Shown one piece after another: positions 1 to 64,000 of a DNA stretch of 64,000 nucleotides. The stretch is from Variovorax sp. V93. GTDB lineage: Bacteria > Pseudomonadota > Gammaproteobacteria > Burkholderiales > Burkholderiaceae_C. The notes below the pieces were generated by a model. That model was not told the DNA's origin and searched no databases. It worked only from the letters and a program-made list of their open reading frames with translations. The DNA is taken from positions 1,612,001 through 1,676,000 of the forward strand of contig NZ_AP028669.1 in NCBI RefSeq assembly GCF_041154485.1, given 5' to 3'. The position numbers and the translations under genes are program-made. How positions within the stretch are numbered: position 1 is the first letter of the stretch; each line of letters starts with the position of its first letter.

Positions 1-1
1 C

Positions 2-538
2 GCGATCCGGCTGCAGCTGGACGAGGCGGGGAAGATCCTGCGCGACCTGTATGCCAACCTGCCGACCGCCGGCCGGCGCGTGATCGGTGCGCTGGTGCTG
101 CGCCGCTCCGCGCACCTGGCGCCGCTGCGCGACGTGCAGCTGATGGCGCTGGCCGAGCTGCTGCGCACCAATCCGCGCATCGTCCAGCGGCTGGCGCCGG
201 ACCTCAGCGAGCCCGCGGCCGGCGGCCTGCGCGACCTGATGCGCGCGATGGAACTGGGCGAGCAGCTCGGTGGCGACACCGCGGCCGTGCTCAACAAGGC
301 GCTGCGGCGTACCCGCTCGTTCGAGGAGGCCGCATGCTCGGCACCCGATCCGGGACTGGCGCTCGCCTATCTCAAGGCCGCCGACAAGGTGATCCAGGTC
401 GACGACTTCGAAGGTCCCGCGCAGCAGCAGGCGCGCGCGGCGCTCAGCCGGCCGGCTGCGCCGCCAGTGCAGCCAGCGCCGCGGCCGTCTGGCCATCGGC
501 CGGAAAGAAGGACTCCACCGCCAGTTCCTGCAAAGTGA
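2..538 (+). CDS. C-terminal part of an unidentified protein (5' end outside window)
   Basis: An open frame enters from the left edge and runs 178 codons to a TGA at 536. Codon use is typical of the window, so I take it as real coding sequence. The visible part is rich in Leu, Ala and Arg with predicted helices, and has no signal peptide or membrane segment; I do not recognise the family. The last 30 or so residues are rich in Pro, Arg and Ala and lie in the 95 bases that overlap the convergent regulator gene. That tail looks like an extension by read-through into the antisense of its neighbour. GTG codons at about 80 could serve as an internal start, but the frame is open further upstream. 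Confidence 0.55.
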   Translation, partial: AIRLQLDEAGKILRDLYANLPTAGRRVIGALVLRRSAHLAPLRDVQLMALAELLRTNPRIVQRLAPDLSEPAAGGLRDLMRAMELGEQLGGDTAAVLNKALRRTRSFEEAACSAPDPGLALAYLKAADKVIQVDDFEGPAQQQARAALSRPAAPPVQPAPRPSGHRPERRTPPPVPAK

Positions 539-1289
539 CGTCCACCGGCGTGCCGAAGATGGTGGTGGTGCTGATGAAGCTCAGCACGCCGCTCGGCGTG
601 GCCAGCTGAAAGGGCACCACCACGCCCGAAAGCTCCGTGTCGGCAGCGGGCGTGTCGTGGCTCACCTGCGGCGCGGGATAGGCTTCGAGCTCGTCGTGCA
701 GGGCCTGCAGCACCGCGTCGCCGGTCGCCGCAATCTGTTGCTGCAGCCGTTCGAGCAGATGGGCACGCCACTGCGCGAAGTTGGCGATGCGCGAAGCCAG
801 GCCCTCGGGATGCAGGCTCAGTCGCAGCACGTTGATGGGCGCCTTCACCAGTTCGGGGGCGGCGCCGGCCATCAGCATCGGCACCAGCGCGTTGTGCGCC
901 ACCAGGTTCCAGTGCCGGTCGACGGCCAGCGCAGGGAACGGCTCATGGCCCTTGAGCACCAGGTCCACCGCGCGCCGGGCCGAGGCCATGGCCGGATCGT
1001 CGAGCGAGCGCTGCCGGTACATCGGCGCGAAGCCCGCGGCCACCAGCAGCGCATTGCGCTCGCGCAGCGGCACGTCGAGCCGCTCGGCCAGGCGCAGCAC
1101 CATCTCGCGGCTGGGCGCGGCGCGGCCGGTCTCCACATAGCTCAGGTGGCGGGTCGAGACCTCGGCTTCCTGCGCCAGGTCGAGCTGGCTGAGCCGGCGG
1201 CGGGTGCGCCAGTGCCGCAGGTGGGCGCCGAAGGGATCGCGCGCGCCGGGCTGGCCGGCCGGGGTGGAGTGGGTGCGGGTGGTGTTCAT
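444..1289 (-). CDS. XRE-family transcriptional regulator with MmyB-like ligand domain
   Basis: A 281-residue DNA-binding regulator. Residues about 20-75 form a helix-turn-helix of the HTH_31 type (RRRLSQLDLAQEAEVSTRHL), with the conserved ETGRAAPSREMVLRLAERL stretch. The remaining 200 residues match the MmyB-like ligand-binding domain found in many actinobacterial and proteobacterial regulators, with the typical ALAVDRHWN and NVLRLSLHPEGL segments. I start at the ATG at 1289; in-frame ATGs at 1298 and 1340 would add 3 or 17 residues before a poorly conserved N-terminus. It is divergent from the small membrane protein at 1422 across 132 bases, a usual arrangement for a local regulator, so that protein is the most likely target. 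Its ligand is unknown. The 3' end overlaps the convergent partial gene by 95 bases. Confidence 0.85.
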   Translation of the reverse strand: MNTTRTHSTPAGQPGARDPFGAHLRHWRTRRRLSQLDLAQEAEVSTRHLSYVETGRAAPSREMVLRLAERLDVPLRERNALLVAAGFAPMYRQRSLDDPAMASARRAVDLVLKGHEPFPALAVDRHWNLVAHNALVPMLMAGAAPELVKAPINVLRLSLHPEGLASRIANFAQWRAHLLERLQQQIAATGDAVLQALHDELEAYPAPQVSHDTPAADTELSGVVVPFQLATPSGVLSFISTTTIFGTPVDVTLQELAVESFFPADGQTAAALAALAAQPAG

Positions 1290-1421
1290 GGACGGCATTC
1301 TGGCGCGGTGCCGATGCGGCGCCATGACCTCCGAGGTCATCGACGCGACGCATGCCGGACGGAATCATTGGCTCCAACGCGGCAGGACTGGCTTGCGGCG
1401 TACCACCCGAAGGAGATTCTC

Positions 1422-1835
1422 ATGTCCGTCTTTGCATCCCCCCGCTTCCTGCCCAACGTGATGTGGGCCGACGCCGCGTCCTGCGCCGCGACCGGTGCGC
1501 TGCAGGTCGGGTTCACCGGCGCGCTTGCCGGGCTGACCGGCCTGCCGGCGCCGCTGCTCATGGGAACCGGTGTGTTCCTGCTGGCCTATGCCGCCGCTGC
1601 GGCCTGGATGGCCAGCCGCCGCACGCCACCGCGCACGCTGATCGGCCTTGTGGTGGCCGGCAACTTCGGCTGGGCCGTGGCCTGCGTCGCGCTGCTGGTG
1701 AGCGGCGCATTCGCAGTCACCGCACTGGGCACGGCCTGGGTGCTGGCGCAGGCGCTGTGCGTGGTGGTGCTGGCCGAACTGCAATGGACCGGCCTGCGCC
1801 GCACCCGCGGCGGCGCGGACATGGCCTTGGCCTGA
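1422..1835 (+). CDS. small four-helix membrane protein, function unknown
   Basis: A 137-residue hydrophobic protein with four likely transmembrane segments, at about residues 12-31, 40-62, 73-97 and 100-121, joined by short loops; the TM2-TM3 loop carries a basic ASRRTPPR stretch that suggests a cytoplasmic side. The ATG at 1422 has a good AAGGAGA ribosome site six bases upstream. It has no catalytic motif I can name; it resembles uncharacterised membrane proteins common in Variovorax. It is transcribed divergently from the XRE/MmyB regulator, so regulation by that protein is plausible but is inference only. Confidence 0.7.
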   Translation: MSVFASPRFLPNVMWADAASCAATGALQVGFTGALAGLTGLPAPLLMGTGVFLLAYAAAAAWMASRRTPPRTLIGLVVAGNFGWAVACVALLVSGAFAVTALGTAWVLAQALCVVVLAELQWTGLRRTRGGADMALA

Positions 1836-1843
1836 GTCCACGG

Positions 1844-1876
1844 GATGCCGGCAACGCCCATCCATCCGGCATTTTT
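1844..1876 (+). terminator. possible terminator after the small membrane protein
   Basis: GATGCCGG at 1844 can pair with CCGGCAT at 1866, leaving a 14-base loop, and a run of five T follows directly. The stem is short (7 bp). It sits just behind the stop at 1835 and ahead of acnA, where a terminator would be expected. Confidence 0.4.
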
Positions 1877-1988
1877 CGCGATGAGGAACGCCGCGTGTCG
1901 AAGGACCGGGTTGGAAGACAGACTACAGCAGCTGACATCGTTCCCCGCTATCCTTGAAGAGCTTCCACGAACAATCAGGAGTTCCTCA

Positions 1989-4879
<2,891 letters not shown>

Positions 4880-4883
<4 letters not shown>

Positions 4884-5332
4884 CCCGCGTCGGCCTCATC
4901 TCCGACACCCACGGCCTGCTGCGCCCGGAGGCCGTGGCGGCGCTGCAGGGCAGCGACTTCATCGTGCATGGCGGGGACATCGGCGATGCCGGCATCCTCG
5001 AGGCGCTGGCCGCCATCGCGCCGTTGACGGTGGTGCGGGGCAACAACGACCGCGAGCCCTGGGCCGAGCGCATTCCGGAAACGGCCCTGCTGAACGCCGG
5101 CGGCGTGCTCGTGCATGCGATACACGACCTGTCCCGGCTCGCCGCCGCCTCCGCCGGGGTTCGCGTGGTGGTCTCCGGCCACTCCCACAAGCCGAAGATC
5201 GAGGGGCGCGGCGGCGTGCTCTACGTCAACCCGGGCAGCGCCGGGCCGCGCCGATTCAAATTGCCAATTGCAGTGGCCGAACTCATTGTCGATGGCGATG
5301 CCGTGTCGGCGCGCATCATTGAACTGGGCTGA
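4880..5332 (+). CDS. YfcE/MJ0936-family metallophosphoesterase
   Basis: A 150-residue member of the small calcineurin-like phosphoesterases. The metal-binding motifs are all present: DTH at 9-11, GGD at 31-33, GNND at 54-57 and GHSH at 100-103. Family members hydrolyse phosphodiesters or phosphoesters with two metal ions; the natural substrate here cannot be told from sequence. No ATG or GTG start is available near the conserved N-terminus. The TTG at 4880, which overlaps the acnA stop (TTGA), puts the first beta strand right at the N-terminus and implies translational coupling to acnA. Co-occurrence with acnA does not suggest a shared pathway. Confidence 0.85.
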
Positions 5333-5478
5333 ATGCGTCGTGAGCAGCCGGGATTCCGGCCAAAAAAGAACCCGGCCCGCGAGGTCAAAGGGGCTTCGTC
5401 AGGTTTCTGCGATTGAGAATTGATAGCATCTAGCTTTTGCTCCATTGGCGCGCCTGGAATCCGGCGCACTTTCTTACC

Positions 5479-5787
5479 GTGCAAACCAACCATTTCGGGG
5501 CCGCGCCGGCATCTTCCGGCCTGCGGCTCGACCAGCTTCCCGACAACCAATGGGCCACCGTGCTCGACGTGGCACGGCCCGAGGGGGCGGACGACCGCGA
5601 GCTCGTGCTGCGACTGACCGAGATCGGCTTCGTGCCGGGCGAGGCCGTTCGCATCGTGGCCCGCGGCCTGCCGGGGCGTGAACCGCTGGCGGTGCGGCTG
5701 GGCCACACCACCTTTGCATTGCGGCGCCATGAGGCCGCATTGATCCACGTGGCGCCGGGTTTGGCGGAGGGCGCAAGCCATGGTTGA
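5479..5787 (+). CDS. feoA: FeoA-family ferrous iron transport protein
   Basis: A small cytoplasmic SH3-fold protein of 102 residues that works with FeoB in Fe(II) uptake. Recognisable parts are LTEIGFVPGEAVRIVARG and the GREPLAVRLGHTTFALRRHEAALI strand region. I start at GTG 5479; an in-frame ATG at 5437 exists, but its first 14 residues do not resemble FeoA. It overlaps feoB by 8 bases, so the two are co-translated. The 146-base gap upstream contains an AT-rich stretch (about 5414-5440) that may hold the promoter. A Fur box would be expected there, but the match I can find is poor. Confidence 0.9.
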   Translation: MQTNHFGAAPASSGLRLDQLPDNQWATVLDVARPEGADDRELVLRLTEIGFVPGEAVRIVARGLPGREPLAVRLGHTTFALRRHEAALIHVAPGLAEGASHG

Positions 5788-7675
5788 GGCTGTCATCCAG
5801 GGACCGGGGCGCCTTGCGGCCACGGCGCAGCCGGCGCGCATCGCGCTGCTGGGCAATCCGAACTGCGGCAAGACGGCGCTGTTCAACCTGCTCACCGGCA
5901 GCCGCCAGAAGGTGGCCAACTATGCCGGCGTGACGGTCGAGCGCAAGGAAGGCTCGCTTCGCACCGCGTCGGGCCGGCGCGTGTTCGTGCTCGACCTGCC
6001 GGGCGCCTACAGCCTCAACGCGCTCAGCGTGGACGAGGCCGTGACGCGCGACGTGGTCACGGGCAAGAGCAGCGAGCCCCTGCCCGACCTGCTGGTGTGC
6101 GTGACCGACGCCACCAACCTGCGGCTCAACCTGCGGCTCGTGCTCGAAGCAAAGCGCCTGGGCCTGCCGATGGTGGTGGCGCTCAACATGACCGACATGG
6201 CCAGGAAGCAGGGCATCGCGGTCGATACGGCCGTGCTGTCGCGCGAACTGGGCGTGCCGGTCATCGAGACCGTGGGCGTGCAGTCGGGCGGCGCGCAGGG
6301 CCTGCTCGAAGCCCTCGATGCGCCGGTGGCCGCCGCGGCGCCGCTGCCCTGGCAGGCGCCGGGGCTGGACGACGTGCTGGCCACGCAGCGCGAAGTGCGC
6401 CGCATCCTGGCGCTGGCCGTGCGCGAGCCGGTCGGCAGCCTGGCCGCCAGCGACCGCATCGACCGCGTGGTGATGCACCCGGTGTGGGGCCTGCTGGTGC
6501 TCGCGGTCACGATGTTCCTGATGTTCCAGGCCGTGTTCAGCTGGGCCAACGTGCCCATGGACGCCATCAAGGCCGCGACCGAGGGCCTGGGCAGCCTGCT
6601 GAAGGCCCACATGCCCGAAGGCATGCTGCAGAGCCTGCTGGTCGATGGCGTGATTGCCGGAGTGGGCGGCGTGATCGTGTTCCTGCCGCAGATCCTGATC
6701 CTGTTCCTGTTCATCCTGGCGCTCGAAGACTCGGGCTACCTGCCGCGCGCGGCCTTCCTGCTGGACCGTGTGATGGGCACGGTGGGGCTGTCGGGCCGCT
6801 CCTTCATTCCGCTGCTGTCGAGCTTCGCCTGCGCCATTCCGGGCGTGATGGCCACGCGCACCATCAGCAACTGGCGCGACCGCATCACCACCATCATGAT
6901 CGCGCCGCTCATGACCTGCTCGGCGCGCCTGCCGGTCTATGCGCTGCTGATCGCGGCCTTCATTCCGGCGCGCACCGTGGGCGGCGTGTTCAACCTGCAG
7001 GGCGTGGTGCTGTTCGCGCTCTATGTCTTCGGCATCGTGTCGGCCATGGCGGTGGCGTGGGTGATGAAGCGCTTCCGCGACAACAAGCAGCACTCGCCGC
7101 TGATGATGGAGCTGCCGGCCTACCGCTGGCCCAATGTGCGCAACCTGGCGCTGGGGCTCTACGAGCGGGCGTGGATCTTCATCCAGCGCGTGGGCACGAT
7201 CATCCTCACGCTCACGATCCTGCTGTGGTTCCTGTCGACCTTCCCGTCGCCGCCCGAAGGCGCCACGGGGCCGGCCATCCAGTACAGCCTGGCGGGCATG
7301 ATCGGCCGCGGCCTGGAGCACATCTTCGCGCCCATCGGCTTCAACTGGCAGATCTCCATCGCGCTGGTGCCGGGCATGGCGGCGCGCGAAGTGGCGGTGG
7401 GCGCGCTCGGCACGGTGTATGCGCTCTCGGCCAGCGGCGACGACGTGGCCGGCCAGCTCGAGCCGCTGATCGCGGGCAGCTGGTCGCTCGCCACGGCGCT
7501 GTCGCTGCTGGTCTGGTACGTGTTTGCGCCGCAGTGCATCTCGACCTTGGCGGCGGTCAAGCGCGAAACCGGCTCATGGAAGTACGTCTGGATCATGGCC
7601 GGCTACCTGTTCGCGCTGGCCTACCTGGCATGCTTCATCACCTACCACGTGGCGCTGGCGCTGGGCGCCGGATGA
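5780..7675 (+). CDS. feoB: ferrous iron transporter B
   Basis: A 631-residue inner-membrane Fe(II) transporter with an N-terminal G domain. Seen: G1 GNPNCGKT at 25-32, G3 DLPG at 72-75, G4 NMTD at 136-139, followed by the helical GDI-like region and then about eight to ten membrane segments including the two Gate repeats, the second with VPGMAAREVAVGALGTVYA. It is shorter than E. coli FeoB (773) because the cytoplasmic tail is absent, which is usual in betaproteobacteria. It overlaps feoA by 8 bases and is followed 63 bases later by a Cys-rich membrane protein of the kind often found with FeoB. Confidence 0.95.
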   Translation: MVEAVIQGPGRLAATAQPARIALLGNPNCGKTALFNLLTGSRQKVANYAGVTVERKEGSLRTASGRRVFVLDLPGAYSLNALSVDEAVTRDVVTGKSSEPLPDLLVCVTDATNLRLNLRLVLEAKRLGLPMVVALNMTDMARKQGIAVDTAVLSRELGVPVIETVGVQSGGAQGLLEALDAPVAAAAPLPWQAPGLDDVLATQREVRRILALAVREPVGSLAASDRIDRVVMHPVWGLLVLAVTMFLMFQAVFSWANVPMDAIKAATEGLGSLLKAHMPEGMLQSLLVDGVIAGVGGVIVFLPQILILFLFILALEDSGYLPRAAFLLDRVMGTVGLSGRSFIPLLSSFACAIPGVMATRTISNWRDRITTIMIAPLMTCSARLPVYALLIAAFIPARTVGGVFNLQGVVLFALYVFGIVSAMAVAWVMKRFRDNKQHSPLMMELPAYRWPNVRNLALGLYERAWIFIQRVGTIILTLTILLWFLSTFPSPPEGATGPAIQYSLAGMIGRGLEHIFAPIGFNWQISIALVPGMAAREVAVGALGTVYALSASGDDVAGQLEPLIAGSWSLATALSLLVWYVFAPQCISTLAAVKRETGSWKYVWIMAGYLFALAYLACFITYHVALALGAG

Positions 7676-7738
7676 CCTGCCGCAAGCTTTGCGCGATGTT
7701 TCTGGGTTAGTCTCGAACGCGCCTTGGAGTAAACGGAC

Positions 7739-8032
7739 ATGACACAGCAATTGATCGTGGGATTGATCGTCGCGGCCGCCGCGTTCTATGCGGTCTGGCG
7801 CTGGATGCCCGCGGGCTGGCGGCGCAGTGCCGCGCACAAGCTCGCGGCCGGCACGCACCGCGCCGGGCTGGTCGACCAGCAGCGCGCCGAGCAGCTGGCG
7901 GCTTCGCTTGCCAAGACCTCGGGCTGCGGCTCCTGCGACAGCTGTGGCAGCTGCGGTCCGAAGACGCCCGCCAACAAACCATCCGAATCCGAAAAAGCCG
8001 GCCACAGCCCGCTGTCCACGCACAGCCGCTGA
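7739..8032 (+). CDS. FeoB-associated Cys-rich small membrane protein
   Basis: A 97-residue protein with one N-terminal transmembrane helix (about 4-22), a basic amphipathic stretch, then the cluster CGSCDSCGSCG near residues 62-72 and a Ser/Pro-rich tail. This layout matches the proteins described as FeoB-associated Cys-rich membrane proteins (also DUF6587-like). Their function is unproven; a role in iron sensing or as an FeoC analogue has been proposed for such neighbours. The four closely spaced Cys could bind iron or an Fe-S cluster. It follows feoB on the same strand and is probably in the same transcript. Confidence 0.75.
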   Translation: MTQQLIVGLIVAAAAFYAVWRWMPAGWRRSAAHKLAAGTHRAGLVDQQRAEQLAASLAKTSGCGSCDSCGSCGPKTPANKPSESEKAGHSPLSTHSR

Positions 8033-8037
8033 GGCCG

Positions 8038-9222
8038 ATGCCCACGCACGTCCTCGTCGTCGGCGGCGGCATCGGGGGGCTTTCTGCTGCGCTGGCGCTG
8101 TCCCGCGGCGGCCACCGCGTCGATGTCTTCGAGCAGGCGCCCGTGTTCGCCGAGATCGGCGCCGGCATCCAGATGGGGCCCAACGTCACGCGGCGTCTTG
8201 CGCAACTGGGCCTGGCCGAAGGCCTGGAGGCCATCGCCGCGCGGCCCGATGCCCTGGTGGTGCAGAGCGCGGGCAGCGGCGCCGAACTGGCCCGCCTGCC
8301 ACTGGGCGATGCCATGCGCGAGCGCTACGGCGCTCCCTACCTTTGCGTACACCGCGCCGACCTGCATGCGCTGCTGCTCGAAGCGGTGCGCGCCCGCGGC
8401 AGGGGCACCCTGGTGACCGATGCGCGCATTGCGCAGGTCGAGACCAGCGACGATCTCGTGTGCATCTCGAGCAGCGGTGCGCGGGCCTGGGAGGGCGAGG
8501 CACTGATCGGTGCCGACGGCCTCTGGAGCGTCGCGCGGCAGCGCCTCGATGTGCCATCCGCAGCCGAGCCGCCACGCGCCACCGGCCACACGGCCTGGCG
8601 GGCGATGGCCGAGCAGGCCGCGCTGCCGCAGGCCCTGCGCCGCGGCCGGATCGACGTGTGGCTCGGTCCGCAGCTGCATGCGGTGGCGTACCCGGTGCGC
8701 GGCGGCGCCTGGCTCAACGTGGTGGTGATCGCGGAATCGGCACTGGCCGGGGATGCACGCGACTGGAACCAGGCCAGCAGCCTCGCCGCGCTGCAGAAGG
8801 CCACGGGCCGCAGTGGAGGCGCCTTGCAGGCACTGCTCGAAGCCATGCCCGGCTGGCGCGCCTGGACGCTCAGCGACCGGCCGCCGCTGGCTTCCGCGGC
8901 CGAGATGGCCCACGAGCGCGTGGCGCTGGTGGGCGATGCCGCGCATCCGATGGTCCCCTACCTGGCGCAGGGCGCAGGCATGGCCATCGAGGATTCGGTG
9001 GCCCTGGCCGAGGCGCTGGGCCAAGGCGATGCCACCGACGTGCCGGCCGCCTTCGCCCGCTATGCCGAAGCGCGCTGGCAGCGCAATGCGCTCGTGCAGG
9101 CCAAGGCCCGGCGCAACGGCCAGATCTTCCATGCGGCCGGCGCGGTGCGCATCGGCCGCGACCTGGCGATGCGCACGCTCGGCGCACGCCTGCTGGACCA
9201 GCCCTGGCTGTACGGCGGCTGA
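8038..9222 (+). CDS. FAD-dependent monooxygenase, salicylate hydroxylase-like
   Basis: A 394-residue class A flavoprotein monooxygenase. The Rossmann motif GGGIGG lies at 9-14, the DG motif is in LIGADGLWSVARQ near 155-168, and the second FAD motif LVGDAAHPM lies near 296-304. The architecture is that of salicylate 1-hydroxylase and 3-hydroxybenzoate 6-hydroxylase, which hydroxylate an aromatic ring with NAD(P)H and O2. The substrate cannot be read from the sequence, and no ring-cleavage gene is nearby. It starts 5 bases after the Cys-rich protein and may be carried on the feo transcript by proximity only. Confidence 0.85.
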   Translation: MPTHVLVVGGGIGGLSAALALSRGGHRVDVFEQAPVFAEIGAGIQMGPNVTRRLAQLGLAEGLEAIAARPDALVVQSAGSGAELARLPLGDAMRERYGAPYLCVHRADLHALLLEAVRARGRGTLVTDARIAQVETSDDLVCISSSGARAWEGEALIGADGLWSVARQRLDVPSAAEPPRATGHTAWRAMAEQAALPQALRRGRIDVWLGPQLHAVAYPVRGGAWLNVVVIAESALAGDARDWNQASSLAALQKATGRSGGALQALLEAMPGWRAWTLSDRPPLASAAEMAHERVALVGDAAHPMVPYLAQGAGMAIEDSVALAEALGQGDATDVPAAFARYAEARWQRNALVQAKARRNGQIFHAAGAVRIGRDLAMRTLGARLLDQPWLYGG

Positions 9223-9246
9223 GGGCGACCGCGCCACAGGGGCGGT

Positions 9247-10497
9247 TCAGAGCCTGAAGGTCTGCAGGTGCTCGATGCGTTCGGCCAGGCCCTCGGCACC
9301 CAGGTAGTGGCCATGCGTGCCTTCCCGGACCTCGAGCAGTGTGGCTTCGAGTTCGGCCAGCGTCGCATCGCGTTCGATGACAAAGGCGGGCGGCACGTCG
9401 ATGCCCGCCTCGGCGCATGCATCGGCGATCAGGTGCGCGCTGGCGGGCGCACCGCAGGCCGCGCACTTGACGATGGCCGCCACGCTGGGCTCGGCGCCGT
9501 TGGCGAGCAGCGCACTCGTGAGTTCGGGCGAGATCTGCCCGTCGACATTGCCCAGCGCATCGCGCGCCACCGGCGCGCCCGCGCGCACCAGCGCCATGGC
9601 CGCGGCGAAGGCGCCCTGGCCGATGGCCACGTCGGTGGCCAGCGCGCTGCCCTGCTGCGGGCCGTCGAAGCTCACGCCCGCGGCCGCGAGTTCGGCCACC
9701 AGCTCCGCGTCGTCGGTGCCGATGGCGTGGTGCAGCGCGGCACGCGCGATGGCCGGCAGCCGGCGCAGCGTGCCGTCTGCCAGCGGCGTGCGCCAGTCGA
9801 CCACGGCGCGGCAATAGAAGGCCACCAGCTTGTCCATCAGGTCGAGGTCCAGCCCGTGGTCCTGGTGCCGGTCGTCGAGGTATTGCAGCAGATCCTGGCC
9901 CGAGAAATAGTCCCCCGTGGGCGCCAGCGGATCCTCGTCCAGGTGCAGCGCCGCGAAGGCGCCGCGCAGGTCGGGCGCGATGGTGCTCACGCTGTCTTCG
10001 TGCAGCGCATGCGTCCAGGCGGGCGGCAGCCCGTGCTTCCACGCGACGATGCGGCCGTGCTCGGGGCCGGGCTCGACCACCGCATAGACGCGGTCGCAGT
10101 ATTCGAAGCCGCCGAAGGGCAGGTGCGTGAGCTTGCCGCTCCAGGCGCGGCCTTCTTCCTTGGCGGCCTCTTCGGCCAGCTCCTGTTCATGTTCGATCCA
10201 GCCCTGCAGGTCGCGGTAGCCGTCGCTGCCGTCCCAGAACAGCTCCGACCAGCTGATCGATTCCACGTTGCCGCCCATCGGCAGCGACAGGTCGTAATCG
10301 AGCCGCCCGCCCGCCGTCTGCCGCCACAGCGCGGCCAGCGCCTCGGGCAGCGGGCCGGCGCACAGCGCCTCGATGGCGGCGATCCGCTGCGCCGGCATGG
10401 GCGGCTGGGCCTCGAAGATCACGCGGTCCGCGAACAGGACCACACCATGCTCGCGCAGGGTTGCGAGCTCGTCGGGCGAGAACTGGACATCGTTCAT
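9247..10497 (-). CDS. SMI1/KNR4-like protein with C-terminal ankyrin repeats
   Basis: A 416-residue cytoplasmic protein. The first 190 residues have features of the SUKH (SMI1/KNR4) fold: LPEALAALWRQTAGG, a middle LTHLPFGGFEYCDRVYAV strand pair, and GRIVAWKHGLPP. Residues about 240-330 hold degenerate ankyrin repeats (ARAALHHAIGTDDAELVAELAAAGVS and following). SUKH proteins often serve as immunity proteins in contact-dependent or polymorphic toxin systems, but no toxin gene is adjacent, so that role is only a possibility. The ATG at 10497 has a GGAGG ribosome site; an ATG at 10527 would add 10 residues. It is convergent with the monooxygenase gene. Confidence 0.65.
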   Translation of the reverse strand: MNDVQFSPDELATLREHGVVLFADRVIFEAQPPMPAQRIAAIEALCAGPLPEALAALWRQTAGGRLDYDLSLPMGGNVESISWSELFWDGSDGYRDLQGWIEHEQELAEEAAKEEGRAWSGKLTHLPFGGFEYCDRVYAVVEPGPEHGRIVAWKHGLPPAWTHALHEDSVSTIAPDLRGAFAALHLDEDPLAPTGDYFSGQDLLQYLDDRHQDHGLDLDLMDKLVAFYCRAVVDWRTPLADGTLRRLPAIARAALHHAIGTDDAELVAELAAAGVSFDGPQQGSALATDVAIGQGAFAAAMALVRAGAPVARDALGNVDGQISPELTSALLANGAEPSVAAIVKCAACGAPASAHLIADACAEAGIDVPPAFVIERDATLAELEATLLEVREGTHGHYLGAEGLAERIEHLQTFRL

Positions 10498-10570
10498 GGC
10501 GGGGCCTCCGTTGTTGTTGCCAACCAATGTAGCGCTTCAGGCAGATGGGGCAAGCGGGGCAAGCGATAGC

Positions 10571-11431
10571 TCACAGGTCGGTACGCAGCTTCCAGATTTC
10601 GGGGAACAGCACCACATCGAGCATCTTGCGCAAGTAGCTCACGCCGCCGGTGCCGCCCGTGCCGCGCTTGAAGCCGATCACGCGCTCCACCGTGGTCACG
10701 TGGCGAAAACGCCAGAGGCGGAAGGCGTCTTCGAGGTCGGTGAGTTTTTCGCCGAGCTGGTACAGGTCCCAATGGTCGTGCGGGTTGCGGTACACCGTGA
10801 GCCAGGCCGCTTCCACGCCGTCGCTGGCTTCATAGGGCAGGGTCCAGTCGCGCTCCAGGTGATCGGCGGGCACCGGCAGGCCATGGCGTGCGAGCAGCTT
10901 CAGCGACTCGTCGTAGAGCGAAGGCGAGCGGTAGGCCGCGTCCACCTGCGCGAGCAGATCGGGCCGGTGCGCATGCGGCTTGAGCATGGCGGCGTTCTTG
11001 TTGCCGAGCGCAAACTCGATGCAGCGGTACTGCGCGCTCTGGAAGCCGCTGGAGTTGGCAAGGTAGGGGCGCATCGCCGTGTACTCGGGCGGCGTCATGG
11101 TCGAGAGCACGGTCCATGCGCTCACCAGCTGCTCCATGATGCGGCTCACGCGCGCGAGCATCTTGAAGGCGTCGGCCAGCTTCTCCTCGGCGATGCAGGT
11201 GGTGGCGGCGCGCAGCTCGTGCAGCATCAGCTTCATCCAGAGCTCGCTGGTCTGGTGCTGCACGATGAACAGCATCTCGTCGTGCGCGGGCGAAAGCGGA
11301 TGCTGGGCATTGAGGATTTCATCGAGGTGCAGGTAGTCGCCGTAGCTCATCGACGCGCTGAAATCCAGCTGCGCCTTTTCCTCGTGGACGATCTTCTCGG
11401 GGCTCTGGCCCGTGCTCTTTTCGGTGCTCAT
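10571..11431 (-). CDS. kynA: tryptophan 2,3-dioxygenase
   Basis: A 286-residue heme dioxygenase that opens the indole ring of L-tryptophan to give N-formylkynurenine, the first step of the kynurenine pathway. Seen: the N-terminal [31 protein letters not shown], the [12 protein letters not shown] segment with the likely axial heme His near residue 241, and the GTGGTGG substrate loop near the C-terminus. Length matches bacterial TDO. It is the last gene of kynB-kynU-kynA; its ATG overlaps the kynU stop by four bases (ATGA). Confidence 0.96.
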
Positions 11432-12714
11432 GTCACTGCGTTCTTGCGGTTGAATTCGGCGCGTTGCCACTCGCCCGTCCGGAGCACCTGCACCAGATGC
11501 TCGACCGAGTTCCACACATCCTCGAAGCCAAGATACAGCGGCGTGAAGCCGAAGCGAAGGATGTCGGGCATCTGCGAATCGCCGGCGCGGTAGTCGCCGA
11601 TCACGCCGCGCGCGATCAGCGCCTGCACGATGGCGTAGGCGCCTTCGTCGCGGCTCAGGCACACCTGCGAGCCGCGGCGTGCGTGTTCGCGCGGCGTGAC
11701 GAGCGCGAGGCCCTGGCCCGCGCAGCGTTCTTCCACCAGCGCGATGAACAGGTCGGTGAGCGCGAGCGACTTGGCGCGCAGCGCGGCCATCGCGCCGTTT
11801 GAACCGTTGAAGACTTCGGCCGCGAGCACGGTGTCGAGTCCGCATTCGAGCCCCGCCAGCGCGATGACCGGCTGCGTGCCGCAGAGATAGCGGCCCACCC
11901 CCGGCGCGGGGCGGTAGTGCGGCGTGAACTCGAAGGGCGCGGCATGGCCCCACCAGCCCGACAGCGGTTGCTCGAACTTGCCCGCATGCCGCGTATGCAC
12001 CCAGGCAAAGGCCGGCGCGCCGGGGCCGCCGTTCAGGTACTTGTAGCCGCAGCCGATGGCGTAGTCGGCATTGCTGTCGTTCAGCGCGACCGGCACCGCG
12101 CCCGCGCTGTGCGCCAGATCCCACACCGTGAGCGCGCCGGCGGCGTGCGCGGCGGCGGTGATGGCCTTCATGTCGTGCATGGCGCCGGTGCGGTAGTTCA
12201 CGTGCGTGAGCATCAGCACGGCCACTTCGTCGGTCAGCACCGAATCCGGGCCTTGCAGTTCGCTCGCATCGATCAGCTTGAGCGTGAAGCCGCGTTCGCG
12301 GCACAGCGACTCGGCAATGTAGAGGTCGGTCGGGAAGTTGCTGCGCTCGCTGACCACCAGCCTGCGCCCGCTGTGCGTCTGCTGCGAGAGCGCCGCGAAC
12401 AGCACCTTGTAAAGGTTGACCGAAGTGCTGTCGGTGCACACCACTTCGCCGGGCGCGGCGCCGATCAGGCGAGCCACCTTGTCGCCCAGGCGCTGCGGCA
12501 GGTCGAACCAGCTGGCGGTGTTCCACGAGCGGATCAGGCCTTCGCCCCATTCCTTGGCCACCACTTCGGCAATGCGTGCCGGCGCGGCCTTCGGCAGCAC
12601 GCCGAGCGAGTTGCCGTCGAGGTAGAGCACGCCCTCGGGAATGGTGAATTGGTCGCGCAGGGCGCGCAGCGGGTCTTGCGCGTCGAGCGCGCGGCAGTCT
12701 TCGAGGGTCGTCAT
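11428..12714 (-). CDS. kynU: kynureninase
   Basis: A PLP-dependent hydrolase of 428 residues that splits kynurenine into anthranilate and alanine. The PLP lysine lies in the [16 protein letters not shown] motif near residue 225. Other family marks are [12 protein letters not shown] near the N-terminus, the phosphate-binding [11 protein letters not shown], and [10 protein letters not shown] with the Asp that pairs with the cofactor nitrogen. Start at ATG 12714, eleven bases after the kynB stop. Anthranilate made here could enter anthranilate breakdown or tryptophan or quinolone synthesis; no anthranilate dioxygenase is recognisable in this window. Confidence 0.96.
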
Positions 12715-12725
12715 GATGGAGGTTT

Positions 12726-13379
12726 TCAGCGGGGAAGCTCGCGCAGCACGGCGCGAACCGGGGAGGCATCGGCGCTGACCAGCCTGAGCGGCAGCGCGAT
12801 GAGTTCGTAGTCGCCCTCGGGCACCTCGTCGAGCACGAGGTTCTCGAGCACGCGCAGGTCGAGGCGGCGGATGCGCTGGTGGCTTTGCAGCGTCTTGCTG
12901 TCGGCCGGGTCGATGCTGGCGGTGTCGATGCCGATCAACTTCACGCCCATGGCCGCGAGCCTTTCGACGGTGGCGGGCGCGTAGGCCGCGAGCTGCGGGT
13001 CCCAGTGGGCGACGGGCATGGCGGTGTAGGTACGCACCAGCACGCGCGCGGGCAGGGTGCTGTCGATGGCGTGGGCGATGTGCTCCCACTCGATCAGCGG
13101 CCCCTTGGCGATGGCATGGATCACCCGGCAGGGGCCGAGGAAGGGTGCGAGGTCCACGAGGCCGATGGCCTGGCCTTCGGGGTCGTAGTGCAGCGGCGCG
13201 TCGGCATGCGCGCCGACGTGGGGCGAGAGCTTGATCTCGCTGACGTTGACCGGGCAATCCGGCGAAATGGTGGCTGCCCAGCGCTGCTGGTAGGGCGTGT
13301 CGCCGGGGAACACCGGCGTGCCTTCATGCACGGGCGGCGAGATGTCCCAGAGGCGGGGTTGGGGTTGCAGGGAACGCAT
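12726..13379 (-). CDS. kynB: arylformamidase (kynurenine formamidase)
   Basis: A 217-residue metal-dependent hydrolase of the cyclase family that removes formate from N-formylkynurenine. The metal site is in the [11 protein letters not shown] motif at 54-64, a variant of HxGTHxDxPxH in which Thr is replaced by Ala. It is the first gene of the kynBUA operon, whose promoter should lie in the 78 bases before the YkgJ-like gene. No adjacent Lrp-type KynR regulator is present, unlike in Pseudomonas and Burkholderia. A distant relative, the putative isatin hydrolase, lies at 59422. Confidence 0.95.
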
Positions 13380-13457
13380 GGCGCGAAGTTAGCGCCGGGC
13401 GGGGCGTCGTGGTGTCGGTTATTTCCAACACACGGCGTGACGAGATGATCGATCGGC

Positions 13458-13775
13458 TCAGAGGGGCAGCGACGCCAGGCCGGGCAGCCCGTGCCGTGCG
13501 CGGGCCCGCTCGCAGGCGTGGCTGCCGGCCTGCAGCTCATGACAGGGGTTGGGGCGCCATTCGTAGATGCCACAGGCCACGGCCTGGCCGATCTTGCCGG
13601 TGAGCGCGGCGCAGCGCGGCGGCGTGTGATCGGTACCGCGCATGCGGCAGAGGGTGTGGTTCACTTCGACGGCAAGGCCGGACGGCACCTGTCCGCCGTT
13701 CTCGTCGAGTTCGTGGATGCTGAAGTCGACGCGGTAGCTGGCGCAGCAGGCGCCGCATTGCTGGCAATGGGACAC
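13458..13775 (-). CDS. YkgJ-family Cys-cluster protein
   Basis: A 105-residue protein with CQQCGACC at residues 4-11 and further Cys at about 43, 55 and 68, as in the UPF0153/YkgJ family of putative zinc- or iron-binding proteins. GIYEWRPNPCHEL is the usual later segment of the family. The biochemical role of the family is not known. The start is GTG at 13775, since no ATG precedes the conserved first Cys. It lies between argF and kynB on the same strand, 24 bases after the argF stop, so it may be read from the argDF transcript. Confidence 0.8.
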   Translation of the reverse strand: MSHCQQCGACCASYRVDFSIHELDENGGQVPSGLAVEVNHTLCRMRGTDHTPPRCAALTGKIGQAVACGIYEWRPNPCHELQAGSHACERARARHGLPGLASLPL

Positions 13776-13799
13776 GTGGCCGCACCTTCGGTCAGATGC

Positions 13800-14735
13800 C
13801 TAAAGCCGCCCCAGCAGCAGGAACTCCATCAGCGCCTTCTGCGCATGGAGCCGGTTCTCGGCCTCGTCCCACACCACCGACTGCGGGCCGTCGATGACCT
13901 CGGCCTGCACTTCCTCGCCGCGGTGCGCGGGCAGGCAGTGCATGAAGAGGGCGTCGGGCTGGGCGATGCGCATCATGTCCTCGTCGACGCACCAGTCGGC
14001 AAAGGCCTTGCGGCGGGCCTCGTTCTCGGACTCGTAGCCCATGCTGGTCCAGACGTCGGTGGTCACCAGGTCGGCGCCGTGGCAGGCTTCCATCGGGTCC
14101 TTGAAAACCTGGTAGCTGTCGGCCGAGCGCAGGCCCGCCACCGACTGGTCGACTTCGTAGCCGCTGGGCGTGCTCACGTGCACCTTGAAGCCGAGGATCT
14201 CGCTGGCCTGCAGCCAGGTGTTGGCCATGTTGTTGCCGTCGCCCACCCAGGCCACCGTCTTGCCCTGGATCGAACCGCGGTGCTCGATGTAGGTGAAGAT
14301 GTCCGCGAGGATCTGGCAGGGGTGGAACTCGTTGGTCAGGCCGTTGATCACCGGCACGCGCGAGTGCGCGGCGAAGGTGTCGATCTTGGTCTGCTCGTAG
14401 GTGCGGATCATCACGAGGTCGACCATGCGGCTGATGACCTTGGCGCTGTCCTCGATGGGCTCGGCGCGGCCGAGCTGGCTGTCGCCGGTGGTCAGGTGCA
14501 CCACGCTGCCGCCGAGCTGGTACATGCCGGCCTCGAAGCTCACGCGGGTGCGCGTGCTGGCCTTCTCGAAGATCATGGCCAGCGTGCGGTCGGTCAGCGG
14601 TTGGTGCTTCTCGTAGGTCTTGAACTTCTTCTTGATGATCGCCATGCGATCGAAGAGGTAGGCGTATTCATCGGCCGTGAAGTCTGAGAACTGCAGGTAG
14701 TGGCGGATGGCATTGGGCGTGGCGGCGGTCGTCAT
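13800..14735 (-). CDS. argF: ornithine carbamoyltransferase
   Basis: A 311-residue cytosolic enzyme that makes citrulline from ornithine and carbamoyl phosphate in arginine synthesis. The carbamoyl phosphate site is STRTR at 60-64, HPCQ lies at 138-141 and the ornithine-binding HCLP at 266-269 (C267). Length is normal. The stop is TAG. The ATG overlaps the argD stop (ATGA), so argD-argF form a coupled pair in the pathway order acetylornithine to ornithine to citrulline, with only the deacetylation step missing between them. Confidence 0.97.
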   Translation of the reverse strand: MTTAATPNAIRHYLQFSDFTADEYAYLFDRMAIIKKKFKTYEKHQPLTDRTLAMIFEKASTRTRVSFEAGMYQLGGSVVHLTTGDSQLGRAEPIEDSAKVISRMVDLVMIRTYEQTKIDTFAAHSRVPVINGLTNEFHPCQILADIFTYIEHRGSIQGKTVAWVGDGNNMANTWLQASEILGFKVHVSTPSGYEVDQSVAGLRSADSYQVFKDPMEACHGADLVTTDVWTSMGYESENEARRKAFADWCVDEDMMRIAQPDALFMHCLPAHRGEEVQAEVIDGPQSVVWDEAENRLHAQKALMEFLLLGRL

Positions 14736-15940
14736 TGCGCTGCAGGCTCCGACAGGAATGTTTTGACGATGGGCGCGAGGATGGCGACGATCTCGTCGGC
14801 CTCGGCAATGCTCAGGATGAGCGGCGGCACCAGGCGGATCACCTTGTCGGCCGTCACGCTCAGCAGCAGGCCGGCGTCGCAGGCGCGGTTCAAAATGACG
14901 CCGCAGGGCCGGTCGAGCTCGATGCCCAGCATCAGGCCCTGGCCGCGGATTTCCTTCACGCCGGCCAGGCCGCCGATTTCGCGTTCGAGCGCGGCCTTCA
15001 GGTGCTCGCCCACGGCGGCGGCGTTCTCGAGCAGCTTGTGCTCTTCCATGATGCGGATGGTTTCGATGCCGGCGCGCATCGCGAGCGGGTTGCCGCCGAA
15101 GGTGGTGCCGTGGTTGCCGGGGCCGAAGATGTGGGCGGCCTTGGGGCCAGCTACCACGGCGCCGATCGGCACGCCCGAGCCCAGGCCCTTGGCCAGCGGC
15201 ATGACGTCGGGCTTGATACCGGCCCACTGGTGCGCGAACCACTTGCCGGTGCGGCCCATGCCGCATTGCACTTCGTCGATCATCATGAGCCAGTCGCGCT
15301 GGTCGCACAGGGCGCGCACCTGCCTCAGGTACTCCCAGCGCATCGGGTTGATGCCGCCTTCGCCCTGGATGGTCTCGAAGAACACGGCGACCACGTTGGG
15401 GTTGCCTTCGGTGGCCTTTTTCAGTGCCTCGATGTCGTTCAGCGGCACGCGGATGAAGCCCTCGACCAGCGGGCCGAAACCGGCCTGCACCTTCGGGTTG
15501 CCGGTGGCCGACAGGGTGGCGATGCTGCGGCCGTGGAAAGCGGCTTCGTACACCACGATCTCGGGCCGCTCGATGCCCTTGTCATGGCCGAACTTGCGCG
15601 CGAGCTTCAGGGCGGCCTCGTTGGCCTCCAGCCCGGTGCAGCAGAAGAAGGCATTGGTCAGGCCCGAGAGCTCGGTCAGCTTGGCGGCCAGCTGTTCCTG
15701 GCCGGGCACGTGGTAGTAGTTGGAGCTGTGGATCAGCTTGCTGATCTGGTCCTGCAGCGCGGGCACCAGCTCGGGGTGGTTGTGGCCCAGCGTGTTCACG
15801 GCAATGCCGCCGAGGCCGTCGAGGTAGGCCTTGCCCGCGGTGTCCCAGACTCGGCAGCCCTGGCCGTGCGACAGCGCGATCGGCAGGCGACCGTAGGTGT
15901 TCATGACGTGGGGCGAGGTGGGCTGGGCGGTAGCGCTCAT
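14732..15940 (-). CDS. argD: acetylornithine aminotransferase
   Basis: A 402-residue class III PLP aminotransferase that moves an amino group from glutamate to N-acetylglutamate semialdehyde in arginine synthesis. The Schiff-base lysine is K251 in LAKGLGSGVP, and the cofactor-binding Asp lies in MMIDEVQCGMGRTG at 219-232. ArgD-type enzymes often also act as succinyldiaminopimelate aminotransferase, which cannot be excluded. I use the ATG at 15940 with a GGAG site just upstream; an in-frame ATG at 16009 adds 23 residues unlike the family. It is divergent from the DUF3579 gene across 160 bases. Confidence 0.95.
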   Translation of the reverse strand: MSATAQPTSPHVMNTYGRLPIALSHGQGCRVWDTAGKAYLDGLGGIAVNTLGHNHPELVPALQDQISKLIHSSNYYHVPGQEQLAAKLTELSGLTNAFFCCTGLEANEAALKLARKFGHDKGIERPEIVVYEAAFHGRSIATLSATGNPKVQAGFGPLVEGFIRVPLNDIEALKKATEGNPNVVAVFFETIQGEGGINPMRWEYLRQVRALCDQRDWLMMIDEVQCGMGRTGKWFAHQWAGIKPDVMPLAKGLGSGVPIGAVVAGPKAAHIFGPGNHGTTFGGNPLAMRAGIETIRIMEEHKLLENAAAVGEHLKAALEREIGGLAGVKEIRGQGLMLGIELDRPCGVILNRACDAGLLLSVTADKVIRLVPPLILSIAEADEIVAILAPIVKTFLSEPAAQ

Positions 15941-16100
15941 TCGGTTCTCCAGATAGGGAACCGCGGATTCTAGGCGTGCGCCTTGACGGCTTCGTTGAGG
16001 ATTCCGCATTACAGCAATGCCCGCTGCCCGGGAGGCGAAAGGCGCCCGGATAGAATCGCTTGTTGCACCGCAGCACCTGCTGCGGGCGCCTCATTCAACG

Positions 16101-16421
16101 ATGATTTCCCCCACTGCCAAAGAAATCTTCATCCAGGGCATCACCCGCGATGGCCGGACTTTCCGCCCCAGCGACTGGGCCGAGCGGCTGGCCGGCGTGA
16201 TGTGCTCCTTCCGCCCCGGCGGCGCCTATCCGGGCAGCCACCTGAGCTATTCGCCCTGGTGCATTCCGACCACCATCAACGGGGTCAAGTGCGTGGTGGT
16301 GAACCGCGCCCTGCGCGACGCCGAACCCATGGCCTGGGACTTCTGCGTGAACTTCGCGCGCGACAACGACCTGCAGGTGGCCGAGGCCTGCCTGGTGCCC
16401 GACGTGCCGCCCAAGGCCTGA
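16101..16421 (+). CDS. DUF3579 family protein
   Basis: A 106-residue soluble protein matching DUF3579, which is common in Betaproteobacteria. Characteristic stretches are FIQGITRDGRTFRPSDWAER, the Cys in GVMCSF and MAWDFCVNFARDNDLQV. The family has no assigned function. An ATG at 16017 would add 28 residues that do not fit the family, so 16101 is preferred. It is transcribed away from argD and ends at a strong bidirectional terminator shared with rpsT. Confidence 0.85.
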   Translation: MISPTAKEIFIQGITRDGRTFRPSDWAERLAGVMCSFRPGGAYPGSHLSYSPWCIPTTINGVKCVVVNRALRDAEPMAWDFCVNFARDNDLQVAEACLVPDVPPKA

Positions 16422-16462
16422 GCGGGCGGCTTCCTCCGGCAGGACGGAAGCGATCGGACATG

Positions 16463-16488
16463 AAAAAACCGCCCGAAGGCGGTTTTTT
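16463..16488. terminator. bidirectional intrinsic terminator between DUF3579 gene and rpsT
   Basis: A near-perfect hairpin: six A, CCGCC, a CGAA tetraloop, GGCGG and six T. The A run on one side and T run on the other let it work on both strands, which suits the convergent genes on either side. Confidence 0.9.
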
Positions 16489-16559
16489 ACACTTTGCTGC
16501 AGCGCACCCCGATCAAACGGCGGACCGGAGAATTCCGGTCCGGGCTTGCCTGACAGGTG

Positions 16560-16874
16560 TCAGGCGGCGGCCTTTTCAGGCGCGAGGGCGAGGGCCTTGA
16601 CCTTCGCCGACAGGCGGCTCTTGTCGCGAGCAGCCTTGTTCTTGTGGAAGATGCCCTTGTCGGCGACGGTGTCGACGATGCTCTGGGCCTTCGCGAAGAG
16701 TTCGCTTGCCTTGGTCTTGTCGCCGGCCAGGACGGCCTTCTCGACATTCTTCACGGCGGTGCGGTATTTGGAGCGCAGCGAGGTGTTCGCAGCGTTGAGC
16801 TTGGTGTCCTGGCGGACGCGCTTACGGCCGGAGGCGAGGCGCGGGTTCTTTTTCTTGGGCTTGGCGGATGCCAT
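16560..16874 (-). CDS. rpsT: 30S ribosomal protein S20
   Basis: S20 is a primary 16S rRNA-binding protein of the small subunit. The 104-residue product starts [12 protein letters not shown] and is highly basic with three long helices; [21 protein letters not shown] is the usual C-terminal region. It is somewhat longer than E. coli S20 (87) owing to an Ala/Pro-rich tail. The ATG at 16874 has an AAGGA site. It is divergent from murJ, a common arrangement in betaproteobacteria. Confidence 0.97.
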
Positions 16875-16980
16875 GGTTTGGTTCCTTAGGTGTCTGAGGA
16901 TGATGCAGCAAAGCCCTCCATTATAGGCCGGGTTGCCTTTTTCGCCGAATCGGGGCTTGCCGGGCCCTACACTCGCCCCC

Positions 16981-18534
16981 GTGTCCCTGTTCAAATCCGC
17001 TTCCACCGTATCCCTGCTGACCCTCGCTTCGCGGATCACGGGCCTCGTGCGCGACGTGCTTTTTGCCTCGGTGTTCGGCGTCAGTGCGCTGACCGACGCG
17101 TTCAACGTCGCCTTCCGCATTCCCAACCTGTTCCGGCGGGTTTTCGGCGAAGGCGCCTTCAGCCAGGCCTTCGTGCCGGTGCTCGCGGCGCGCAAGACCG
17201 AAGCCGGCCAGGAGGGCGCCAAGGCGCTGATCGACCATGTCGCCACGCTGCTGACCTGGGCGCTGGTGGTGGTCTGCGTGGCCGGCGTGGCCGGCGCGCC
17301 GCTCCTGGTGTGGGCCATGGCCAGCGGGCTGGCGGGCTTCGATGCCGCCGTGGTCATGACGCGCTGGATGTTCCCCTACATCGGCTTCATGTCGCTCGTG
17401 GCGCTGGCGGGCGGCATCCTGAACACCTGGCGCAAGTTCGCGGTGCCGGCCGCCTCGCCGGTGCTGCTCAACATCGCGCTGATCCTGGCAATCGTCGTCG
17501 GGGCGCCGTTGTTCCGCCGCTACGGCATCGAGCCGATCTATGCCCAGTGCGTGGGCGTGCTGGTCGGCGGCGTGCTGCAGCTGGCCATCCAGATTCCGGC
17601 GTTGCGTGCGCTGGGCCTCCTGCCGCGCATCGGTGCGAGCTTCAAGGCCCTGGGCGACGCCTGGCGCGACCCCGCCACGCGCCAGGTGCTGAAGCTGATG
17701 CTGCCCGCCCTGCTGGGCGTGAGCGTGGCGCAGATCTCGCTGCTCATCAACACGCAGATCGCCTCGCATCTTGCGGTCGGCAGCGTGACCTGGATCGGCA
17801 ATGCCGACCGCCTCATGGAGTTTCCGACCGCGATGCTCGGCGTGGCGCTCGGCGTGGTGCTGATGCCGCAGCTGGCCGGCGCCCGCGCGGCGAAGGACGA
17901 CGCGCGCTACTCGTCGCTGCTCGACCTGGGCCTGCGGCTGGTGGTGCTGCTGTCGGCGCCGTGCGCCGTCGCGCTGCTGCTCTTTGCCCAGCCGCTGGTG
18001 GCCGTGCTGTTCCACAACGGCGCCTACCAGGGCGAGGACGTGCAGCGCACCACCGTGGCGCTGATGGGCTACGGCGTCGGGCTGATCGGCCTGGTGGCCA
18101 TCAAGGTGCTCGCGCCCGGCTACTACGCCAGGCAGGACACGCGCACGCCCATGCTGATCGCCGTGGGCGTGCTGGTGCTGACCCAGGTCCTCAATTTCTT
18201 CCTGGTGCCGGTGCTGCAGCATGCGGCGCTCACGCTGACCATTGCCATCGGCGCGCTGGTCAATGCGGTCTGGCTGCTGGTCGGGCTGATCCGCCGCGGC
18301 AGCTACAAGCCCGAACCCGGCTGGGGCAAGTTCGCGCTGCAGGTGCTGGCGGGAATGCTGGTGCTCGCGGCCCTGCTGGCATGGGGTTCGCGCCACTTCG
18401 ACTGGATCGGCCTGCGCGAGCAGCGCTTCCTGCGCATCGGCCTGCTGGCCGCGCTGATCGCCGGCGCGGCGCTGCTGTATTTCGCGGTGCTCGCGGCCGT
18501 GGGCGTGCGGCTTCGCAGTTTCGTGCGCCGGTAA
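16981..18534 (+). CDS. murJ: lipid II flippase MurJ
   Basis: A 517-residue inner-membrane protein of the MviN/MATE-like group that flips lipid II for peptidoglycan assembly. It is hydrophobic throughout, with about 14 membrane helices. Family marks are the N-terminal [17 protein letters not shown], the conserved [22 protein letters not shown] and the later [14 protein letters not shown] loop. I choose GTG 16981 because the protein then begins [14 protein letters not shown] like its homologues; an in-frame ATG at 16933 would add 16 unlike residues. Confidence 0.95.
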
Positions 18535-18600
18535 GAGGCCTTGCGGTGCGGCTTTCCGCAACGCAGCCGTTTTCGAACTGCGCAAGCTGAAAACACCGCC

Positions 18601-18629
18601 TTGACGCTCCCCGAATGCTCCTCTACAAA
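18601..18629 (+). promoter_or_regulatory. candidate sigma-70 promoter giving a leaderless or near-leaderless mRNA
   Basis: TTGACG at 18601-18606 and TACAAA at 18624-18629 are separated by 17 bases. The ATG of the SirB1-like gene begins only five bases after the -10 box, so transcription would start at or next to the ATG. No clear ribosome site precedes that ATG, which agrees with a leaderless start. Confidence 0.4.
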
Positions 18630-18634
18630 GACAC

Positions 18635-19486
18635 ATGACGTTCAGCTTTCAGGTTCCCACGGCCCTGGCGTATTTCGAATCGCTGGTGCAGAGCGACGAG
18701 CACTTTCCGCTGCTGGAGGCTGCCGCCAGCCTCGCGCAGGACGAATACCCCGACCTCGACGTGCAGCAGGTGCTGGGCGACGTCGACCAGCTGCTCGCGC
18801 GCCTGAAGCGCCGGCTGCCGGCCGATGCTGCGCCGCTGGCCCGGCTGCGCGCGCTCAACCAGTTCTTCTTCAACGACCTGAACTTCGGCGGCAACGTCAA
18901 CGACTACTACGACCCCGACAACAGCTACCTGAACGCCGTGCTGCGCACGCGCCGCGGCATTCCCATTTCGCTGGCGGTGCTGTGGATGGAGCTCGCGCAG
19001 GGGCTGGGCCTGCAGGCGCGCGGCATCGGCTTTCCGGGCCACTTCATGCTCAAGGTCACGTTGCCCAAGGGGCAGGTGGTGATCGATCCCTTCACCGGCA
19101 AGTCGCTCTCGCGCGAAGAACTCGGCGAGCGGCTCGAACCCTACAAGCGCAGCAACGGGCTGGTCGGCGACTTCGACGTGCCGCTGGGCCTGTACCTGCA
19201 GCCCGCCAGCTCGCGCGAGATCATCGGGCGCATGCTGCGCAACCTGAAGGAAGTGCACCGCGCGCAGGAAGACTGGCAGCGAGCCATCGCCGTGCAGGAC
19301 CGCCTCATCGCGCTGTTGCCCAACGCCTGGGGCGAGTACCGCGACCGCGGCATCGCGCATGCCGAGCAGGGCAACACGGCGGCCGCCGTGCGCGACCTCG
19401 AAACCTACCTCGAGCATGCGGAAGACGCGCTCGACGTCGATGTCATTGCAGAGCGCGTCGCGGCGCTGCGGCGCGAATCCGACTGA
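18635..19486 (+). CDS. SirB1-family transglutaminase-like protein with TPR tail
   Basis: A 283-residue cytoplasmic protein. Residues about 70-170 form the transglutaminase-like SirB1 domain (ALNQFFFNDLNFGG, RRGIPISLAVLWMELAQ, GIGFPGHFMLK). Residues about 195-260 form TPR-like helices (AIAVQDRLIALLPN, YRDRGIAHAEQGN). A catalytic Cys is not present at the usual place in RRGIPISLAV, so it is probably not a protease or transglutaminase. The family's role is not established. It overlaps the VOC gene by one base (TGATG), so the two are likely coupled. Confidence 0.85.
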   Translation: MTFSFQVPTALAYFESLVQSDEHFPLLEAAASLAQDEYPDLDVQQVLGDVDQLLARLKRRLPADAAPLARLRALNQFFFNDLNFGGNVNDYYDPDNSYLNAVLRTRRGIPISLAVLWMELAQGLGLQARGIGFPGHFMLKVTLPKGQVVIDPFTGKSLSREELGERLEPYKRSNGLVGDFDVPLGLYLQPASSREIIGRMLRNLKEVHRAQEDWQRAIAVQDRLIALLPNAWGEYRDRGIAHAEQGNTAAAVRDLETYLEHAEDALDVDVIAERVAALRRESD

Positions 19487-19914
19487 TGGCCACCAGCACC
19501 GGCGTGGCAGACGCCCCCGATCTCGGCACCCTGCATGAGTTTCACGGCGTGCAGCCCGTGCTGCCGGTGTCCGACGCCGCGCGCGCCGCGCGCTGGTTCC
19601 GCGACGTGCTGGGCTTCGAGATCGACTTCATCGCCGGCGAACCGCCGAGCTATGCGCGGGTCAAGAAGGGCGACCGCAGCTACGGCGACCCGGTCTACCT
19701 GCGCCTGTGGCAGTGCAACACGCGCGGGGCGCCGCCCTGGCGCGGCGAGATCGTGATCCACGTGGGCAAGGACATCGACGGCCTGCACGCCGCCTACGCG
19801 AAGCGCGGCGTCACGGTGATCGAGCCGCCCGTCTCGCAGCCCTGGGGCCTGCGCGAATTCGCCATCCGCGAGCCCGACGGGCATGTGCTGCGCTTCTGCG
19901 GCTATCTGCCCTGA
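19486..19914 (+). CDS. VOC (glyoxalase/bleomycin resistance) family protein
   Basis: A 142-residue protein of the vicinal oxygen chelate fold with two beta-alpha-beta-beta-beta modules: VQPVLPVSDAARAARWFRDVLGF at the start of the first, and IVIHVGKDIDGLHAAYAKRG and FAIREPDGHVLRFCGY in the second. Metal ligands of the usual His/Glu type are partly recognisable (H in VIHV, E in REPDG). Substrate unknown; members act as glyoxalases, dioxygenases or drug-binding proteins. The start overlaps the SirB1-like stop by one base. Confidence 0.85.
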   Translation: MATSTGVADAPDLGTLHEFHGVQPVLPVSDAARAARWFRDVLGFEIDFIAGEPPSYARVKKGDRSYGDPVYLRLWQCNTRGAPPWRGEIVIHVGKDIDGLHAAYAKRGVTVIEPPVSQPWGLREFAIREPDGHVLRFCGYLP

Positions 19915-19953
19915 ATTCTGATACATAAAATTACAAATAGATCGAGACGGGCG

Positions 19954-19980
19954 TGTCGATCAGGCTTGCGCTCGCGCGAC
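19954..19980 (+). promoter_or_regulatory. candidate ECF42-type promoter upstream of the YciI/DGPF pair
   Basis: TGTCGA at 19954-19959 and CGAC at 19977-19980 are spaced by 17 bases. As I recall, this matches the -35 TGTCGA and -10 CGA/TC elements described for ECF42 sigma factors. It lies 64 bases upstream of the first DGPF gene, and an ECF42-like sigma factor is encoded at 21949. Confidence 0.55.
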
Positions 19981-20043
19981 GTGTGAACAGGAGCGCGCAA
20001 ATTCCAGCACCTCCCGACTTCATCAACCTTCAGGAGAAACGAC

Positions 20044-20472
20044 ATGCGATTCATGGTTCTGGTCAAGGCCAACAAGGATTCCGAAGCCGGCGTGATGCCG
20101 AGCACCGAGGTGCTCACCGCCATGGGCAAGTTCAACGAGGAACTGGTCAAGGCCGGCGTGCTGCTGGCGGGCGAAGGGCTGCATCCGTCTTCCAGGGGTG
20201 CGCGCGTGCGCTGCGAAGGCCTCAAACGCACCGTCATCGACGGTCCTTTTGCCGAAACGAAGGAACTACTCGCGGGCTTCTGGCTGCTTCAGGTCAAATC
20301 GAAGGAGGAAGCCATCGAGTGGATCAAGCGCAGCCCGTTCCAGGAGGGCGAGATCGAGATCCGCCAGGTGTTCGAAGCCTCCGATTTCGGCGACTCGATG
20401 ACGCCCGAACTGCTGGCGCAGGAAGAGCGCCTGCGCGCCGAATCCGAGGCCCGGGCCAAGGCCGGCAGCTGA
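20044..20472 (+). CDS. YciI/DGPF-domain protein (first of a tandem pair)
   Basis: A 142-residue soluble protein with the YCII fold: N-terminal MRFMVLVKANKDSE, the GLHPSSRGARV turn and the name-giving VIDGPFAETKELLAGFWLLQV motif at about 62-80, followed by a charged helical tail. DGPF proteins occur next to ECF42 sigma factors in many bacteria, and here the sigma gene lies 1.5 kb downstream on the same strand. Their biochemical role is unproven. The ATG has an AGGAG site. It is paralogous to the next gene and probably forms an operon with it. Confidence 0.88.
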   Translation: MRFMVLVKANKDSEAGVMPSTEVLTAMGKFNEELVKAGVLLAGEGLHPSSRGARVRCEGLKRTVIDGPFAETKELLAGFWLLQVKSKEEAIEWIKRSPFQEGEIEIRQVFEASDFGDSMTPELLAQEERLRAESEARAKAGS

Positions 20473-20502
20473 ACGGCAAGACTGCACCGAAGGAGATCCG
20501 CC

Positions 20503-20919
20503 ATGCGATTCATGCTGCTGATGATTCCCCACGGCTACGAGACCGCCGCGCCCGGCACCATTCCCGACGACGTCGATGCGGTGGCGGCCATGATGGCCTA
20601 CAACGAGTCGATGCAGAAGGCCGGCGTGCTGATCAGCTGCGACGGCCTGCATCCGCCCTCGATGGGTGCGCGCGTGAGCTTTCCGGGCCGCAAGCCCAAG
20701 GTCGTCGACGGTCCTTTCGCCGAAGCCAAGGAAGTGCTCGGCGGCTACTGGATCATCGACGTGCCCTCGCGCGCCGATGCCATCGAATGGGCCACGCGCT
20801 GCCCCGGCAGCGAGAACGAGGTCATCGAGGTCCGGCAGATCCAGGAAATTGCCGACTTCCCGCCCGACGTGCAGGCCCTGACCGCCGAATTCGCGTCGAT
20901 GCAGGCGGTCAAGAAATAA
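20503..20919 (+). CDS. YciI/DGPF-domain protein (second of a tandem pair)
   Basis: A 138-residue paralogue of the preceding gene, 30 bases downstream. It shares MRFMLLM, KAGVL, GLHPPSMGARV and VVDGPFAEAKEVLGGYWIIDV, so the pair comes from a tandem duplication that has since diverged. A GAAGGAGA ribosome site precedes the ATG. The expected partner is the ECF42-type sigma factor. A SUMF1-domain gene on the opposite strand separates this pair from the sigma gene, which is not the usual direct adjacency. Confidence 0.88.
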   Translation: MRFMLLMIPHGYETAAPGTIPDDVDAVAAMMAYNESMQKAGVLISCDGLHPPSMGARVSFPGRKPKVVDGPFAEAKEVLGGYWIIDVPSRADAIEWATRCPGSENEVIEVRQIQEIADFPPDVQALTAEFASMQAVKK

Positions 20920-20929
20920 GACCCGCTGA

Positions 20930-21904
20930 TCAGTCCTCTCGCACCAGCCGGATGCCCACCAGCGTGTAGCGCGTGTCCGGCGCGTTCCAGTTGCGATAGG
21001 CCGCCCGGGCATAGAAGGCCCAGGTGTGCCAGGAGCCGCCGCGGCGTACCCGCACTCCGCCTTGGGCGGGGCCCTGCGGGTCGTCGAGTGGCGACTGCGC
21101 GTAGTATTTCTCGCCATGCCAGTCGGCTACCCATTCCCACGCATTACCGTGCATGTCGTAAAGGCCCCAGGCGTTCGGCGCAAAGCTGCCGACCGGCGCG
21201 GTGAACGCGTAGCCATCGTCGCCGTCCAGCGCCATCGGCTGCCAGCGCGGCCAGTACCGGGCGCTGTTCGCATCGAACACGTTGGCCGCGCCCAGCAGCG
21301 AATGCGGGTCGTCGCCCGAGCTGTAGCGGCTGCGCGTGCCGGCGCGGCAGGCGTATTCCCATTCGGCCTCGGTCGGCAGCCGGTAGCGGCGGCCCTCGGT
21401 CTTGCTCAGCCAGGCCGCCAGCGCCTGGGCGTCGTTCCAGGTCACGTTGACGACCGGATGGTCGTCGCCTTGCGCGAAGCCGGGGTTGCGCCAGGAGTAG
21501 CGCGGGTCGCGGCCCTCGAAGGCGTCGCCGCGCTTCGTGGTGGCCGGGTCGTAGTCGGCGCGCCAGCCGTAGCCGCCGGTTCCGTCGGCCACCGACTCGG
21601 GCACGTAGCCCGAGGCTTCGACGAAGCGCCGGAACTGGCCGACCGTCACCTCGTGCCGGCCCATCCAGAAGGAGTGGGTGATGCGCACCCGGTGAACCGG
21701 CCCCTCGTCGCCCAGCTGCGCGAATCGCTCTCTCGGCAGCTGCCCATAGGCGGCGGCCAGCGATTCGGGCGGTTCGTCGCTGCCCATCAGGAACTCGCCG
21801 GCCGGCAGCCTGACGAAAGCCATGCCGAGGCTGTTGCGTTCGACCTCGGCGGCTTGGGCACCGCCGAGGACCATGGCCAGGATCAGGAGGCAGCACTGCT
21901 TCAT
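20930..21904 (-). CDS. exported SUMF1/FGE-domain protein lacking the catalytic cysteines
   Basis: A 324-residue protein with a signal peptide (cleavage probably after GGAQA, about residue 18) and one formylglycine-generating-enzyme-like domain: MVRLPAGEF-type start (FVRLPAGEFLMGSDE), HRVRITHSFWMGRHEVTVGQF, RLPTEAEWEYACRAG and the C-terminal RRGGSWHTWAFYARAAYRNW. True FGEs carry an active-site Cys pair in this last region; here there is none, so sulfatase activation is unlikely. Other SUMF1-domain proteins bind carbohydrates or act in non-heme iron chemistry, so the function is open. It lies between the DGPF genes and the sigma factor on the opposite strand. Confidence 0.8.
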   Translation of the reverse strand: MKQCCLLILAMVLGGAQAAEVERNSLGMAFVRLPAGEFLMGSDEPPESLAAAYGQLPRERFAQLGDEGPVHRVRITHSFWMGRHEVTVGQFRRFVEASGYVPESVADGTGGYGWRADYDPATTKRGDAFEGRDPRYSWRNPGFAQGDDHPVVNVTWNDAQALAAWLSKTEGRRYRLPTEAEWEYACRAGTRSRYSSGDDPHSLLGAANVFDANSARYWPRWQPMALDGDDGYAFTAPVGSFAPNAWGLYDMHGNAWEWVADWHGEKYYAQSPLDDPQGPAQGGVRVRRGGSWHTWAFYARAAYRNWNAPDTRYTLVGIRLVRED

Positions 21905-21948
21905 GTGCGGATGCTATTGCACCCCCTGGACAATGAGGAAGCGCACGC

Positions 21949-23244
21949 ATGAGCAATGGCAGGAACCAGGAAGCGGTCAGCCGCACCATCGAGGCGGTAT
22001 GGCGCATCGAATCCGCCAGGATCATCGCCACCGTCGCGCGCATGGTGCGCGACGTGGGCCTCGCCGAGGAACTGGCGCAGGACGCGCTGGTGTCGGCCCT
22101 CGAGCAATGGCCCGAAAAAGGCGTGCCCGACAACCCCGCCGCCTGGCTCACCGCCGTGGCCAAGCGCCGCGCGCTCGACCGGCTGCGCCACCGGCAGCTG
22201 GCCGAGCACAAGGCGCCCGAGATCGGCCGCGAGCTCGACGCGCAGCACGAGATGGCCCAGGCCGACTTCGCCGAAGCCGTCGATGCGGCCATCGACGACG
22301 ACATCGGCGACGACCTGCTGCGGCTGGTGTTCACCGCCTGCCATCCCGTGCTTTCGACCGAGGCGCGCGTGGCGCTCACGCTGCGCCTGATGGGCGGCCT
22401 CGGCACCGACGAGATCGCCCGTGCCTTTCTCGTGCCCGAAGCCACCGTGGCGCAGCGCATCGTGCGCGCCAAGCGCACGCTGCTCGAAGCGCGCGTGCCC
22501 TTCGAGGTGCCGCGCCGGCATGAACTCGAAGCGCGGGTCGCCTCGGTGCTCGAGGTGCTCTACCTGATCTTCAACGAAGGCTACTCGGCCACGGCCGGCG
22601 ACGACTGGATGCGCCCTGCGCTGTGCGAGGAAGCCATGCGCCTGGGCCGCATCGTGGCCGAGCTGATGCCCGATGCCTCGGAAGTGCATGGCCTGGTGGC
22701 GCTGATGGAAATCCAGGCCTCGCGCACCGCCGCCCGCGTGGGCGCCTCGGGCGAGCCGGTGCTGCTGCTCGAGCAGAACCGCGCGCGCTGGGACCACATG
22801 CTGATCCGGCGCGGCCTGGCGGCACTGGCGCGTGCCGAGGCGCTCGGCGGCGCCTTCGGCCCGTATGCGCTGCAGGCGGCCATTGCCGCCTGCCATGGCC
22901 GCGCGCGCACGGCAGAAGACACCGACTGGCCGCGCATTGCTGCGTTGTACGACGCGCTGGCCGAGCTGTCGCCATCGCCCATCGTCGAATTGAACCGCGC
23001 GGTGGCGCTGTCGATGGCTTTCGGGCCGGCCGCGGGGCTCGAGGTGGTGGATGCGCTCGTGGGCGAGCCGGCGCTGCGGGCCTACCACCTGCTGCCGGCG
23101 GTGCGCGGCGACCTGTTGCTGAAGCTCGGGCGCCGCGACGAGGCGCAGAAGGAATTCGACCGCGCCGCCTCGCTCACGCGCAACACGCGCGAGCGGACCC
23201 TGCTGCTGGCGCGTGCGCGAGCCTGTGCGGCTGCGCAGGGCTGA
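21949..23244 (+). CDS. ECF42-type RNA polymerase sigma factor with C-terminal TPR-like extension
   Basis: A 431-residue sigma factor. Region 2 spans about residues 15-85 (IATVARMVRDVGLAEELAQD, PAAWLTAVAKRRALDRLR), region 4 about 125-185 (LTLRLMGGLGTDEIARAFLV, ATVAQRIVRAKRTL). The remaining 240 residues form the helical extension (DUF6596/TPR-like) that marks group ECF42, including VLEVLYLIFNEGY and SPSPIVELNRAVALSMAFGP. In this group the extension, not an anti-sigma factor, is known to control activity. The DGPF genes just upstream are the expected regulon and carry a matching promoter at 19954. The inducing signal is unknown. Confidence 0.88.
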   Translation: MSNGRNQEAVSRTIEAVWRIESARIIATVARMVRDVGLAEELAQDALVSALEQWPEKGVPDNPAAWLTAVAKRRALDRLRHRQLAEHKAPEIGRELDAQHEMAQADFAEAVDAAIDDDIGDDLLRLVFTACHPVLSTEARVALTLRLMGGLGTDEIARAFLVPEATVAQRIVRAKRTLLEARVPFEVPRRHELEARVASVLEVLYLIFNEGYSATAGDDWMRPALCEEAMRLGRIVAELMPDASEVHGLVALMEIQASRTAARVGASGEPVLLLEQNRARWDHMLIRRGLAALARAEALGGAFGPYALQAAIAACHGRARTAEDTDWPRIAALYDALAELSPSPIVELNRAVALSMAFGPAAGLEVVDALVGEPALRAYHLLPAVRGDLLLKLGRRDEAQKEFDRAASLTRNTRERTLLLARARACAAAQG

Positions 23245-23268
23245 GGTTCCTCAAGAGGCCGGCGGCCG

Positions 23269-24261
23269 CTACGCCTTCAACGCCGAGGCCGAAGGCGAAC
23301 CGGGCAATCCGAACTGGTGCCAGGCGCGCCGCAGCTGCGTGTCCGAGCCGAAGCCCGAGATTTCCGCCGCCCGCGTCACGCTCGCGCCCGAGGCCAGCGC
23401 AAGCTGCGCGGCCGCCAGCCGCAGCCGCCGCAGGTAGGCCAGCGGCGCCACGCCCGCATGCTCGACGAACAGCCGCGTCAGGTGCCGTGCCGAGGTGTGG
23501 GCCACTTCCGCCATCCGCGGCACGCTCCAGTCGGCCTGCGGCTGCTCGCTGACGGCGTCCTGCACGCGGTGCAGTGCGGCGTGCAGGTGGTTGCGGTAGG
23601 CCAGGAAGGGCGACAGCTCCGGATCGTGCGGACCGCGCCGCTGCGCCACCACCATCGCCTGTGCCACCTGGGCGGCCAGTGCTTCGCCGCACACGTCGGC
23701 GATGCGGTGCAGCACCAGGTCGATGCCGGTGGTGACGCCCGCGCTGCTGTACACCGGCGGATCGATCACGAACACGCGGTTGGCCACCACCTCGCAGCGC
23801 GGCTCCACCGCGCGCAGTTCGTCGAGGTGATGGTGGTGCGTGGTGGCGCGCCGGCCGGAGAGCGCACCGGCGTGCGCGGCCAGCAGCGCGCCGGCGCAGA
23901 CGGTGACCAGCTCGAGCCGGCCGGGTTCGAAGCGCTGGCCGCGCAGCCAGTGCAGCAGCTCCTGCGTTTCGGCGTTGTCGATCGGGATGGCGTCTCCGGG
24001 CAGCCCGACCAGCACGAGCCAGGCCGGGCCCGGCCATTGCGTCGGCAAGGGCGCGATGTTGGCGAGCGCAACGCCCACGGATCCGATCGAGGTGGGACGC
24101 GGGCCCGCGAATTCGATCTCGAAGCGCTCGGGCTGGCCGGCCGCGCGCAGCCGCTGGTTCGCGATGCGCAGCGCTTCGGCCGGGCCGGCCCAGTCGAGCA
24201 CCAGGCTGCCCGGCAGCAGCACGAACACTACGCGGATGGGCTGCGGCTGTTGGAGGTCCAT
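23269..24261 (-). CDS. GlxA-family AraC-type transcriptional regulator with DJ-1/PfpI domain
   Basis: A 330-residue regulator: a DJ-1/PfpI-like domain at about 8-190 (VVFVLLPGSLVLDWAGPAEAL, ELVTVCAGALLAAHAGAL) and two AraC helix-turn-helix units at about 230-325 (PRMAEVAHTSARHLTRLFVEH and AAEISGFGSDTQLRRAW). Start at ATG 24261, which lies inside the 3' end of the DJ-1 enzyme gene; the overlap is 34 bases. It is the last of three overlapping genes and probably controls them. Its ligand-binding domain shares a fold with the enzyme next to it, which suggests that sensor and enzyme recognise related compounds. Confidence 0.88.
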   Translation of the reverse strand: MDLQQPQPIRVVFVLLPGSLVLDWAGPAEALRIANQRLRAAGQPERFEIEFAGPRPTSIGSVGVALANIAPLPTQWPGPAWLVLVGLPGDAIPIDNAETQELLHWLRGQRFEPGRLELVTVCAGALLAAHAGALSGRRATTHHHHLDELRAVEPRCEVVANRVFVIDPPVYSSAGVTTGIDLVLHRIADVCGEALAAQVAQAMVVAQRRGPHDPELSPFLAYRNHLHAALHRVQDAVSEQPQADWSVPRMAEVAHTSARHLTRLFVEHAGVAPLAYLRRLRLAAAQLALASGASVTRAAEISGFGSDTQLRRAWHQFGLPGSPSASALKA

Positions 24262-24851
24262 GCGTAGTCCATCTGGCGCGCCGTGCGTTCGGCCAGCGTG
24301 CGGTCGGCCAGCCGTTCGACCAGGTAGAGGCTCATGTCGATGCCCGCGCTGATGCCCGCGGAACTGACGATGCGGCCGCTGTCGACCCAGCGCTCGTTTT
24401 CGCGCACGTCGAGCGAGGGGAACTGCTCGCGCAAGTCTGCAATGTCTTCCCAGTGCGTGGTGACGGCTTCGCGCGTGGCCACGCCGCTCTTGGCGAGCAG
24501 GAAGACGCCGGTACAGACCGAGGCGACGAGCTGCGCGCCGGCCGCGCAACCGGCGATCCAGCGCAGGGTGGCGGCGCTTGCCATGGGCGCATCGACCACG
24601 CCGCCGGGCACGATCAGCAGGTCGGCCTTCGGAGCCGCGTCCAGGTCGTGGTCGGCCAGCAGGCGCAGGCCGGCGCGTGCCTGCACGGGCTGGCTGGCGC
24701 TCGCCGCCACCGAAGCCACCTCGAAAGGCGCCGGCGTACCGGGATCCATGCGCTGGCTCACGCGGCTCGCGGTGGTGAACACCTCGAACGGCCCCGCGAA
24801 GTCGAGCGCCTCGACGCCGTCGTAGGCGAGGATCAGTACGCGAAGGCTCAT
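24228..24851 (-). CDS. DJ-1/PfpI family protein, isonitrile hydratase-like
   Basis: A 207-residue protein of the DJ-1 superfamily. D17 in ALDFAGPFEVF and the nucleophile-elbow C113 in SVCTGVFLLAKSG match the residues that matter in Pseudomonas isonitrile hydratase, which converts isonitriles to N-formamides. LLIVPGGVVDAP is the standard third strand region. The true substrate is not proven. Its ATG overlaps the isochorismatase-fold gene stop (ATGA) and its 3' end overlaps the GlxA-type regulator, giving a compact three-gene operon. Confidence 0.82.
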   Translation of the reverse strand: MSLRVLILAYDGVEALDFAGPFEVFTTASRVSQRMDPGTPAPFEVASVAASASQPVQARAGLRLLADHDLDAAPKADLLIVPGGVVDAPMASAATLRWIAGCAAGAQLVASVCTGVFLLAKSGVATREAVTTHWEDIADLREQFPSLDVRENERWVDSGRIVSSAGISAGIDMSLYLVERLADRTLAERTARQMDYAWTSNSRSPSA

Positions 24852-25432
24852 GCGGCCAGGCTTTCCGTGGCGTGGGCGTCGGCGCGCTCGAGCGCCTGCG
24901 CCACGCTGCAGACCGTGGCGAACCGGCCATCCAGCACAGCCGCCGTGCGCGCCTTGATATCGGCGGCGGCAAGCGGCCGGCCGTCGGGTTGCGGCATGTC
25001 GAAGGTCAGCGTGGCCTCGGTCACGTAGTCGACCTCCCAGCCCAGGTCCGAGGCGTGGCGCGCCGTGGTTTCGCAGCATTGCTCGGTGCGGATGCCGCTC
25101 ACGATCAGCCGGCCGATGCCCTGCTGCGTGAGCCAGATGTCGAGCCCGCTGTTGACCAGCGCGCTGTGGCGGTGCTTGGTGAAGGTGGCCGCCGCCTCAA
25201 ATGGCGCCAGGCCGTCGATCGGCCGCACGAAGCCCGACTCGACCGCGAAGGGATGGCTCGCGGCAGCGGGACCGTCGACGTGGAAGACGCGCACGATCGG
25301 AAGACCGGCGGCCAGGCAGCCCTCGATCAGCGCGTTCTGGGCAGCGAAATAGGGCTGCGCAACGCGCTCGGACCAGTACGCGCGCTGGCGAAACGATTCC
25401 TGCGCGTCGATCACAATCAGACAGGATTTCAT
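24848..25432 (-). CDS. isochorismatase-fold cysteine hydrolase
   Basis: A 194-residue cytoplasmic hydrolase. The catalytic triad of the family is visible: D9 in VIDAQESF, K86 in TFTKHRHSAL and C119 in SGIRTEQCCETTAR (followed by a second Cys). Family members are nicotinamidases, isochorismatases and other amidases, and the substrate here is unknown. It is the first gene of the operon with the DJ-1-like enzyme and GlxA-type regulator. An amidase next to an isonitrile hydratase-like enzyme would fit isonitrile to formamide to amine breakdown; this is inference. Confidence 0.85.
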   Translation of the reverse strand: MKSCLIVIDAQESFRQRAYWSERVAQPYFAAQNALIEGCLAAGLPIVRVFHVDGPAAASHPFAVESGFVRPIDGLAPFEAAATFTKHRHSALVNSGLDIWLTQQGIGRLIVSGIRTEQCCETTARHASDLGWEVDYVTEATLTFDMPQPDGRPLAAADIKARTAAVLDGRFATVCSVAQALERADAHATESLAA

Positions 25433-25535
25433 GGCGTTGGCTCGAAACGGCGAAGTGGATGATGCCGCCTATTCTTCTGCGCCGCCAGGGCACGGTCCGC
25501 GCCGAAGCGGACCAGAACCGATCAAATCAGGACAT

Positions 25536-26600
25536 CTAGACAAGCCCCGCGGCCTGCAGCTCTTTCTTGAGGTACGCGTAGAAAAGCGGCGCCGCCACCA
25601 GCCCCGCCGGGCCGAACACCGCCTCGGCCACGAACATCACCGCCAGCAGTTCCCACACCCGCATCTGGGTGCGGCTGCCGACCACCTTGGCGTTGATCAC
25701 GTATTCGGCCTTGTGGATGAGGATCAGGAACGCCAGGCAGGCCAGCGCCGTCACGGGCGACACCGACAGCGCCACCAGCGTGATCACCGAGTTGCAGACC
25801 AGGTTGCCGACGATGGGCACCAGGCCCGCCACGAAGGTCAGCGTGATCAGTGCCGGCGTGTAGGGCAGGTGAGGACCCCAGAGCGGCATCAGGAACAGCA
25901 GGAAGATGGCGGTCAGCAGCGTGTTGAAGGCGGCGATCCAGAACTGCGCGGCCACGATCTGGCCGAAGGCCTCGCCGAAGATGGCGATGCGCCGGTGCAG
26001 CTGCGCGGCGAGCGGCCGGCGCTGCAGCGGCGAGGGTGCGATGGCCGCCAGCCCGCCGACGATGAGCCCCACGTAGGCAAACAGCAGGCCGCCGAGCCAC
26101 GCCCGTCCGGCCAGCGCCAGCGATCCGGCCTGGGCACGCAGGTAGTTGGCGACCACGCGCTGCACCTCGGCCGCGCCTTCGGGCAGGTAGACCGCAATCT
26201 CGGGCGGGAGCTTGAGCCGCAGTTCGAGCACCGTGCGCGCCGTGTAGTCGAGCAGCTCGCGGTATTGGTCGGGCGCGTCGAGGATGTACTCGCGCGCCTG
26301 CGACAGGCCCAGCGAGATCAGCGCAATGGGCGCCAGCAGCACCAGCGTGACCGCCAGCACCCGGGCCAGCACGTCGGCACGCCCGGGCGGCAGCTTCAGC
26401 CGCGCCAGGCCGGCGCCGATCAGGCGCGCGAACCAGCGGGTGGCCAGGAAGCCGATGCACACGCACAGCAGGCCGGGCAGCAGGTGCTGCCACATCACCA
26501 GCAGCAGCGCGGCCGGCATCAGCAGGTAGCTGGCCAGCACCACGTTGCGCGAGGCGGCCTGGGGCTTGGTCTCGAAGGTGGCGAGGGAGGGTTTGGCCAT
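25536..26600 (-). CDS. AI-2E family transporter
   Basis: A 354-residue inner-membrane protein with about seven or eight transmembrane segments and a central soluble stretch (about 100-160), matching the AI-2E/PerM family (PF01594). The later NTLLTAIFLLFLMPLWG and LVPIVGNLVCNSVITLVAL segments fit the conserved core. Members have been linked to autoinducer-2 export, Na+/H+ exchange or general permease roles, so the substrate is open. It follows purM by 42 bases on the same strand and may share its transcript, an association often seen in betaproteobacteria. Confidence 0.85.
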   Translation of the reverse strand: MAKPSLATFETKPQAASRNVVLASYLLMPAALLLVMWQHLLPGLLCVCIGFLATRWFARLIGAGLARLKLPPGRADVLARVLAVTLVLLAPIALISLGLSQAREYILDAPDQYRELLDYTARTVLELRLKLPPEIAVYLPEGAAEVQRVVANYLRAQAGSLALAGRAWLGGLLFAYVGLIVGGLAAIAPSPLQRRPLAAQLHRRIAIFGEAFGQIVAAQFWIAAFNTLLTAIFLLFLMPLWGPHLPYTPALITLTFVAGLVPIVGNLVCNSVITLVALSVSPVTALACLAFLILIHKAEYVINAKVVGSRTQMRVWELLAVMFVAEAVFGPAGLVAAPLFYAYLKKELQAAGLV

Positions 26601-26642
26601 CAGGTTCCGGGTGCTGCGCTTGCGAGCCTGGCAGCGGGGAGA

Positions 26643-27683
26643 TCAGCCAACCACGACGGCGGCGCCCGCGCCGCGTTCGGCGATGGTGCCGATCTCGAAC
26701 ACCGATTCGCCGGCCGTGCGCAGCGTGGCGGCGCAGGCGGCGGCTTCGGCCGCGTCGATCACCACCACCATGCCGATGCCGTTGTTGAAGGTGCGGTTCA
26801 TCTCGATGTCGTCGATGCCGGCCACCTTCTGCAGCCAGGCGAAGAGTTCGGTCTGCGGCCAGCTGCCCTTCCTGAGGTGGGCGGCCGTGCCTTCGGGCAG
26901 CACGCGCGGGATGTTCTCGAGCAGGCCGCCGCCCGTGATGTGGGCCAGCGCCTTGATCGGATGCTTGGCCAGCGCCTCGAGCACCGGCTTCACATAGAGA
27001 TGGGTGGGTTCCATCACGGCTTCGCGGAACGGCTTGCCGTCGAGCGTGGCGGGCAGATCGGCCCCCGCGCGCTCGATCACCTTGCGCACCAGGCTGAAGC
27101 CGTTGGAATGCACGCCGGCCGAGGCCAGGCCCAGCACCACGTCGCCCGGCTTCACGTTCTGGCCCGTGAGGATCTTCGCCTTTTCGACCGCGCCAACCGC
27201 AAAGCCCGCCAGGTCGTACTCGCCGGCCGGGTACATGCCGGGCATTTCGGCGGTTTCGCCGCCGATCAGCGCGCAGCCGGAAATCTCGCAGCCGCGGGCG
27301 ATGCCGCCGATCACGGCCGCGGCCGTGTCCACGTCGAGCTTGCCGCAGGCGAAGTAGTCGAGAAAGAAGAGCGGCTCGGCGCCCTGCACCAGCACGTCGT
27401 TGACGCTCATGGCCACCAGGTCGATGCCGACCGTGTCGTGCATGTTCCATTCGAAGGCCAGCTTGAGCTTCGTGCCCACGCCGTCGGTGCCGCTCACCAG
27501 CACCGGCTCCTTGTAGCGCTTGGGCACCTCGAACAGCGCGCCGAAGCCGCCGATGCCGGCCAGCACGCCTTCGCGCAGTGTCTTCCTGGCGAGCGGCTTG
27601 ATGCGGTCGACCAGTGCGTCGCCGGCATCGATATCGACACCTGCATCCTTGTAGCTGAGCGGGGTGGGCGTGGGGGAAGTCAT
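26643..27683 (-). CDS. purM: phosphoribosylformylglycinamidine cyclo-ligase
   Basis: A 346-residue enzyme of purine synthesis that closes the imidazole ring of FGAM with ATP to form AIR. Seen: [21 protein letters not shown] at the start, the glycine-rich [36 protein letters not shown] and [19 protein letters not shown]. Length equals the E. coli enzyme (345). The ATG at 27683 is preferred; upstream in-frame starts run into the hda promoter region. It is divergent from hda across 104 bases. Confidence 0.97.
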
Positions 27684-27787
27684 GGTCGGACGGTGTCGAG
27701 AAGGGCGGGAAGGTGGAGGCGCCGGCGACCGAAGCGGCCGGGCCGATAGAATTCCCGTTGATTTTAAGGGCCCCAGCGGCCCCCTCC

Positions 27788-28489
27788 ATGAACCTTCCCG
27801 GGATGAAACAGCTCGCGCTCGATATCGGCATTGCGACGGGCCCCAGCTTCGACGCCTTTTTTGCCGGCCCCAACGAGGCGGCGCTGCGCCACCTGCAGGT
27901 GTGGGTGGGCGGCGCCGGCAGCCCTGCGCTGCACTCGCCGGTGCCAACCTATCTGTGGGGCGAAGGCGGCAGCGGCAAGACCCATCTGCTCGAATCGGTG
28001 CGTGTCGCACTGCGCGAGCAGGGCGCGAGCGTGGGCTGGCTGCATGCCGGCCTGCTCGAGCCGCCCGAATTCGACGAGCGCTGGGGTGCCGTGCTGCTCG
28101 ACGACGTGCACCTCTATACCGCCGTGCAGCAGCATGCGGCCTTCAACTGGTTCGTCAACGCGCAGACGCTGCAGCGCGGCGTGGTGGCCGCGGGCGCGCT
28201 GCCGCCGGCCGACCTGCCGCTGCGCGAGGACCTTCGCACCCGGCTGGGCTGGGGCCATGTGTTCCACCTGCAGGTGCTGAGCGAAAGCGAACGCCGCGCG
28301 GTGCTGCGCCAGGCCGCCGACACGCGCGGCGTCATGCTGTCGGACGAGGTGCTCGACTACATGCTGCACCGCTTCAGCCGCGACCTGGGCAGCCTGATGG
28401 AGCTGCTCACGCAGCTCGACGGCTATGCCCTGCAGACACAGCGCGCGATCACGATCCCGCTGATCCGATCCATGCTCGAAAACGAATAG
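27788..28489 (+). CDS. hda: DnaA regulatory inactivator Hda
   Basis: A 233-residue AAA+ protein that, bound to the beta clamp, stimulates ATP hydrolysis by DnaA and prevents re-initiation. It has the N-terminal clamp-binding motif MKQLALDI at 6-13, Walker A GEGGSGKT at 58-65 and a Walker B-like VLLDDVHLY. The start could be ATG 27788 or 27803; both keep the clamp motif, and the second places it at the very N-terminus. A TAGAAT box at 27747 is a possible -10. It is followed by pcnB 19 bases later. Confidence 0.93.
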
Positions 28490-28508
28490 AGAAGAGCTTC
28501 AACCAACA

Positions 28509-30152
28509 ATGATCAAGAAATTCATCGACAAGCTGCTCGGCAAATCGGCCGGCGGCGCACAGGGCAAGAGCCGCTTCGGCAAGCGCCAGGAGGTGCCGGC
28601 AGAGGTTCACAAGATCGATCCAGCCCTGGTCGACGAACGTGCCAGGAACGTCGTCACCACGCTCCAGCAGGCCGGCTACGAGGCCTACGTGGTGGGCGGC
28701 GCGGTGCGCGACCTGCTGCTGGGGCTGCGTCCCAAGGACTTCGACGTGGCCACCAACGCCACGCCCGAGCAGGTCAAGTCGCTCTTCCGGCGCGCCTTCA
28801 TCATCGGGCGGCGCTTTCGCATCGTGCACGTGGTGTACGGCCGCGGCCGCGAGCACGAGGTGATCGAAGTCTCCACCTTCCGCGCCTACATGGACAACGC
28901 CGCTGCCGAGCAGGTGGCCGGCAACGAGCGCACCAGCAAGGGCGAGCTCGCGAGCATGAAGCATGCGGTGGATGCCAGCGGCCGCGTGCTGCGCGACAAC
29001 GTCTGGGGCCCGCAGGAGGAAGACGCCGCGCGCCGCGACTTCACCGTGAACGCCATGTACTACGACCCGGCCAACCAGGTCGTGGTCGACTACCACAACG
29101 GCATCCGCGACGCCCAGAAGCTCACGCTGCGCATGATCGGCGATCCGGCCACGCGCTACCGCGAAGACCCGGTACGCATCATCCGCGCGATCCGTTTCTC
29201 GGCCAAGCTCGCGGCGCTCGGCTTCAAGATGGAAGCCAAGACGGCCGCGCCGCTGGTCGAGTCGAGCAAGCTGCTGGCCGACGTGCCGCAGAGCCGCCTG
29301 TTCGACGAAATGCTCAAGCTGCTGCAGACCGGCCACGCCATTGCCACCGTCGAGCAGCTGCGCAAGCTGGGCCTCGCCAAGGGCATCTATCCGCTGCTCG
29401 ACGTGGTGGTGGAGCGGGCCGACCAGCCCTTCGTGAAGGCGGCGCTGCAGGACACCGACCGCCGCGTCGGCGAAGGCAAGCCCGTGGCGCCGAGCTTCCT
29501 TCTGGCCTGCGTGCTGTGGGCCGACGTGCGCGACGGCTGGGCGCAGCGTGTCGAGGGCCGGCATGGCCAGCGGCCGCAGCCGCCGTTCCCGGCGCTGCAG
29601 GATGCGATCGACGACGTGTTCAACGCCCGCATCGGCGACGTCTCGGGCCGCGGCAAGCTCGCTGCCGACATGCGCGAGATCTGGATGATGCAGCCGCGCT
29701 TCGACAAGCGCACCGGCTCCACCCCCTACAGCCTGGTGGACCAGGCGCGGTTCCGCGCCGCCTTCGACTTCATGCGGCTGCGCGCCGACGTGGGCGAGGT
29801 CAGCGAGGCCATTGCCGAGTGGTGGCAGGAGTTCAGCACCGCCGACGACATCCGCCAGCAAGACCTGCTGGAGCAGGTGCGCGACGAGCAGAAGACCCGC
29901 CAGCGCGTGCGAATGCGCGAGCCGGCGGCGCCCAAGCCCTCCCGCGGCGAACCGGCGGCGCGCCAGCGCCAGCCCGATGCCGACGCGCGGCAGGACGACG
30001 AGGCCGAGGAAGTCGAAGTCGAGGCCGGCGCCGTGCCGCCCGATGGCGAACCGGCTGCGCCGCGCAAGCGCCGCCGTCGCCGCAAGCCGCGCACCGGAGG
30101 TGGTGGTGGTGAAGGCGGCGGCGGGGGCGGCGGGAGCGCCGCAGCCGAATGA
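28509..30152 (+). CDS. pcnB: poly(A) polymerase I
   Basis: A 547-residue class II nucleotidyltransferase that adds 3' A tails to RNA and promotes decay. Seen: VVGGAVRDLLLG at 62-72 and the metal site DFDVATNA at 77-84, followed by RRDFTVNAMYYDP and the RNA-binding domain (RYREDPVRIIRAIRFSAKL). After about residue 440 the protein becomes disordered and basic, with KRRRRRK near the end and a final glycine run. Its last codons overlap the folK start (ATGA). The Gly/Arg tail may bind RNA. Confidence 0.94.
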   Translation: MIKKFIDKLLGKSAGGAQGKSRFGKRQEVPAEVHKIDPALVDERARNVVTTLQQAGYEAYVVGGAVRDLLLGLRPKDFDVATNATPEQVKSLFRRAFIIGRRFRIVHVVYGRGREHEVIEVSTFRAYMDNAAAEQVAGNERTSKGELASMKHAVDASGRVLRDNVWGPQEEDAARRDFTVNAMYYDPANQVVVDYHNGIRDAQKLTLRMIGDPATRYREDPVRIIRAIRFSAKLAALGFKMEAKTAAPLVESSKLLADVPQSRLFDEMLKLLQTGHAIATVEQLRKLGLAKGIYPLLDVVVERADQPFVKAALQDTDRRVGEGKPVAPSFLLACVLWADVRDGWAQRVEGRHGQRPQPPFPALQDAIDDVFNARIGDVSGRGKLAADMREIWMMQPRFDKRTGSTPYSLVDQARFRAAFDFMRLRADVGEVSEAIAEWWQEFSTADDIRQQDLLEQVRDEQKTRQRVRMREPAAPKPSRGEPAARQRQPDADARQDDEAEEVEVEAGAVPPDGEPAAPRKRRRRRKPRTGGGGGEGGGGGGGSAAAE

Positions 30153-30748
30153 GCGCACCGAACCGGCCGAAGGACGGCAAGAGCGGCGGCGGCCAGGGCG
30201 GCCGGCCGCCGTCGCGCGGCGGCTCTTCGCCGAAGCCGAGGAGCAGCGGACCGGCGCCCGCGCGCCGCACGCGCGAGGACTATCCGACCGTGCAGGCCTT
30301 CGTCGCCATCGGTGCCAACCTGGGCGACGCCCAGGCTGCCGTGAAGGCGGCCATGGACGCCATCGGCACCATCGAGCGCACCGTGGTGACGGCGCGCTCG
30401 TCGCTCTACCGCAGCGCGCCGGTCGATGCGACCGGGCCCGATTTCATCAACGCCGTGGTGGCCGTGCGGACCGGGCTCACGGCCGAGGCGTTCCTTTCCG
30501 AACTGCACCTGCTCGAGGAGCAGGCCGGCCGCGAACGGCCTTTTCCCAATGCGCCGCGCACGCTCGACCTCGACCTGCTGATGCACGGCAACGCGGTCAA
30601 GGACACGCCCGCGCTGGCCTTGCCGCACCCGCGCATGCGCGACCGCGCCTTCGTGCTGAAACCGCTCGCCGAGATCGCGCCCGACAAGGTGCCGCGCGCG
30701 GCGCTTGCCCGCGTTTCCTCGCAGGTCATCGAGCGGATTCGCGACTGA
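30149..30748 (+). CDS. folK: 2-amino-4-hydroxy-6-hydroxymethyldihydropteridine diphosphokinase
   Basis: HPPK transfers pyrophosphate from ATP to the pterin in folate synthesis. The core begins FVAIGANLGDAQAAV, with YRSAPVDATGPDFINAVV, LEEQAGRERPFPNAPRTLDLDLL and the HPRMRDRAFVLKPLAEIAP signature. From ATG 30149 the protein has 199 residues, with about 47 low-complexity Gly/Pro/Arg residues ahead of the core. A GTG at 30290, with GAGGA ten bases upstream, would give a 152-residue enzyme of normal length and could be the real start. The ATG overlaps the pcnB stop, which favours coupling. Confidence 0.9.
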   Translation: MSAPNRPKDGKSGGGQGGRPPSRGGSSPKPRSSGPAPARRTREDYPTVQAFVAIGANLGDAQAAVKAAMDAIGTIERTVVTARSSLYRSAPVDATGPDFINAVVAVRTGLTAEAFLSELHLLEEQAGRERPFPNAPRTLDLDLLMHGNAVKDTPALALPHPRMRDRAFVLKPLAEIAPDKVPRAALARVSSQVIERIRD

Positions 30749-30753
30749 GCAGT

Positions 30754-30795
30754 CGGGGCGGTGAACCCCGTTGGCCGGGCGGCTTTGCTCCGCCC
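30754..30795 (+). terminator. two tandem GC-rich hairpins between folK and the DUF47 gene
   Basis: CGGGG/CCCCG at 30754-30770 and GGGCGG/CCGCCC at 30777-30795 each form a short stem with a 7-base loop. No T run follows, so this may be a factor-dependent terminator or pause element rather than an intrinsic terminator. Confidence 0.3.
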
Positions 30796-30811
30796 ATTAC
30801 ACTTGCGCGGT

Positions 30812-30829
30812 TTTTCATGACGTTGTCAC
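30812..30829 (+). promoter_or_regulatory. candidate Pho box upstream of the DUF47-pit operon
   Basis: TTTTCAT and TTGTCAC, separated by four bases, each match the PhoB half-site CTGTCAT at 5 of 7 positions with the correct 11-base period. It ends 34 bases before the start codon of the PhoU-like gene. The phosphate-related genes downstream support it; binding is not shown. Confidence 0.4.
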
Positions 30830-30863
30830 GCATTTGTGGCAGCCGCGAACCCAGGAGAGCGCC

Positions 30864-31508
30864 ATGTTCGGCAAGCTGCTGCCCCGCGAGGGGAATTTTT
30901 TCGAGATGTTCAACCAGCACGCCGAGCGCATCGTCGAAGCGGCGCGGGCGTTCGAGCAACTCGTGGCCAATTACAGCGACGTGCACCTGCGCGAGCAGTA
31001 CAACCGCGACGTCGACAATGCCGAGCGTGCGGCCGACCGCGTCACGCACGACGTCAACCGGCTGATCCACAAGACCTTCATCACGCCGATCGACCGCGAG
31101 CAGATCCACAAGCTCATCAACACCATGGACGACGTGGCCGACCTGATCCAGGACTCGGCCGAGACCATGGCGCTGTACGACGTGCGCCACATGACCGACG
31201 AGATCGTGCGCCTCACCGCCCTGAGCGTGAAGTGCTGCGACCGCCTGAAGGACGCCGTCAAGTTCCTCGGCAAGATCGCCGATCCGGCGGTGGCCGAGGC
31301 CACGCTCAAGACCTGCGAGGAAATCGACCGCCTCGAGTCCGACGCCGACCGCGTGATGCGCAGTGCCATGAGCAAGCTGTTCCGCGAGGAGCCCGACGTG
31401 CGCGAGGTGATCAAGCTCAAGGCAATCTACGAATTGCTCGAGACGATCACCGACAAGTGCGAGGACGTGGCCAACGTCATCGAGGGCATCGTCCTCGAGA
31501 ATTCCTGA
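30864..31508 (+). CDS. DUF47 (PhoU-like) phosphate transport regulator
   Basis: A 214-residue all-helical protein with two PhoU-like helical bundles (FFEMFNQHAERIVEAARAFEQL, then DAVKFLGKIADPAVAEATLKT). DUF47 proteins are co-encoded with Pit transporters and are thought to control them. Conserved acidic residues (HKLINTMDDVADLIQD, CEEIDRLESDADRV) could bind metal clusters as in PhoU. The ATG at 30864 has an AGGAG site; an in-frame ATG at 30771 is not supported. The pit gene follows after 13 bases, so the two form an operon, possibly under PhoB. Confidence 0.92.
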   Translation: MFGKLLPREGNFFEMFNQHAERIVEAARAFEQLVANYSDVHLREQYNRDVDNAERAADRVTHDVNRLIHKTFITPIDREQIHKLINTMDDVADLIQDSAETMALYDVRHMTDEIVRLTALSVKCCDRLKDAVKFLGKIADPAVAEATLKTCEEIDRLESDADRVMRSAMSKLFREEPDVREVIKLKAIYELLETITDKCEDVANVIEGIVLENS

Positions 31509-31521
31509 GCGGTAACCATCG

Positions 31522-32532
31522 ATGGCAACGGTTCAGGTCGCCCTCTGGGTGGTGATGGTGCTGGTCGCGCTCGCGATCCTGTTCGACTTCATGAACGGCT
31601 TCCACGATGCGGCGAACTCTATCGCCACCGTGGTGTCCACCGGCGTGCTCAAGCCGGGCCATGCCGTGCTGTTCGCGGCTTTCTTCAACCTGATCGCGAT
31701 CTTCATCTTCCACCTGAGCGTGGCGGCGACGGTCGGCAAGGGCATTGCCCAGCCGGGCGTGGTCGATGTGCACGTGGTCTTCGGTGCGCTCGTGGGTGCC
31801 ATCAGCTGGAACCTCGTGACCTGGTACTACGGCATCCCGAGCAGTTCGTCGCATGCGCTGATCGGCGGCATCGTGGGCGCCGTGATCGCCAAGACCGGCA
31901 CCGGCGGCCTCGTGGCGTCGGGCATCTGGAAGACCGTGGCCTTCATCTTCGTTTCGCCCTTCCTCGGTTTCGTGCTGGGCTCGATGATGATGGTGCTGGT
32001 GGCCTGGGGCTTCCGGCGCGCCACGCCGTCGCGCATCGACCGCTGGTTCCGGCGGCTGCAGCTGGTGTCCGCCGGCGCCTACAGCCTGGGCCATGGCGGC
32101 AACGACGCGCAGAAGACCATCGGCATCATCTGGATGCTGCTGATCGCCACCGGCTATGCCTCGGCCACGGACTCGAGCCCGCCGACCTGGACCATCGTGA
32201 GCTGCTACGCCGCGATTGCGCTGGGCACCATGTTCGGCGGCTGGCGCATCGTGAAGACCATGGGCCAGAAGATCACCAAGCTCAAGCCTGTGGGCGGCTT
32301 CTGCGCCGAGACCGGCGGTGCGCTCACGCTGTTCCTGGCCACCGCGCTGGGCATTCCCGTGTCGACCACCCACACCATCACCGGCGCCATCGTCGGCGTG
32401 GGCTCGGCGCAGCGCGCAAGCGCGGTGCGCTGGGGCGTGGCGGGCAACATCGTCTGGGCCTGGATCTTCACGATCCCGGCGTCGGCTTTCGTGGCCGCCA
32501 TCGCCTACTGGCTCAGCCTGCAGCTTTTCTGA
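31522..32532 (+). CDS. low-affinity inorganic phosphate transporter (PiT family)
   Basis: A 336-residue inner-membrane metal-phosphate:H+ symporter. The two inverted PiT signature repeats are clear: DFMNGFHDAANSIATVV at about 22-38 and SLGHGGNDAQKTIGI at about 190-204. About ten membrane segments, with the SSSSHALIGGIVGAV and STTHTITGAIVGVG loops that belong to the repeats. It is shorter than E. coli PitA (499), as is common for PiT proteins paired with DUF47. Preceded by the DUF47 gene at 13 bases. Confidence 0.93.
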   Translation: MATVQVALWVVMVLVALAILFDFMNGFHDAANSIATVVSTGVLKPGHAVLFAAFFNLIAIFIFHLSVAATVGKGIAQPGVVDVHVVFGALVGAISWNLVTWYYGIPSSSSHALIGGIVGAVIAKTGTGGLVASGIWKTVAFIFVSPFLGFVLGSMMMVLVAWGFRRATPSRIDRWFRRLQLVSAGAYSLGHGGNDAQKTIGIIWMLLIATGYASATDSSPPTWTIVSCYAAIALGTMFGGWRIVKTMGQKITKLKPVGGFCAETGGALTLFLATALGIPVSTTHTITGAIVGVGSAQRASAVRWGVAGNIVWAWIFTIPASAFVAAIAYWLSLQLF

Positions 32533-32556
32533 GCTTCCGGCGCGCGCAGCGGCCAG

Positions 32557-33003
32557 CTACTGCGAAATCTTCCGGCCTTCCTCGACCTGGTGTTCGAAGT
32601 AGCGCTGGAAGCTGAACACGATGCTGGCCATCAGCACCGTGGTGCCGAACAGGAGCGCCAGCACCACGGCGCCGATCGTGGCCCAGTTCGTGCGGCCCGG
32701 CGCGGCGTCCGAAGGCGCGCTGCCGTTGAATCGGGCATTCCACTTCTCGGGCGTCATGAGGCCGTAGACGATGGCCGTCAGCGCGCATCCCGCGATGGTG
32801 AAGCCCAGCAGCGGAATCAGCACCCAGCTCCAGCCGTCGTCCAGGCCGTACATGCGCGCGCGCTCGATGCCGTACAGGCCCAGCGCCGTGGGAATGGGCA
32901 GCAGCCAGCCGAGCCAGTCGCCCATGCCGCGAAGGTAGAAGCGGTGCAGGCCCAGCGGGCCGCCCAGGAAGGAGAGCCAGGCGGCAATGGTCTTGTTTTT
33001 CAT
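32557..33003 (-). CDS. TM2-domain membrane protein
   Basis: A 148-residue protein whose first half is a TM2 domain (AAWLSFLGGPLGLHRFYLRGMGDWLG), with two helices joined by the short conserved turn, then two more hydrophobic segments (about 58-80 and 112-132) and a charged C-terminus. TM2 proteins have no firm bacterial function. Its ATG overlaps the stop of the acetyltransferase gene (ATGA), so the two are co-translated. It is convergent with pit. Confidence 0.82.
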   Translation of the reverse strand: MKNKTIAAWLSFLGGPLGLHRFYLRGMGDWLGWLLPIPTALGLYGIERARMYGLDDGWSWVLIPLLGFTIAGCALTAIVYGLMTPEKWNARFNGSAPSDAAPGRTNWATIGAVVLALLFGTTVLMASIVFSFQRYFEHQVEEGRKISQ

Positions 33004-33524
33004 TCGGGTTGGGTGGTGCTGCCTTCGCCCAGCACTTTTTCCATCAGGACCACGTCGCGCCATTGGCCGAACTTCCAGCCGCAGTCCTTGAGCACGCCCA
33101 CGTGCGTGAAGCCCTGGCTGCGGTGCACGCCGACCGAGCCGGCATTGGCCGAATCGCCGATGACGGCGATCAGCTTGCGCACGCCCGCCGCTTCGGCGGC
33201 CTGCGAGAGGGCGGCCAGCAGCCGGGCGCCCAGGCCCTTGCCGCGTGCGGCTTCGGAGATGTAGATCGAGTCTTCGGCCGAAAAGCGGTAGGCCGGGCGG
33301 GGCTTGAACCAGTTGCAGTAGGCAAAACCCAACACCTCGCCGTCTTCTTCGGCCACGAGGTAGGGCAGGCTCTTGCCAAGAACGTCGGCGCGCCGCGCGG
33401 CCATGTCCTCGGCCGAGGGAGGCTCGGTCTCGAAGGTGCCGGTGCCGTTGAGCACGTGGTGGGCGTAGATGGCCGTGACGGCCGCGATGTCTTCGTCGCG
33501 GCTGGGGCGGATGGTGAGGGTCAT
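33000..33524 (-). CDS. GNAT acetyltransferase, phosphinothricin acetyltransferase-like
   Basis: A 174-residue N-acetyltransferase. It has the Pat/MnaT features IRPSRDEDIAAVTAIYAHHVLNGTGTFE, YCNWFKPRPAYRFSAEDSIYI and the acetyl-CoA loop ARGKGLGARLLAAL, then GVHRSQGFTHVGVLKDCGWKFGQW. Enzymes of this type acetylate phosphinothricin, methionine sulfone or related amino acids, so a role in amino-acid analogue detoxification is plausible. It is the first gene of a pair with the TM2 protein and is divergent from rpsP. Confidence 0.88.
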   Translation of the reverse strand: MTLTIRPSRDEDIAAVTAIYAHHVLNGTGTFETEPPSAEDMAARRADVLGKSLPYLVAEEDGEVLGFAYCNWFKPRPAYRFSAEDSIYISEAARGKGLGARLLAALSQAAEAAGVRKLIAVIGDSANAGSVGVHRSQGFTHVGVLKDCGWKFGQWRDVVLMEKVLGEGSTTQPE

Positions 33525-33558
33525 GCAGGTGGCAAACGGAATGCGGCAAGCGCGGAAA

Positions 33559-33587
33559 TTCGGAGAAAACGCAGGTCGGGCTATAAT
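33559..33587 (+). promoter_or_regulatory. promoter of the rpsP-rimM-trmD operon
   Basis: A perfect TATAAT at 33582-33587 lies 121 bases before rpsP. The -35 region at the right distance (TTCGGA, 33559-33564) is weak. The 183-base gap between the GNAT gene and rpsP holds only this promoter and a leader of about 110 bases. Confidence 0.6.
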
Positions 33588-33707
33588 CGCAGGCTTTTCA
33601 GCGTGTCGCTGGCCGGGTGGCCATGTCGCGTGTCTCGACGTTGAAAGAACACTGTGAGCGGGCCTCTGTCAAAAAAACGGGCTTGCTGCACCACCCAAGG
33701 ATAAATC

Positions 33708-33971
33708 ATGGTCGTCATTCGACTTTCCCGCGGCGGCTCCAAAGGCCGTCCGTTCTTCAACATCGTCGTGTCGGACAAGCGCGTTCGCCGCGATGGCCGT
33801 TTCATCGAGCGCCTGGGTTTCTACAACCCGACCGCCAAGGAAAACGAAGAAAGCATCCGTATTGCCCAGGACCGCCTGGCCTACTGGAAGAGCGTCGGCG
33901 CACAAGCTTCGCCCACGGTCCTGCGCCTGATCAAGCAAGCCGCTGCAGCGGCTCCCAAGGCGGCGGCTTAA
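33708..33971 (+). CDS. rpsP: 30S ribosomal protein S16
   Basis: S16 binds 16S rRNA early in small-subunit assembly. The 87-residue product begins [20 protein letters not shown] and has the usual [15 protein letters not shown] and [19 protein letters not shown], with an Ala-rich tail. It leads the classical operon rpsP-rimM-trmD-rplS, fully conserved in order here. Confidence 0.98.
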
Positions 33972-33987
33972 GCCGTCCGGCACGCCA

Positions 33988-34542
33988 ATGCTGCCCGCAC
34001 TCGAAGCCGCCGAATTGCCGGCGGATGCGATCGAGGTAGGGCGCATCGCCGATGCATGGGGCATCAAGGGCTGGTTCAAGGTCCTGCCCCACAGCGCCCA
34101 GCCCGAGGCGCTTTTTTCTTCCAAGCGCTGGTTCCTGCAGGCTCCCGGAGCCTCGGCAACCGCAGCTTTCCGGCTCGCGATCCGCGAAGCCAAGGAACAT
34201 TCCGACTGCATCGTCGCCTCGTCCGAGGATGTGCCCGACCGCAATGCGGCCGAGGCGCTTCGCGGCGCGCGCGTGTTCGTGCCGCGCTCGAGCTTTCCCA
34301 CGGCCGGCGACGACGAGTACTACTGGGTCGACCTGATCGGCCTGTCGGTGGTAAACCGCGAAGGCGTGGCGCTCGGCACGGTGCGCGAACTGCTCGCCAC
34401 CGGTCCGCAGACCACGCTGGTGCTCGCGGCCGAGGAAGACGGCAAGGCCATCGAACGCATGGTGCCCTTCGTCTCGGTCTTCGTCGACAAGGTCGACCTG
34501 GCCGGCCGCCTCATCACGGTCGACTGGCAGCCCGATTTCTGA
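33988..34542 (+). CDS. rimM: 16S rRNA processing protein RimM
   Basis: A 184-residue assembly factor for the head of the 30S subunit that binds S19. It has the N-terminal RimM domain ([21 protein letters not shown]) and the C-terminal PRC barrel ([24 protein letters not shown] and [23 protein letters not shown]). It starts 16 bases after rpsP; trmD follows 16 bases later. Confidence 0.96.
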
Positions 34543-34558
34543 TCTGGGGCTCGCGCGC

Positions 34559-35305
34559 ATGCGCTTCGACGTCCTCACGCTGTTTCCCGAGCTGTTCGCG
34601 CCCTTCATGGCCAGCGGCGTGACGCGCCGCGCCTACGAGTCGAAGCAGGTCGAGGTCGTGCTCTGGAACCCGCGCGACTTCGCGCAGGGCAACTACAAGC
34701 GCGTCGATGACCGGCCCTTTGGCGGTGGCCCCGGCATGGTGATGATGGCTGAGCCGCTGTCGGCCTGCCTTGACGCGGCGCTGGCCGCGCGCGGTTCCCA
34801 GGCGCCGGTCGTGCTGTTCTCCCCGATCGGCCAAACCTTGCGCCACGAAGCGGTCGAGCGCTGGTCGGCCAGCGAAGGCGCGGTGCTGGTCTGCGGCCGC
34901 TACGAAGGCATCGACCAGCGCTTCATCGACACTCGCGTGACGCACCAGATCAGCCTCGGCGATTTCGTTCTCTCGGGCGGCGAGATCGCGGCCATGGCGC
35001 TGCTCGATGCCGTGGCGCGGCTGCAGCCCGGCGTGCTGGGCGACGAAGCCAGCCACGTGCAGGACAGCTTCAATCCTTCGCTCGACGGCCTGCTCGACTG
35101 CCCGCACTACACCCGGCCGGAGCAATGGAACGGGCAGGGCGTGCCGGCCCCGCTGCTGTCGGGGCACCACGTGCAGATCGAGCGCTGGCGCCGCGACCAG
35201 CGCCTGGCCATCACCGCCGCCCGGCGGCCCGACCTGATTGCCGCCGCACGCGCCGCCGGCCGCCTGAGCAAGGCCGATGAGGCGGTCCTGAAAAAAAAGC
35301 TATAA
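34559..35305 (+). CDS. trmD: tRNA (guanine-N1)-methyltransferase
   Basis: A 248-residue SPOUT methyltransferase that makes m1G37 in tRNAs and prevents +1 frameshifts. Seen: [15 protein letters not shown] at the N-terminus, [12 protein letters not shown], the trefoil-knot SAM site [14 protein letters not shown] and [12 protein letters not shown], and the C-terminal helical region. The stop codon lies inside a TATAAT box (35301-35306) that could drive separate transcription of rplS. Confidence 0.97.
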
Positions 35306-35306
35306 T
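35301..35306 (+). promoter_or_regulatory. candidate -10 box for rplS inside the trmD stop
   Basis: TATAAT at 35301-35306 contains the trmD TAA. No good -35 is seen 17 bases upstream. The 110-base leader that follows includes a 12-base palindrome (AAAGGCGCCTTT, 35369-35380) that could act in rplS regulation. Confidence 0.35.
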
Positions 35307-35415
35307 CTTCGGTTCCCCGATCCTCTGCCCGGCCGCGCCTGGCTTTTATTGCGTTCAGCAATAGATCCAAAGGCGCCTTTTGTGTAGCGCGAGCATGATC
35401 GAATATCAGGAAATC

Positions 35416-35799
35416 ATGAACCTCATCGAAACCCTCGAGCAGGAAGAAATCGCCCGCCTCGGCAAGAAGATCCCCGATTTCATGCCCGGTGACACGGTCA
35501 TCGTCAGCGTGAGCGTCGTCGAAGGCACCCGCAAGCGCGTGCAGGCCTACGAAGGCGTCGTGATCGCCAAGCGCAATCGCGGCCTCAACAGCGGCTTCAC
35601 GGTGCGCAAGATCTCCAGCGGCGAAGGCGTGGAGCGTACGTTCCAGACCTACAGCCCGCTGATCGCCGGCATCGAAGTCAAGCGCCGCGGCGATGTCCGC
35701 CGCGCCAAGCTGTACTACCTGCGCGAGCGCAGCGGCCGTTCGGCACGCATCAAGGAAAAGCTGCCGGGCAAGTCGCAAGCAGCATCGGCCGCCAAGTAA
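35416..35799 (+). CDS. rplS: 50S ribosomal protein L19
   Basis: L19 sits at the 30S-50S interface. From ATG 35416 the product is 127 residues, starting [15 protein letters not shown] as in other L19 proteins, with [42 protein letters not shown] and [22 protein letters not shown]. An ATG at 35395 is in frame, but the AGGAA ribosome site at about 35408 favours 35416. A strong terminator follows, so it ends the operon. Confidence 0.97.
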
Positions 35800-35817
35800 G
35801 CTGCCTTTTCCTGCCGT

Positions 35818-35849
35818 GCAAAAAGCCGCCGCTCTGGCGGCTTTTTGCG
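35818..35849 (+). terminator. intrinsic terminator after rplS
   Basis: An A run and GCCGCC pair with GGCGGC and a T run around a short loop (GCTCT); the stem exceeds ten base pairs. It lies 19 bases behind the rplS stop. The A-rich upstream arm could also work in reverse. Confidence 0.88.
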
Positions 35850-35947
35850 TTGTGCGCCGTGCACGCTTCTTGCAAAAAGACAGCGCGGCCTTTTTACGCT
35901 CTACTCTTTCACTGAAACTCTCTCACTTGACCCACTCCACCGCCCCC

Positions 35948-36667
35948 ATGCAATTCGCTCCCGTCGAACCCGTCAATGCCGTGGTGCCGCCCACGCTGCT
36001 GCCGTTCGACCCGCGCGAGGCGCCTGTGGTCGGCGGCCCCGATGGCCTGCCGGCCGTGGCCACCGCGCAGTTGACCACCGAGTCCCTGCGCAGGCGCTTT
36101 GCCGCGCCGCCCGAGTGGACGCCCGAATTGCGGCGCGAGCCGCGCCTGACCGACCGTGTCCCGGCGCAGGCGGCCGTGCTGGTGCCCATCGTGCAGCGCC
36201 CGCAAGGCGCTACCGTGCTGCTGACCGAACGCACGGCGCATTTGTCCAATCATTCGGGGCAGGTGGCGTTTCCGGGCGGGCGCGTCGACCCCGAGGACGC
36301 CAACATCGCGGCGGCCGCACTGCGCGAGGCCTGGGAAGAGGTGGGACTCTCGGCCCAGTACATCGAAGTGCTTGGCAGCCTTCCGACCTACACCACCATC
36401 ACCTCGTTCATCGTGACGCCCGTGGTCGCGCTGGTGAAGCCCGAATTCGAGCTCACCATCAACCCCTACGAAGTGGCGCTGGCCTTCGAGGTGCCGCTGG
36501 CCTGGCTCATGGACCCGGCCAACCATCGCCGCCATACCGTGCCCGCGCCCGACGGCACCCGCCGCGAGTGGTATTCGATGCCCTACCGGGACGGGACCGA
36601 AGAGCGCTTCGTCTGGGGCGCCACCGCGGGCATGCTGCGCAATCTCTATCGTTTCCTCAGCGCCTGA
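35948..36667 (+). CDS. Nudix hydrolase, CoA pyrophosphatase type
   Basis: A 239-residue Nudix enzyme. The Nudix box is [20 protein letters not shown] followed by AWEEVGL (about 109-134), and the [21 protein letters not shown] stretch directly ahead is the UPF0035 mark of CoA pyrophosphatases (NudL/YeaB type), which split CoA to 3',5'-ADP and phosphopantetheine. The first 65 residues are an unconserved N-terminal extension. The ATG at 35948 is the first good one after the rplS terminator. The CobD-like gene follows 48 bases later. Confidence 0.9.
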
Positions 36668-36715
36668 CTTCGCCCCGGGGCGAGTCGCGGCAGGCGCCCT
36701 CGCTATCATCGAAGG

Positions 36716-37717
36716 ATGAGCTTCTTTGCCATCCTGTGTGCGTTGCTGATCGAGCAGGTGAGGCCGCTCGCCTCCCACAACCCGGTGTACGCCGGCGTGC
36801 TGGCCTGGACGCGCTGGACCAGCCGCAATTTCGACGCAGGCAAGCCGCACCACGGATGGGTTGCATGGGGCCTTGCGGTGCTCATGCCCACGCTGATGAC
36901 GCTGGGCATCCACCTGCTGCTGGTGTTCACGGTGGGGCTGCCGTTCGCGGTGCTCTGGAGCATTGCGGTGCTCTACGTCACGCTCGGCTTCCGGCAGTTC
37001 AGCCACCATTTCACGGACATCCGCGATGCGCTCGACGAAGGCGACGAGCCGCTCGCGCGCTCGCTGCTGGCGCACTGGCAGGGCGTCGATGCGGCCGAGC
37101 TGCCGCGCAGCGAAATCGTGCGCCACGTGATCGAGCATTCGGTGATTGCGGCGCACCGCCATGTGTTCGGCGTGCTGGCCTGGTTCTCGGTGCTGGCCGC
37201 GCTCGGCTTGGGGCCGGCCGGTGCGGTGTTCTATCGCATGAGCGAATTCGTCTCGCGCTACTGGCACCACAAGAATGGCGCGGCGGTGCAGCCCTCGAGC
37301 GTCTCGGTGCAGCGGGCCGCGGAGCGCGCGTGGCACGCGATCGACTGGCTGCCCGCGCGCATCACCGCACTGGGCTTTGCCGTCGTCGGCAGCTTCGAAG
37401 AGGCGATCGACTGCTGGCGCAACGACGCGCGGCGCTTTCCGAGCGAGAACGACGGCGTGATCCTCGCGGCGACCTCGGGCGCGGTCAATGTGCGCCTGGG
37501 CGGCGGCGCGCTGAGTCCGATCCCGGTCACCGATCCGCTGCCGCGCGCGCAGGCCGGCGATTCGATGGCCGATGGCCGCCGCCTCGACAGCGGCAGCACG
37601 CCGGGCCGCGAGCCCGAGCCCGGCCACCTGCGCAGCGTGGTGGGCCTGGTGTGGCGCTCGGTGGTGATGTGGATGGTGCTGCTGGCCCTGCTCACGCTGG
37701 CCCGCCTGCTCGGCTGA
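36716..37717 (+). CDS. CobD/CbiB-family membrane protein
   Basis: A 333-residue membrane protein related to adenosylcobinamide-phosphate synthase (CobD/CbiB). Seen: several hydrophobic helices, a first helix containing LIEQVRPL, and [27 protein letters not shown] and [24 protein letters not shown], which correspond to the conserved CbiB regions. Comamonadaceae often keep this gene without a full cobalamin pathway, so the substrate here may differ from cobyrinate. It is followed by an aminotransferase of the HisC/CobC type 20 bases later, as in some cobalamin clusters. Confidence 0.8.
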
Positions 37718-37737
37718 GCGGCGGTCCCCCAGAAATC

Positions 37738-38826
37738 ATGACCACCCCCGCACCGGCCTTCTGGAGCCCGCGCATCGCCGCGCTCGAACCCTATGTGCCC
37801 GGCGAGCAGCCGCGCATCGCCAATCTCGTCAAGCTCAACACCAACGAGAACCCGTACCCGCCGTCGCCGCGCGCCATCGACGCCATCCAGCAGGCCGCGG
37901 CGAACGGCCTGGAGCGCTATCCGGATCCCGCCTCGCTCGCGCTGCGCGAAGCGGTGGCGCGGCAGGCCGGCCTGCTGGATGGCCAGGTCTTTGCGGGCAA
38001 CGGCTCGGACGAGGTGCTGGCGCACGCCTTCTTCGCCTTCTTCCAGCAGGCCGAGCCGCTGCTGATGCCCGATGTGAGCTACAGCTTCTACCGGGTCTAT
38101 GCGCAGCTCTACGGCATCGGCTGCGAGCTGCTGCCGGTCGACGAAGGCCTGCGCATCGACGTCGATGCCATGGCAGCCCGCGCCTGCAGCGGCTGCGCAG
38201 GCCTGGTGATCGCCAACCCGAATGCGCCCACGGGCATCGGGCTGCCGCTCGCGCGCATCGAGCAGCTGCTCGCGGCCTGCCCCGAGCGCGTGGTGCTGGT
38301 CGACGAGGCGTACGTCGATTTCGGCGGCGAGAGCGCGCTGCCGCTCGTCGGCAAATATCCGAACCTGCTGGTGGTGCAGACCTTGTCCAAGTCGCGCTCG
38401 CTGGCCGGCCTGCGGGTCGGTTTTGCCTGCGGGCAGGCGCACCTGATCGAGGCACTGGTGCGCGTCAAGGACAGCTTCAACTCCTATCCGCTCGACCGGC
38501 TTGCCACGGCCGGTGCGGTGGCCGCGCTCGAAGACGAGGCCTGGTTCCAGACCACGCGCGACAAGGTCGTCGATACCCGCGAAGGCCTCAGCCTGCAGCT
38601 CGAAGACCTGGGCTTCGAAGTGCTGCCTTCGCAAGCCAACTTCGTGTTCGCGCGCCATCCGGAGCGCGACGCCGCCGAGCTGGCGGCGCTGCTGCGCGAG
38701 CGCGCGGTGCTGGTGCGGCACTTCAGGCAGCCGCGCATCGCGCAGTACCTGCGCATCAGCATCGGCACGCGCGAGCAGTGCGGGGCGCTGCTGCAGGCGC
38801 TCGAATCGATCCTGGGCGTTCAGTAG
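37738..38826 (+). CDS. hisC: histidinol-phosphate aminotransferase (HisC/CobC type)
   Basis: A 362-residue class I PLP aminotransferase. Seen: [44 protein letters not shown], the [11 protein letters not shown] segment and the Schiff-base lysine in [16 protein letters not shown] near residue 218. It fits histidinol-phosphate aminotransferase; placement right after a CobD-like gene means an L-threonine-phosphate decarboxylase-like (CobC) role is an alternative, though the sequence looks more HisC-like. The 3' end overlaps convergent rsgA by 7 bases. Confidence 0.88.
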
Positions 38827-39776
38827 CGCGACTGGCTGAGCTCGGCGAAGAGTTCGCCGTAGATTTTGTAGCGCGTGGCGCTGATCGGCCCCGGCTTGCC
38901 GGGCGCGTCCACATTCGCGATCACGCCGCAGCCCGGCTCGTGCAGGTGGGTGCAGTTGTAGAACTTGCAGTCGTTCGCATGCGCGGCAATGTCGGGCATC
39001 AGGCCCGCGAGCTGCATCGGCGCGATGTGATTGAGGCCGAATTCCTGGAAGCCCGGCGAATCGATCAGGCTGGTGGTGCGCGCCTCGTCGACCCAGTACC
39101 AGGTGGTGCTGGTGGTGGTGTGCTTGCCCGAATTCAGCGCCTGCGAAATTTCGCCGGTCAATGCGGTGGCACCGGGCACCAGCAGGTTGATGAGCGTGCT
39201 CTTGCCGGCGCCCGAGGGCCCCAGAACCAGCGTGCTCTTGCCCGCGAGCAGCTTCATGAGCGATGCGTAGTCGGCCTCGCCCGACGCCTTGAGCGAGAGC
39301 GGCAGCACGCCATGGTGCATGCGGCGGTAGGGCGCAAGCTTGTTCCAGGCGCGCTCGAAGGGCTCGGCCAGGTCGCTCTTGTTGAGCGCGATGATCGGCG
39401 TGATGCGTTCGGCCTCGGCGGCAATGAGCGCGCGCGCGAGTTGATGCTCCGAGAACTCCGGCTCCGCCGCGATCAGGATCAGCACATGGTCGAGATTGGC
39501 CGCGAACGACTTGGTGCGGATTTCGTCCTGGCGGTAGAAGAGGTTGCGCCGCGGCACGACTTCTTCGATGGTGCCTTCGTCCTCGCTGGCCTGCCAGCGC
39601 ACGCGGTCGCCGACCACGGCCTGGCTCTTCTTGCCACGCGGATGGCAGATCAGGCGCTCGCCTGCGGGCGTTTCGACCAGACAATGGCGGCCGTGGCTCG
39701 CGATCACCAGGCCGTCGTGAAGAATGCGCGCGGAGGTGCCGGCCCCCTTGGCGGGAGTGCGGCCCGGCTTAGCCAA
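38820..39776 (-). CDS. rsgA: ribosome small subunit-dependent GTPase A
   Basis: A 318-residue circularly permuted GTPase that acts in late 30S maturation. The permuted order is visible: G4 NKSD (about 131), G1 [10 protein letters not shown] (about 186), G3 DSPG (about 240). An OB fold fills the first 90 residues and the C-terminal zinc knuckle is [14 protein letters not shown]. It overlaps hisC convergently and is followed upstream by the pterin dehydratase gene on the same strand. Confidence 0.95.
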
Positions 39777-39791
39777 CGGCGGGTTTCCTCA

Positions 39792-40142
39792 TCACGGTGC
39801 CGGACTGGCAGCGACCAGCGCATTGGCCTGGCGCGCGCATTCGAAGTCGGTGCTCGAGAGCCCGCCCACGTCGTGCGTGTTGAAGCGCACCACGCAGCGG
39901 TTGTAGTGCACCGACAGGTCCGGATGATGGTCCTGCGTGTGGGCAATGAAGGCCAGCGCGTTCACGAACGCGATGGTCTCGAAGTAGTCGGCGAAGCTGA
40001 AGGTCTTCTCGATTGCCACATTGGCACCGTCGCCGTCGAGCTTCCAGCCATCGAGCTTGGCGAGGCCGGAGACGATCTCGGTGGCGCTCAGTGCCTTGCG
40101 GGGGATGTTTTTCCAGTCTTTGGGCTTGAACATGCTGCTCAT
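39792..40142 (-). CDS. 4a-hydroxytetrahydrobiopterin dehydratase
   Basis: A 116-residue pterin-4a-carbinolamine dehydratase (PCD/DCoH fold), which recycles the pterin cofactor of aromatic amino acid hydroxylases. The active-site signature is FIAHTQDHHPDLSVHYNRCVV, with the conserved His residues, and DGWKLDGDG precedes it. No phenylalanine hydroxylase gene is nearby. The start is ATG 40142 or 40133. It lies between rsgA and the M48 protease on the same strand with short gaps. Confidence 0.92.
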   Translation of the reverse strand: MSSMFKPKDWKNIPRKALSATEIVSGLAKLDGWKLDGDGANVAIEKTFSFADYFETIAFVNALAFIAHTQDHHPDLSVHYNRCVVRFNTHDVGGLSSTDFECARQANALVAASPAP

Positions 40143-40170
40143 GGTCTGGGCTTTCCGGCAAATGTCTTCT

Positions 40171-41436
40171 TCAGGCCGCCGTCATGCGCGCGAGGCGCTC
40201 GGAGGCCGGGGGGTGGGAATAGTAGAACTTGACGAACACCGGGTCGGGCGTGAGCGTCGACGCGTTGTCCTGGTAGAGCTTGAGCAGGGCGGCCGACAGG
40301 TCGGCACCGCTGGTTTGCGCCACCGCATAGGCATCGGCCTCGAACTCGTGCTTGCGCGACAGGCGTGCGGGCAGCGGCGCGACGAAGAAGCCGAACACCG
40401 GCACCGCGAGCATGAAGAGCAGCAGCGCGAGTGCATCGTTGGGCGCCGTTGCCGCCATGTTGGGCTGCACGCCGAGCCCCGTGTAGAACCAGGCCTGGGT
40501 CGACACCCAGCCCAGCAGTGCGAAGCCCGCCAGGCTCAGCGCGAACATCGCAACGAGGCGCTTCACGATGTGGCGGTGCTTGAAGTGGCCGAGTTCGTGC
40601 GCCAGCACGGCCTCGACTTCGGCCGCGTCGAGCTGGCGCAGCAGCGTGTCGTAGAACACCACGCGCTTGCTGGCCCCAAAGCCGGTGAAATAGGCATTGG
40701 CGTGGGCACTGCGGGTGCTGCCGTCCATCACGAACAGGCCCTTGGCGGCAAAGCCGCAGCGCTTCATGAGCGCCGTCACGCGTTCCTTGAGCGTGGGATC
40801 GTCGAGCGGCTTGAACTTGTTGAACAGCGGCGCAATGAAGGTGGGGTACACCAGCATCCCCAGCAGGTTGAAGCCCATCCACACGGCCCAGGCCCAGAGC
40901 CACCAGGTGGTGCCGGCCGCGCCCATGAGCCACAGGATCAGCGCCGCAATCGGCAGCCCGATCGCGGCGCCGAGCGCCGTCGACTTGAGCGTGTCGGCCA
41001 GCCAGAGGCGCAAGGTCATCTTGTTGAAGCCGAAGCGCTCCTCGAGCCTGAAGGTCTGCCAGAGCGTGAAGGGCAGTTCGAGCAGGCCGCCGATGACCGC
41101 AAAGGCCGCCAGCAGCGCCAGCTGCTGCACCATGCCGCCGCCGAGCCAGCCCAGCAGTAGCCGGTTGAGCGCGTCGAGTCCGCCCAGCAGCGTCCAGCCC
41201 AGCAGCAGTGCGGTGCTCCAGGCCATTTCGACGAGGCCGAAGCGCGCCTTGGCAATGGTGTAGTCGGCCGCCTTCTGGTGGGCGGCAAGGCTGATGGTGT
41301 GTTCGAAAGCCGCCGGCACCGCGCCGCGGTGCCGCGCCACGTGGCGCACCTGCCGCGAGGCGAGCCAGAACTTCACGAGCAGGCCCGCGACCAGTGCAAC
41401 GGCGAAGGCAGTGGTGAAGATGAGCGAATAGGACAT
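40171..41436 (-). CDS. M48 family metallopeptidase, Ste24-like
   Basis: A 421-residue integral membrane zinc protease. HELGH at 280-284 supplies two zinc ligands and the general base; the third ligand is the Glu in [10 protein letters not shown] near residue 358. The N-terminal half matches the Ste24/CAAX protease N-domain ([42 protein letters not shown]) with about six or seven helices. In bacteria such enzymes act in membrane protein quality control. The start is ATG 41436, divergent from orn by 58 bases. Confidence 0.92.
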
Positions 41437-41494
41437 GACTGGCGAGTTTAGCCCTCGGGTCCGGCCGGCGCAGGCCTTCGACGACAATCCAGCC

Positions 41495-42091
41495 ATGTCC
41501 GAATCCCTTGACCCCACGACCGTCGCAACCCTCCCTGTCCTCAAGAAAAGCGACCAGAACCTGGTCTGGCTCGACTGCGAAATGAGCGGCCTCGACCCCG
41601 AGAAAGAGCGCCTGCTCGAGATCGCCGTGGTTGTCACCGGCCCCGACCTCACCCCCCGCATCGACGGCCCCGTGCTGGTCATCCACCAGAGCGACGCGGT
41701 GCTCGACGCCATGGACGCCTGGAACAAGGGCACGCACGGCCGCAGCGGCCTGATCGACAAGGTGAAGGCCTCCACGCTGGACGAAGCCGTCGCCGAGCAG
41801 CAGCTGCTGGAATTCGTGGCCCGCTATGTTCCCAGGAGCGGCTCGCCCATGTGCGGCAACACCATCGGGCAGGACCGGCGCTTCCTGGTCAAGTTCATGC
41901 CCAAGCTGGAGGCGTACTTCCACTACCGCAACCTCGATGTCAGCACCTTGAAGGAGCTGGCCAAGCGCTGGAAGCCCTCCGCCTACAGTGCCTTCAAGAA
42001 GCAGCAGGCGCACACCGCGCTGGCCGACGTGCACGAGTCCATCGAGGAGCTCGCGCACTACAGGGAAACCTTTTTGAAATTGACGGATTAG
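41495..42091 (+). CDS. orn: oligoribonuclease
   Basis: A 198-residue DEDDh 3'-5' exonuclease that degrades two- to five-nucleotide RNAs and finishes pGpG turnover after c-di-GMP breakdown. Seen: D27 and E29 in [42 protein letters not shown] and the final [15 protein letters not shown] use ATG 41495; an earlier in-frame ATG at 41435 would overlap the protease start codon. Confidence 0.96.
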
Positions 42092-42324
42092 GTAAAAACC
42101 CCGAGTCGTGCCATAATCGACGGCTTCGCTGATCTGGGGGATTTTCCGGTCAGCGTCTCTTGCATCTCCCTATCTTGCACACCGCGCCCGATCGCATCCG
42201 CTGATCAAAAAGGGCCGCAGCCTCCGGCGGAAGCCAGAAGTTGAATGTCGTTGGATGGTTGATGTTTTTAACCACCAACGGGGCGCCGCCCACGGCAGCG
42301 CTCGCGTTTGAGATTGATATCTAC

Positions 42325-44220
42325 ATGACCGACGCTTTTGAAGCGCAGGGCGAGTTCGCGCCTGTGCAATCCACCAACAACAACGAATTCATCGCCGCCC
42401 CGGACACCGTGTCCGAAGCGCCGATCCTCGAGGCGCTCGACGCCGCGGCGCCTGAAGCAGCCGTGGCCGAAGAAGCCCGCGTGCCCAATGGCTTCATCAA
42501 GCTCGGCCTCGCACCCGAACTGATCGCCGCCGTGGCCGACCTGGGCTTCACCCAGCCCACCACCGTGCAGGACAAGGTGATCCCGCTCGCGATGGGCGCT
42601 GAAGCCGGCCAGGACGGCAAGGCCCGCTTCGTCGACCTGATGGTCTCGAGCCAGACCGGCTCGGGCAAGACCGCCGCCTTCCTGCTGCCCGTGCTGCACA
42701 CGCTGCTCAAGCGCCAGGCCGAGGCGGAAGCCGAAGCCAAGGCCGAATTCCAGCGCCTGGCGGCCGAAGCCGCTGCCCGCGGCGAAGCCGTGCCGAAGAA
42801 GCCCAAGCGCAAGGACCCGACCAACGCGCGCCATTTCAAGGCCGCCACACCCGGCGCCCTGATCCTCTGCCCGACGCGCGAACTCGCGCAGCAGGTGGCG
42901 CACGATGCCATCGAGCTGGTTCGCCATTGCCGCGGCCTGCGCGTGGCCAACGTGGTGGGCGGCATGCCCTACCAGCTGCAGATCGCCAAGCTGCAGAACG
43001 CCGACCTCGTGGTGGCGACGCCCGGCCGCCTGCTCGACCTGCAGCGCTCGCAGCAACTCAAGCTCGACCAGGTCAAGTTCCTGGTGGTCGACGAGGCTGA
43101 CCGCATGCTCGACCTCGGCTTTGCCGACGACCTGGCCGAAGTCAACCAGCTCACCATCGAGCGCCAGCAGACCATGATGTTCAGCGCCACCTTCGCGCCG
43201 CGCATCCAGCAGCTGGCCCAGCGCGTGATGCGCGAGCCGCAGCGCATCACCATCGACAGCCCGCAGGAGAAGCACGCCAATATCAAGCAGTCGCTGTACT
43301 GGGCCGACAACAGCCAGCACAAGCGCAAGCTGCTCGACCACTGGCTGCGCGACACCAGCATCAACCAGGCCATCGTGTTCGCGAGCACGCAGGTCGAGTG
43401 CGACGGTCTCGCCAATGACCTGCAGCAAGAAGGCTTCAGTGCCGTCGCGCTGCACGGCGCCCTGAGCCAGGGCCTGCGCAACCGCCGCCTGATGGCGCTG
43501 CGCCAGGGCCAGGTGCAGATCCTGGTGGCCACCGACGTGGCCGCCCGCGGCATCGACGTGCCCACCATCACCCACGTCTTCAACTTCGGCCTGCCGATGA
43601 AGGCCGAGGACTACACCCACCGCATCGGCCGCACCGGCCGTGCAGGCCGCGACGGCCTGGCCATCACCTTTGCCGAGTTCCGCGATCGCCGCAAGATCAT
43701 GGACATCGAGCAATACAGCCGCCAGCAGTTCAAGGCCGAAGTGGTGGCCGGCCTCGAGCCGCAGCAGCGCATGCCGCAATCGCGTCCGCCGATGGGCGAG
43801 TACCGCGGCGGCCGCGGCGACAACCAGTCGCGCGACCGCAAGTTCGGCAATGGCGGCGGCGGTGGTTACCGCGGCGGCAACAGCGGCGGCTACGCCGGTG
43901 CCAGCGGCTTCAACGACCGCAACGCACGCGGTCCGGCCGCACCGGGTCCGCGCGGCTTCCAGGGCGGCAACAACGCCGGCTTCGGCGGCGGCCGTGACGA
44001 TGGCGGCAATGGCGGTGGCTACGGCCGCAAGCCGGGCTGGGGCGACAGCGCCCCGCGCGGCGGCCACGGCCAGGGCCACCACGGTGGTGGCCGCGGCGAC
44101 GGCGGCTTCGCGCCCCGTGAAGGCTTCGCTCCGCGCGGCAATGGCGCAGGCCATGGCGGCCCGGGCAAGGTGTTCGTGCCGCGCGACGCCCAAAAGCGTG
44201 CGTTCAAGCCCACGCGCTGA
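42325..44220 (+). CDS. DEAD-box ATP-dependent RNA helicase with Gly/Arg-rich tail
   Basis: A 631-residue helicase of the RhlE/DbpA/SrmB group. All motifs are visible: Q motif near TQPTTVQ, motif I SSQTGSGKT, Ia PTRELAQQ, TPGR, motif II DEAD in VVDEADRMLDLG, motif III SAT, and VI HRIGRTGRAGR. Between motifs I and Ia there is a charged insert rich in Ala, Glu and Lys. The last 130 residues are a low-complexity RGG-like tail (GGGYRGGNSGGYAG and similar), typical of RNA-binding extensions. The ATG at 42325 is preceded by a 233-base leader, so post-transcriptional control is possible. Confidence 0.93.
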   Translation: MTDAFEAQGEFAPVQSTNNNEFIAAPDTVSEAPILEALDAAAPEAAVAEEARVPNGFIKLGLAPELIAAVADLGFTQPTTVQDKVIPLAMGAEAGQDGKARFVDLMVSSQTGSGKTAAFLLPVLHTLLKRQAEAEAEAKAEFQRLAAEAAARGEAVPKKPKRKDPTNARHFKAATPGALILCPTRELAQQVAHDAIELVRHCRGLRVANVVGGMPYQLQIAKLQNADLVVATPGRLLDLQRSQQLKLDQVKFLVVDEADRMLDLGFADDLAEVNQLTIERQQTMMFSATFAPRIQQLAQRVMREPQRITIDSPQEKHANIKQSLYWADNSQHKRKLLDHWLRDTSINQAIVFASTQVECDGLANDLQQEGFSAVALHGALSQGLRNRRLMALRQGQVQILVATDVAARGIDVPTITHVFNFGLPMKAEDYTHRIGRTGRAGRDGLAITFAEFRDRRKIMDIEQYSRQQFKAEVVAGLEPQQRMPQSRPPMGEYRGGRGDNQSRDRKFGNGGGGGYRGGNSGGYAGASGFNDRNARGPAAPGPRGFQGGNNAGFGGGRDDGGNGGGYGRKPGWGDSAPRGGHGQGHHGGGRGDGGFAPREGFAPRGNGAGHGGPGKVFVPRDAQKRAFKPTR

Positions 44221-44229
44221 TCCATTTCC

Positions 44230-44249
44230 AAGCGGCCGGCCGGCCGCTT
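44230..44249. repeat. 20-bp perfect palindrome downstream of the helicase gene
   Basis: AAGCGGCC followed by GGCC and GGCCGCTT reads the same on both strands. It lies between the helicase stop and the terminator, and could add an extra hairpin to the transcript end. Confidence 0.6.
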
Positions 44250-44257
44250 CGCCCCAG

Positions 44258-44293
44258 AAAAGCCCGCGCTTCCCACGAAGCGCGGGCTTTTTC
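44258..44293 (+). terminator. intrinsic terminator after the helicase gene
   Basis: AAAAGCCCGCGCTT pairs with AAGCGCGGGCTTTT around a six-base loop, with further T residues behind. This is a 14-bp stem and a strong terminator, possibly bidirectional. Confidence 0.92.
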
Positions 44294-44332
44294 ATTGCGG
44301 GTTTCCGCGGGGGCCGCAGGCACGAAACTTGA

Positions 44333-44361
44333 TTGACACATGAATCGATGAAAAGTAATGT
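44333..44361 (+). promoter_or_regulatory. candidate promoter and shared 17-bp element ahead of the four-gene operon
   Basis: TTGACA at 44333 followed 17 bases later by TAATGT (44356-44361) could form a sigma-70 promoter. The stretch 44333-44349 (TTGACACATGAATCGAT) matches 14 of 17 bases of the reverse complement of 48730-48746 in the marR/iad gap. This suggests one regulator, probably the MarR protein, acts at both sites. Confidence 0.5.
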
Positions 44362-44432
44362 ATTGAGGCATTGCTTCCCCGGTCCGTACCGCGGCTGCCG
44401 GTTCATCGACGTCTGCCTTTCAAAGTTCGAAC

Positions 44433-45506
44433 ATGAAAATTGCGATTCTTGGTGGTGGCCACGGCGCCTATGCGGCCGCTGCGGACCTGTCCGAAGCCGG
44501 CCATGAGGTGCGCCTGTGGCGCCGCGATGCGGCCGCGCTCCGGCCGGTGGTGCAGGCCGGCGCCATCACGCTGAAGGACGCCGGCGGCGCGCGCGAGGTG
44601 CCGCTGGCGCTGGCCACCGCCGACATCGCCGCGGCGCTCCAGGGCGCCGAGCTGATCGTCATTCCCACGCCCGCCATCGCCCAGCACGACATCGCGCTGG
44701 CCATGGCGCCGCACCTGGCCGACGGCCAGGTCGTCTTCCTGCCGCCGGGCACCTTCGGCAGCTATGTGATGGCAAGGGCGGTGAAGCAGGCCGGCAGCCG
44801 CGCCGACGTGGCCTGGGCCGAAACCGGCACCCTGCCGTACCTCGCGCGCAAGCACGGCGAGCGCGAGGTGAACGTCACGATCCGCGCCATCCGCCTGCCG
44901 ACCGGCGTCTACCCGGCGCGCAAGGAGGCCGAGGCCATCGAGCTGATCCGCCGCGCCTACCCGGCGGTGCATGGCTGCGGCAATGCGCTCTCGGGCGCGC
45001 TCATGAACGCCGGCCCCGTCATCCACCCGCCGCTGATGGTGATGAACGCCGCGCCGCTGCAGCACTTCGAGCGCTGGGACATCCACAACGAAGGCACGCA
45101 GCGGGCCGTGCGCGACGTGACCGACCGGCTCGACCAGGAGCGCATGGCCGTGCGCGAAGCCTTCGGGCAGGGCGCGCCGCACTATCCGCTGGCCGACCAC
45201 TACAACAACGACCAGTGGATGTACGGCGACGCGCACAAGCAGCTCGTCAAGTCGGGCGACTGGCGCGAGAACATCGACCTGCACACGCACCGCTACATCA
45301 CCGAGGACACCGAGCTCGGCCTCGCCTTCCTGGCCTCGGCCGCGCGCCATGCGGGGGTGGACGCGCCCATCGCGCACGGCCTGCTGGCGATCGTCGGCGG
45401 CTTTCTCGGCCGCGACCTGCGCTACGGTCCGCGCACTTTCGAGAGCCTGGGCCTGGCCGACCTGAGCGCGGCGCAGCTCGCGCAGAGGCTGCACGATGGT
45501 GAATGA
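44433..45506 (+). CDS. NAD/NADP octopine/nopaline dehydrogenase family protein
   Basis: A 357-residue oxidoreductase. The N-terminal Rossmann fold carries GGGHGA at 7-12; the C-terminal helical domain matches the octopine/nopaline dehydrogenase family (ALMNAGPVIHPPLMVMNAA, HYPLADHYNNDQWMYGDA). Known members reductively couple amino acids to keto acids, or run the reverse. The substrate here is unknown. It is the first of four overlapping genes (11-, 4- and 4-base overlaps) ending at the convergent marR gene. The leader upstream has the 17-bp element shared with the marR/iad region. Confidence 0.82.
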   Translation: MKIAILGGGHGAYAAAADLSEAGHEVRLWRRDAAALRPVVQAGAITLKDAGGAREVPLALATADIAAALQGAELIVIPTPAIAQHDIALAMAPHLADGQVVFLPPGTFGSYVMARAVKQAGSRADVAWAETGTLPYLARKHGEREVNVTIRAIRLPTGVYPARKEAEAIELIRRAYPAVHGCGNALSGALMNAGPVIHPPLMVMNAAPLQHFERWDIHNEGTQRAVRDVTDRLDQERMAVREAFGQGAPHYPLADHYNNDQWMYGDAHKQLVKSGDWRENIDLHTHRYITEDTELGLAFLASAARHAGVDAPIAHGLLAIVGGFLGRDLRYGPRTFESLGLADLSAAQLAQRLHDGE

Positions 45507-46503
45507 GCGCATGTCGTTGCCCCGCTTCGCGGCGGTTGGCGCGGGCCGCATGGGGCGCGGCATCGCGATCGCCTTCGCCTACGCGGGCCACCGCATCTCG
45601 CTGGTCGACCTGCGCCAGCGCAGCGATGCAGCCTGGCAGCGGTTGCAGGACGAAGCGCAGGCCGAGATCGAAGCCAGCCTCGCCGGCCTGGCGCAGCTCG
45701 GCGTGATCGATGCGACGCAGATCCAGTCCATTGCCGCCCGCGTGGACGTCGTGAGCGCCGCCGAAGCGCCCCAGGCGCTGGCCGCCGCCGAGCTGGTGTT
45801 CGAAGGCGTGCCCGAAACCCTGGAGGCCAAGCGAGAGGCCTTCGAGCAGCTCAACCGCCATTGCCGGGACGACGCCATCCTCACCTCCACTACCAGCAGC
45901 ATCCTCGTGACGCAGCTGGCGGCGCTGGTGCGGCTGCCCGGGCGCTTCCTGAACATGCACTGGCTCAATCCGGCCTATGTGATTCCGGTGGTGGAGCTCA
46001 GCTGCCACCCGGGCACCGATGCCGCCGTGCTCGCGCGCACCAAGGCGCTGATGGAAGCCATCGGCAAGCTGCCCGTGGTCTGCGGCGCGTCGCCCGGGTA
46101 CATCGTGCCGCGCCTGCAGGCGCTGGTGATGAACGAGGCGGCCCGCATGATCGAGGAGGGCGCCGCCACCGCCGAGGAAATCGACAAGGCCACGCGCTAC
46201 GGCCTCGGCCTGCGCTTTGCCGCGCTCGGTGTGGTCGAGTTCATCGACTTCGGCGGCTGCGACATCCTGCACCACGCGAGCCGCGAGATGTCGGCCTCGA
46301 TCGACAAGGGCCGCTACACCGCGCCGGCCATCGTTGATCGCATGGTCGAGGAAGGGCGGCTCGGCCTGAAGAGCGGCAGCGGCTTCTACGACTACCAGGG
46401 CCGCGACATCGCGGCCTACCGGCGCGACGTGCTGTCGCGCACGCTCGGCGAGTTGAAGCACGCGGGCCTGTGGCGCGCGCCGGCCAGCGAGACGCTGCCG
46501 TGA
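45496..46503 (+). CDS. 3-hydroxyacyl-CoA dehydrogenase family protein
   Basis: A 335-residue NAD-dependent dehydrogenase with GAGRMGRG at 15-22, FEGVPETLEAKREAFEQLNRH, the NMHWLNPAYVIPVVEL segment in which His and Asn fit the catalytic pair, and a C-terminal helical domain (ARMIEEGAATAEEIDKATRYGLG). It resembles 3-hydroxybutyryl-CoA or lambda-crystallin-type dehydrogenases. It could oxidise a beta-hydroxyacyl-CoA, but the substrate is unknown. It overlaps the previous gene by 11 bases and the next by 4. Confidence 0.82.
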   Translation: MVNERMSLPRFAAVGAGRMGRGIAIAFAYAGHRISLVDLRQRSDAAWQRLQDEAQAEIEASLAGLAQLGVIDATQIQSIAARVDVVSAAEAPQALAAAELVFEGVPETLEAKREAFEQLNRHCRDDAILTSTTSSILVTQLAALVRLPGRFLNMHWLNPAYVIPVVELSCHPGTDAAVLARTKALMEAIGKLPVVCGASPGYIVPRLQALVMNEAARMIEEGAATAEEIDKATRYGLGLRFAALGVVEFIDFGGCDILHHASREMSASIDKGRYTAPAIVDRMVEEGRLGLKSGSGFYDYQGRDIAAYRRDVLSRTLGELKHAGLWRAPASETLP

Positions 46504-47303
46504 CCATCCGCCGCGCCTTTGCCGACCTGTCGGTGGGGCAGGTGCACTACGCGGCATGCGGCGATGCGAGTGCGACGGCCGTGCTGCTGCTGCACCAGTC
46601 GCCGCGCAGCTGGGCCGAATACCGCGCGGTGCTTCCGCTGCTCGGCGCGCGGTACCGCGCCATTGCCATGGACACCGCGGGCTTCGGCGATTCGGCGGAC
46701 GGCGGCGTGCCCGCGGGCATCGCGCAGTGGGCGCGCGTGGCCTGCGAGCTGCTCGATTCACTCGGCATTGCGCGGGCCGACGTGGTGGGGCACCACACGG
46801 GCGGCGTCATCGCGGTCGAACTCGCGGCGGCGTTTCCGGACCGCGTGCGCAGCCTCGTGCTGTCGTCCACGCCGTACACCGGCGAAGCCTTTCGCATCGC
46901 AAGGGCCGAGAGGCCGCCCATCGACGAGGTCGCCCCAAGCGAAGACGGAAGCCATCTCGCCGCACTCTGGCAAAAGCGCCAGGGCTTTTATCCCGAAGGG
47001 CGCCCCGACCTGCTCGAGGCCTTCGTGCGCGATGCATTGAAGGTCGGCCATCGCGTGGAGCAGGGGCACCGCGCCGTCGCGTCCTACCGTATGGAAGAGC
47101 GCATCGGCCGCGTGACGCAGCCCGTGCTCATCGTCCGCGCCACCGCCGATCCGTTTGCCGCCCCGCATGCAGAGGAGCTGCTCCACCACCTGCCGCAGGC
47201 ACGCATCGTCGACATCGAAGGCGGCATGGTCCCCTTGCCGGACCAGATGCCTGAAGCCTTCGCGCAGGCGGTGCTCGACTTTCTTTCGACGCTGCCCTCA
47301 TGA
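46500..47303 (+). CDS. alpha/beta-hydrolase-fold protein without canonical nucleophile or His
   Basis: A 267-residue protein with the alpha/beta-hydrolase order of strands: LLLHQSPRSWAEYRAVLPLL, AMDTAGFGDS, VVGHHTGGVIAVELAAAFPDRV, and PVLIVRATADPFA. At the nucleophile elbow the sequence is GHHTG, so His replaces Ser, Asp or Cys. Near the C-terminus, where GH is expected, it reads IEGGMVPLP. Only the acid (TADPF) remains. It may therefore be a lyase, cofactor-free oxygenase or other non-hydrolytic member of the fold. It starts with GTG 46500 overlapping the previous stop (GTGA); GTG is the only start at the conserved N-terminus. Confidence 0.78.
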   Translation: MTIRRAFADLSVGQVHYAACGDASATAVLLLHQSPRSWAEYRAVLPLLGARYRAIAMDTAGFGDSADGGVPAGIAQWARVACELLDSLGIARADVVGHHTGGVIAVELAAAFPDRVRSLVLSSTPYTGEAFRIARAERPPIDEVAPSEDGSHLAALWQKRQGFYPEGRPDLLEAFVRDALKVGHRVEQGHRAVASYRMEERIGRVTQPVLIVRATADPFAAPHAEELLHHLPQARIVDIEGGMVPLPDQMPEAFAQAVLDFLSTLPS

Positions 47304-48178
47304 AAGCCATCCGCATCCACGGCTTCGACGCGGTGCCCGTGCTCGAAGACCTGCCCGACCCGGCGCCGCGGCCCGGCCGCACCATCGTGCGCATGCAGGC
47401 CGCCACCGTCGGCCACATCGACCGCACCGTGTGGCGCGGCAGCTTCCTGCGCCATCCGCCGCTGCCCTACACGCCCGGCGTGGAAGCCGCAGGCGTTGTC
47501 CTCGCCAGCGGGCGTTTTGCCGCCGGAGCGCGCGTGTGGCTGCGCGGCAGCGGCCTGGGCACGCTGTTCGACGGCACCTGGTGTGAGCAGATCGATGCAC
47601 CCGACGAAGCGCTCGGCTTGCTGCCCGATGCACTGCCGATGACGGTCGGCGCCGCGTTCTTCTCGCCCACCACGTCGGCCTGGGTGGCGCTGCATGAAGT
47701 CGCGAAGCTGCAGGGCGGCGAGCAGGTGCTGGTCACGGGGGCGAGCGGTGCGGTGGGCTCGCTCGCCGTGCAGCTGGCGCGCGAGCTTGGCTGCACCGTG
47801 AGGGCGGTCGATCCGGACGCCGAAGCCCCGCCGCCCGCGAGTGCAGACCTGCTGATCGACACGGTCGGCGGCAGCGTTCTTTCGGCGGCCTTGCCTGCCG
47901 TGCGGCCCGGCGGGCGTGCCGTGCTCATCGGCTACACCGCAGGCCCCACGCTGCAGCTGGACATCGCGCACTTCCTGCAGCGCGACGTGGCGCTGCTGCC
48001 GCTCAACATGTTCAGGCGCGAAGCCGCCGGCCGGGCCGTGGCGCCCGAGCTGCTCGCGCGGCTGGCCGACGGCCGCCTGCACCTGGAGGTGCGCAGCTTC
48101 GCCCTGGCCGATGCCGCCATGGCGCTCGAATGGATCGCGCAGCGCGGTCATCGCGGCCGCGCGGTGCTGGTGCCCTAG
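47300..48178 (+). CDS. quinone oxidoreductase-like MDR family protein
   Basis: A 292-residue medium-chain dehydrogenase/reductase of the zinc-free quinone oxidoreductase type. Seen: an N-terminal GroES-like fold (TPGVEAAGVVLASG), the nucleotide site VLVTGASGAVGSLAVQLARELG at about 145, and VRPGGRAVLIGYTAG. The zinc ligands of alcohol dehydrogenases are absent. Substrate unknown, probably an enone or quinone reduced with NADPH. It starts inside the previous gene (ATGA), and its TAG stop shares the bases CTAG with the convergent marR stop. Confidence 0.82.
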   Translation: MKAIRIHGFDAVPVLEDLPDPAPRPGRTIVRMQAATVGHIDRTVWRGSFLRHPPLPYTPGVEAAGVVLASGRFAAGARVWLRGSGLGTLFDGTWCEQIDAPDEALGLLPDALPMTVGAAFFSPTTSAWVALHEVAKLQGGEQVLVTGASGAVGSLAVQLARELGCTVRAVDPDAEAPPPASADLLIDTVGGSVLSAALPAVRPGGRAVLIGYTAGPTLQLDIAHFLQRDVALLPLNMFRREAAGRAVAPELLARLADGRLHLEVRSFALADAAMALEWIAQRGHRGRAVLVP

Positions 48179-48651
48179 TCTTCCTCCGGCTCCTCGACTG
48201 GCACATGCACGTGCAGGTCGATCATCTGCCGCAGGGTCTGCTTCAGTTCTTCGGCGCGCCGCAGGCCGAAGGGTTCGAGCACGCGCCGCTCGTGGTCGCG
48301 CGCGAGTTCCATCAGGTGCTCCACCGCCTTCAAGCCCTTGCGCGTGATGCGCACCAGCGTGATGCGGCGATCACTTTCATGGGGCAGCCGCTCGACCTGT
48401 CCGCGTGCCTCCATGCGGTCGAGCAGCCGCGTGACGGTCGGCTGCTTGGTCACCGTCACCTGCGCGAGCTGGCCGATGCTGATCGGCTCGCTGCCCGCGA
48501 GCGAGGCCATCACGCGCCACTCGGACACGGAGAAGCCCTGCTGCCGCGCCACCTCGTGGAACTCCGAGGAGATCAGCTGGCTGGCCTGCGCCAGCAGTGC
48601 CGGCAGGTAGTCATCGACGAAGCGATGCGTTTCAGGAGAGGGCTCGGCCAT
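48175..48651 (-). CDS. MarR-family transcriptional regulator (probable regulator of the auxin catabolic operon)
   Basis: A 158-residue winged-helix dimer. DNA-binding features span about 40-115: FSVSEWRVMASLAGSEPISIGQL, TVTKQPTVTRLLDRMEARGQVERL and the wing HESDRRITLVRITRKG. It is divergent from the long catabolic operon across a 159-base AT-rich region with a TTGACA-containing element. As I recall, in Variovorax the indole-3-acetate degradation locus is controlled by MarR proteins that respond to auxin; this gene has the position and type of that repressor (sometimes called iadR). The ligand is inferred from context, not seen in the sequence. Confidence 0.85.
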   Translation of the reverse strand: MAEPSPETHRFVDDYLPALLAQASQLISSEFHEVARQQGFSVSEWRVMASLAGSEPISIGQLAQVTVTKQPTVTRLLDRMEARGQVERLPHESDRRITLVRITRKGLKAVEHLMELARDHERRVLEPFGLRRAEELKQTLRQMIDLHVHVPVEEPEED

Positions 48652-48723
48652 AGAGGCACCTCACGGCCAAGCGCCTCGAACCAGCCGCGGGCACGCTGTT
48701 TGCATGTCTAGGGTAATTCATGA

Positions 48724-48752
48724 TTGTGGATACATTCATTTGTCAACATTAT
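48724..48752 (+). promoter_or_regulatory. divergent promoter/operator between marR and the catabolic operon
   Basis: This is one of the few AT-rich stretches in the window. On the plus strand, TTGTGG (48724) and CATTAT (48747) are 17 bases apart and could be the promoter of the catabolic operon. On the minus strand, TTGACAAATGAATGTAT (48746 to 48730) carries a perfect -35 for marR and repeats the element found at 44333. The overlap of both promoters suits repression by MarR. Confidence 0.5.
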
Positions 48753-48810
48753 AGAAAGCACGGTGCGGCAGCTTGCACGCACCGTCCCACGAGAGAGAAC
48801 AAGGACCGAC

Positions 48811-51003
48811 ATGGCTGAGCGTTCGTTCGTCGAAGAAGTCAAGAAGCTGCGGCTTTCTGGCGGAGATGTGTTTCGCGGTGAAGGCATTCTGGCGGTCACC
48901 AAGGCCTTGCTCGAATCGGGAGTTTCCTATGTGGCGGGGTACCAGGGGGCACCCATCTCGCACCTGATGGACGTGCTGGCCGATGCGCAGGACATCCTCG
49001 CCGAGCAGGGCATCCGCTTCGAGAACAGCGCGAGCGAGGCCACCGCAGCCGCCACGCTGGCCGCTTCCGTCAACTATCCATTGCGCGGCGCCGTCACCTT
49101 CAAGGCTACCGTGGGTACCAACGTGGCCTCGGACGCGCTGGCCAACCTGGCCTCGGGCGGCGTGACCGGCGGCGCGCTGATCATCGTGGGCGAGGACTAC
49201 GGCGAGGGCTCGTCGATCATGCAGGAACGCAGCCATGCGTTCGCGATGAAGTCGCAGATCTGGCTGCTCGATCCGCGGCCCAACCTGCCGAGCATCGTCG
49301 ATGCGGTGAAGCAGGGCTTCGACCTTTCGGAAGCGAGCCATACGCCCGTGATGCTGCAGCTGCGCATCCGCGCCTGCCACGTGCACGGCCACTTCATTGC
49401 CGGCGACAACAAGCGCGCGAAGTTCACGCTCAAGGACGCGCTCGAGAATCCGCGGCGCGACGTCGGCCGCATCGTGCTGCCGCCCGCGAGCTTCGTGCAC
49501 GAGCAGGAGAAGGTGCGGGACCGCTGGCCCGCGGCCGTGCGCTTCATCGAGGAGCGCAAGCTCAACGAATTCTTCTCCGAGGACGCCGACGACATCGGCA
49601 TCATCGTGCAGGGCGGCAGCTACAACACGCTGCTGCGCGCACTCGAGCGGCTCGGCCTGGCCGACGTGTACGGCAACACCCAGGTGCCGCTCTACGTGAT
49701 GAACGTGGCCTACCCCGTCATCGAGAGCGAGGTGATCCGCTTCTGCGAAGGCAAGCGTGCGGTGCTGGTCGTGGAAGAGGGCCAGCCCAACTTCGTCGAG
49801 CAGAACCTCGCGACCATCCTGCGCCAGGCCGGCTCCACCACCGCGCTGCATGGCAAGGACATGCTGCCCGTGGCCGGCGAGTACACCGCATCCGAACTGC
49901 TGAAGGGCGCGCGCAGCTTCTGCGAGCGCTACGAACGCCTGGCGCCGCTGCCGGTGCCCGTGCCGGTGCGCAAGGTGATCCCGCTGAAGGAGGTGGCCGC
50001 CATCGGCGTCGATGCCGCACCCGAGCCGGCCATGCCGTCCTCCTCGCTTGCCGAGGTCGTGCATGCGCGCCCGCCGGGCTTTTGCACCGGCTGCCCCGAG
50101 CGGCCGATCTTCAGCGCGATGAAACTGGTCGAGCGCGAGCTTGGTGCGCACCACGTGAGCGCCGACATCGGCTGCCATCTGTTCTCGATCCTGCCGCCCT
50201 TCAACATCGGCAACACGACCATGGGCTACGGGCTCGGCGGCGCCGGCGCCTCGGCGCTCAATGCGCCGGCAGGCAAGCGAGCGATCTCGATGATGGGCGA
50301 CGGCGGCTTCTGGCACAACGGCCTGACCAGCGGCGTGGCGAATTCCGTCTTCAACAAGAGCGACAACCTCACCATCGTCGTCGACAACAACTACACCTCG
50401 GCCACGGGCGGCCAGGACATCCTCTCGTCGAACGCCGTCAACAGGACGCGCAGCACCGGCCACGAGATCGAGCGCGCCGTGCGCGGCGTGGGCGTCGAGT
50501 GGGTGAAGACGATGCGCCGCACCTACGACGTCGCCGGCATGCGCGACGCGCTGAAAGAAGCGCTGACCACGACGAAGAAGGGCCCCAAGGTCCTGATCGC
50601 GCAATCGGAATGCATGCTCAACAAGCAGCGCCGCGAGAAGCCGCTGGTGCGCAAGGCCATCGCCGACGGCAAGCGCATGGTGCGCGAGAAGTTCGGCGTC
50701 GATTCCGACACCTGCACCGGCGACCACTCGTGCATCCGCCTGTCGGGCTGTCCCTCGCTGTCGATCAAGCCGAATCCCGATCCGCTGCGCACCGACCCGG
50801 TCGCGACGGTGCTCGACAGCTGCGTGGGCTGCGGCGTGTGCGGCGAGGTCTCGCATGCCGCGGTGCTGTGCCCCTCGTTCTACAAGGCACAGATCGTGAG
50901 CAACCCGAGCCGCTGGGATGTGCTGCGCGAGCGCCTGCGCAGCGCCATCATCGGCTGGCTGCAGCGCGGCGAAGCGCGCCGCCGCGAAACCTATGCCTTC
51001 TGA
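48811..51003 (+). CDS. indolepyruvate ferredoxin oxidoreductase-type alpha subunit (TPP-dependent)
   Basis: A 730-residue 2-oxoacid:acceptor oxidoreductase subunit like IorA. The N-terminal PFOR-type domain starts near GNEAVTKA-like GILAVTKALLESGVSYVAGY; the TPP-binding motif runs GDGGFWHNGLTSG to VVDNN near residues 495-528. The C-terminal region has two ferredoxin-like Cys groups, CTGDHSCIRLSGC and CVGCGVCGEVSHAAVLC, for [4Fe-4S] clusters. IorAB turn arylpyruvates into arylacetyl-CoA. Within this cluster I infer that the 2-oxoacid is isatinate (2-aminophenylglyoxylate). Start at ATG 48811 with AAGGA; first gene of the operon, 3' overlap or near-contact with the beta subunit. Confidence 0.88.
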   Translation: MAERSFVEEVKKLRLSGGDVFRGEGILAVTKALLESGVSYVAGYQGAPISHLMDVLADAQDILAEQGIRFENSASEATAAATLAASVNYPLRGAVTFKATVGTNVASDALANLASGGVTGGALIIVGEDYGEGSSIMQERSHAFAMKSQIWLLDPRPNLPSIVDAVKQGFDLSEASHTPVMLQLRIRACHVHGHFIAGDNKRAKFTLKDALENPRRDVGRIVLPPASFVHEQEKVRDRWPAAVRFIEERKLNEFFSEDADDIGIIVQGGSYNTLLRALERLGLADVYGNTQVPLYVMNVAYPVIESEVIRFCEGKRAVLVVEEGQPNFVEQNLATILRQAGSTTALHGKDMLPVAGEYTASELLKGARSFCERYERLAPLPVPVPVRKVIPLKEVAAIGVDAAPEPAMPSSSLAEVVHARPPGFCTGCPERPIFSAMKLVERELGAHHVSADIGCHLFSILPPFNIGNTTMGYGLGGAGASALNAPAGKRAISMMGDGGFWHNGLTSGVANSVFNKSDNLTIVVDNNYTSATGGQDILSSNAVNRTRSTGHEIERAVRGVGVEWVKTMRRTYDVAGMRDALKEALTTTKKGPKVLIAQSECMLNKQRREKPLVRKAIADGKRMVREKFGVDSDTCTGDHSCIRLSGCPSLSIKPNPDPLRTDPVATVLDSCVGCGVCGEVSHAAVLCPSFYKAQIVSNPSRWDVLRERLRSAIIGWLQRGEARRRETYAF

Positions 51004-51007
51004 CGCG

Positions 51008-52516
51008 ATGACGAACAAGGCGCAACCGATAAAAATCGCGATCCTTGCCATGGGCGGGGAAGGAGGCGGCGTGCTGGCCGACTGGATCGTCGACATGGGC
51101 GAGGCCAATGGCTACGTCGCGCAGACCACCTCGGTGCCCGGCGTCGCGCAGCGCACCGGCGCGACCATCTACTACGTCGAGCTGTATCCCAATGCGCAGG
51201 CCGAGGCGGATGGCGGCCGTCCCGTGCTCGCGCTGATGCCGCTGCCGGGCGACGTCGACGTGGTGCTGGCGTCGGAGCTCATGGAGGCGGGGCGCGCGGT
51301 GCAGCGCGGACTCGTCACCAGCGACCGCACCACGTTGATCGCCTCCACGCACCGCGTGTTCTCGATCGCCGAGAAGAGCGCGCTCGGCGACGGCCGCGTC
51401 GACAGCGCGCAGCTGCTCGCGCACACCGCGCGGGCCGCCAAGCGCTTCATCCGCTTCGACATGGCGCAAGCCGCCGAAGCCGCGGGCAGCGTGATCAGCG
51501 CCGTGCTGTTCGGCGCGCTGGCCGGCTCGGGCGTGCTGCCGTTCAGTCGCGCGCAGTTCGAGGCCACCATCGAGCGCGGTGGCGTGGGCGTGAAGCCCAG
51601 CCTCAAGGCCTTTGGCGGCGCATTCGCCCGTGCCCAAGGCGGCGACGATGGCGAAACGCCACCCGAAACCGCTGCGGCCACATCGGCCCCGCAACCGCGC
51701 CACCCGGCCGTGCGCGCGCTGGTCGAACATGTGCAGCACGGCTTCCCGCCAGCCGCGCAGGACTTCCTGCTGGAGGGCGTGCGCCGCCTCATCGACTACC
51801 AGGACCCGGCCTATGCCGGCCTGTACCTGGATCGCATGGGCGCGATCGCTGCCCTGCCGAACAACGGCGATCACCGCCTGCTGCGCGAAACCGCGCGCTA
51901 TCTCGCGCTCTGGATGTCGTACGAAGACACGGCCCGTGTCGCCGCGCTCAAGACCCGTGCCACCCGCTTCGAGCGCGTGCGCGGCGAGGCGCGCGTGCAG
52001 CCCGGCCAGGTGCTCGCCATCAACGAGTACATGCATCCGCGCCTGCAGGAAATCTGCGAGACGCTGCCGGGCGGCCTGGGCCGCTGGCTCATGAATTCCA
52101 CGCTGCCGAAGAAGATCGTCGAGCGCTTCACGCAGCACGGCCGCGTGATCCGGACCAGCTCGCTGCGCGGCTACCTGATGTTGCGCACGGTGGCCGCCAT
52201 GAAGCGCTGGCGCCGCTCGACCATGCGCTATGCGGAAGAGAACCGCCGCATCGAGGAATGGCTGCAGCGCATTGCCGCCACCGCGCAGCGCAACCCCGAA
52301 CTGGCCGTCGAGCTCGCGCAGTGCCAGCGCCTGGTCAAGGGCTACAGCGACACGCACGAACGCGGCATCCGCAACTACGACACCGTGATGCGCGCGGTCG
52401 AGCGCGCCGGTGCGGCGCTGGCCCCGGCCACGCTGCGCGAGCTGCGCGATGCGGCGCTGGCCGACGAACACGGCCACAAGCTGCAGGCTGCGCTGGCGCA
52501 GCACGCATTGGCCTGA
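51008..52516 (+). CDS. indolepyruvate ferredoxin oxidoreductase-type beta subunit with DUF6537-like extension
   Basis: A 502-residue partner of the TPP subunit. Residues about 8-195 form the gamma-type PFOR domain (IAILAMGGEGGGVLADWIVDM, GVAQRTGATIYYVEL, IERGGVGVKPSLKAF). Residues about 230-500 form a helical domain found in DUF6537-type beta subunits (YLALWMSYEDTARVAALKTR, VERFTQHGRVIRTSSLRGYL). Start choice: ATG 51008 lies four bases after the alpha stop; ATG 50993 would overlap it and add five residues. Both subunits are needed for oxidoreductase activity in this family. Confidence 0.86.
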   Translation: MTNKAQPIKIAILAMGGEGGGVLADWIVDMGEANGYVAQTTSVPGVAQRTGATIYYVELYPNAQAEADGGRPVLALMPLPGDVDVVLASELMEAGRAVQRGLVTSDRTTLIASTHRVFSIAEKSALGDGRVDSAQLLAHTARAAKRFIRFDMAQAAEAAGSVISAVLFGALAGSGVLPFSRAQFEATIERGGVGVKPSLKAFGGAFARAQGGDDGETPPETAAATSAPQPRHPAVRALVEHVQHGFPPAAQDFLLEGVRRLIDYQDPAYAGLYLDRMGAIAALPNNGDHRLLRETARYLALWMSYEDTARVAALKTRATRFERVRGEARVQPGQVLAINEYMHPRLQEICETLPGGLGRWLMNSTLPKKIVERFTQHGRVIRTSSLRGYLMLRTVAAMKRWRRSTMRYAEENRRIEEWLQRIAATAQRNPELAVELAQCQRLVKGYSDTHERGIRNYDTVMRAVERAGAALAPATLRELRDAALADEHGHKLQAALAQHALA

Positions 52517-52536
52517 AGAGACATAACGGACGCACG

Positions 52537-53529
52537 ATGACCGCTCCCACCGCCACGCTCCAGCTTCGCGTTGCCGAAGCGCGCCAGCTCAATCCGCTGA
52601 TCCGCATGCTGCGGCTGCGCGCCGAGGACGGCCGCGCGCTGCCTGGCTTTACGGCGGGCGCCCACATCCGCGTGCAAGTATCACTGCCCGAAGGCAAGAC
52701 CGACTGGCGCCACTATTCGCTGATCAACTTTGCGACGGCGCGCAACGCCACCAACGCGCCGACGGAATACGTGATCGCCGTGCGCAAGGAGGCCGAGGGC
52801 CGTGGCGGCTCGCGCTTCATGCACGAGCAACTGAAAGAGGGCGACACCCTCGCCATCGAGGCGCCGAAGAACGACTTTCCGTTGCACACCGGCCCGGGCG
52901 GCTCGGTGCTGGTGGCGGGTGGCATCGGCGTCACGCCGCTCGCCACCATGGCCGCGCGCCGCCGCGCCGAGGGCGCCCCGGTGCGCATGCACTATGCCGG
53001 CCGCAGCCGCGAACTGATGGCCTTTTTGCCCGAACTGCAGGCGCTGCTCGGCGACGACCTGCGCGTGCATGCCGACGCCGAAGCAGGCGCGCCGCTGGAT
53101 ATCGACGCGTTGCTCGACGGCGTGCCCGCGGGCGACCGCCTCTACGTCTGCGGTCCCAAGCTCATGCTCGACGCCATGCTGGCCCGCACCCAGGCGCGCG
53201 GCTGGGAGCACGACCGCGTGCACTTCGAGCTCTTCACCGAGCCGGTTGCGGAAGAGGGCGACCAGCCCTTCGAGGTGGAACTCGCGCAATCGGGCCAGCG
53301 CTTCACCGTGCCGGCCGACCAGAGCATCCTCGACTGCCTGATCGAGCACGGCTGCGACCCGATGTTCGACTGCAAGCGCGGCGAATGCGGCGTGTGCGCC
53401 ACGCCCGTGCTCGAAGGCGAGATCGACCACCGCGACTACGTGCTGACCGCCCGCGAGAAGGCGGAAGGCAACGTGATGCAGATCTGCATCTCGCGTGCCA
53501 AGGGTGCGCGCCTGGTGCTCGACATCTGA
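52537..53529 (+). CDS. iadC: PDR/VanB-type reductase of the Rieske dioxygenase
   Basis: A 330-residue electron carrier with the phthalate dioxygenase reductase layout: flavin domain (WRHYSLINFA), NAD domain (GGIGVTPLATMAA and VCGPKLMLDAML) and a C-terminal plant-type [2Fe-2S] ferredoxin with C279, C284, C287 and C317. It passes electrons from NADH to the oxygenase encoded next. From memory, iadC, iadD and iadE of Variovorax convert indole-3-acetate to dioxindole-3-acetate; the order here matches that set. The symbol rests on this resemblance. Confidence 0.82.
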   Translation: MTAPTATLQLRVAEARQLNPLIRMLRLRAEDGRALPGFTAGAHIRVQVSLPEGKTDWRHYSLINFATARNATNAPTEYVIAVRKEAEGRGGSRFMHEQLKEGDTLAIEAPKNDFPLHTGPGGSVLVAGGIGVTPLATMAARRRAEGAPVRMHYAGRSRELMAFLPELQALLGDDLRVHADAEAGAPLDIDALLDGVPAGDRLYVCGPKLMLDAMLARTQARGWEHDRVHFELFTEPVAEEGDQPFEVELAQSGQRFTVPADQSILDCLIEHGCDPMFDCKRGECGVCATPVLEGEIDHRDYVLTAREKAEGNVMQICISRAKGARLVLDI

Positions 53530-53548
53530 AGCAGGAGCCACGAGAACC

Positions 53549-54862
53549 ATGACCTCGTACCGAGACAACCCCGATGCCATCCGCGCGCTGGTTCAGAACG
53601 ACCGCGTGCACCGCGACCTGTACACCAGCCAGGAACTGTTCGAGCTGGAGCAGGAGCACTTCTTTGCCAACACCTGGAACTACGTCGGCCACGAGAGCCA
53701 GCTGCCGAAACCCGGCGACTGGATCAGCAACGAGATCGCCGGCCGCCCGCTGATCGTCGTTCGCCACGCCGACGGCAGCGTGCGCGCGATGATGAACCGC
53801 TGCGCCCACAAGGGCTCGCGGCTGGTGAACGGGCCTTGCGGCAACACCGGCAAGTTCTTCCGCTGCCCGTACCACGCCTGGACCTTCAAAACCGACGGTG
53901 CGCTGCTCGCCATTCCGCTGAAGACCGGCTACGAGAACACCGCGCTGCACGCGTGCGAATCGGCCAAGGGACTGACCACGCTCAGCCATGTGCGCAGCCA
54001 CCGCGGCTTCATCTTCGTGAAGATCAACGATGCGGGGCCGGACTTCGACGCGTACTTCGGCGATTCGCTGAGCTCTATCGACAACATGGCCGACCGCTCG
54101 CCCGAGGGCGAACTCGAGATCGCGGGCGGCTGCCTGCGCTTCATGCACCAGTGCAACTGGAAGATGTTCGTCGAGAACCTCAACGACACCATGCACCCCA
54201 TGGTGGCGCACGAATCCTCGGCCGGCACCGCCAAGCGCATGTGGGCCGACAAGCCCGCCGACGAGCCCAAGCCCATGGCGGTCGAGCAGTTCGTGCCCTT
54301 CATGTCCGACTACAAGTTCTTCGAGGACATGGGCATCCGCACCTACGACAACGGCCACAGCTTCACGGGCGTGCACTTCAGCATCCACAGCAAGTACAAG
54401 GCGATCCCGGCCTATGACGACGCCATGAAGGCGCGCTACGGCGAGGAAAAAACCGCGCAGATCCTCGGCATGGCGCGCCACAACACGGTGTACTACCCGA
54501 ACCTCACGATCAAGGGCGCGATCCAGGCGATCCGCGTGGTCAAGCCGATCTCGGCCGACAGGACGCTGATCGAGAGCTGGACCTTCCGCCTCAAGGGCGC
54601 GCCGCCCGAGCTGCTGCAGCGCACCACCATGTACAACCGGCTCATCAACTCGCCGTTCTCGGTGGTGGGGCATGACGACCTGCAGGCCTACCGCGGCATG
54701 CAGGCCGGCCTGCATGCGAGCGGCAACGAGTGGGTGAGCCTGCATCGCAACTACGACCCGTCGGAGCTGAAGGGCGGAGAGATCACCACGGGCGGCACCA
54801 ACGAGCTGCCGATGCGCAACCAGTACCGCGCATGGGTCCAGCGCATGATGGAGACCATGTGA
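53549..54862 (+). CDS. iadD: Rieske aromatic ring-hydroxylating dioxygenase alpha subunit
   Basis: A 437-residue catalytic subunit. The Rieske [2Fe-2S] ligands are C85, H87, C106 and H109; the mononuclear iron site shows D213, H216 and H221 in LNDTMHPMVAH, where D213 would be the bridging Asp between subunits. It uses O2 and electrons from the reductase to oxidise the substrate ring. Placement beside MarR, PDR reductase and beta subunit fits the Variovorax auxin dioxygenase. A shorter start would remove the conserved MTSYRDNP that is repeated in the second alpha subunit at 63372. The stop overlaps the beta subunit start by one base. Confidence 0.88.
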   Translation: MTSYRDNPDAIRALVQNDRVHRDLYTSQELFELEQEHFFANTWNYVGHESQLPKPGDWISNEIAGRPLIVVRHADGSVRAMMNRCAHKGSRLVNGPCGNTGKFFRCPYHAWTFKTDGALLAIPLKTGYENTALHACESAKGLTTLSHVRSHRGFIFVKINDAGPDFDAYFGDSLSSIDNMADRSPEGELEIAGGCLRFMHQCNWKMFVENLNDTMHPMVAHESSAGTAKRMWADKPADEPKPMAVEQFVPFMSDYKFFEDMGIRTYDNGHSFTGVHFSIHSKYKAIPAYDDAMKARYGEEKTAQILGMARHNTVYYPNLTIKGAIQAIRVVKPISADRTLIESWTFRLKGAPPELLQRTTMYNRLINSPFSVVGHDDLQAYRGMQAGLHASGNEWVSLHRNYDPSELKGGEITTGGTNELPMRNQYRAWVQRMMETM

Positions 54863-55350
54863 TGGCCGGCATCGAAGTCACCCGCCAGGTCCTGATCGAT
54901 TTCGTCGTGAACGAAGCGCACCTGCTCGACACGCGCCGCTACGAGGAGTGGAACGCGCTCTTTACCGACGATGCCTTCTACTGGGTGCCGCTGGTTCCCG
55001 ACCAGGAAGACGGCCTCAACCACACCTCGCATCTCTACGAGGACAAGCTGCTGCGCGAACTGCGCATCGAGCGCCTCAAGAGCCCGCGCGCCTTCTCGCA
55101 ACAGCCGCCGAGCCGCTGCCACCACCTGCTGCAGGTTCCGGTGGTCGAGCAGTTCGATGCCGAAGCCAACCGCTTCGTGGTGCGCACTGGATTCCACTAC
55201 ACCGAATCGCAGGGCGACGAGCTTCAGTTCTACGTCGGCACCTTCTTCCATCACCTCACGGTGCGGGACGGCGCGCTGCGCATGACGCTCAAGCGCGTCA
55301 ACCTGCTCAACTGCGACGCGGCGCTGCCGGCCGTGCAGCTCTTCATCTAG
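54862..55350 (+). CDS. iadE: aromatic ring-hydroxylating dioxygenase beta subunit
   Basis: A 162-residue small subunit of the SnoaL/NTF2-like fold that gives structural support to the alpha3beta3 oxygenase. Seen: FVVNEAHLLDTRRYEEWNALF, DAFYWVPLVP, the LRIERLKSPRAFSQQPPSR segment and the C-terminal TLKRVNLLNCDAALPAVQLFI, all typical. It starts at the ATG within TGATG at the alpha subunit stop, so the subunits are translated together. Confidence 0.87.
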   Translation: MAGIEVTRQVLIDFVVNEAHLLDTRRYEEWNALFTDDAFYWVPLVPDQEDGLNHTSHLYEDKLLRELRIERLKSPRAFSQQPPSRCHHLLQVPVVEQFDAEANRFVVRTGFHYTESQGDELQFYVGTFFHHLTVRDGALRMTLKRVNLLNCDAALPAVQLFI

Positions 55351-55357
55351 GCGCGCG

Positions 55358-56986
55358 ATGCCACAACACGCCACCGTCCACGACGTCTTTGCGGCCACCG
55401 CGGCGCGCACGCCGCAAGCCGAATTCCTGTTCACCGAGTCGGTGACGGCCGCCGCCTACGGCATCGAAGCGGGTGCCATCCGCTGGGCTGATGCTGCCGC
55501 ACAGATCGAGCGGCTGCGCGCGGCCTACGCGCAAGCCGGCTACGGCCATGGCCACCGCGTTGGCCTGCTGCTGGAGAACCGGCCTGCTTTCATCTTCCAC
55601 TGGCTCGCGCTGAATGCCTTGGGCGTGAGCGTGGTGCCGATCAACGCCGAGATGCGGTCGGCCGAGCTGGTCTACCTGATCGGCCACAGCGAGATCGGCC
55701 TGGCCGTGACGCTGCCCGAGCGTGCGGCCGACCTGCGTGCCGCGGCAGCGCAGGCGGACGTGGCTTTCGAGACGATGGGGCCTGATGACGCAGTGCCGCC
55801 AGCGAAGAGCGCCGCACCGCGCGCCCATGAGCCCGTGGGCACCGAAACCGAATGCGGCCTGCTCTACACCTCGGGCACCACCGGCCGCCCCAAGGGCTGC
55901 ATCCTGAGCAACGCCTATTTCCTGCGCGCGGGGGAGTGGTATGCGGCGCTCGATGGCGTCTGCAGCATCCGGCGCGATGCCGAGCGCGTCATCACGCCGC
56001 TGCCGCTCAACCACATGAACGCGATGGCCTTCTCCACCATGGTGGTGCTGATCGCGGGCGGCTGCCTGGTGCAGCTCGACCGCTTCCATCCGAAGACCTG
56101 GCTCGCGAGCGCACGCGAAAGCGGCGCGACCATTGCGCACTACCTGGGCGTGATGCCTGCGATGCTGCTTTCCGCACCGGCATCGGCCGCCGACCGCGAC
56201 CATGCGATCCGCTGGGGCTTCGGTGCCGGCGTCGACCGCAAGAACCACGCGCCCTTCGAAGAACGCTTCGGCTTCCCATTGGTCGAGGCCTGGGCCATGA
56301 CCGAAACCGGCGCGGCCGCCTGCATCATGGCCAATCGCGAGCCGCGGCTCGTGGGTACGAGCTGCTTCGGGCGGCAGGAAGATTTCGTGCAGATCCGGCT
56401 GGTGGGCGAGGACGGCGGCGACGTCGGTATCGATGCGCCGGGCGAACTGCTGGTGCGCTCGGCCGGCGACGACCCGAAGCGCTACTTCTTCTCGGGCTAC
56501 CTGAAGGACGACGAAGCCACGCGCGAGGCCTGGGCCGGCGGCTGGTTCCACACCGGCGACCTCGTGCGCCGCGATGCCGAAGGCAACTTCTTCTTCGTCG
56601 ACCGCAAGAAGAACGTGATCCGCCGCAGCGGCGAGAACATCTCGGCCGTCGAAGTGGAGAGCGTGCTCAACCAGCACCCGGCGGTGAAGGCTTCGGCCGT
56701 GGCCGCCACGCCCGACGCGGTGCGCGGCGACGAGGTGCTGGCCTGCATCGTGGTGCGCGAAGGCGCCGATGCATCGCAGCGCGAGCAGCTCGCCGCCAGC
56801 ATCGTCGAGCATGCGCTCGCGCAGCTGGCCTACTACAAGGCGCCGGGCTACGTGGCCTTCGTTGATGCGCTGCCGCTCACGCCGTCGCAGAAGATCCAGC
56901 GTGGCCAGCTGCGCGAGATGGCGCAGTCGCTGCCGGGGCAGCAGCATTGCATCGACACGCGCGCGATGAAAAAGAGGCAGGCATGA
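55358..56986 (+). CDS. AMP-binding acyl-CoA ligase
   Basis: A 542-residue adenylate-forming ligase. The phosphate loop YTSGTTGRPKG lies at 170-180; AWAMTETGAA, the GWFHTGDLVRRD hinge region and the C-terminal KIQRGQLR with the catalytic Lys are present. It makes an acyl-CoA from a carboxylate with ATP. In this operon the likely substrate is the oxygenase product, dioxindole-3-acetate; that is inference. It follows the beta subunit by 7 bases and overlaps the next gene (ATGA). Confidence 0.88.
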   Translation: MPQHATVHDVFAATAARTPQAEFLFTESVTAAAYGIEAGAIRWADAAAQIERLRAAYAQAGYGHGHRVGLLLENRPAFIFHWLALNALGVSVVPINAEMRSAELVYLIGHSEIGLAVTLPERAADLRAAAAQADVAFETMGPDDAVPPAKSAAPRAHEPVGTETECGLLYTSGTTGRPKGCILSNAYFLRAGEWYAALDGVCSIRRDAERVITPLPLNHMNAMAFSTMVVLIAGGCLVQLDRFHPKTWLASARESGATIAHYLGVMPAMLLSAPASAADRDHAIRWGFGAGVDRKNHAPFEERFGFPLVEAWAMTETGAAACIMANREPRLVGTSCFGRQEDFVQIRLVGEDGGDVGIDAPGELLVRSAGDDPKRYFFSGYLKDDEATREAWAGGWFHTGDLVRRDAEGNFFFVDRKKNVIRRSGENISAVEVESVLNQHPAVKASAVAATPDAVRGDEVLACIVVREGADASQREQLAASIVEHALAQLAYYKAPGYVAFVDALPLTPSQKIQRGQLREMAQSLPGQQHCIDTRAMKKRQA

Positions 56987-58155
56987 CGAAGCAGCGGCTC
57001 TCCTACGAAGGCGTTGCGGTGGCCGTGCCGGTCACGATGCCTTATGTGCGCTACTCCACGCGCACCGCGCACTGGTTCATCGGGCAGGCCATCGAGGCGC
57101 TGGTCGAAGCCAGCGGCGTGGCCAAGGAGCAGATCGATGGCCTCTGCCTGAGCAGCTTCTCGCTTGCGCCCGACACCGCCGTGGGCGTCACGCAGCACCT
57201 GGGCCTGTCGCCGCGCTGGCTCGACCACGTGCCCACGGGCGGCGCCTCGGGCGTGATGTGCCTGCGCCGCGCGGCGCGCGCCGTGCAGGCGGGCGATGCC
57301 GACATCGTGGCCTGCGTGGGCGCCGACACCAACCACGTCGACTCCTTCCGCCAGACGCTCGGCAGCTTCAGCAACTTCGCGCGCGATGCGAGCTATCCCT
57401 ACGGCTCGGGCGGGCCGAACTCGATCTTTGCCTTCATCACCGCCAACTACATGCGCACCTACGGCGCGAAACGCGAGGACTTCGGCCGTATCTGCGTCGA
57501 CCAGCGCACCAATGCGCTCGGCAACCCGAACGCGATGTTCAAGAAGCCGCTCACGCTCGACGAGTACATGGCCGCTCGGCCGATCTCCGACCCGATCCAT
57601 CTTTTCGACTGCGTGATGCCCTGCGCGGGTGCCGATGCCTTCCTCGTGATGAGCGAGGAGCGCGCGCGAGACCTCGGTCTTGCGCACGTGGTGATCCGCG
57701 GCGCCATCGAGCGCCACAACGCCTATGCCGAAGACCCGGTGATGGTGCAGGGCGGCTGGCGCATGGACCGCGACGACCTCTACGCGCAGGCCGGCATCCA
57801 GCCCGCGGAACTCGACTTCGTGCAGACCTACGACGACTATCCCGTCATCGTGATGATGCAGTTCGAGGATCTGGGCTTCTGCGAGAAGGGCGAGGGCCCG
57901 GCCTTCGTGCAGTCGCACACGATGACCTTCGACGGCAGCTTTCCGAACAACACGAGCGGGGGGCAGCTCTCGTCCGGGCAGGCCGGTGCAGCGGGCGGCT
58001 TCCTCGGCATGGTCGAGGCGATCCGGCAGCTCACGGACCAAGCCGGACAACGCGCTGTGCCGAACGCCCGGCTGGGCCTCGTCGCCGGCTTCGGCATGGT
58101 CACTTACGACCGCTGCCTGTGCACAGGCGCCGTCATTCTCGGGAGATCGGCATGA
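56983..58155 (+). CDS. thiolase-superfamily protein without thiolase Cys/His (Ltp2-like, retro-aldolase candidate)
   Basis: A 390-residue thiolase-fold protein of the SCP-x/lipid-transfer group. At the position of the thiolase nucleophile it reads PTGGASG (G86-G90), so the Cys is replaced by Gly; near the C-terminus GHP is GQA with Q333 in place of His. Catalytic thiolysis is therefore unlikely. The same pattern occurs in Ltp2-type proteins that, with a DUF35 partner, split beta-hydroxyacyl-CoAs by retro-aldol reaction. A DUF35 protein is encoded next, overlapping by ATGA. I infer cleavage of a tertiary beta-hydroxyacyl-CoA to isatin and acetyl-CoA. Confidence 0.85.
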   Translation: MTKQRLSYEGVAVAVPVTMPYVRYSTRTAHWFIGQAIEALVEASGVAKEQIDGLCLSSFSLAPDTAVGVTQHLGLSPRWLDHVPTGGASGVMCLRRAARAVQAGDADIVACVGADTNHVDSFRQTLGSFSNFARDASYPYGSGGPNSIFAFITANYMRTYGAKREDFGRICVDQRTNALGNPNAMFKKPLTLDEYMAARPISDPIHLFDCVMPCAGADAFLVMSEERARDLGLAHVVIRGAIERHNAYAEDPVMVQGGWRMDRDDLYAQAGIQPAELDFVQTYDDYPVIVMMQFEDLGFCEKGEGPAFVQSHTMTFDGSFPNNTSGGQLSSGQAGAAGGFLGMVEAIRQLTDQAGQRAVPNARLGLVAGFGMVTYDRCLCTGAVILGRSA

Positions 58156-59405
58156 CGATGCCCCTGATGCGCCCCCCGCGCAAGAACCCGGTGCTGCGCA
58201 CCCGGCAGATGAACCTGCCGCCCGGCGCGCGCGGCCGCGTGGCGCTCGGCCTCACGGCGGCCGCCGCCGAAGGTCGCTTCGAGCTGCAGGCCTGCGACCG
58301 ATGCGGCACGGTGCAGTACCCGCCGCGCGAGGTCTGCCATAAGTGCCTCTCGGCCTCCTTGCGCTGGCGCGCACAGAGCGGCGAGGGCGAACTGCTCGGC
58401 AGCACCACGCTGCACCACAGCAACGACCTGTTCTTCCGCGAGCGGCTGCCCTGGCGGCTGGGCCTGGTGCACCTGGATGCCGGACCGACGCTCATGGTCC
58501 ACCTGCATGGCGAGGTCGGCGATGCGCCTGAGCGCGTGCGTGTCGGCGCCCGGCTCGATCGAGCTGGGCAGGCCGTTCTCATTGGTTTTCCGATTGAAGG
58601 GAGTCCCCACATGGCCGACGACAAGATGCTGCGCGAGATGACCAGCGACCCGAAGTTCCGCAAGGTGCTGGTGACCGACGGGAAGACCGAGACCGGCCAG
58701 GCCATCGTGCGTGCGCTGGTCAAGGCCGGCGCAGACATCGTCTGGGTCGGCCATGCCGAGCCGTGGAAGAAGATGGGCGATGGGCTTGACGACATCTCGG
58801 CGCTGCCGCAAGTCACGCTGGTGCCGCTGGACCTGACCAACGGCCGGCAGGTGACCGAGCTCGCGGGCTCCATCGGCGGCAAGGTCGACATCGTGATCAA
58901 CAACGCGGAGGTGCACCGCACTTTCGGCATCGGCGCGCGCCGCGGCACCGACGTGGCCAAGGCCGAGATGGACATCAACTACTTCGGTCTGCTGCGCCTC
59001 GCGCAGGAGTTCGGCCCCGCGCTCAAGGGCCGCTCGGCCGACGGCACGACGGGTGCCACGGCCTGGGTCAACCTGCTGTCGATCTACGCGCTCAGCAACT
59101 TCCCGCCGCACGGCACCTTCAGCGCTTCGAAAGCGGCGGCGCACTCGCTCGCGCAGTGCCTGCGCGCCGAGATGCGGCCGGCCGGCATCCGCGTGATCAA
59201 TGTGTTCCCGGGCCCCATCGACGACGAATGGAACCAGCACACGCCGCCGCCCAAGCTGGCACCCACCGCGCTGGCCAATGCCATCGTCAAGGCGCTGCGC
59301 GACGGCGTCGAGGACGTCTATCCCGGCGACGTGGCGCAGGAGTGGCTGGAGCGCTGGCGAGACAACCCGAAGGTGCTCGAACGCGAACTCGCGGCGGGCG
59401 GCTGA
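58152..59405 (+). CDS. DUF35 OB-fold/zinc-ribbon domain fused to a degenerate SDR domain
   Basis: A 417-residue fusion. Residues 1-150 are a DUF35 protein with a zinc ribbon (C48, C51, C62, C65) and an OB fold; from about 154 on it is a short-chain dehydrogenase fold. The SDR part lacks the usual glycine motif (TDGKTETG), has NNAE instead of NNAG and F323 where the catalytic Tyr should be, with K327 kept. A strong ribosome site (GAAGGGAG, 58596) seven bases before an in-frame ATG at 58611 could let the SDR part be made alone. Partner of the thiolase-like protein upstream by analogy with Ltp2-ChsH2. Confidence 0.84.
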   Translation: MTMPLMRPPRKNPVLRTRQMNLPPGARGRVALGLTAAAAEGRFELQACDRCGTVQYPPREVCHKCLSASLRWRAQSGEGELLGSTTLHHSNDLFFRERLPWRLGLVHLDAGPTLMVHLHGEVGDAPERVRVGARLDRAGQAVLIGFPIEGSPHMADDKMLREMTSDPKFRKVLVTDGKTETGQAIVRALVKAGADIVWVGHAEPWKKMGDGLDDISALPQVTLVPLDLTNGRQVTELAGSIGGKVDIVINNAEVHRTFGIGARRGTDVAKAEMDINYFGLLRLAQEFGPALKGRSADGTTGATAWVNLLSIYALSNFPPHGTFSASKAAAHSLAQCLRAEMRPAGIRVINVFPGPIDDEWNQHTPPPKLAPTALANAIVKALRDGVEDVYPGDVAQEWLERWRDNPKVLERELAAGG

Positions 59406-59421
59406 GACAGGAGCCAAACGA

Positions 59422-60234
59422 ATGACCACGACAACCGAACTGATGTCCGCCGCAGAAATCCTCGGCGGCCTCGTGACCGCGATGGCCAGCGGCCGCATCC
59501 GCGTGATCGACCTCACGCAGACGCTCACGCCCGAGTTCCCGCAGATCGCGCTGCCGCCCGAGATGGGCCAGTGCTGGCCCTTCCGCATCGAGGAAGTGTC
59601 GAAGTACGACGAGCGCGGCCCGGGCTGGTACTGGAACAATTTTTCCTGCGGCGAGCACACCGGAACGCACTTCGACGCGCCCATCCACTGGATCTCGGGC
59701 CGCGACCTGCCGAACAACTCGGTCGACACCATTCCCGTGCAGCACTTCGTGGCGCCGGCCTGCGTGATCGACTGCTCGGCCGACGTGCAGGCGAACGACG
59801 ACTACCTGCTGAGCGTGGCCGACATCGAGCGCTACGAAGCGGCACACGGCCGCATCCCGAAGGGCGCATGGGTGCTGATGCGCACCGACTGGTCCAAGCG
59901 CAGCGACCCCGAGGCCTACCAGAACTTCGACGAGACCGGACAGCACACGCCCGGCCCGAGCACCGAGGCCGTGCGCTTCCTGGTCGAGCAGCGTGACGTG
60001 CTGGGCTTCGGCTCCGAGGCCATCGGCACCGATGCGGGGCAGGGCTATCACCTGCGGCCGCCATACCCGTGCCACTACTACATGCACGGCGCGGGGCGCT
60101 ACGGGCTGCAATGCCTGAGCAACCTCGACCTGCTGCCACCCTCGGGCGCGGTGCTGATCTGCCCGCCGCTCAAGATCGAGAAGGGCAGCGGCAGTCCGCT
60201 GCGGGTGCTCGCGCTGGTGGGAGCTTCAACATGA
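59422..60234 (+). CDS. cyclase-family metal-dependent hydrolase, isatin hydrolase candidate
   Basis: A 270-residue member of the cyclase/KynB superfamily with an intact metal site HTGTHFDAPIH at 79-89. Characterised relatives of this size include isatin hydrolase, a Mn-dependent enzyme that opens isatin to isatinate, besides KynB and polyketide cyclases. IAA breakdown through isatin is known from Bradyrhizobium, and the surrounding operon fits, so I favour isatin hydrolase. Substrate assignment is inference from context. The ATG at 59422 has CAGGAG upstream; the stop overlaps the SDR start (ATGA). Confidence 0.82.
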   Translation: MTTTTELMSAAEILGGLVTAMASGRIRVIDLTQTLTPEFPQIALPPEMGQCWPFRIEEVSKYDERGPGWYWNNFSCGEHTGTHFDAPIHWISGRDLPNNSVDTIPVQHFVAPACVIDCSADVQANDDYLLSVADIERYEAAHGRIPKGAWVLMRTDWSKRSDPEAYQNFDETGQHTPGPSTEAVRFLVEQRDVLGFGSEAIGTDAGQGYHLRPPYPCHYYMHGAGRYGLQCLSNLDLLPPSGAVLICPPLKIEKGSGSPLRVLALVGAST

Positions 60235-60962
60235 GCACGGCGCCCAAGGTCGCGGCCGTCACCGGCGGCAGCGCCGGCATCGGCAAGGCAATCTGCGAAG
60301 ACCTGCTCGCGCAGGGCTACGAGGTGGTGTCGCTCGCGCGCCGCAAGGCCGGGATCGACCATCCGAGACTGCACAGCATCGAGGTCGACCTGAGCGACCG
60401 TGCCGCCACGGGCGAGGCGGTGCGCGAACTGGTCGAGCGCTTTTCGCCGACCACCATCGTGCACAACGCTGGCGTGATCCGCGCGGCGTTGCTGCCCGAA
60501 GTGAAGCTCGGCGATCTCGATGCGCTGGTCGACCTGCACCTGGGCTGTGCCATCCAGCTGGTGCAGGGCGCATTGCCCGCGATGCGCGCACAGCGCTTCG
60601 GCCGCGTGGTGCTGCTGTCGTCGCGCGCCGCGCTCGGCCTGGCCACGCGCACCAGCTATTCGGCCACCAAGGCCGGCATGCTGGGCATGGCGCGCACCTG
60701 GGCGCTCGAGCTGGCCGCGGACGGCATCACCGTGAACGTGGTGGCACCGGGTCCGATCCGCACTGACATGTTCTACGACGTGGTCGAGGCCGGCAGCGAG
60801 AAGGAACGCGCGCTCGCCGCCTCCGTGCCTGTCAAGCGGCTCGGCGAAGCGGCCGACGTGGCACGCGCCGTGCGTTTCTTTGCCGACCCCGACAGCAGCT
60901 TCATCACCGGGCAGGTGCTCTACGTCTGCGGCGGCACCAGCGTCGGCAGCCTCGCCCTCTAG
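60231..60962 (+). CDS. SDR family oxidoreductase
   Basis: A 243-residue classical short-chain dehydrogenase with an intact active site: TGGSAGIG at 11-18, HNAG, Ser in LLSSRAA, Y143 and K147 in YSATK, and the PGPIRTDMF loop. Such enzymes reduce or oxidise an alcohol/ketone with NAD(P). In this operon it may act on a hydroxy- or oxo-indole intermediate such as dioxindole/isatin, or remove a side product. It overlaps the cyclase-family gene (ATGA) and is followed after 53 bases by the binding-protein genes. Confidence 0.88.
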   Translation: MSTAPKVAAVTGGSAGIGKAICEDLLAQGYEVVSLARRKAGIDHPRLHSIEVDLSDRAATGEAVRELVERFSPTTIVHNAGVIRAALLPEVKLGDLDALVDLHLGCAIQLVQGALPAMRAQRFGRVVLLSSRAALGLATRTSYSATKAGMLGMARTWALELAADGITVNVVAPGPIRTDMFYDVVEAGSEKERALAASVPVKRLGEAADVARAVRFFADPDSSFITGQVLYVCGGTSVGSLAL

Positions 60963-61015
60963 TTTTTTCCGCGTTCATCCGTTCCGTTCAAAAACATCAC
61001 CTCTGGAGCATCGCC

Positions 61016-62182
61016 ATGAAAGTCCTGAACCGATTCCGTGCCGTCGCGGGCATTGCCGCGGCCTTCGGCGCCCTGAGCGCCGCGGGCGCGTGGGCGGCCG
61101 ATCTCAAGGTCGGCTTCATCACGTCGCTGTCGGGACCGGTGTCGTCGCTCGGCATTCCCTACGAGAAGGGCATGAAGGCCGCGATCGCCTACCAAGCCGA
61201 CATCGGCGGTCGCAAGATCCAGCTGGTGCAGCTCGACGACGCCTCCGATCCGTCCACGGCCGCGCGCAACGCACGCAAGATGATCGACGAGGACAAGGTC
61301 GACGTGATCATCGGCACGGCCGGTTCGCCCGGCGCGCTGGCCATTGCCGGCGTGGCGCGCGAAACGAAGACGCCGCTGATCTCCATCGCCAACGCCAACC
61401 TGCCGGGCGAAGAGGGCGCATGGATGGTCACGCTGCCGCAGCCTGCGCCGCTGATGGTGAGCGCGGTGGTCGAACGCATGAAGAAGTCGGGCGTGAAGAC
61501 GGTCGGCTACATCGGCTTTTCCGACGCCTGGGGCGACCTGGTGTACGGCGCGCTGCAAAAGAGCGCGGAGCCTGCAGGCATCAAGATCGTCTCGAACGAG
61601 CGCTATGCGCGCGCCGATTCATCGGTGACCGGCCAGGTACTCAAGATCGTGGCCCTGCGGCCCGATGCGGTGATCACCGGCACCTCGGGCACGCCCGGTG
61701 CGCTGCCCTACCTGGCGCTTGCGGAGCGCGGCTACAAGGGCCAGATCTACGGCATGCATGCGCTGATCAACCCGGACTTCGTGCGCGTGGGCGGTGCCTC
61801 GGTCGAAGGGCTGCTCGCGCCCACCGGCCCGGTGATCGTGGCCGAGCAGTTGCCGAGCGAGAACCCGATCCGCAAGGTGTCGATGGATTTCCGCGCGGCC
61901 TACCAGAAGGCCAACGGCGCGCCGCCGACCGATGCCTTCTCGGCCTACACCTTCGATGCCTGGCTGCTGTACCTCGACGCGGCCCAGCGCGCGCTCGCCA
62001 CCAAGGCCGAGCCCGGCACGCCGCAGTTCCGCCTTGCGCTGCGCGACGCCATCGTGAGTACCAAGGAGCTGGTGGGCACGCACTCGGTCTACAACTTCAA
62101 GCCGACGGACCGCTATGGATCGGACGAACGGTCGCGCGTTGTCGTGAAGCTGGAAAAAGGCCAGTGGAAGCTGGTTCCCTGA
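61016..62182 (+). CDS. ABC transporter substrate-binding protein (type I fold), first copy
   Basis: A 388-residue periplasmic binding protein of the branched-chain amino acid/aromatic acid class. Signal peptide with cleavage after AWA at about residue 27, then DLKVGFITSLSGPVSSLG, the first strand of the fold. It is a close paralogue of the next gene, 25 bases downstream. In an aromatic catabolic operon it probably binds the substrate (auxin or related aromatic acid) or an intermediate. No permease or ATPase gene lies before the window edge, so the rest of the transporter is not visible here. Confidence 0.88.
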   Translation: MKVLNRFRAVAGIAAAFGALSAAGAWAADLKVGFITSLSGPVSSLGIPYEKGMKAAIAYQADIGGRKIQLVQLDDASDPSTAARNARKMIDEDKVDVIIGTAGSPGALAIAGVARETKTPLISIANANLPGEEGAWMVTLPQPAPLMVSAVVERMKKSGVKTVGYIGFSDAWGDLVYGALQKSAEPAGIKIVSNERYARADSSVTGQVLKIVALRPDAVITGTSGTPGALPYLALAERGYKGQIYGMHALINPDFVRVGGASVEGLLAPTGPVIVAEQLPSENPIRKVSMDFRAAYQKANGAPPTDAFSAYTFDAWLLYLDAAQRALATKAEPGTPQFRLALRDAIVSTKELVGTHSVYNFKPTDRYGSDERSRVVVKLEKGQWKLVP

Positions 62183-62207
62183 AACAACATACGCTGGAGC
62201 AACCTCA

Positions 62208-63353
62208 ATGAAAAAGAACCTGGCCCGGATCCTCGGCCTCACCGCCGTGGCACTGGCGGCCGCACAAGCCATGGCGGCCGACCTCAAGATCGGCTTCATC
62301 AGCTCGCTCTCGGGCCCGGTCGCTGCCTTGGGCGTGCCGTACGAGAAGGGCATTCGCGCCGCCATTGCCGAACACCCGGAAATCGGCGGCCGCAAGGTCC
62401 AGCTGATCGTGCTCGACGATGCCTCCGACCCCACCACCGCCGGGCGCAACGCGCGCAAGCTGGTGGTGGAAGACAAGGTCGACGTGCTGATCGGCACCTC
62501 GGGCGTGCCGGGCGCGATGGCCATCGCATCGGTGGCGCGCGAACTCAACACCCCGCTGATCTCGCCCACGCCCGTCACCATCCCCGGCCCCGAAGGCGCA
62601 TGGACCGTGACCGTGTCGCAGCCGTTCCAGCTCATGGTCGCAGGCGTGGTCGAACGCATGCAGAAGTCCGGCGTGAAGACCGTGGCCTTCATCGGCTTTT
62701 CCGATGCGCTGGGCGACCTGGCCTACGACTCGCTCGTGAAGAGCGCCGACAAGGCCGGCATCAAGGTGGTCGCGAACGAGCGCTATGCGCGCAGCGATTC
62801 CTCGGTGGCCGGGCAGGTGCTCAAGATCGTCGCGCAGCGGCCCGATGCCGTGTTTGCCGGCAACTCGGGCACGCCCGGCGCGCTGCCCTACCTCGCGCTC
62901 GCCGAGCGCGGCTACAAGGGAAAGATCTACGGCACGCACGGCCTCATCAACGCCGACTTCGTGCGCGTGGGTGGTGCCGCCATCGAAGGCCTGCAGGTGC
63001 CCAGCGGCCCCGTGCTGGTGGCCGACCAGCTGCCCGACAGCAACCCGATCAAGAAGGTGTCGATGGGCTTTCGCAACGCCTACCAGAAGGTGAACGGCGC
63101 GGTGCCGACCGATGCCTTCTCGTCCTACACCTACGACGCCTACCTGCTGCTGGCCGATGCGGCCTCGCGCACCAAGGGCGAGCCCGGCACGCCGCAGTAC
63201 CGCAGCGCGCTGCGCGACGCCATCGCCAGCACCAAGGAATTGGTGGGCACGCACGGCATCTACACCTTCAAGCCCGACGACCGCTACGGTTCCGACCAGC
63301 GCGGCGTGGTGATCGTGCAGATGAACAAGGGCCAGTGGAAGCTCGTTCCCTGA
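62208..63353 (+). CDS. ABC transporter substrate-binding protein (type I fold), second copy
   Basis: A 381-residue paralogue of the preceding gene with its own signal peptide (cleavage after AMA at about residue 23). Long blocks are the same in both (SGTPGALPYLALAERGYKG, DASDP, TKELVGTH, KGQWKLVP). They arose by tandem duplication; even the ribosome site context CTGGAGCA is shared. Differences cluster in the pocket region (for example ISIANANLPG versus ISPTPVTIPG at the hinge), so the two may bind different ligands. The second Rieske gene follows 18 bases later. Confidence 0.88.
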   Translation: MKKNLARILGLTAVALAAAQAMAADLKIGFISSLSGPVAALGVPYEKGIRAAIAEHPEIGGRKVQLIVLDDASDPTTAGRNARKLVVEDKVDVLIGTSGVPGAMAIASVARELNTPLISPTPVTIPGPEGAWTVTVSQPFQLMVAGVVERMQKSGVKTVAFIGFSDALGDLAYDSLVKSADKAGIKVVANERYARSDSSVAGQVLKIVAQRPDAVFAGNSGTPGALPYLALAERGYKGKIYGTHGLINADFVRVGGAAIEGLQVPSGPVLVADQLPDSNPIKKVSMGFRNAYQKVNGAVPTDAFSSYTYDAYLLLADAASRTKGEPGTPQYRSALRDAIASTKELVGTHGIYTFKPDDRYGSDQRGVVIVQMNKGQWKLVP

Positions 63354-63371
63354 GAAGCTGAGCGCCCGCCG

Positions 63372-64000
63372 ATGACCAGCTACCGCCATCATCCAGACCG
63401 CATCGCCGCGCTCGTGCAGGATGACCGCGTGCACCGCGACCTGTACCTGAGCGAGGAGATCTTCGCGCTCGAGCAGGAACGCCTGTTCGCGAACACCTGG
63501 GTCTATCTCGGCCACGCGAGCCAGGTGCCGGAGCCGGGAGACTTCGTGGCGCAGGACATTGCGGGCCGGCCGCTGCTCATGGTGCGCCAGCCCGACGGCG
63601 CGGTGCACGTCATGTACAACCGCTGCGCCCACAAGGGCACGCAGCTGGTGACCGACGAATGCGGCAACACCGGCCGCTTCTTCCGCTGCCCTTACCACGC
63701 CTGGACCTACAAGCTCGACGGCGCACCGCTCGGTGTGCCGCTGAAGAACGGCTACGAAGGCACGCAGCTCAAGGCCTGCGAGTCGGGTCGTGGGCTTTCG
63801 GTGGTGAAACACGTGAAGGTCTACCGCGACTTTGTGTTCGTGCGGCTCGCGGACACCGGCCCCTCGTTCGAGGACTACTTCGGCGAGGTGCTCGGCGCCA
63901 TCGACAACATGGTCGACCGCTCGCCCGAGGGCCGGCTCACGGTCGGCGGCGGCGTGCTGCGCAACATCGTCCACTGCAACTGGAAGATGTACCTCGAGAA
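63372..64000 (+). CDS. second Rieske dioxygenase alpha subunit (3' end outside window)
   Basis: The reading frame opens at ATG 63372 and runs to the window edge, 209 complete codons without a stop. The Rieske ligands C85, H87, C106 and H109 are present, and the last residues (HCNWKMYLE) precede the mononuclear iron site, which lies outside. Aligned with the first alpha subunit at 53549 there are no gaps, and 41 of the first 60 residues are identical by eye. It is thus a duplicate oxygenase subunit in the same operon, perhaps for a second oxygenation step or another substrate. Its beta subunit is not in view. Confidence 0.9.
   Translation, partial: MTSYRHHPDRIAALVQDDRVHRDLYLSEEIFALEQERLFANTWVYLGHASQVPEPGDFVAQDIAGRPLLMVRQPDGAVHVMYNRCAHKGTQLVTDECGNTGRFFRCPYHAWTYKLDGAPLGVPLKNGYEGTQLKACESGRGLSVVKHVKVYRDFVFVRLADTGPSFEDYFGEVLGAIDNMVDRSPEGRLTVGGGVLRNIVHCNWKMYLE

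Follow-up and report, generated by a model that had tools for sequence, protein, structure and literature searches.

The 64-kb stretch of Variovorax sp. V93 DNA analysed here (the window) carries, as judged from its sequence, the already published Variovorax iad (indole-3-acetic acid degradation) operon. This operon would degrade the plant auxin indole-3-acetic acid (IAA) to anthranilate, probably through isatin produced by a retro-aldol cleavage that IadG and IadH would perform together. Our observations concern gene content, orthology, active-site residues and co-occurrence.

Table 1. Features of the iad locus. Positions are those of the window; L004 denotes the genomic continuation past the window end, its base 1 being window base 63001.
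Feature	Position	Strand	Basis
iadR, MarR-type IAA-responsive repressor	48175-48651	-	7kki match, E 7.3e-96
Sigma-54-like element GGCA-N6-TTGC facing iadA (putative)	48690-48703	+	conservation among related loci
Candidate IadR operator (putative)	48719-48738	unassigned	strongest conservation between iadR and iadA
iadA, IorA-like TPP-dependent 2-oxoacid oxidoreductase subunit	48811-51003	+	PF02775
iadB, IorB-like subunit	51008-52516	+	NF006179, 749.7 bits (cut-off 348)
iadC, flavin/[2Fe-2S] reductase	52537-53529	+	PF00111, PF00970, PF00175
iadD, Rieske oxygenase alpha	53549-54862	+	9o71 and 7yls over 437 residues
iadE, Rieske oxygenase beta	54862-55350	+	PF00866
iadF, acyl-CoA ligase	55358-56986	+	PF00501, PF13193
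iadG, thiolase-fold protein read as retro-aldolase	56983-58155	+	catalytic residues, fold, tree
iadH, fusion of a DUF35 (ChsH2-type) and an SDR domain, the latter with degenerate motifs	58152-59405	+	domain matches, motif counts
iadI, isatin hydrolase A type	59422-60234	+	5nna, E 4.1e-111; GLQC signature
iadJ, SDR dehydrogenase, motifs intact	60231-60962	+	domain match; role from Jiang 2025
iadK2, IAA-binding periplasmic protein	61016-62182	+	7ylt, E 1.5e-233
Second binding protein, IadK3 by position	62208-63353	+	7ylt, E 1.6e-170; gene order
Second Rieske alpha (D2), cut by window end	63372-64000, ends L004:1697	+	continues in genome
Beta subunit of second Rieske pair	L004:1694-2161		overlaps end of its alpha

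Among the open reading frames of the window, 12 complete plus-strand genes and a cut 13th are divergent from a minus-strand marR gene (Table 1), with coordinates that depend on the start codons we picked. Intergenic gaps do not exceed 53 bp, and several neighbouring genes overlap by 1-4 bp. The genes, their order and their strands agree with the preliminary description, apart from its count of 11 complete genes and a partial 12th, at odds with its own list of 12 and one; its identification of the locus as iad is borne out by the matches to the solved IadR (7kki), IadD (9o71) and IadK2 (7ylt), which are far too strong to be fortuitous. The core of nine genes from iadC to iadK2 is present, in order, and wherever the papers on the iad locus of Variovorax paradoxus CL14 (PMC9613470, PMC10374108, PMC12633357) name genes, these and their order are the same. 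IadR and IadD are near-identical to their CL14 counterparts, IadK2 is matched too, and no difference in gene content was found within the window; the steps that we propose for IadG, IadH and IadI depart from the 2025 preprint, which names them ketothiolase, alcohol dehydrogenase and formamidase-like amidase, respectively. The possibility that the locus is new was rejected, since 17,031 bases of it align with V. beijingensis T529 at a DNA identity of 96.9% and since IadR and IadD are near-identical to the published proteins. No mention of iadL, iadM or iadK1 was found in PMC10374108, and neither iacA nor other iac marker genes occur among the annotated genes of the operon. For the CoA ligases and the SDRs, the names given by NCBIfam are too general for assignment.

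The window IadR differs from the crystallised IadR (7kki) at 4 of 158 residues and retains each of the seven residues that contact IAA according to Conway 2022, and its gene is divergent from the operon, as expected of an iad-like locus. In CL14, IadR is published to repress the iad operon, and IAA relieves the repression. Across 47 iadR-iadA regions, comprising the window and 46 loci from related genomes, the sigma-54-like element GGCA-N6-TTGC is present in 37 and absent from 10 (mononucleotide shuffles average 0.105). The candidate operator block is the sole match in its own genome at up to three mismatches; the palindrome search for the operator returned weak ones only, the best at 14/20, and the candidacy of the block is due to conservation. 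For the second MarR (IadR2) at the far end of iad-like loci, a 175-residue open frame at L004:10177-10704, MarR-like by eye, would be a candidate.

As expected of an iad-like locus, iadC, iadD and iadE occur together and all nine published IAA-pocket residues are present in IadD (9o71 match of 1015.7 bits); IadC of CL14 has been described as FMN-type and phthalate-dioxygenase-reductase-like. The notion, taken up in the preliminary description, that IadC, IadD and IadE alone make dioxindole-3-acetate does not hold against the preprint of Jiang 2025, which assigns monooxygenase activity to IadCDE and the completion of dioxindole-3-acetate to IadJ. According to the published genetics and isotope tracing, IadCDE oxygenates IAA, and IadJ oxidises the hydrated product to dioxindole-3-acetate.

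The remaining catalytic steps, from IadF to IadB, we infer to be the following. IadF would make the CoA thioester of dioxindole-3-acetate. The DUF35 domain of IadH would hold IadG, which would split dioxindole-3-acetyl-CoA by retro-aldol cleavage into isatin and acetyl-CoA, much as the aldolases Sal-Shy and Ltp2-ChsH2 do with steroid side chains; Tyr283 would serve as the base, and Asp285 takes the position of the catalytic Cys of Sal. IadI would then open isatin to isatinate, leaving its decarboxylation towards anthranilate most likely to IadA/IadB.

The nucleophilic Cys of ketothiolases (EC 2.3.1.16) is replaced by Gly87 in IadG and by Gly in all 80 iad loci examined, whereas it is kept in 7pxp, 7yvy and three of four paralogues from the same genome. 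In 80/80 loci this Gly is combined with the catalytic Tyr motif YD-x-[FY] of aldolases (numbering checked against CtSal and TcLtp2), and the catalytic Tyr of the Sal retro-aldolase is retained in IadG together with its two Gln. IadG has no counterpart of the second catalytic residue, which is Cys304 in Sal and Tyr344 in Ltp2; since Asp285 occupies the place of Cys304 and Gln333 lies near that of Tyr344, IadG would represent a third variant rather than a plain Sal or Ltp2. Counting against the aldolase reading, replacement of the catalytic Cys of CtSal by Ser, Ala or His abolished activity, and it is this position that is Asp in IadG. The tree groups IadG with CtSal at a support of 84/96, which is under the tool's star line, with the Ltp2 row as a long branch. 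The 120 homologues listed for each of IadG and IadH are near relatives, and three of each entered trial alignments.

In Comamonas testosteroni, the bile-acid aldolase Sal-Shy (9MYR, PMC12329534) likewise has a thiolase fold with Gly in place of Cys, a catalytic Tyr, two Gln and a DUF35 partner with a zinc pattern; it differs in its YDCY motif (YDDY in IadG), in the Cys3His1 zinc pattern of Shy (canonical Cys4 in IadH), in the fusion of its partner to a MaoC hydratase (to an SDR in IadH), and in acting on a steroid, whereas the substrate of IadG-IadH is presumably an indole. The steroid aldolase Ltp2-ChsH2 (6OK1) has the thiolase fold, the YD-x-[FY] motif and a DUF35 partner in common with IadG-IadH, but Tyr344 of Ltp2 aligns beside Gln333, and the third motif residue is His rather than Asp. 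The benzoylsuccinyl-CoA thiolase BbsAB (7PXP) also pairs a thiolase-fold subunit with a DUF35-type partner, but retains the Cys, HDAF and GHP, all three of which are missing from IadG.

As would befit an aldolase partner, iadH adjoins iadG and encodes a DUF35 domain with zinc Cys residues. Active SDRs carry the motifs TGxxxGxG and YxxxK. The corresponding stretches of the window IadH read TDGKTETG and FSASK; the first Gly is Asp in all 77 readable relatives, and the Tyr is absent from 69 and kept in 8, whereas IadJ, the control, has both motifs intact. The Tyr is missing from 5u4s as well, a structure deposited with NADP, so that the IadH SDR is possibly, not certainly, inactive; with eight relatives keeping the residue, to call IadH simply inactive would go too far. 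Matches to the SDR domain fill the fold lists of IadH, which therefore cover the SDR part and not DUF35. Taken together, the features of the two proteins suggest that IadG and IadH jointly form a C-C-cleaving aldolase, a new step assignment.

A tertiary alcohol at the beta carbon cannot become a beta-ketoacyl-CoA, and because dioxindole-3-acetate bears such an alcohol, no beta-ketoacyl-CoA would be possible on this route. This chemistry, the Gly of IadG and the altered SDR motifs of IadH all stand against the scheme of the 2025 preprint, in which IadG would be a true ketothiolase, IadH an active alcohol dehydrogenase, and the acetyl group would be removed reductively to C8H7NO2. We consider that scheme unlikely, although C8H7NO2 builds up in an iadI deletion and in a strain expressing iadCDEFGH_JK2, IadG has a thiolase fold and IadH an SDR domain, and a minority of IadH relatives keep the SDR Tyr. 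Compared with isatin, C8H7NO2 has two more hydrogens; Jiang 2025 made it a pathway intermediate, and the retro-aldol reading must call it off-path. It is quite improbable that IadG-IadH performs another side-chain cleavage of the thiolase superfamily, for example the non-decarboxylative transfer of an acyl group as by PhlC, or uses an intermediate other than dioxindole-3-acetyl-CoA: the acyltransferase PhlC (5m3k) is among the DUF35-partnered thiolase-fold proteins and IadG deviates from Sal in having Asp in place of the Cys, but IadG has no Cys aligned with the thiolase nucleophile, keeps the Tyr and Gln of Sal, and upon deletion of its gene C10H9NO4 accumulates, as expected of a block after dioxindole-3-acetate. 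Iad proteins F to J showed no binding of IAA, which speaks neither for nor against the aldolase. Release of acetyl-CoA by retro-aldol cleavage, already proposed in the preliminary description, is supported by the catalytic residues of IadG, the tree and the DUF35 partner; no statement of such a step for iad was found in the literature searched, which covered few subscription papers, and 'aldol' occurs 0 times in PMC12633357 and PMC11630574.

Downstream of the cleavage, IadI has the Mn ligands, shuttle residues and GLQC of isatin hydrolase A from Labrenzia and Ralstonia (5NNA, 5NMP, PMC6117287) in an alignment read by eye, with a match to 5NMP at E 8e-110. Unlike these enzymes, it is encoded in an iad operon, and its function is deduced here from sequence, no published activity having been found for IadI. 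The residues support the assignment of IadI as an isatin hydrolase converting isatin to isatinate. IadA and IadB, by family a TPP-dependent 2-oxoacid oxidoreductase, are the likeliest isatinate decarboxylase; IadA scores 288.8 bits against TIGR03336, below the cut-off of 650.9. Counting against this role, Jiang 2025 restored anthranilate in a deletion strain with iadC-K2 lacking iadAB. Four loci with genes C to J have no adjoining iadA/iadB (L083, L085, L089, L093) and encode an IadA of 65-66% identity elsewhere in the genome, and an IadA-like protein is present in 11/11 genomes examined, their loci hand-picked by us out of 80. Among 250 genomes of the family, IadA of at least 64% identity occurs in 17/17 with IadG and in 12/233 without it, the line having been drawn after seeing the gap above a group at 48-61% (G454, at 61% over part of its length, falls below it); partial matches or other quirks affect 4 of the 12 IadG-less genomes and none of the 17. 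Related genomes are not independent, and the Fisher p-value for this co-occurrence is therefore only a guide. The co-occurrence of IadA with the pathway argues against IadA/IadB as an optional neighbour.

In the distal half, IadK3 reportedly does not bind IAA, and in the second Rieske alpha the pocket residue His311 is changed to Gln. A second CoA ligase is also present in the same locus. The suggestion that every gene can be matched to a step fails for IadK3 and for the second Rieske pair, which is without a known substrate. These distal genes would fit an operon serving mainly another substrate, with IAA incidental, but that is very hard to credit when the proteins matched by IadR, IadD and IadK2 either have structures determined with IAA or have been shown to bind it, and when neither IadR nor IadD has lost its IAA-contact residues. 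A more speculative picture, which we regard as possible at best, is that IadG-IadH is a DUF35-dependent thiolase-fold aldolase acting outside steroid catabolism, with a third Tyr-Asp arrangement and an inert SDR scaffold, cutting dioxindole-3-acetyl-CoA, that the distal half (IadK3, the second Rieske pair and the second CoA ligase) constitutes a second module for another indole-type acid, and that a sigma-54 promoter and IadR would preside over the whole.

The iad pathway is in use to engineer auxin-removing root bacteria, although for its middle steps there is general annotation to go by. A retro-aldolase followed by an isatin hydrolase would provide a redox-neutral, mass-balanced route. If right, this reading would correct the function of three published genes and bring to the breakdown of a plant hormone a kind of aldolase known from steroid degradation.

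The catabolic operon divergent from a marR gene (iadR) lies where the preliminary description placed it, and the gene names proposed there are consistent with our domain scans; it comprises 12 complete plus-strand genes and a 13th cut by the window end, rather than eleven and a partial twelfth. The window corresponds to bases 1612001-1676000 of contig C1 in a 6.74 Mb genome of two contigs, and between window positions 46001 and 64000 it shares 96.9% identity with Variovorax beijingensis T529 (L031) across 17,031 aligned bases. The MarR protein matches 7kki (E 7.3e-96), differing at 4 of 158 residues, and keeps all seven IAA-touching residues listed for MarR_73/IadR in Conway 2022. The Rieske alpha subunit (IadD) matches 9o71, which is IadDE of CL014 in Jiang 2025 (PMC12633357), and 7yls, both spanning 437 residues, and retains all nine IAA-pocket residues published in PMC10374108. 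The first binding protein matches 7ylt, and we take it as IadK2 because IadK2 is CL14 gene 62 in Ma 2023, adjoining gene 63 of the H-J group. This is the iad locus, already known and published.

Features of the iad locus and its surroundings (L004, continuation of the locus in the same genome, with base 1 at window base 63001)
Feature	Position	Strand	Remarks
Three overlapping genes, tail to tail with iadR	window 45496-48178	+	3-hydroxyacyl-CoA dehydrogenase, alpha/beta hydrolase and zinc-type dehydrogenase families
Sigma-54-like GGCA-N6-TTGC, facing iadA	window 48690-48703	+	in 37/47 iadR-iadA regions (related genomes, not independent)
Second Rieske alpha (D2) and its own beta subunit	window 63372-64000 and L004:1-2161	+	domain scan
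Further downstream genes	L004:6965-11162		include two SDRs and a second CoA ligase (above the NF004808 cut-off, 872.9 vs 722 bits)
MarR-like frame	L004:10177-10704		named by eye only
Thioesterase-like frame	L004:10704-11162		named by eye only
IadA paralogue, 51% identical	C1:4068291-4070441		same genome

In Jiang 2025, where the evidence consists of deletions, overexpression and isotopes, IadCDE is a monooxygenase, C10H9NO4 (dioxindole-3-acetate) is the product of IadJ, and anthranilate falls when iadF, G, H, I or J is deleted. The roles of IadF-IadI were, as the authors state, assigned by annotation: acyl-CoA synthase, ketothiolase and alcohol dehydrogenase for IadF-IadH, and kynurenine formamidase, taken as a broad amidase, for IadI. 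The beta carbon of dioxindole-3-acetate bears a tertiary alcohol, and ordinary beta-oxidation with thiolysis is therefore closed to this compound. Judging from the formulas, retro-aldol cleavage is open to it and redox-neutral: C10H9NO4 would yield C8H5NO2 (isatin) and C2H4O2, and hydrolysis of isatin would give C8H7NO3. Carbonyl reductases readily reduce isatin. The C8H7NO3 detected by Jiang 2025, and shown there to be distinct from N-formylanthranilate, has, we infer, the formula expected from isatin hydrolysis; their C8H7NO2 has that of dioxindole, isatin plus two hydrogens, and we read it as an off-path reduction product. By its formula, C7H7NO would fit 2-aminobenzaldehyde, the product of isatinate decarboxylation. 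The retro-aldol step is the one good new inference of the preliminary description, whose reading of the locus is correct.

The candidate retro-aldolase is the thiolase-fold protein IadG, and the domain scan finds zf-ChsH2 and OB_ChsH2_C domains in IadH, whose structural matches include the partner chains of the two solved DUF35-dependent steroid aldolases, Sal-Shy (9myr_B, E 1.2e-7) and Ltp2-ChsH2 (6ok1_B, E 1.9e-6). Its zinc pattern, C48-x2-C51-x10-C62-x2-C65, kept in 78/78, is of the canonical C-x2-C-x10-C-x2-C type named in the Sal paper. The iadH gene lies at most 400 bp 3' of iadG on the same strand in 77 of the 78 loci where it was seen and at 404 bp in the remaining one, a count that leaves aside two further loci whose sequence piece stops just past iadG. 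The second half of IadH is an SDR domain, with 5u4s as the closest structure. Among readable rows, the first glycine of the SDR motif TGxxxGxG is aspartate in 77/77, and the tyrosine position of the other SDR motif, YxxxK, holds Phe (65), Tyr (8), Trp (3) or Asn (1); in IadJ, the control from 73 of the same loci, the three motif glycines are present in 73/73 and the tyrosine and lysine in 72/72 readable rows. The SDR domain of IadH has likely lost its activity, and we go no further than likely because 5u4s, deposited with NADP, likewise lacks the SDR tyrosine in the alignment.

IadI matches 5nna (E 4.1e-111) and 5nmp and, in an alignment with these inspected by eye (motif positions computed), carries the Mn ligands, His/Asp/His shuttle and GLQC signature of isatin hydrolase described in PMC6117287. 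By sequence, IadI is an isatin hydrolase, and both this assignment and that of the retro-aldolase are well supported at that level; our literature search found no paper naming both isatin hydrolase and Variovorax. At a more distant locus (L008, genome G202), with IadG-like and IadH-like proteins 62% and 36% identical, G, H and an SDR stand in a row, with no isatin hydrolase gene between the last two.

Domain scans find a TPP domain in IadA and place IadB above the cut-off of an IorB-type family. Their acting on isatinate, as proposed earlier, is reasonable because isatinate is a 2-oxoacid. IadA at no less than 64% identity occurs in 17/17 family genomes with IadG vs 12/233 without IadG at E 1e-100 (G107, G445, G526, G537, G539, G545, G552, G563, G582, G618, G629, G640), some matches among these 12 being partial; it is present in all 11 chosen genomes, four of which have it away from the core. 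Against this role, a deletion strain regained anthranilate with iadC-K2 alone in Jiang 2025. The IadA paralogue in the same genome could be a backup for iadAB, explaining that recovery.

Upstream of iadA, the most conserved block of the iadR-iadA region lies just downstream of GGCA-N6-TTGC, which we take to be the core of a sigma-54 promoter, and has a single match in the genome at up to 3 mismatches. Conway 2022 reports residual IAA induction without IadR, which could be due to a second control layer; the words promoter and rpoN are absent from its text. None of the 19 genome matches to PF00158, sought as sigma-54 activators, lies at the locus, the closest on C1 being at 1831118.

The second Rieske alpha subunit, D2, is 59% identical to IadD. 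IadD-like (56-60%) and D2 (at least 76%) proteins are both present in 33 of 36 other genus genomes, counted by eye; neither was found in G369, G380 (62% complete) or G403. Across 46 D2-type rows drawn from 44 loci, Asn210, His216, His221 and Phe251 are invariably kept, the IAA-pocket His311 is replaced by Gln in 43/45 readable rows, Leu211 by Ile or Val in 44/46, and Lys322 is kept in 43/45, the exceptions at 311, 322 and 211 being two rows about 40% identical (L053, L063). His311 is present in 71/71 IadD-type rows. IadK3 is reported to bind neither IAA nor the tested analogues (PMC10374108). From gene order we take the second binding protein here as IadK3. The natural reading is that this distal half, second Rieske pair included, serves a second, related substrate.
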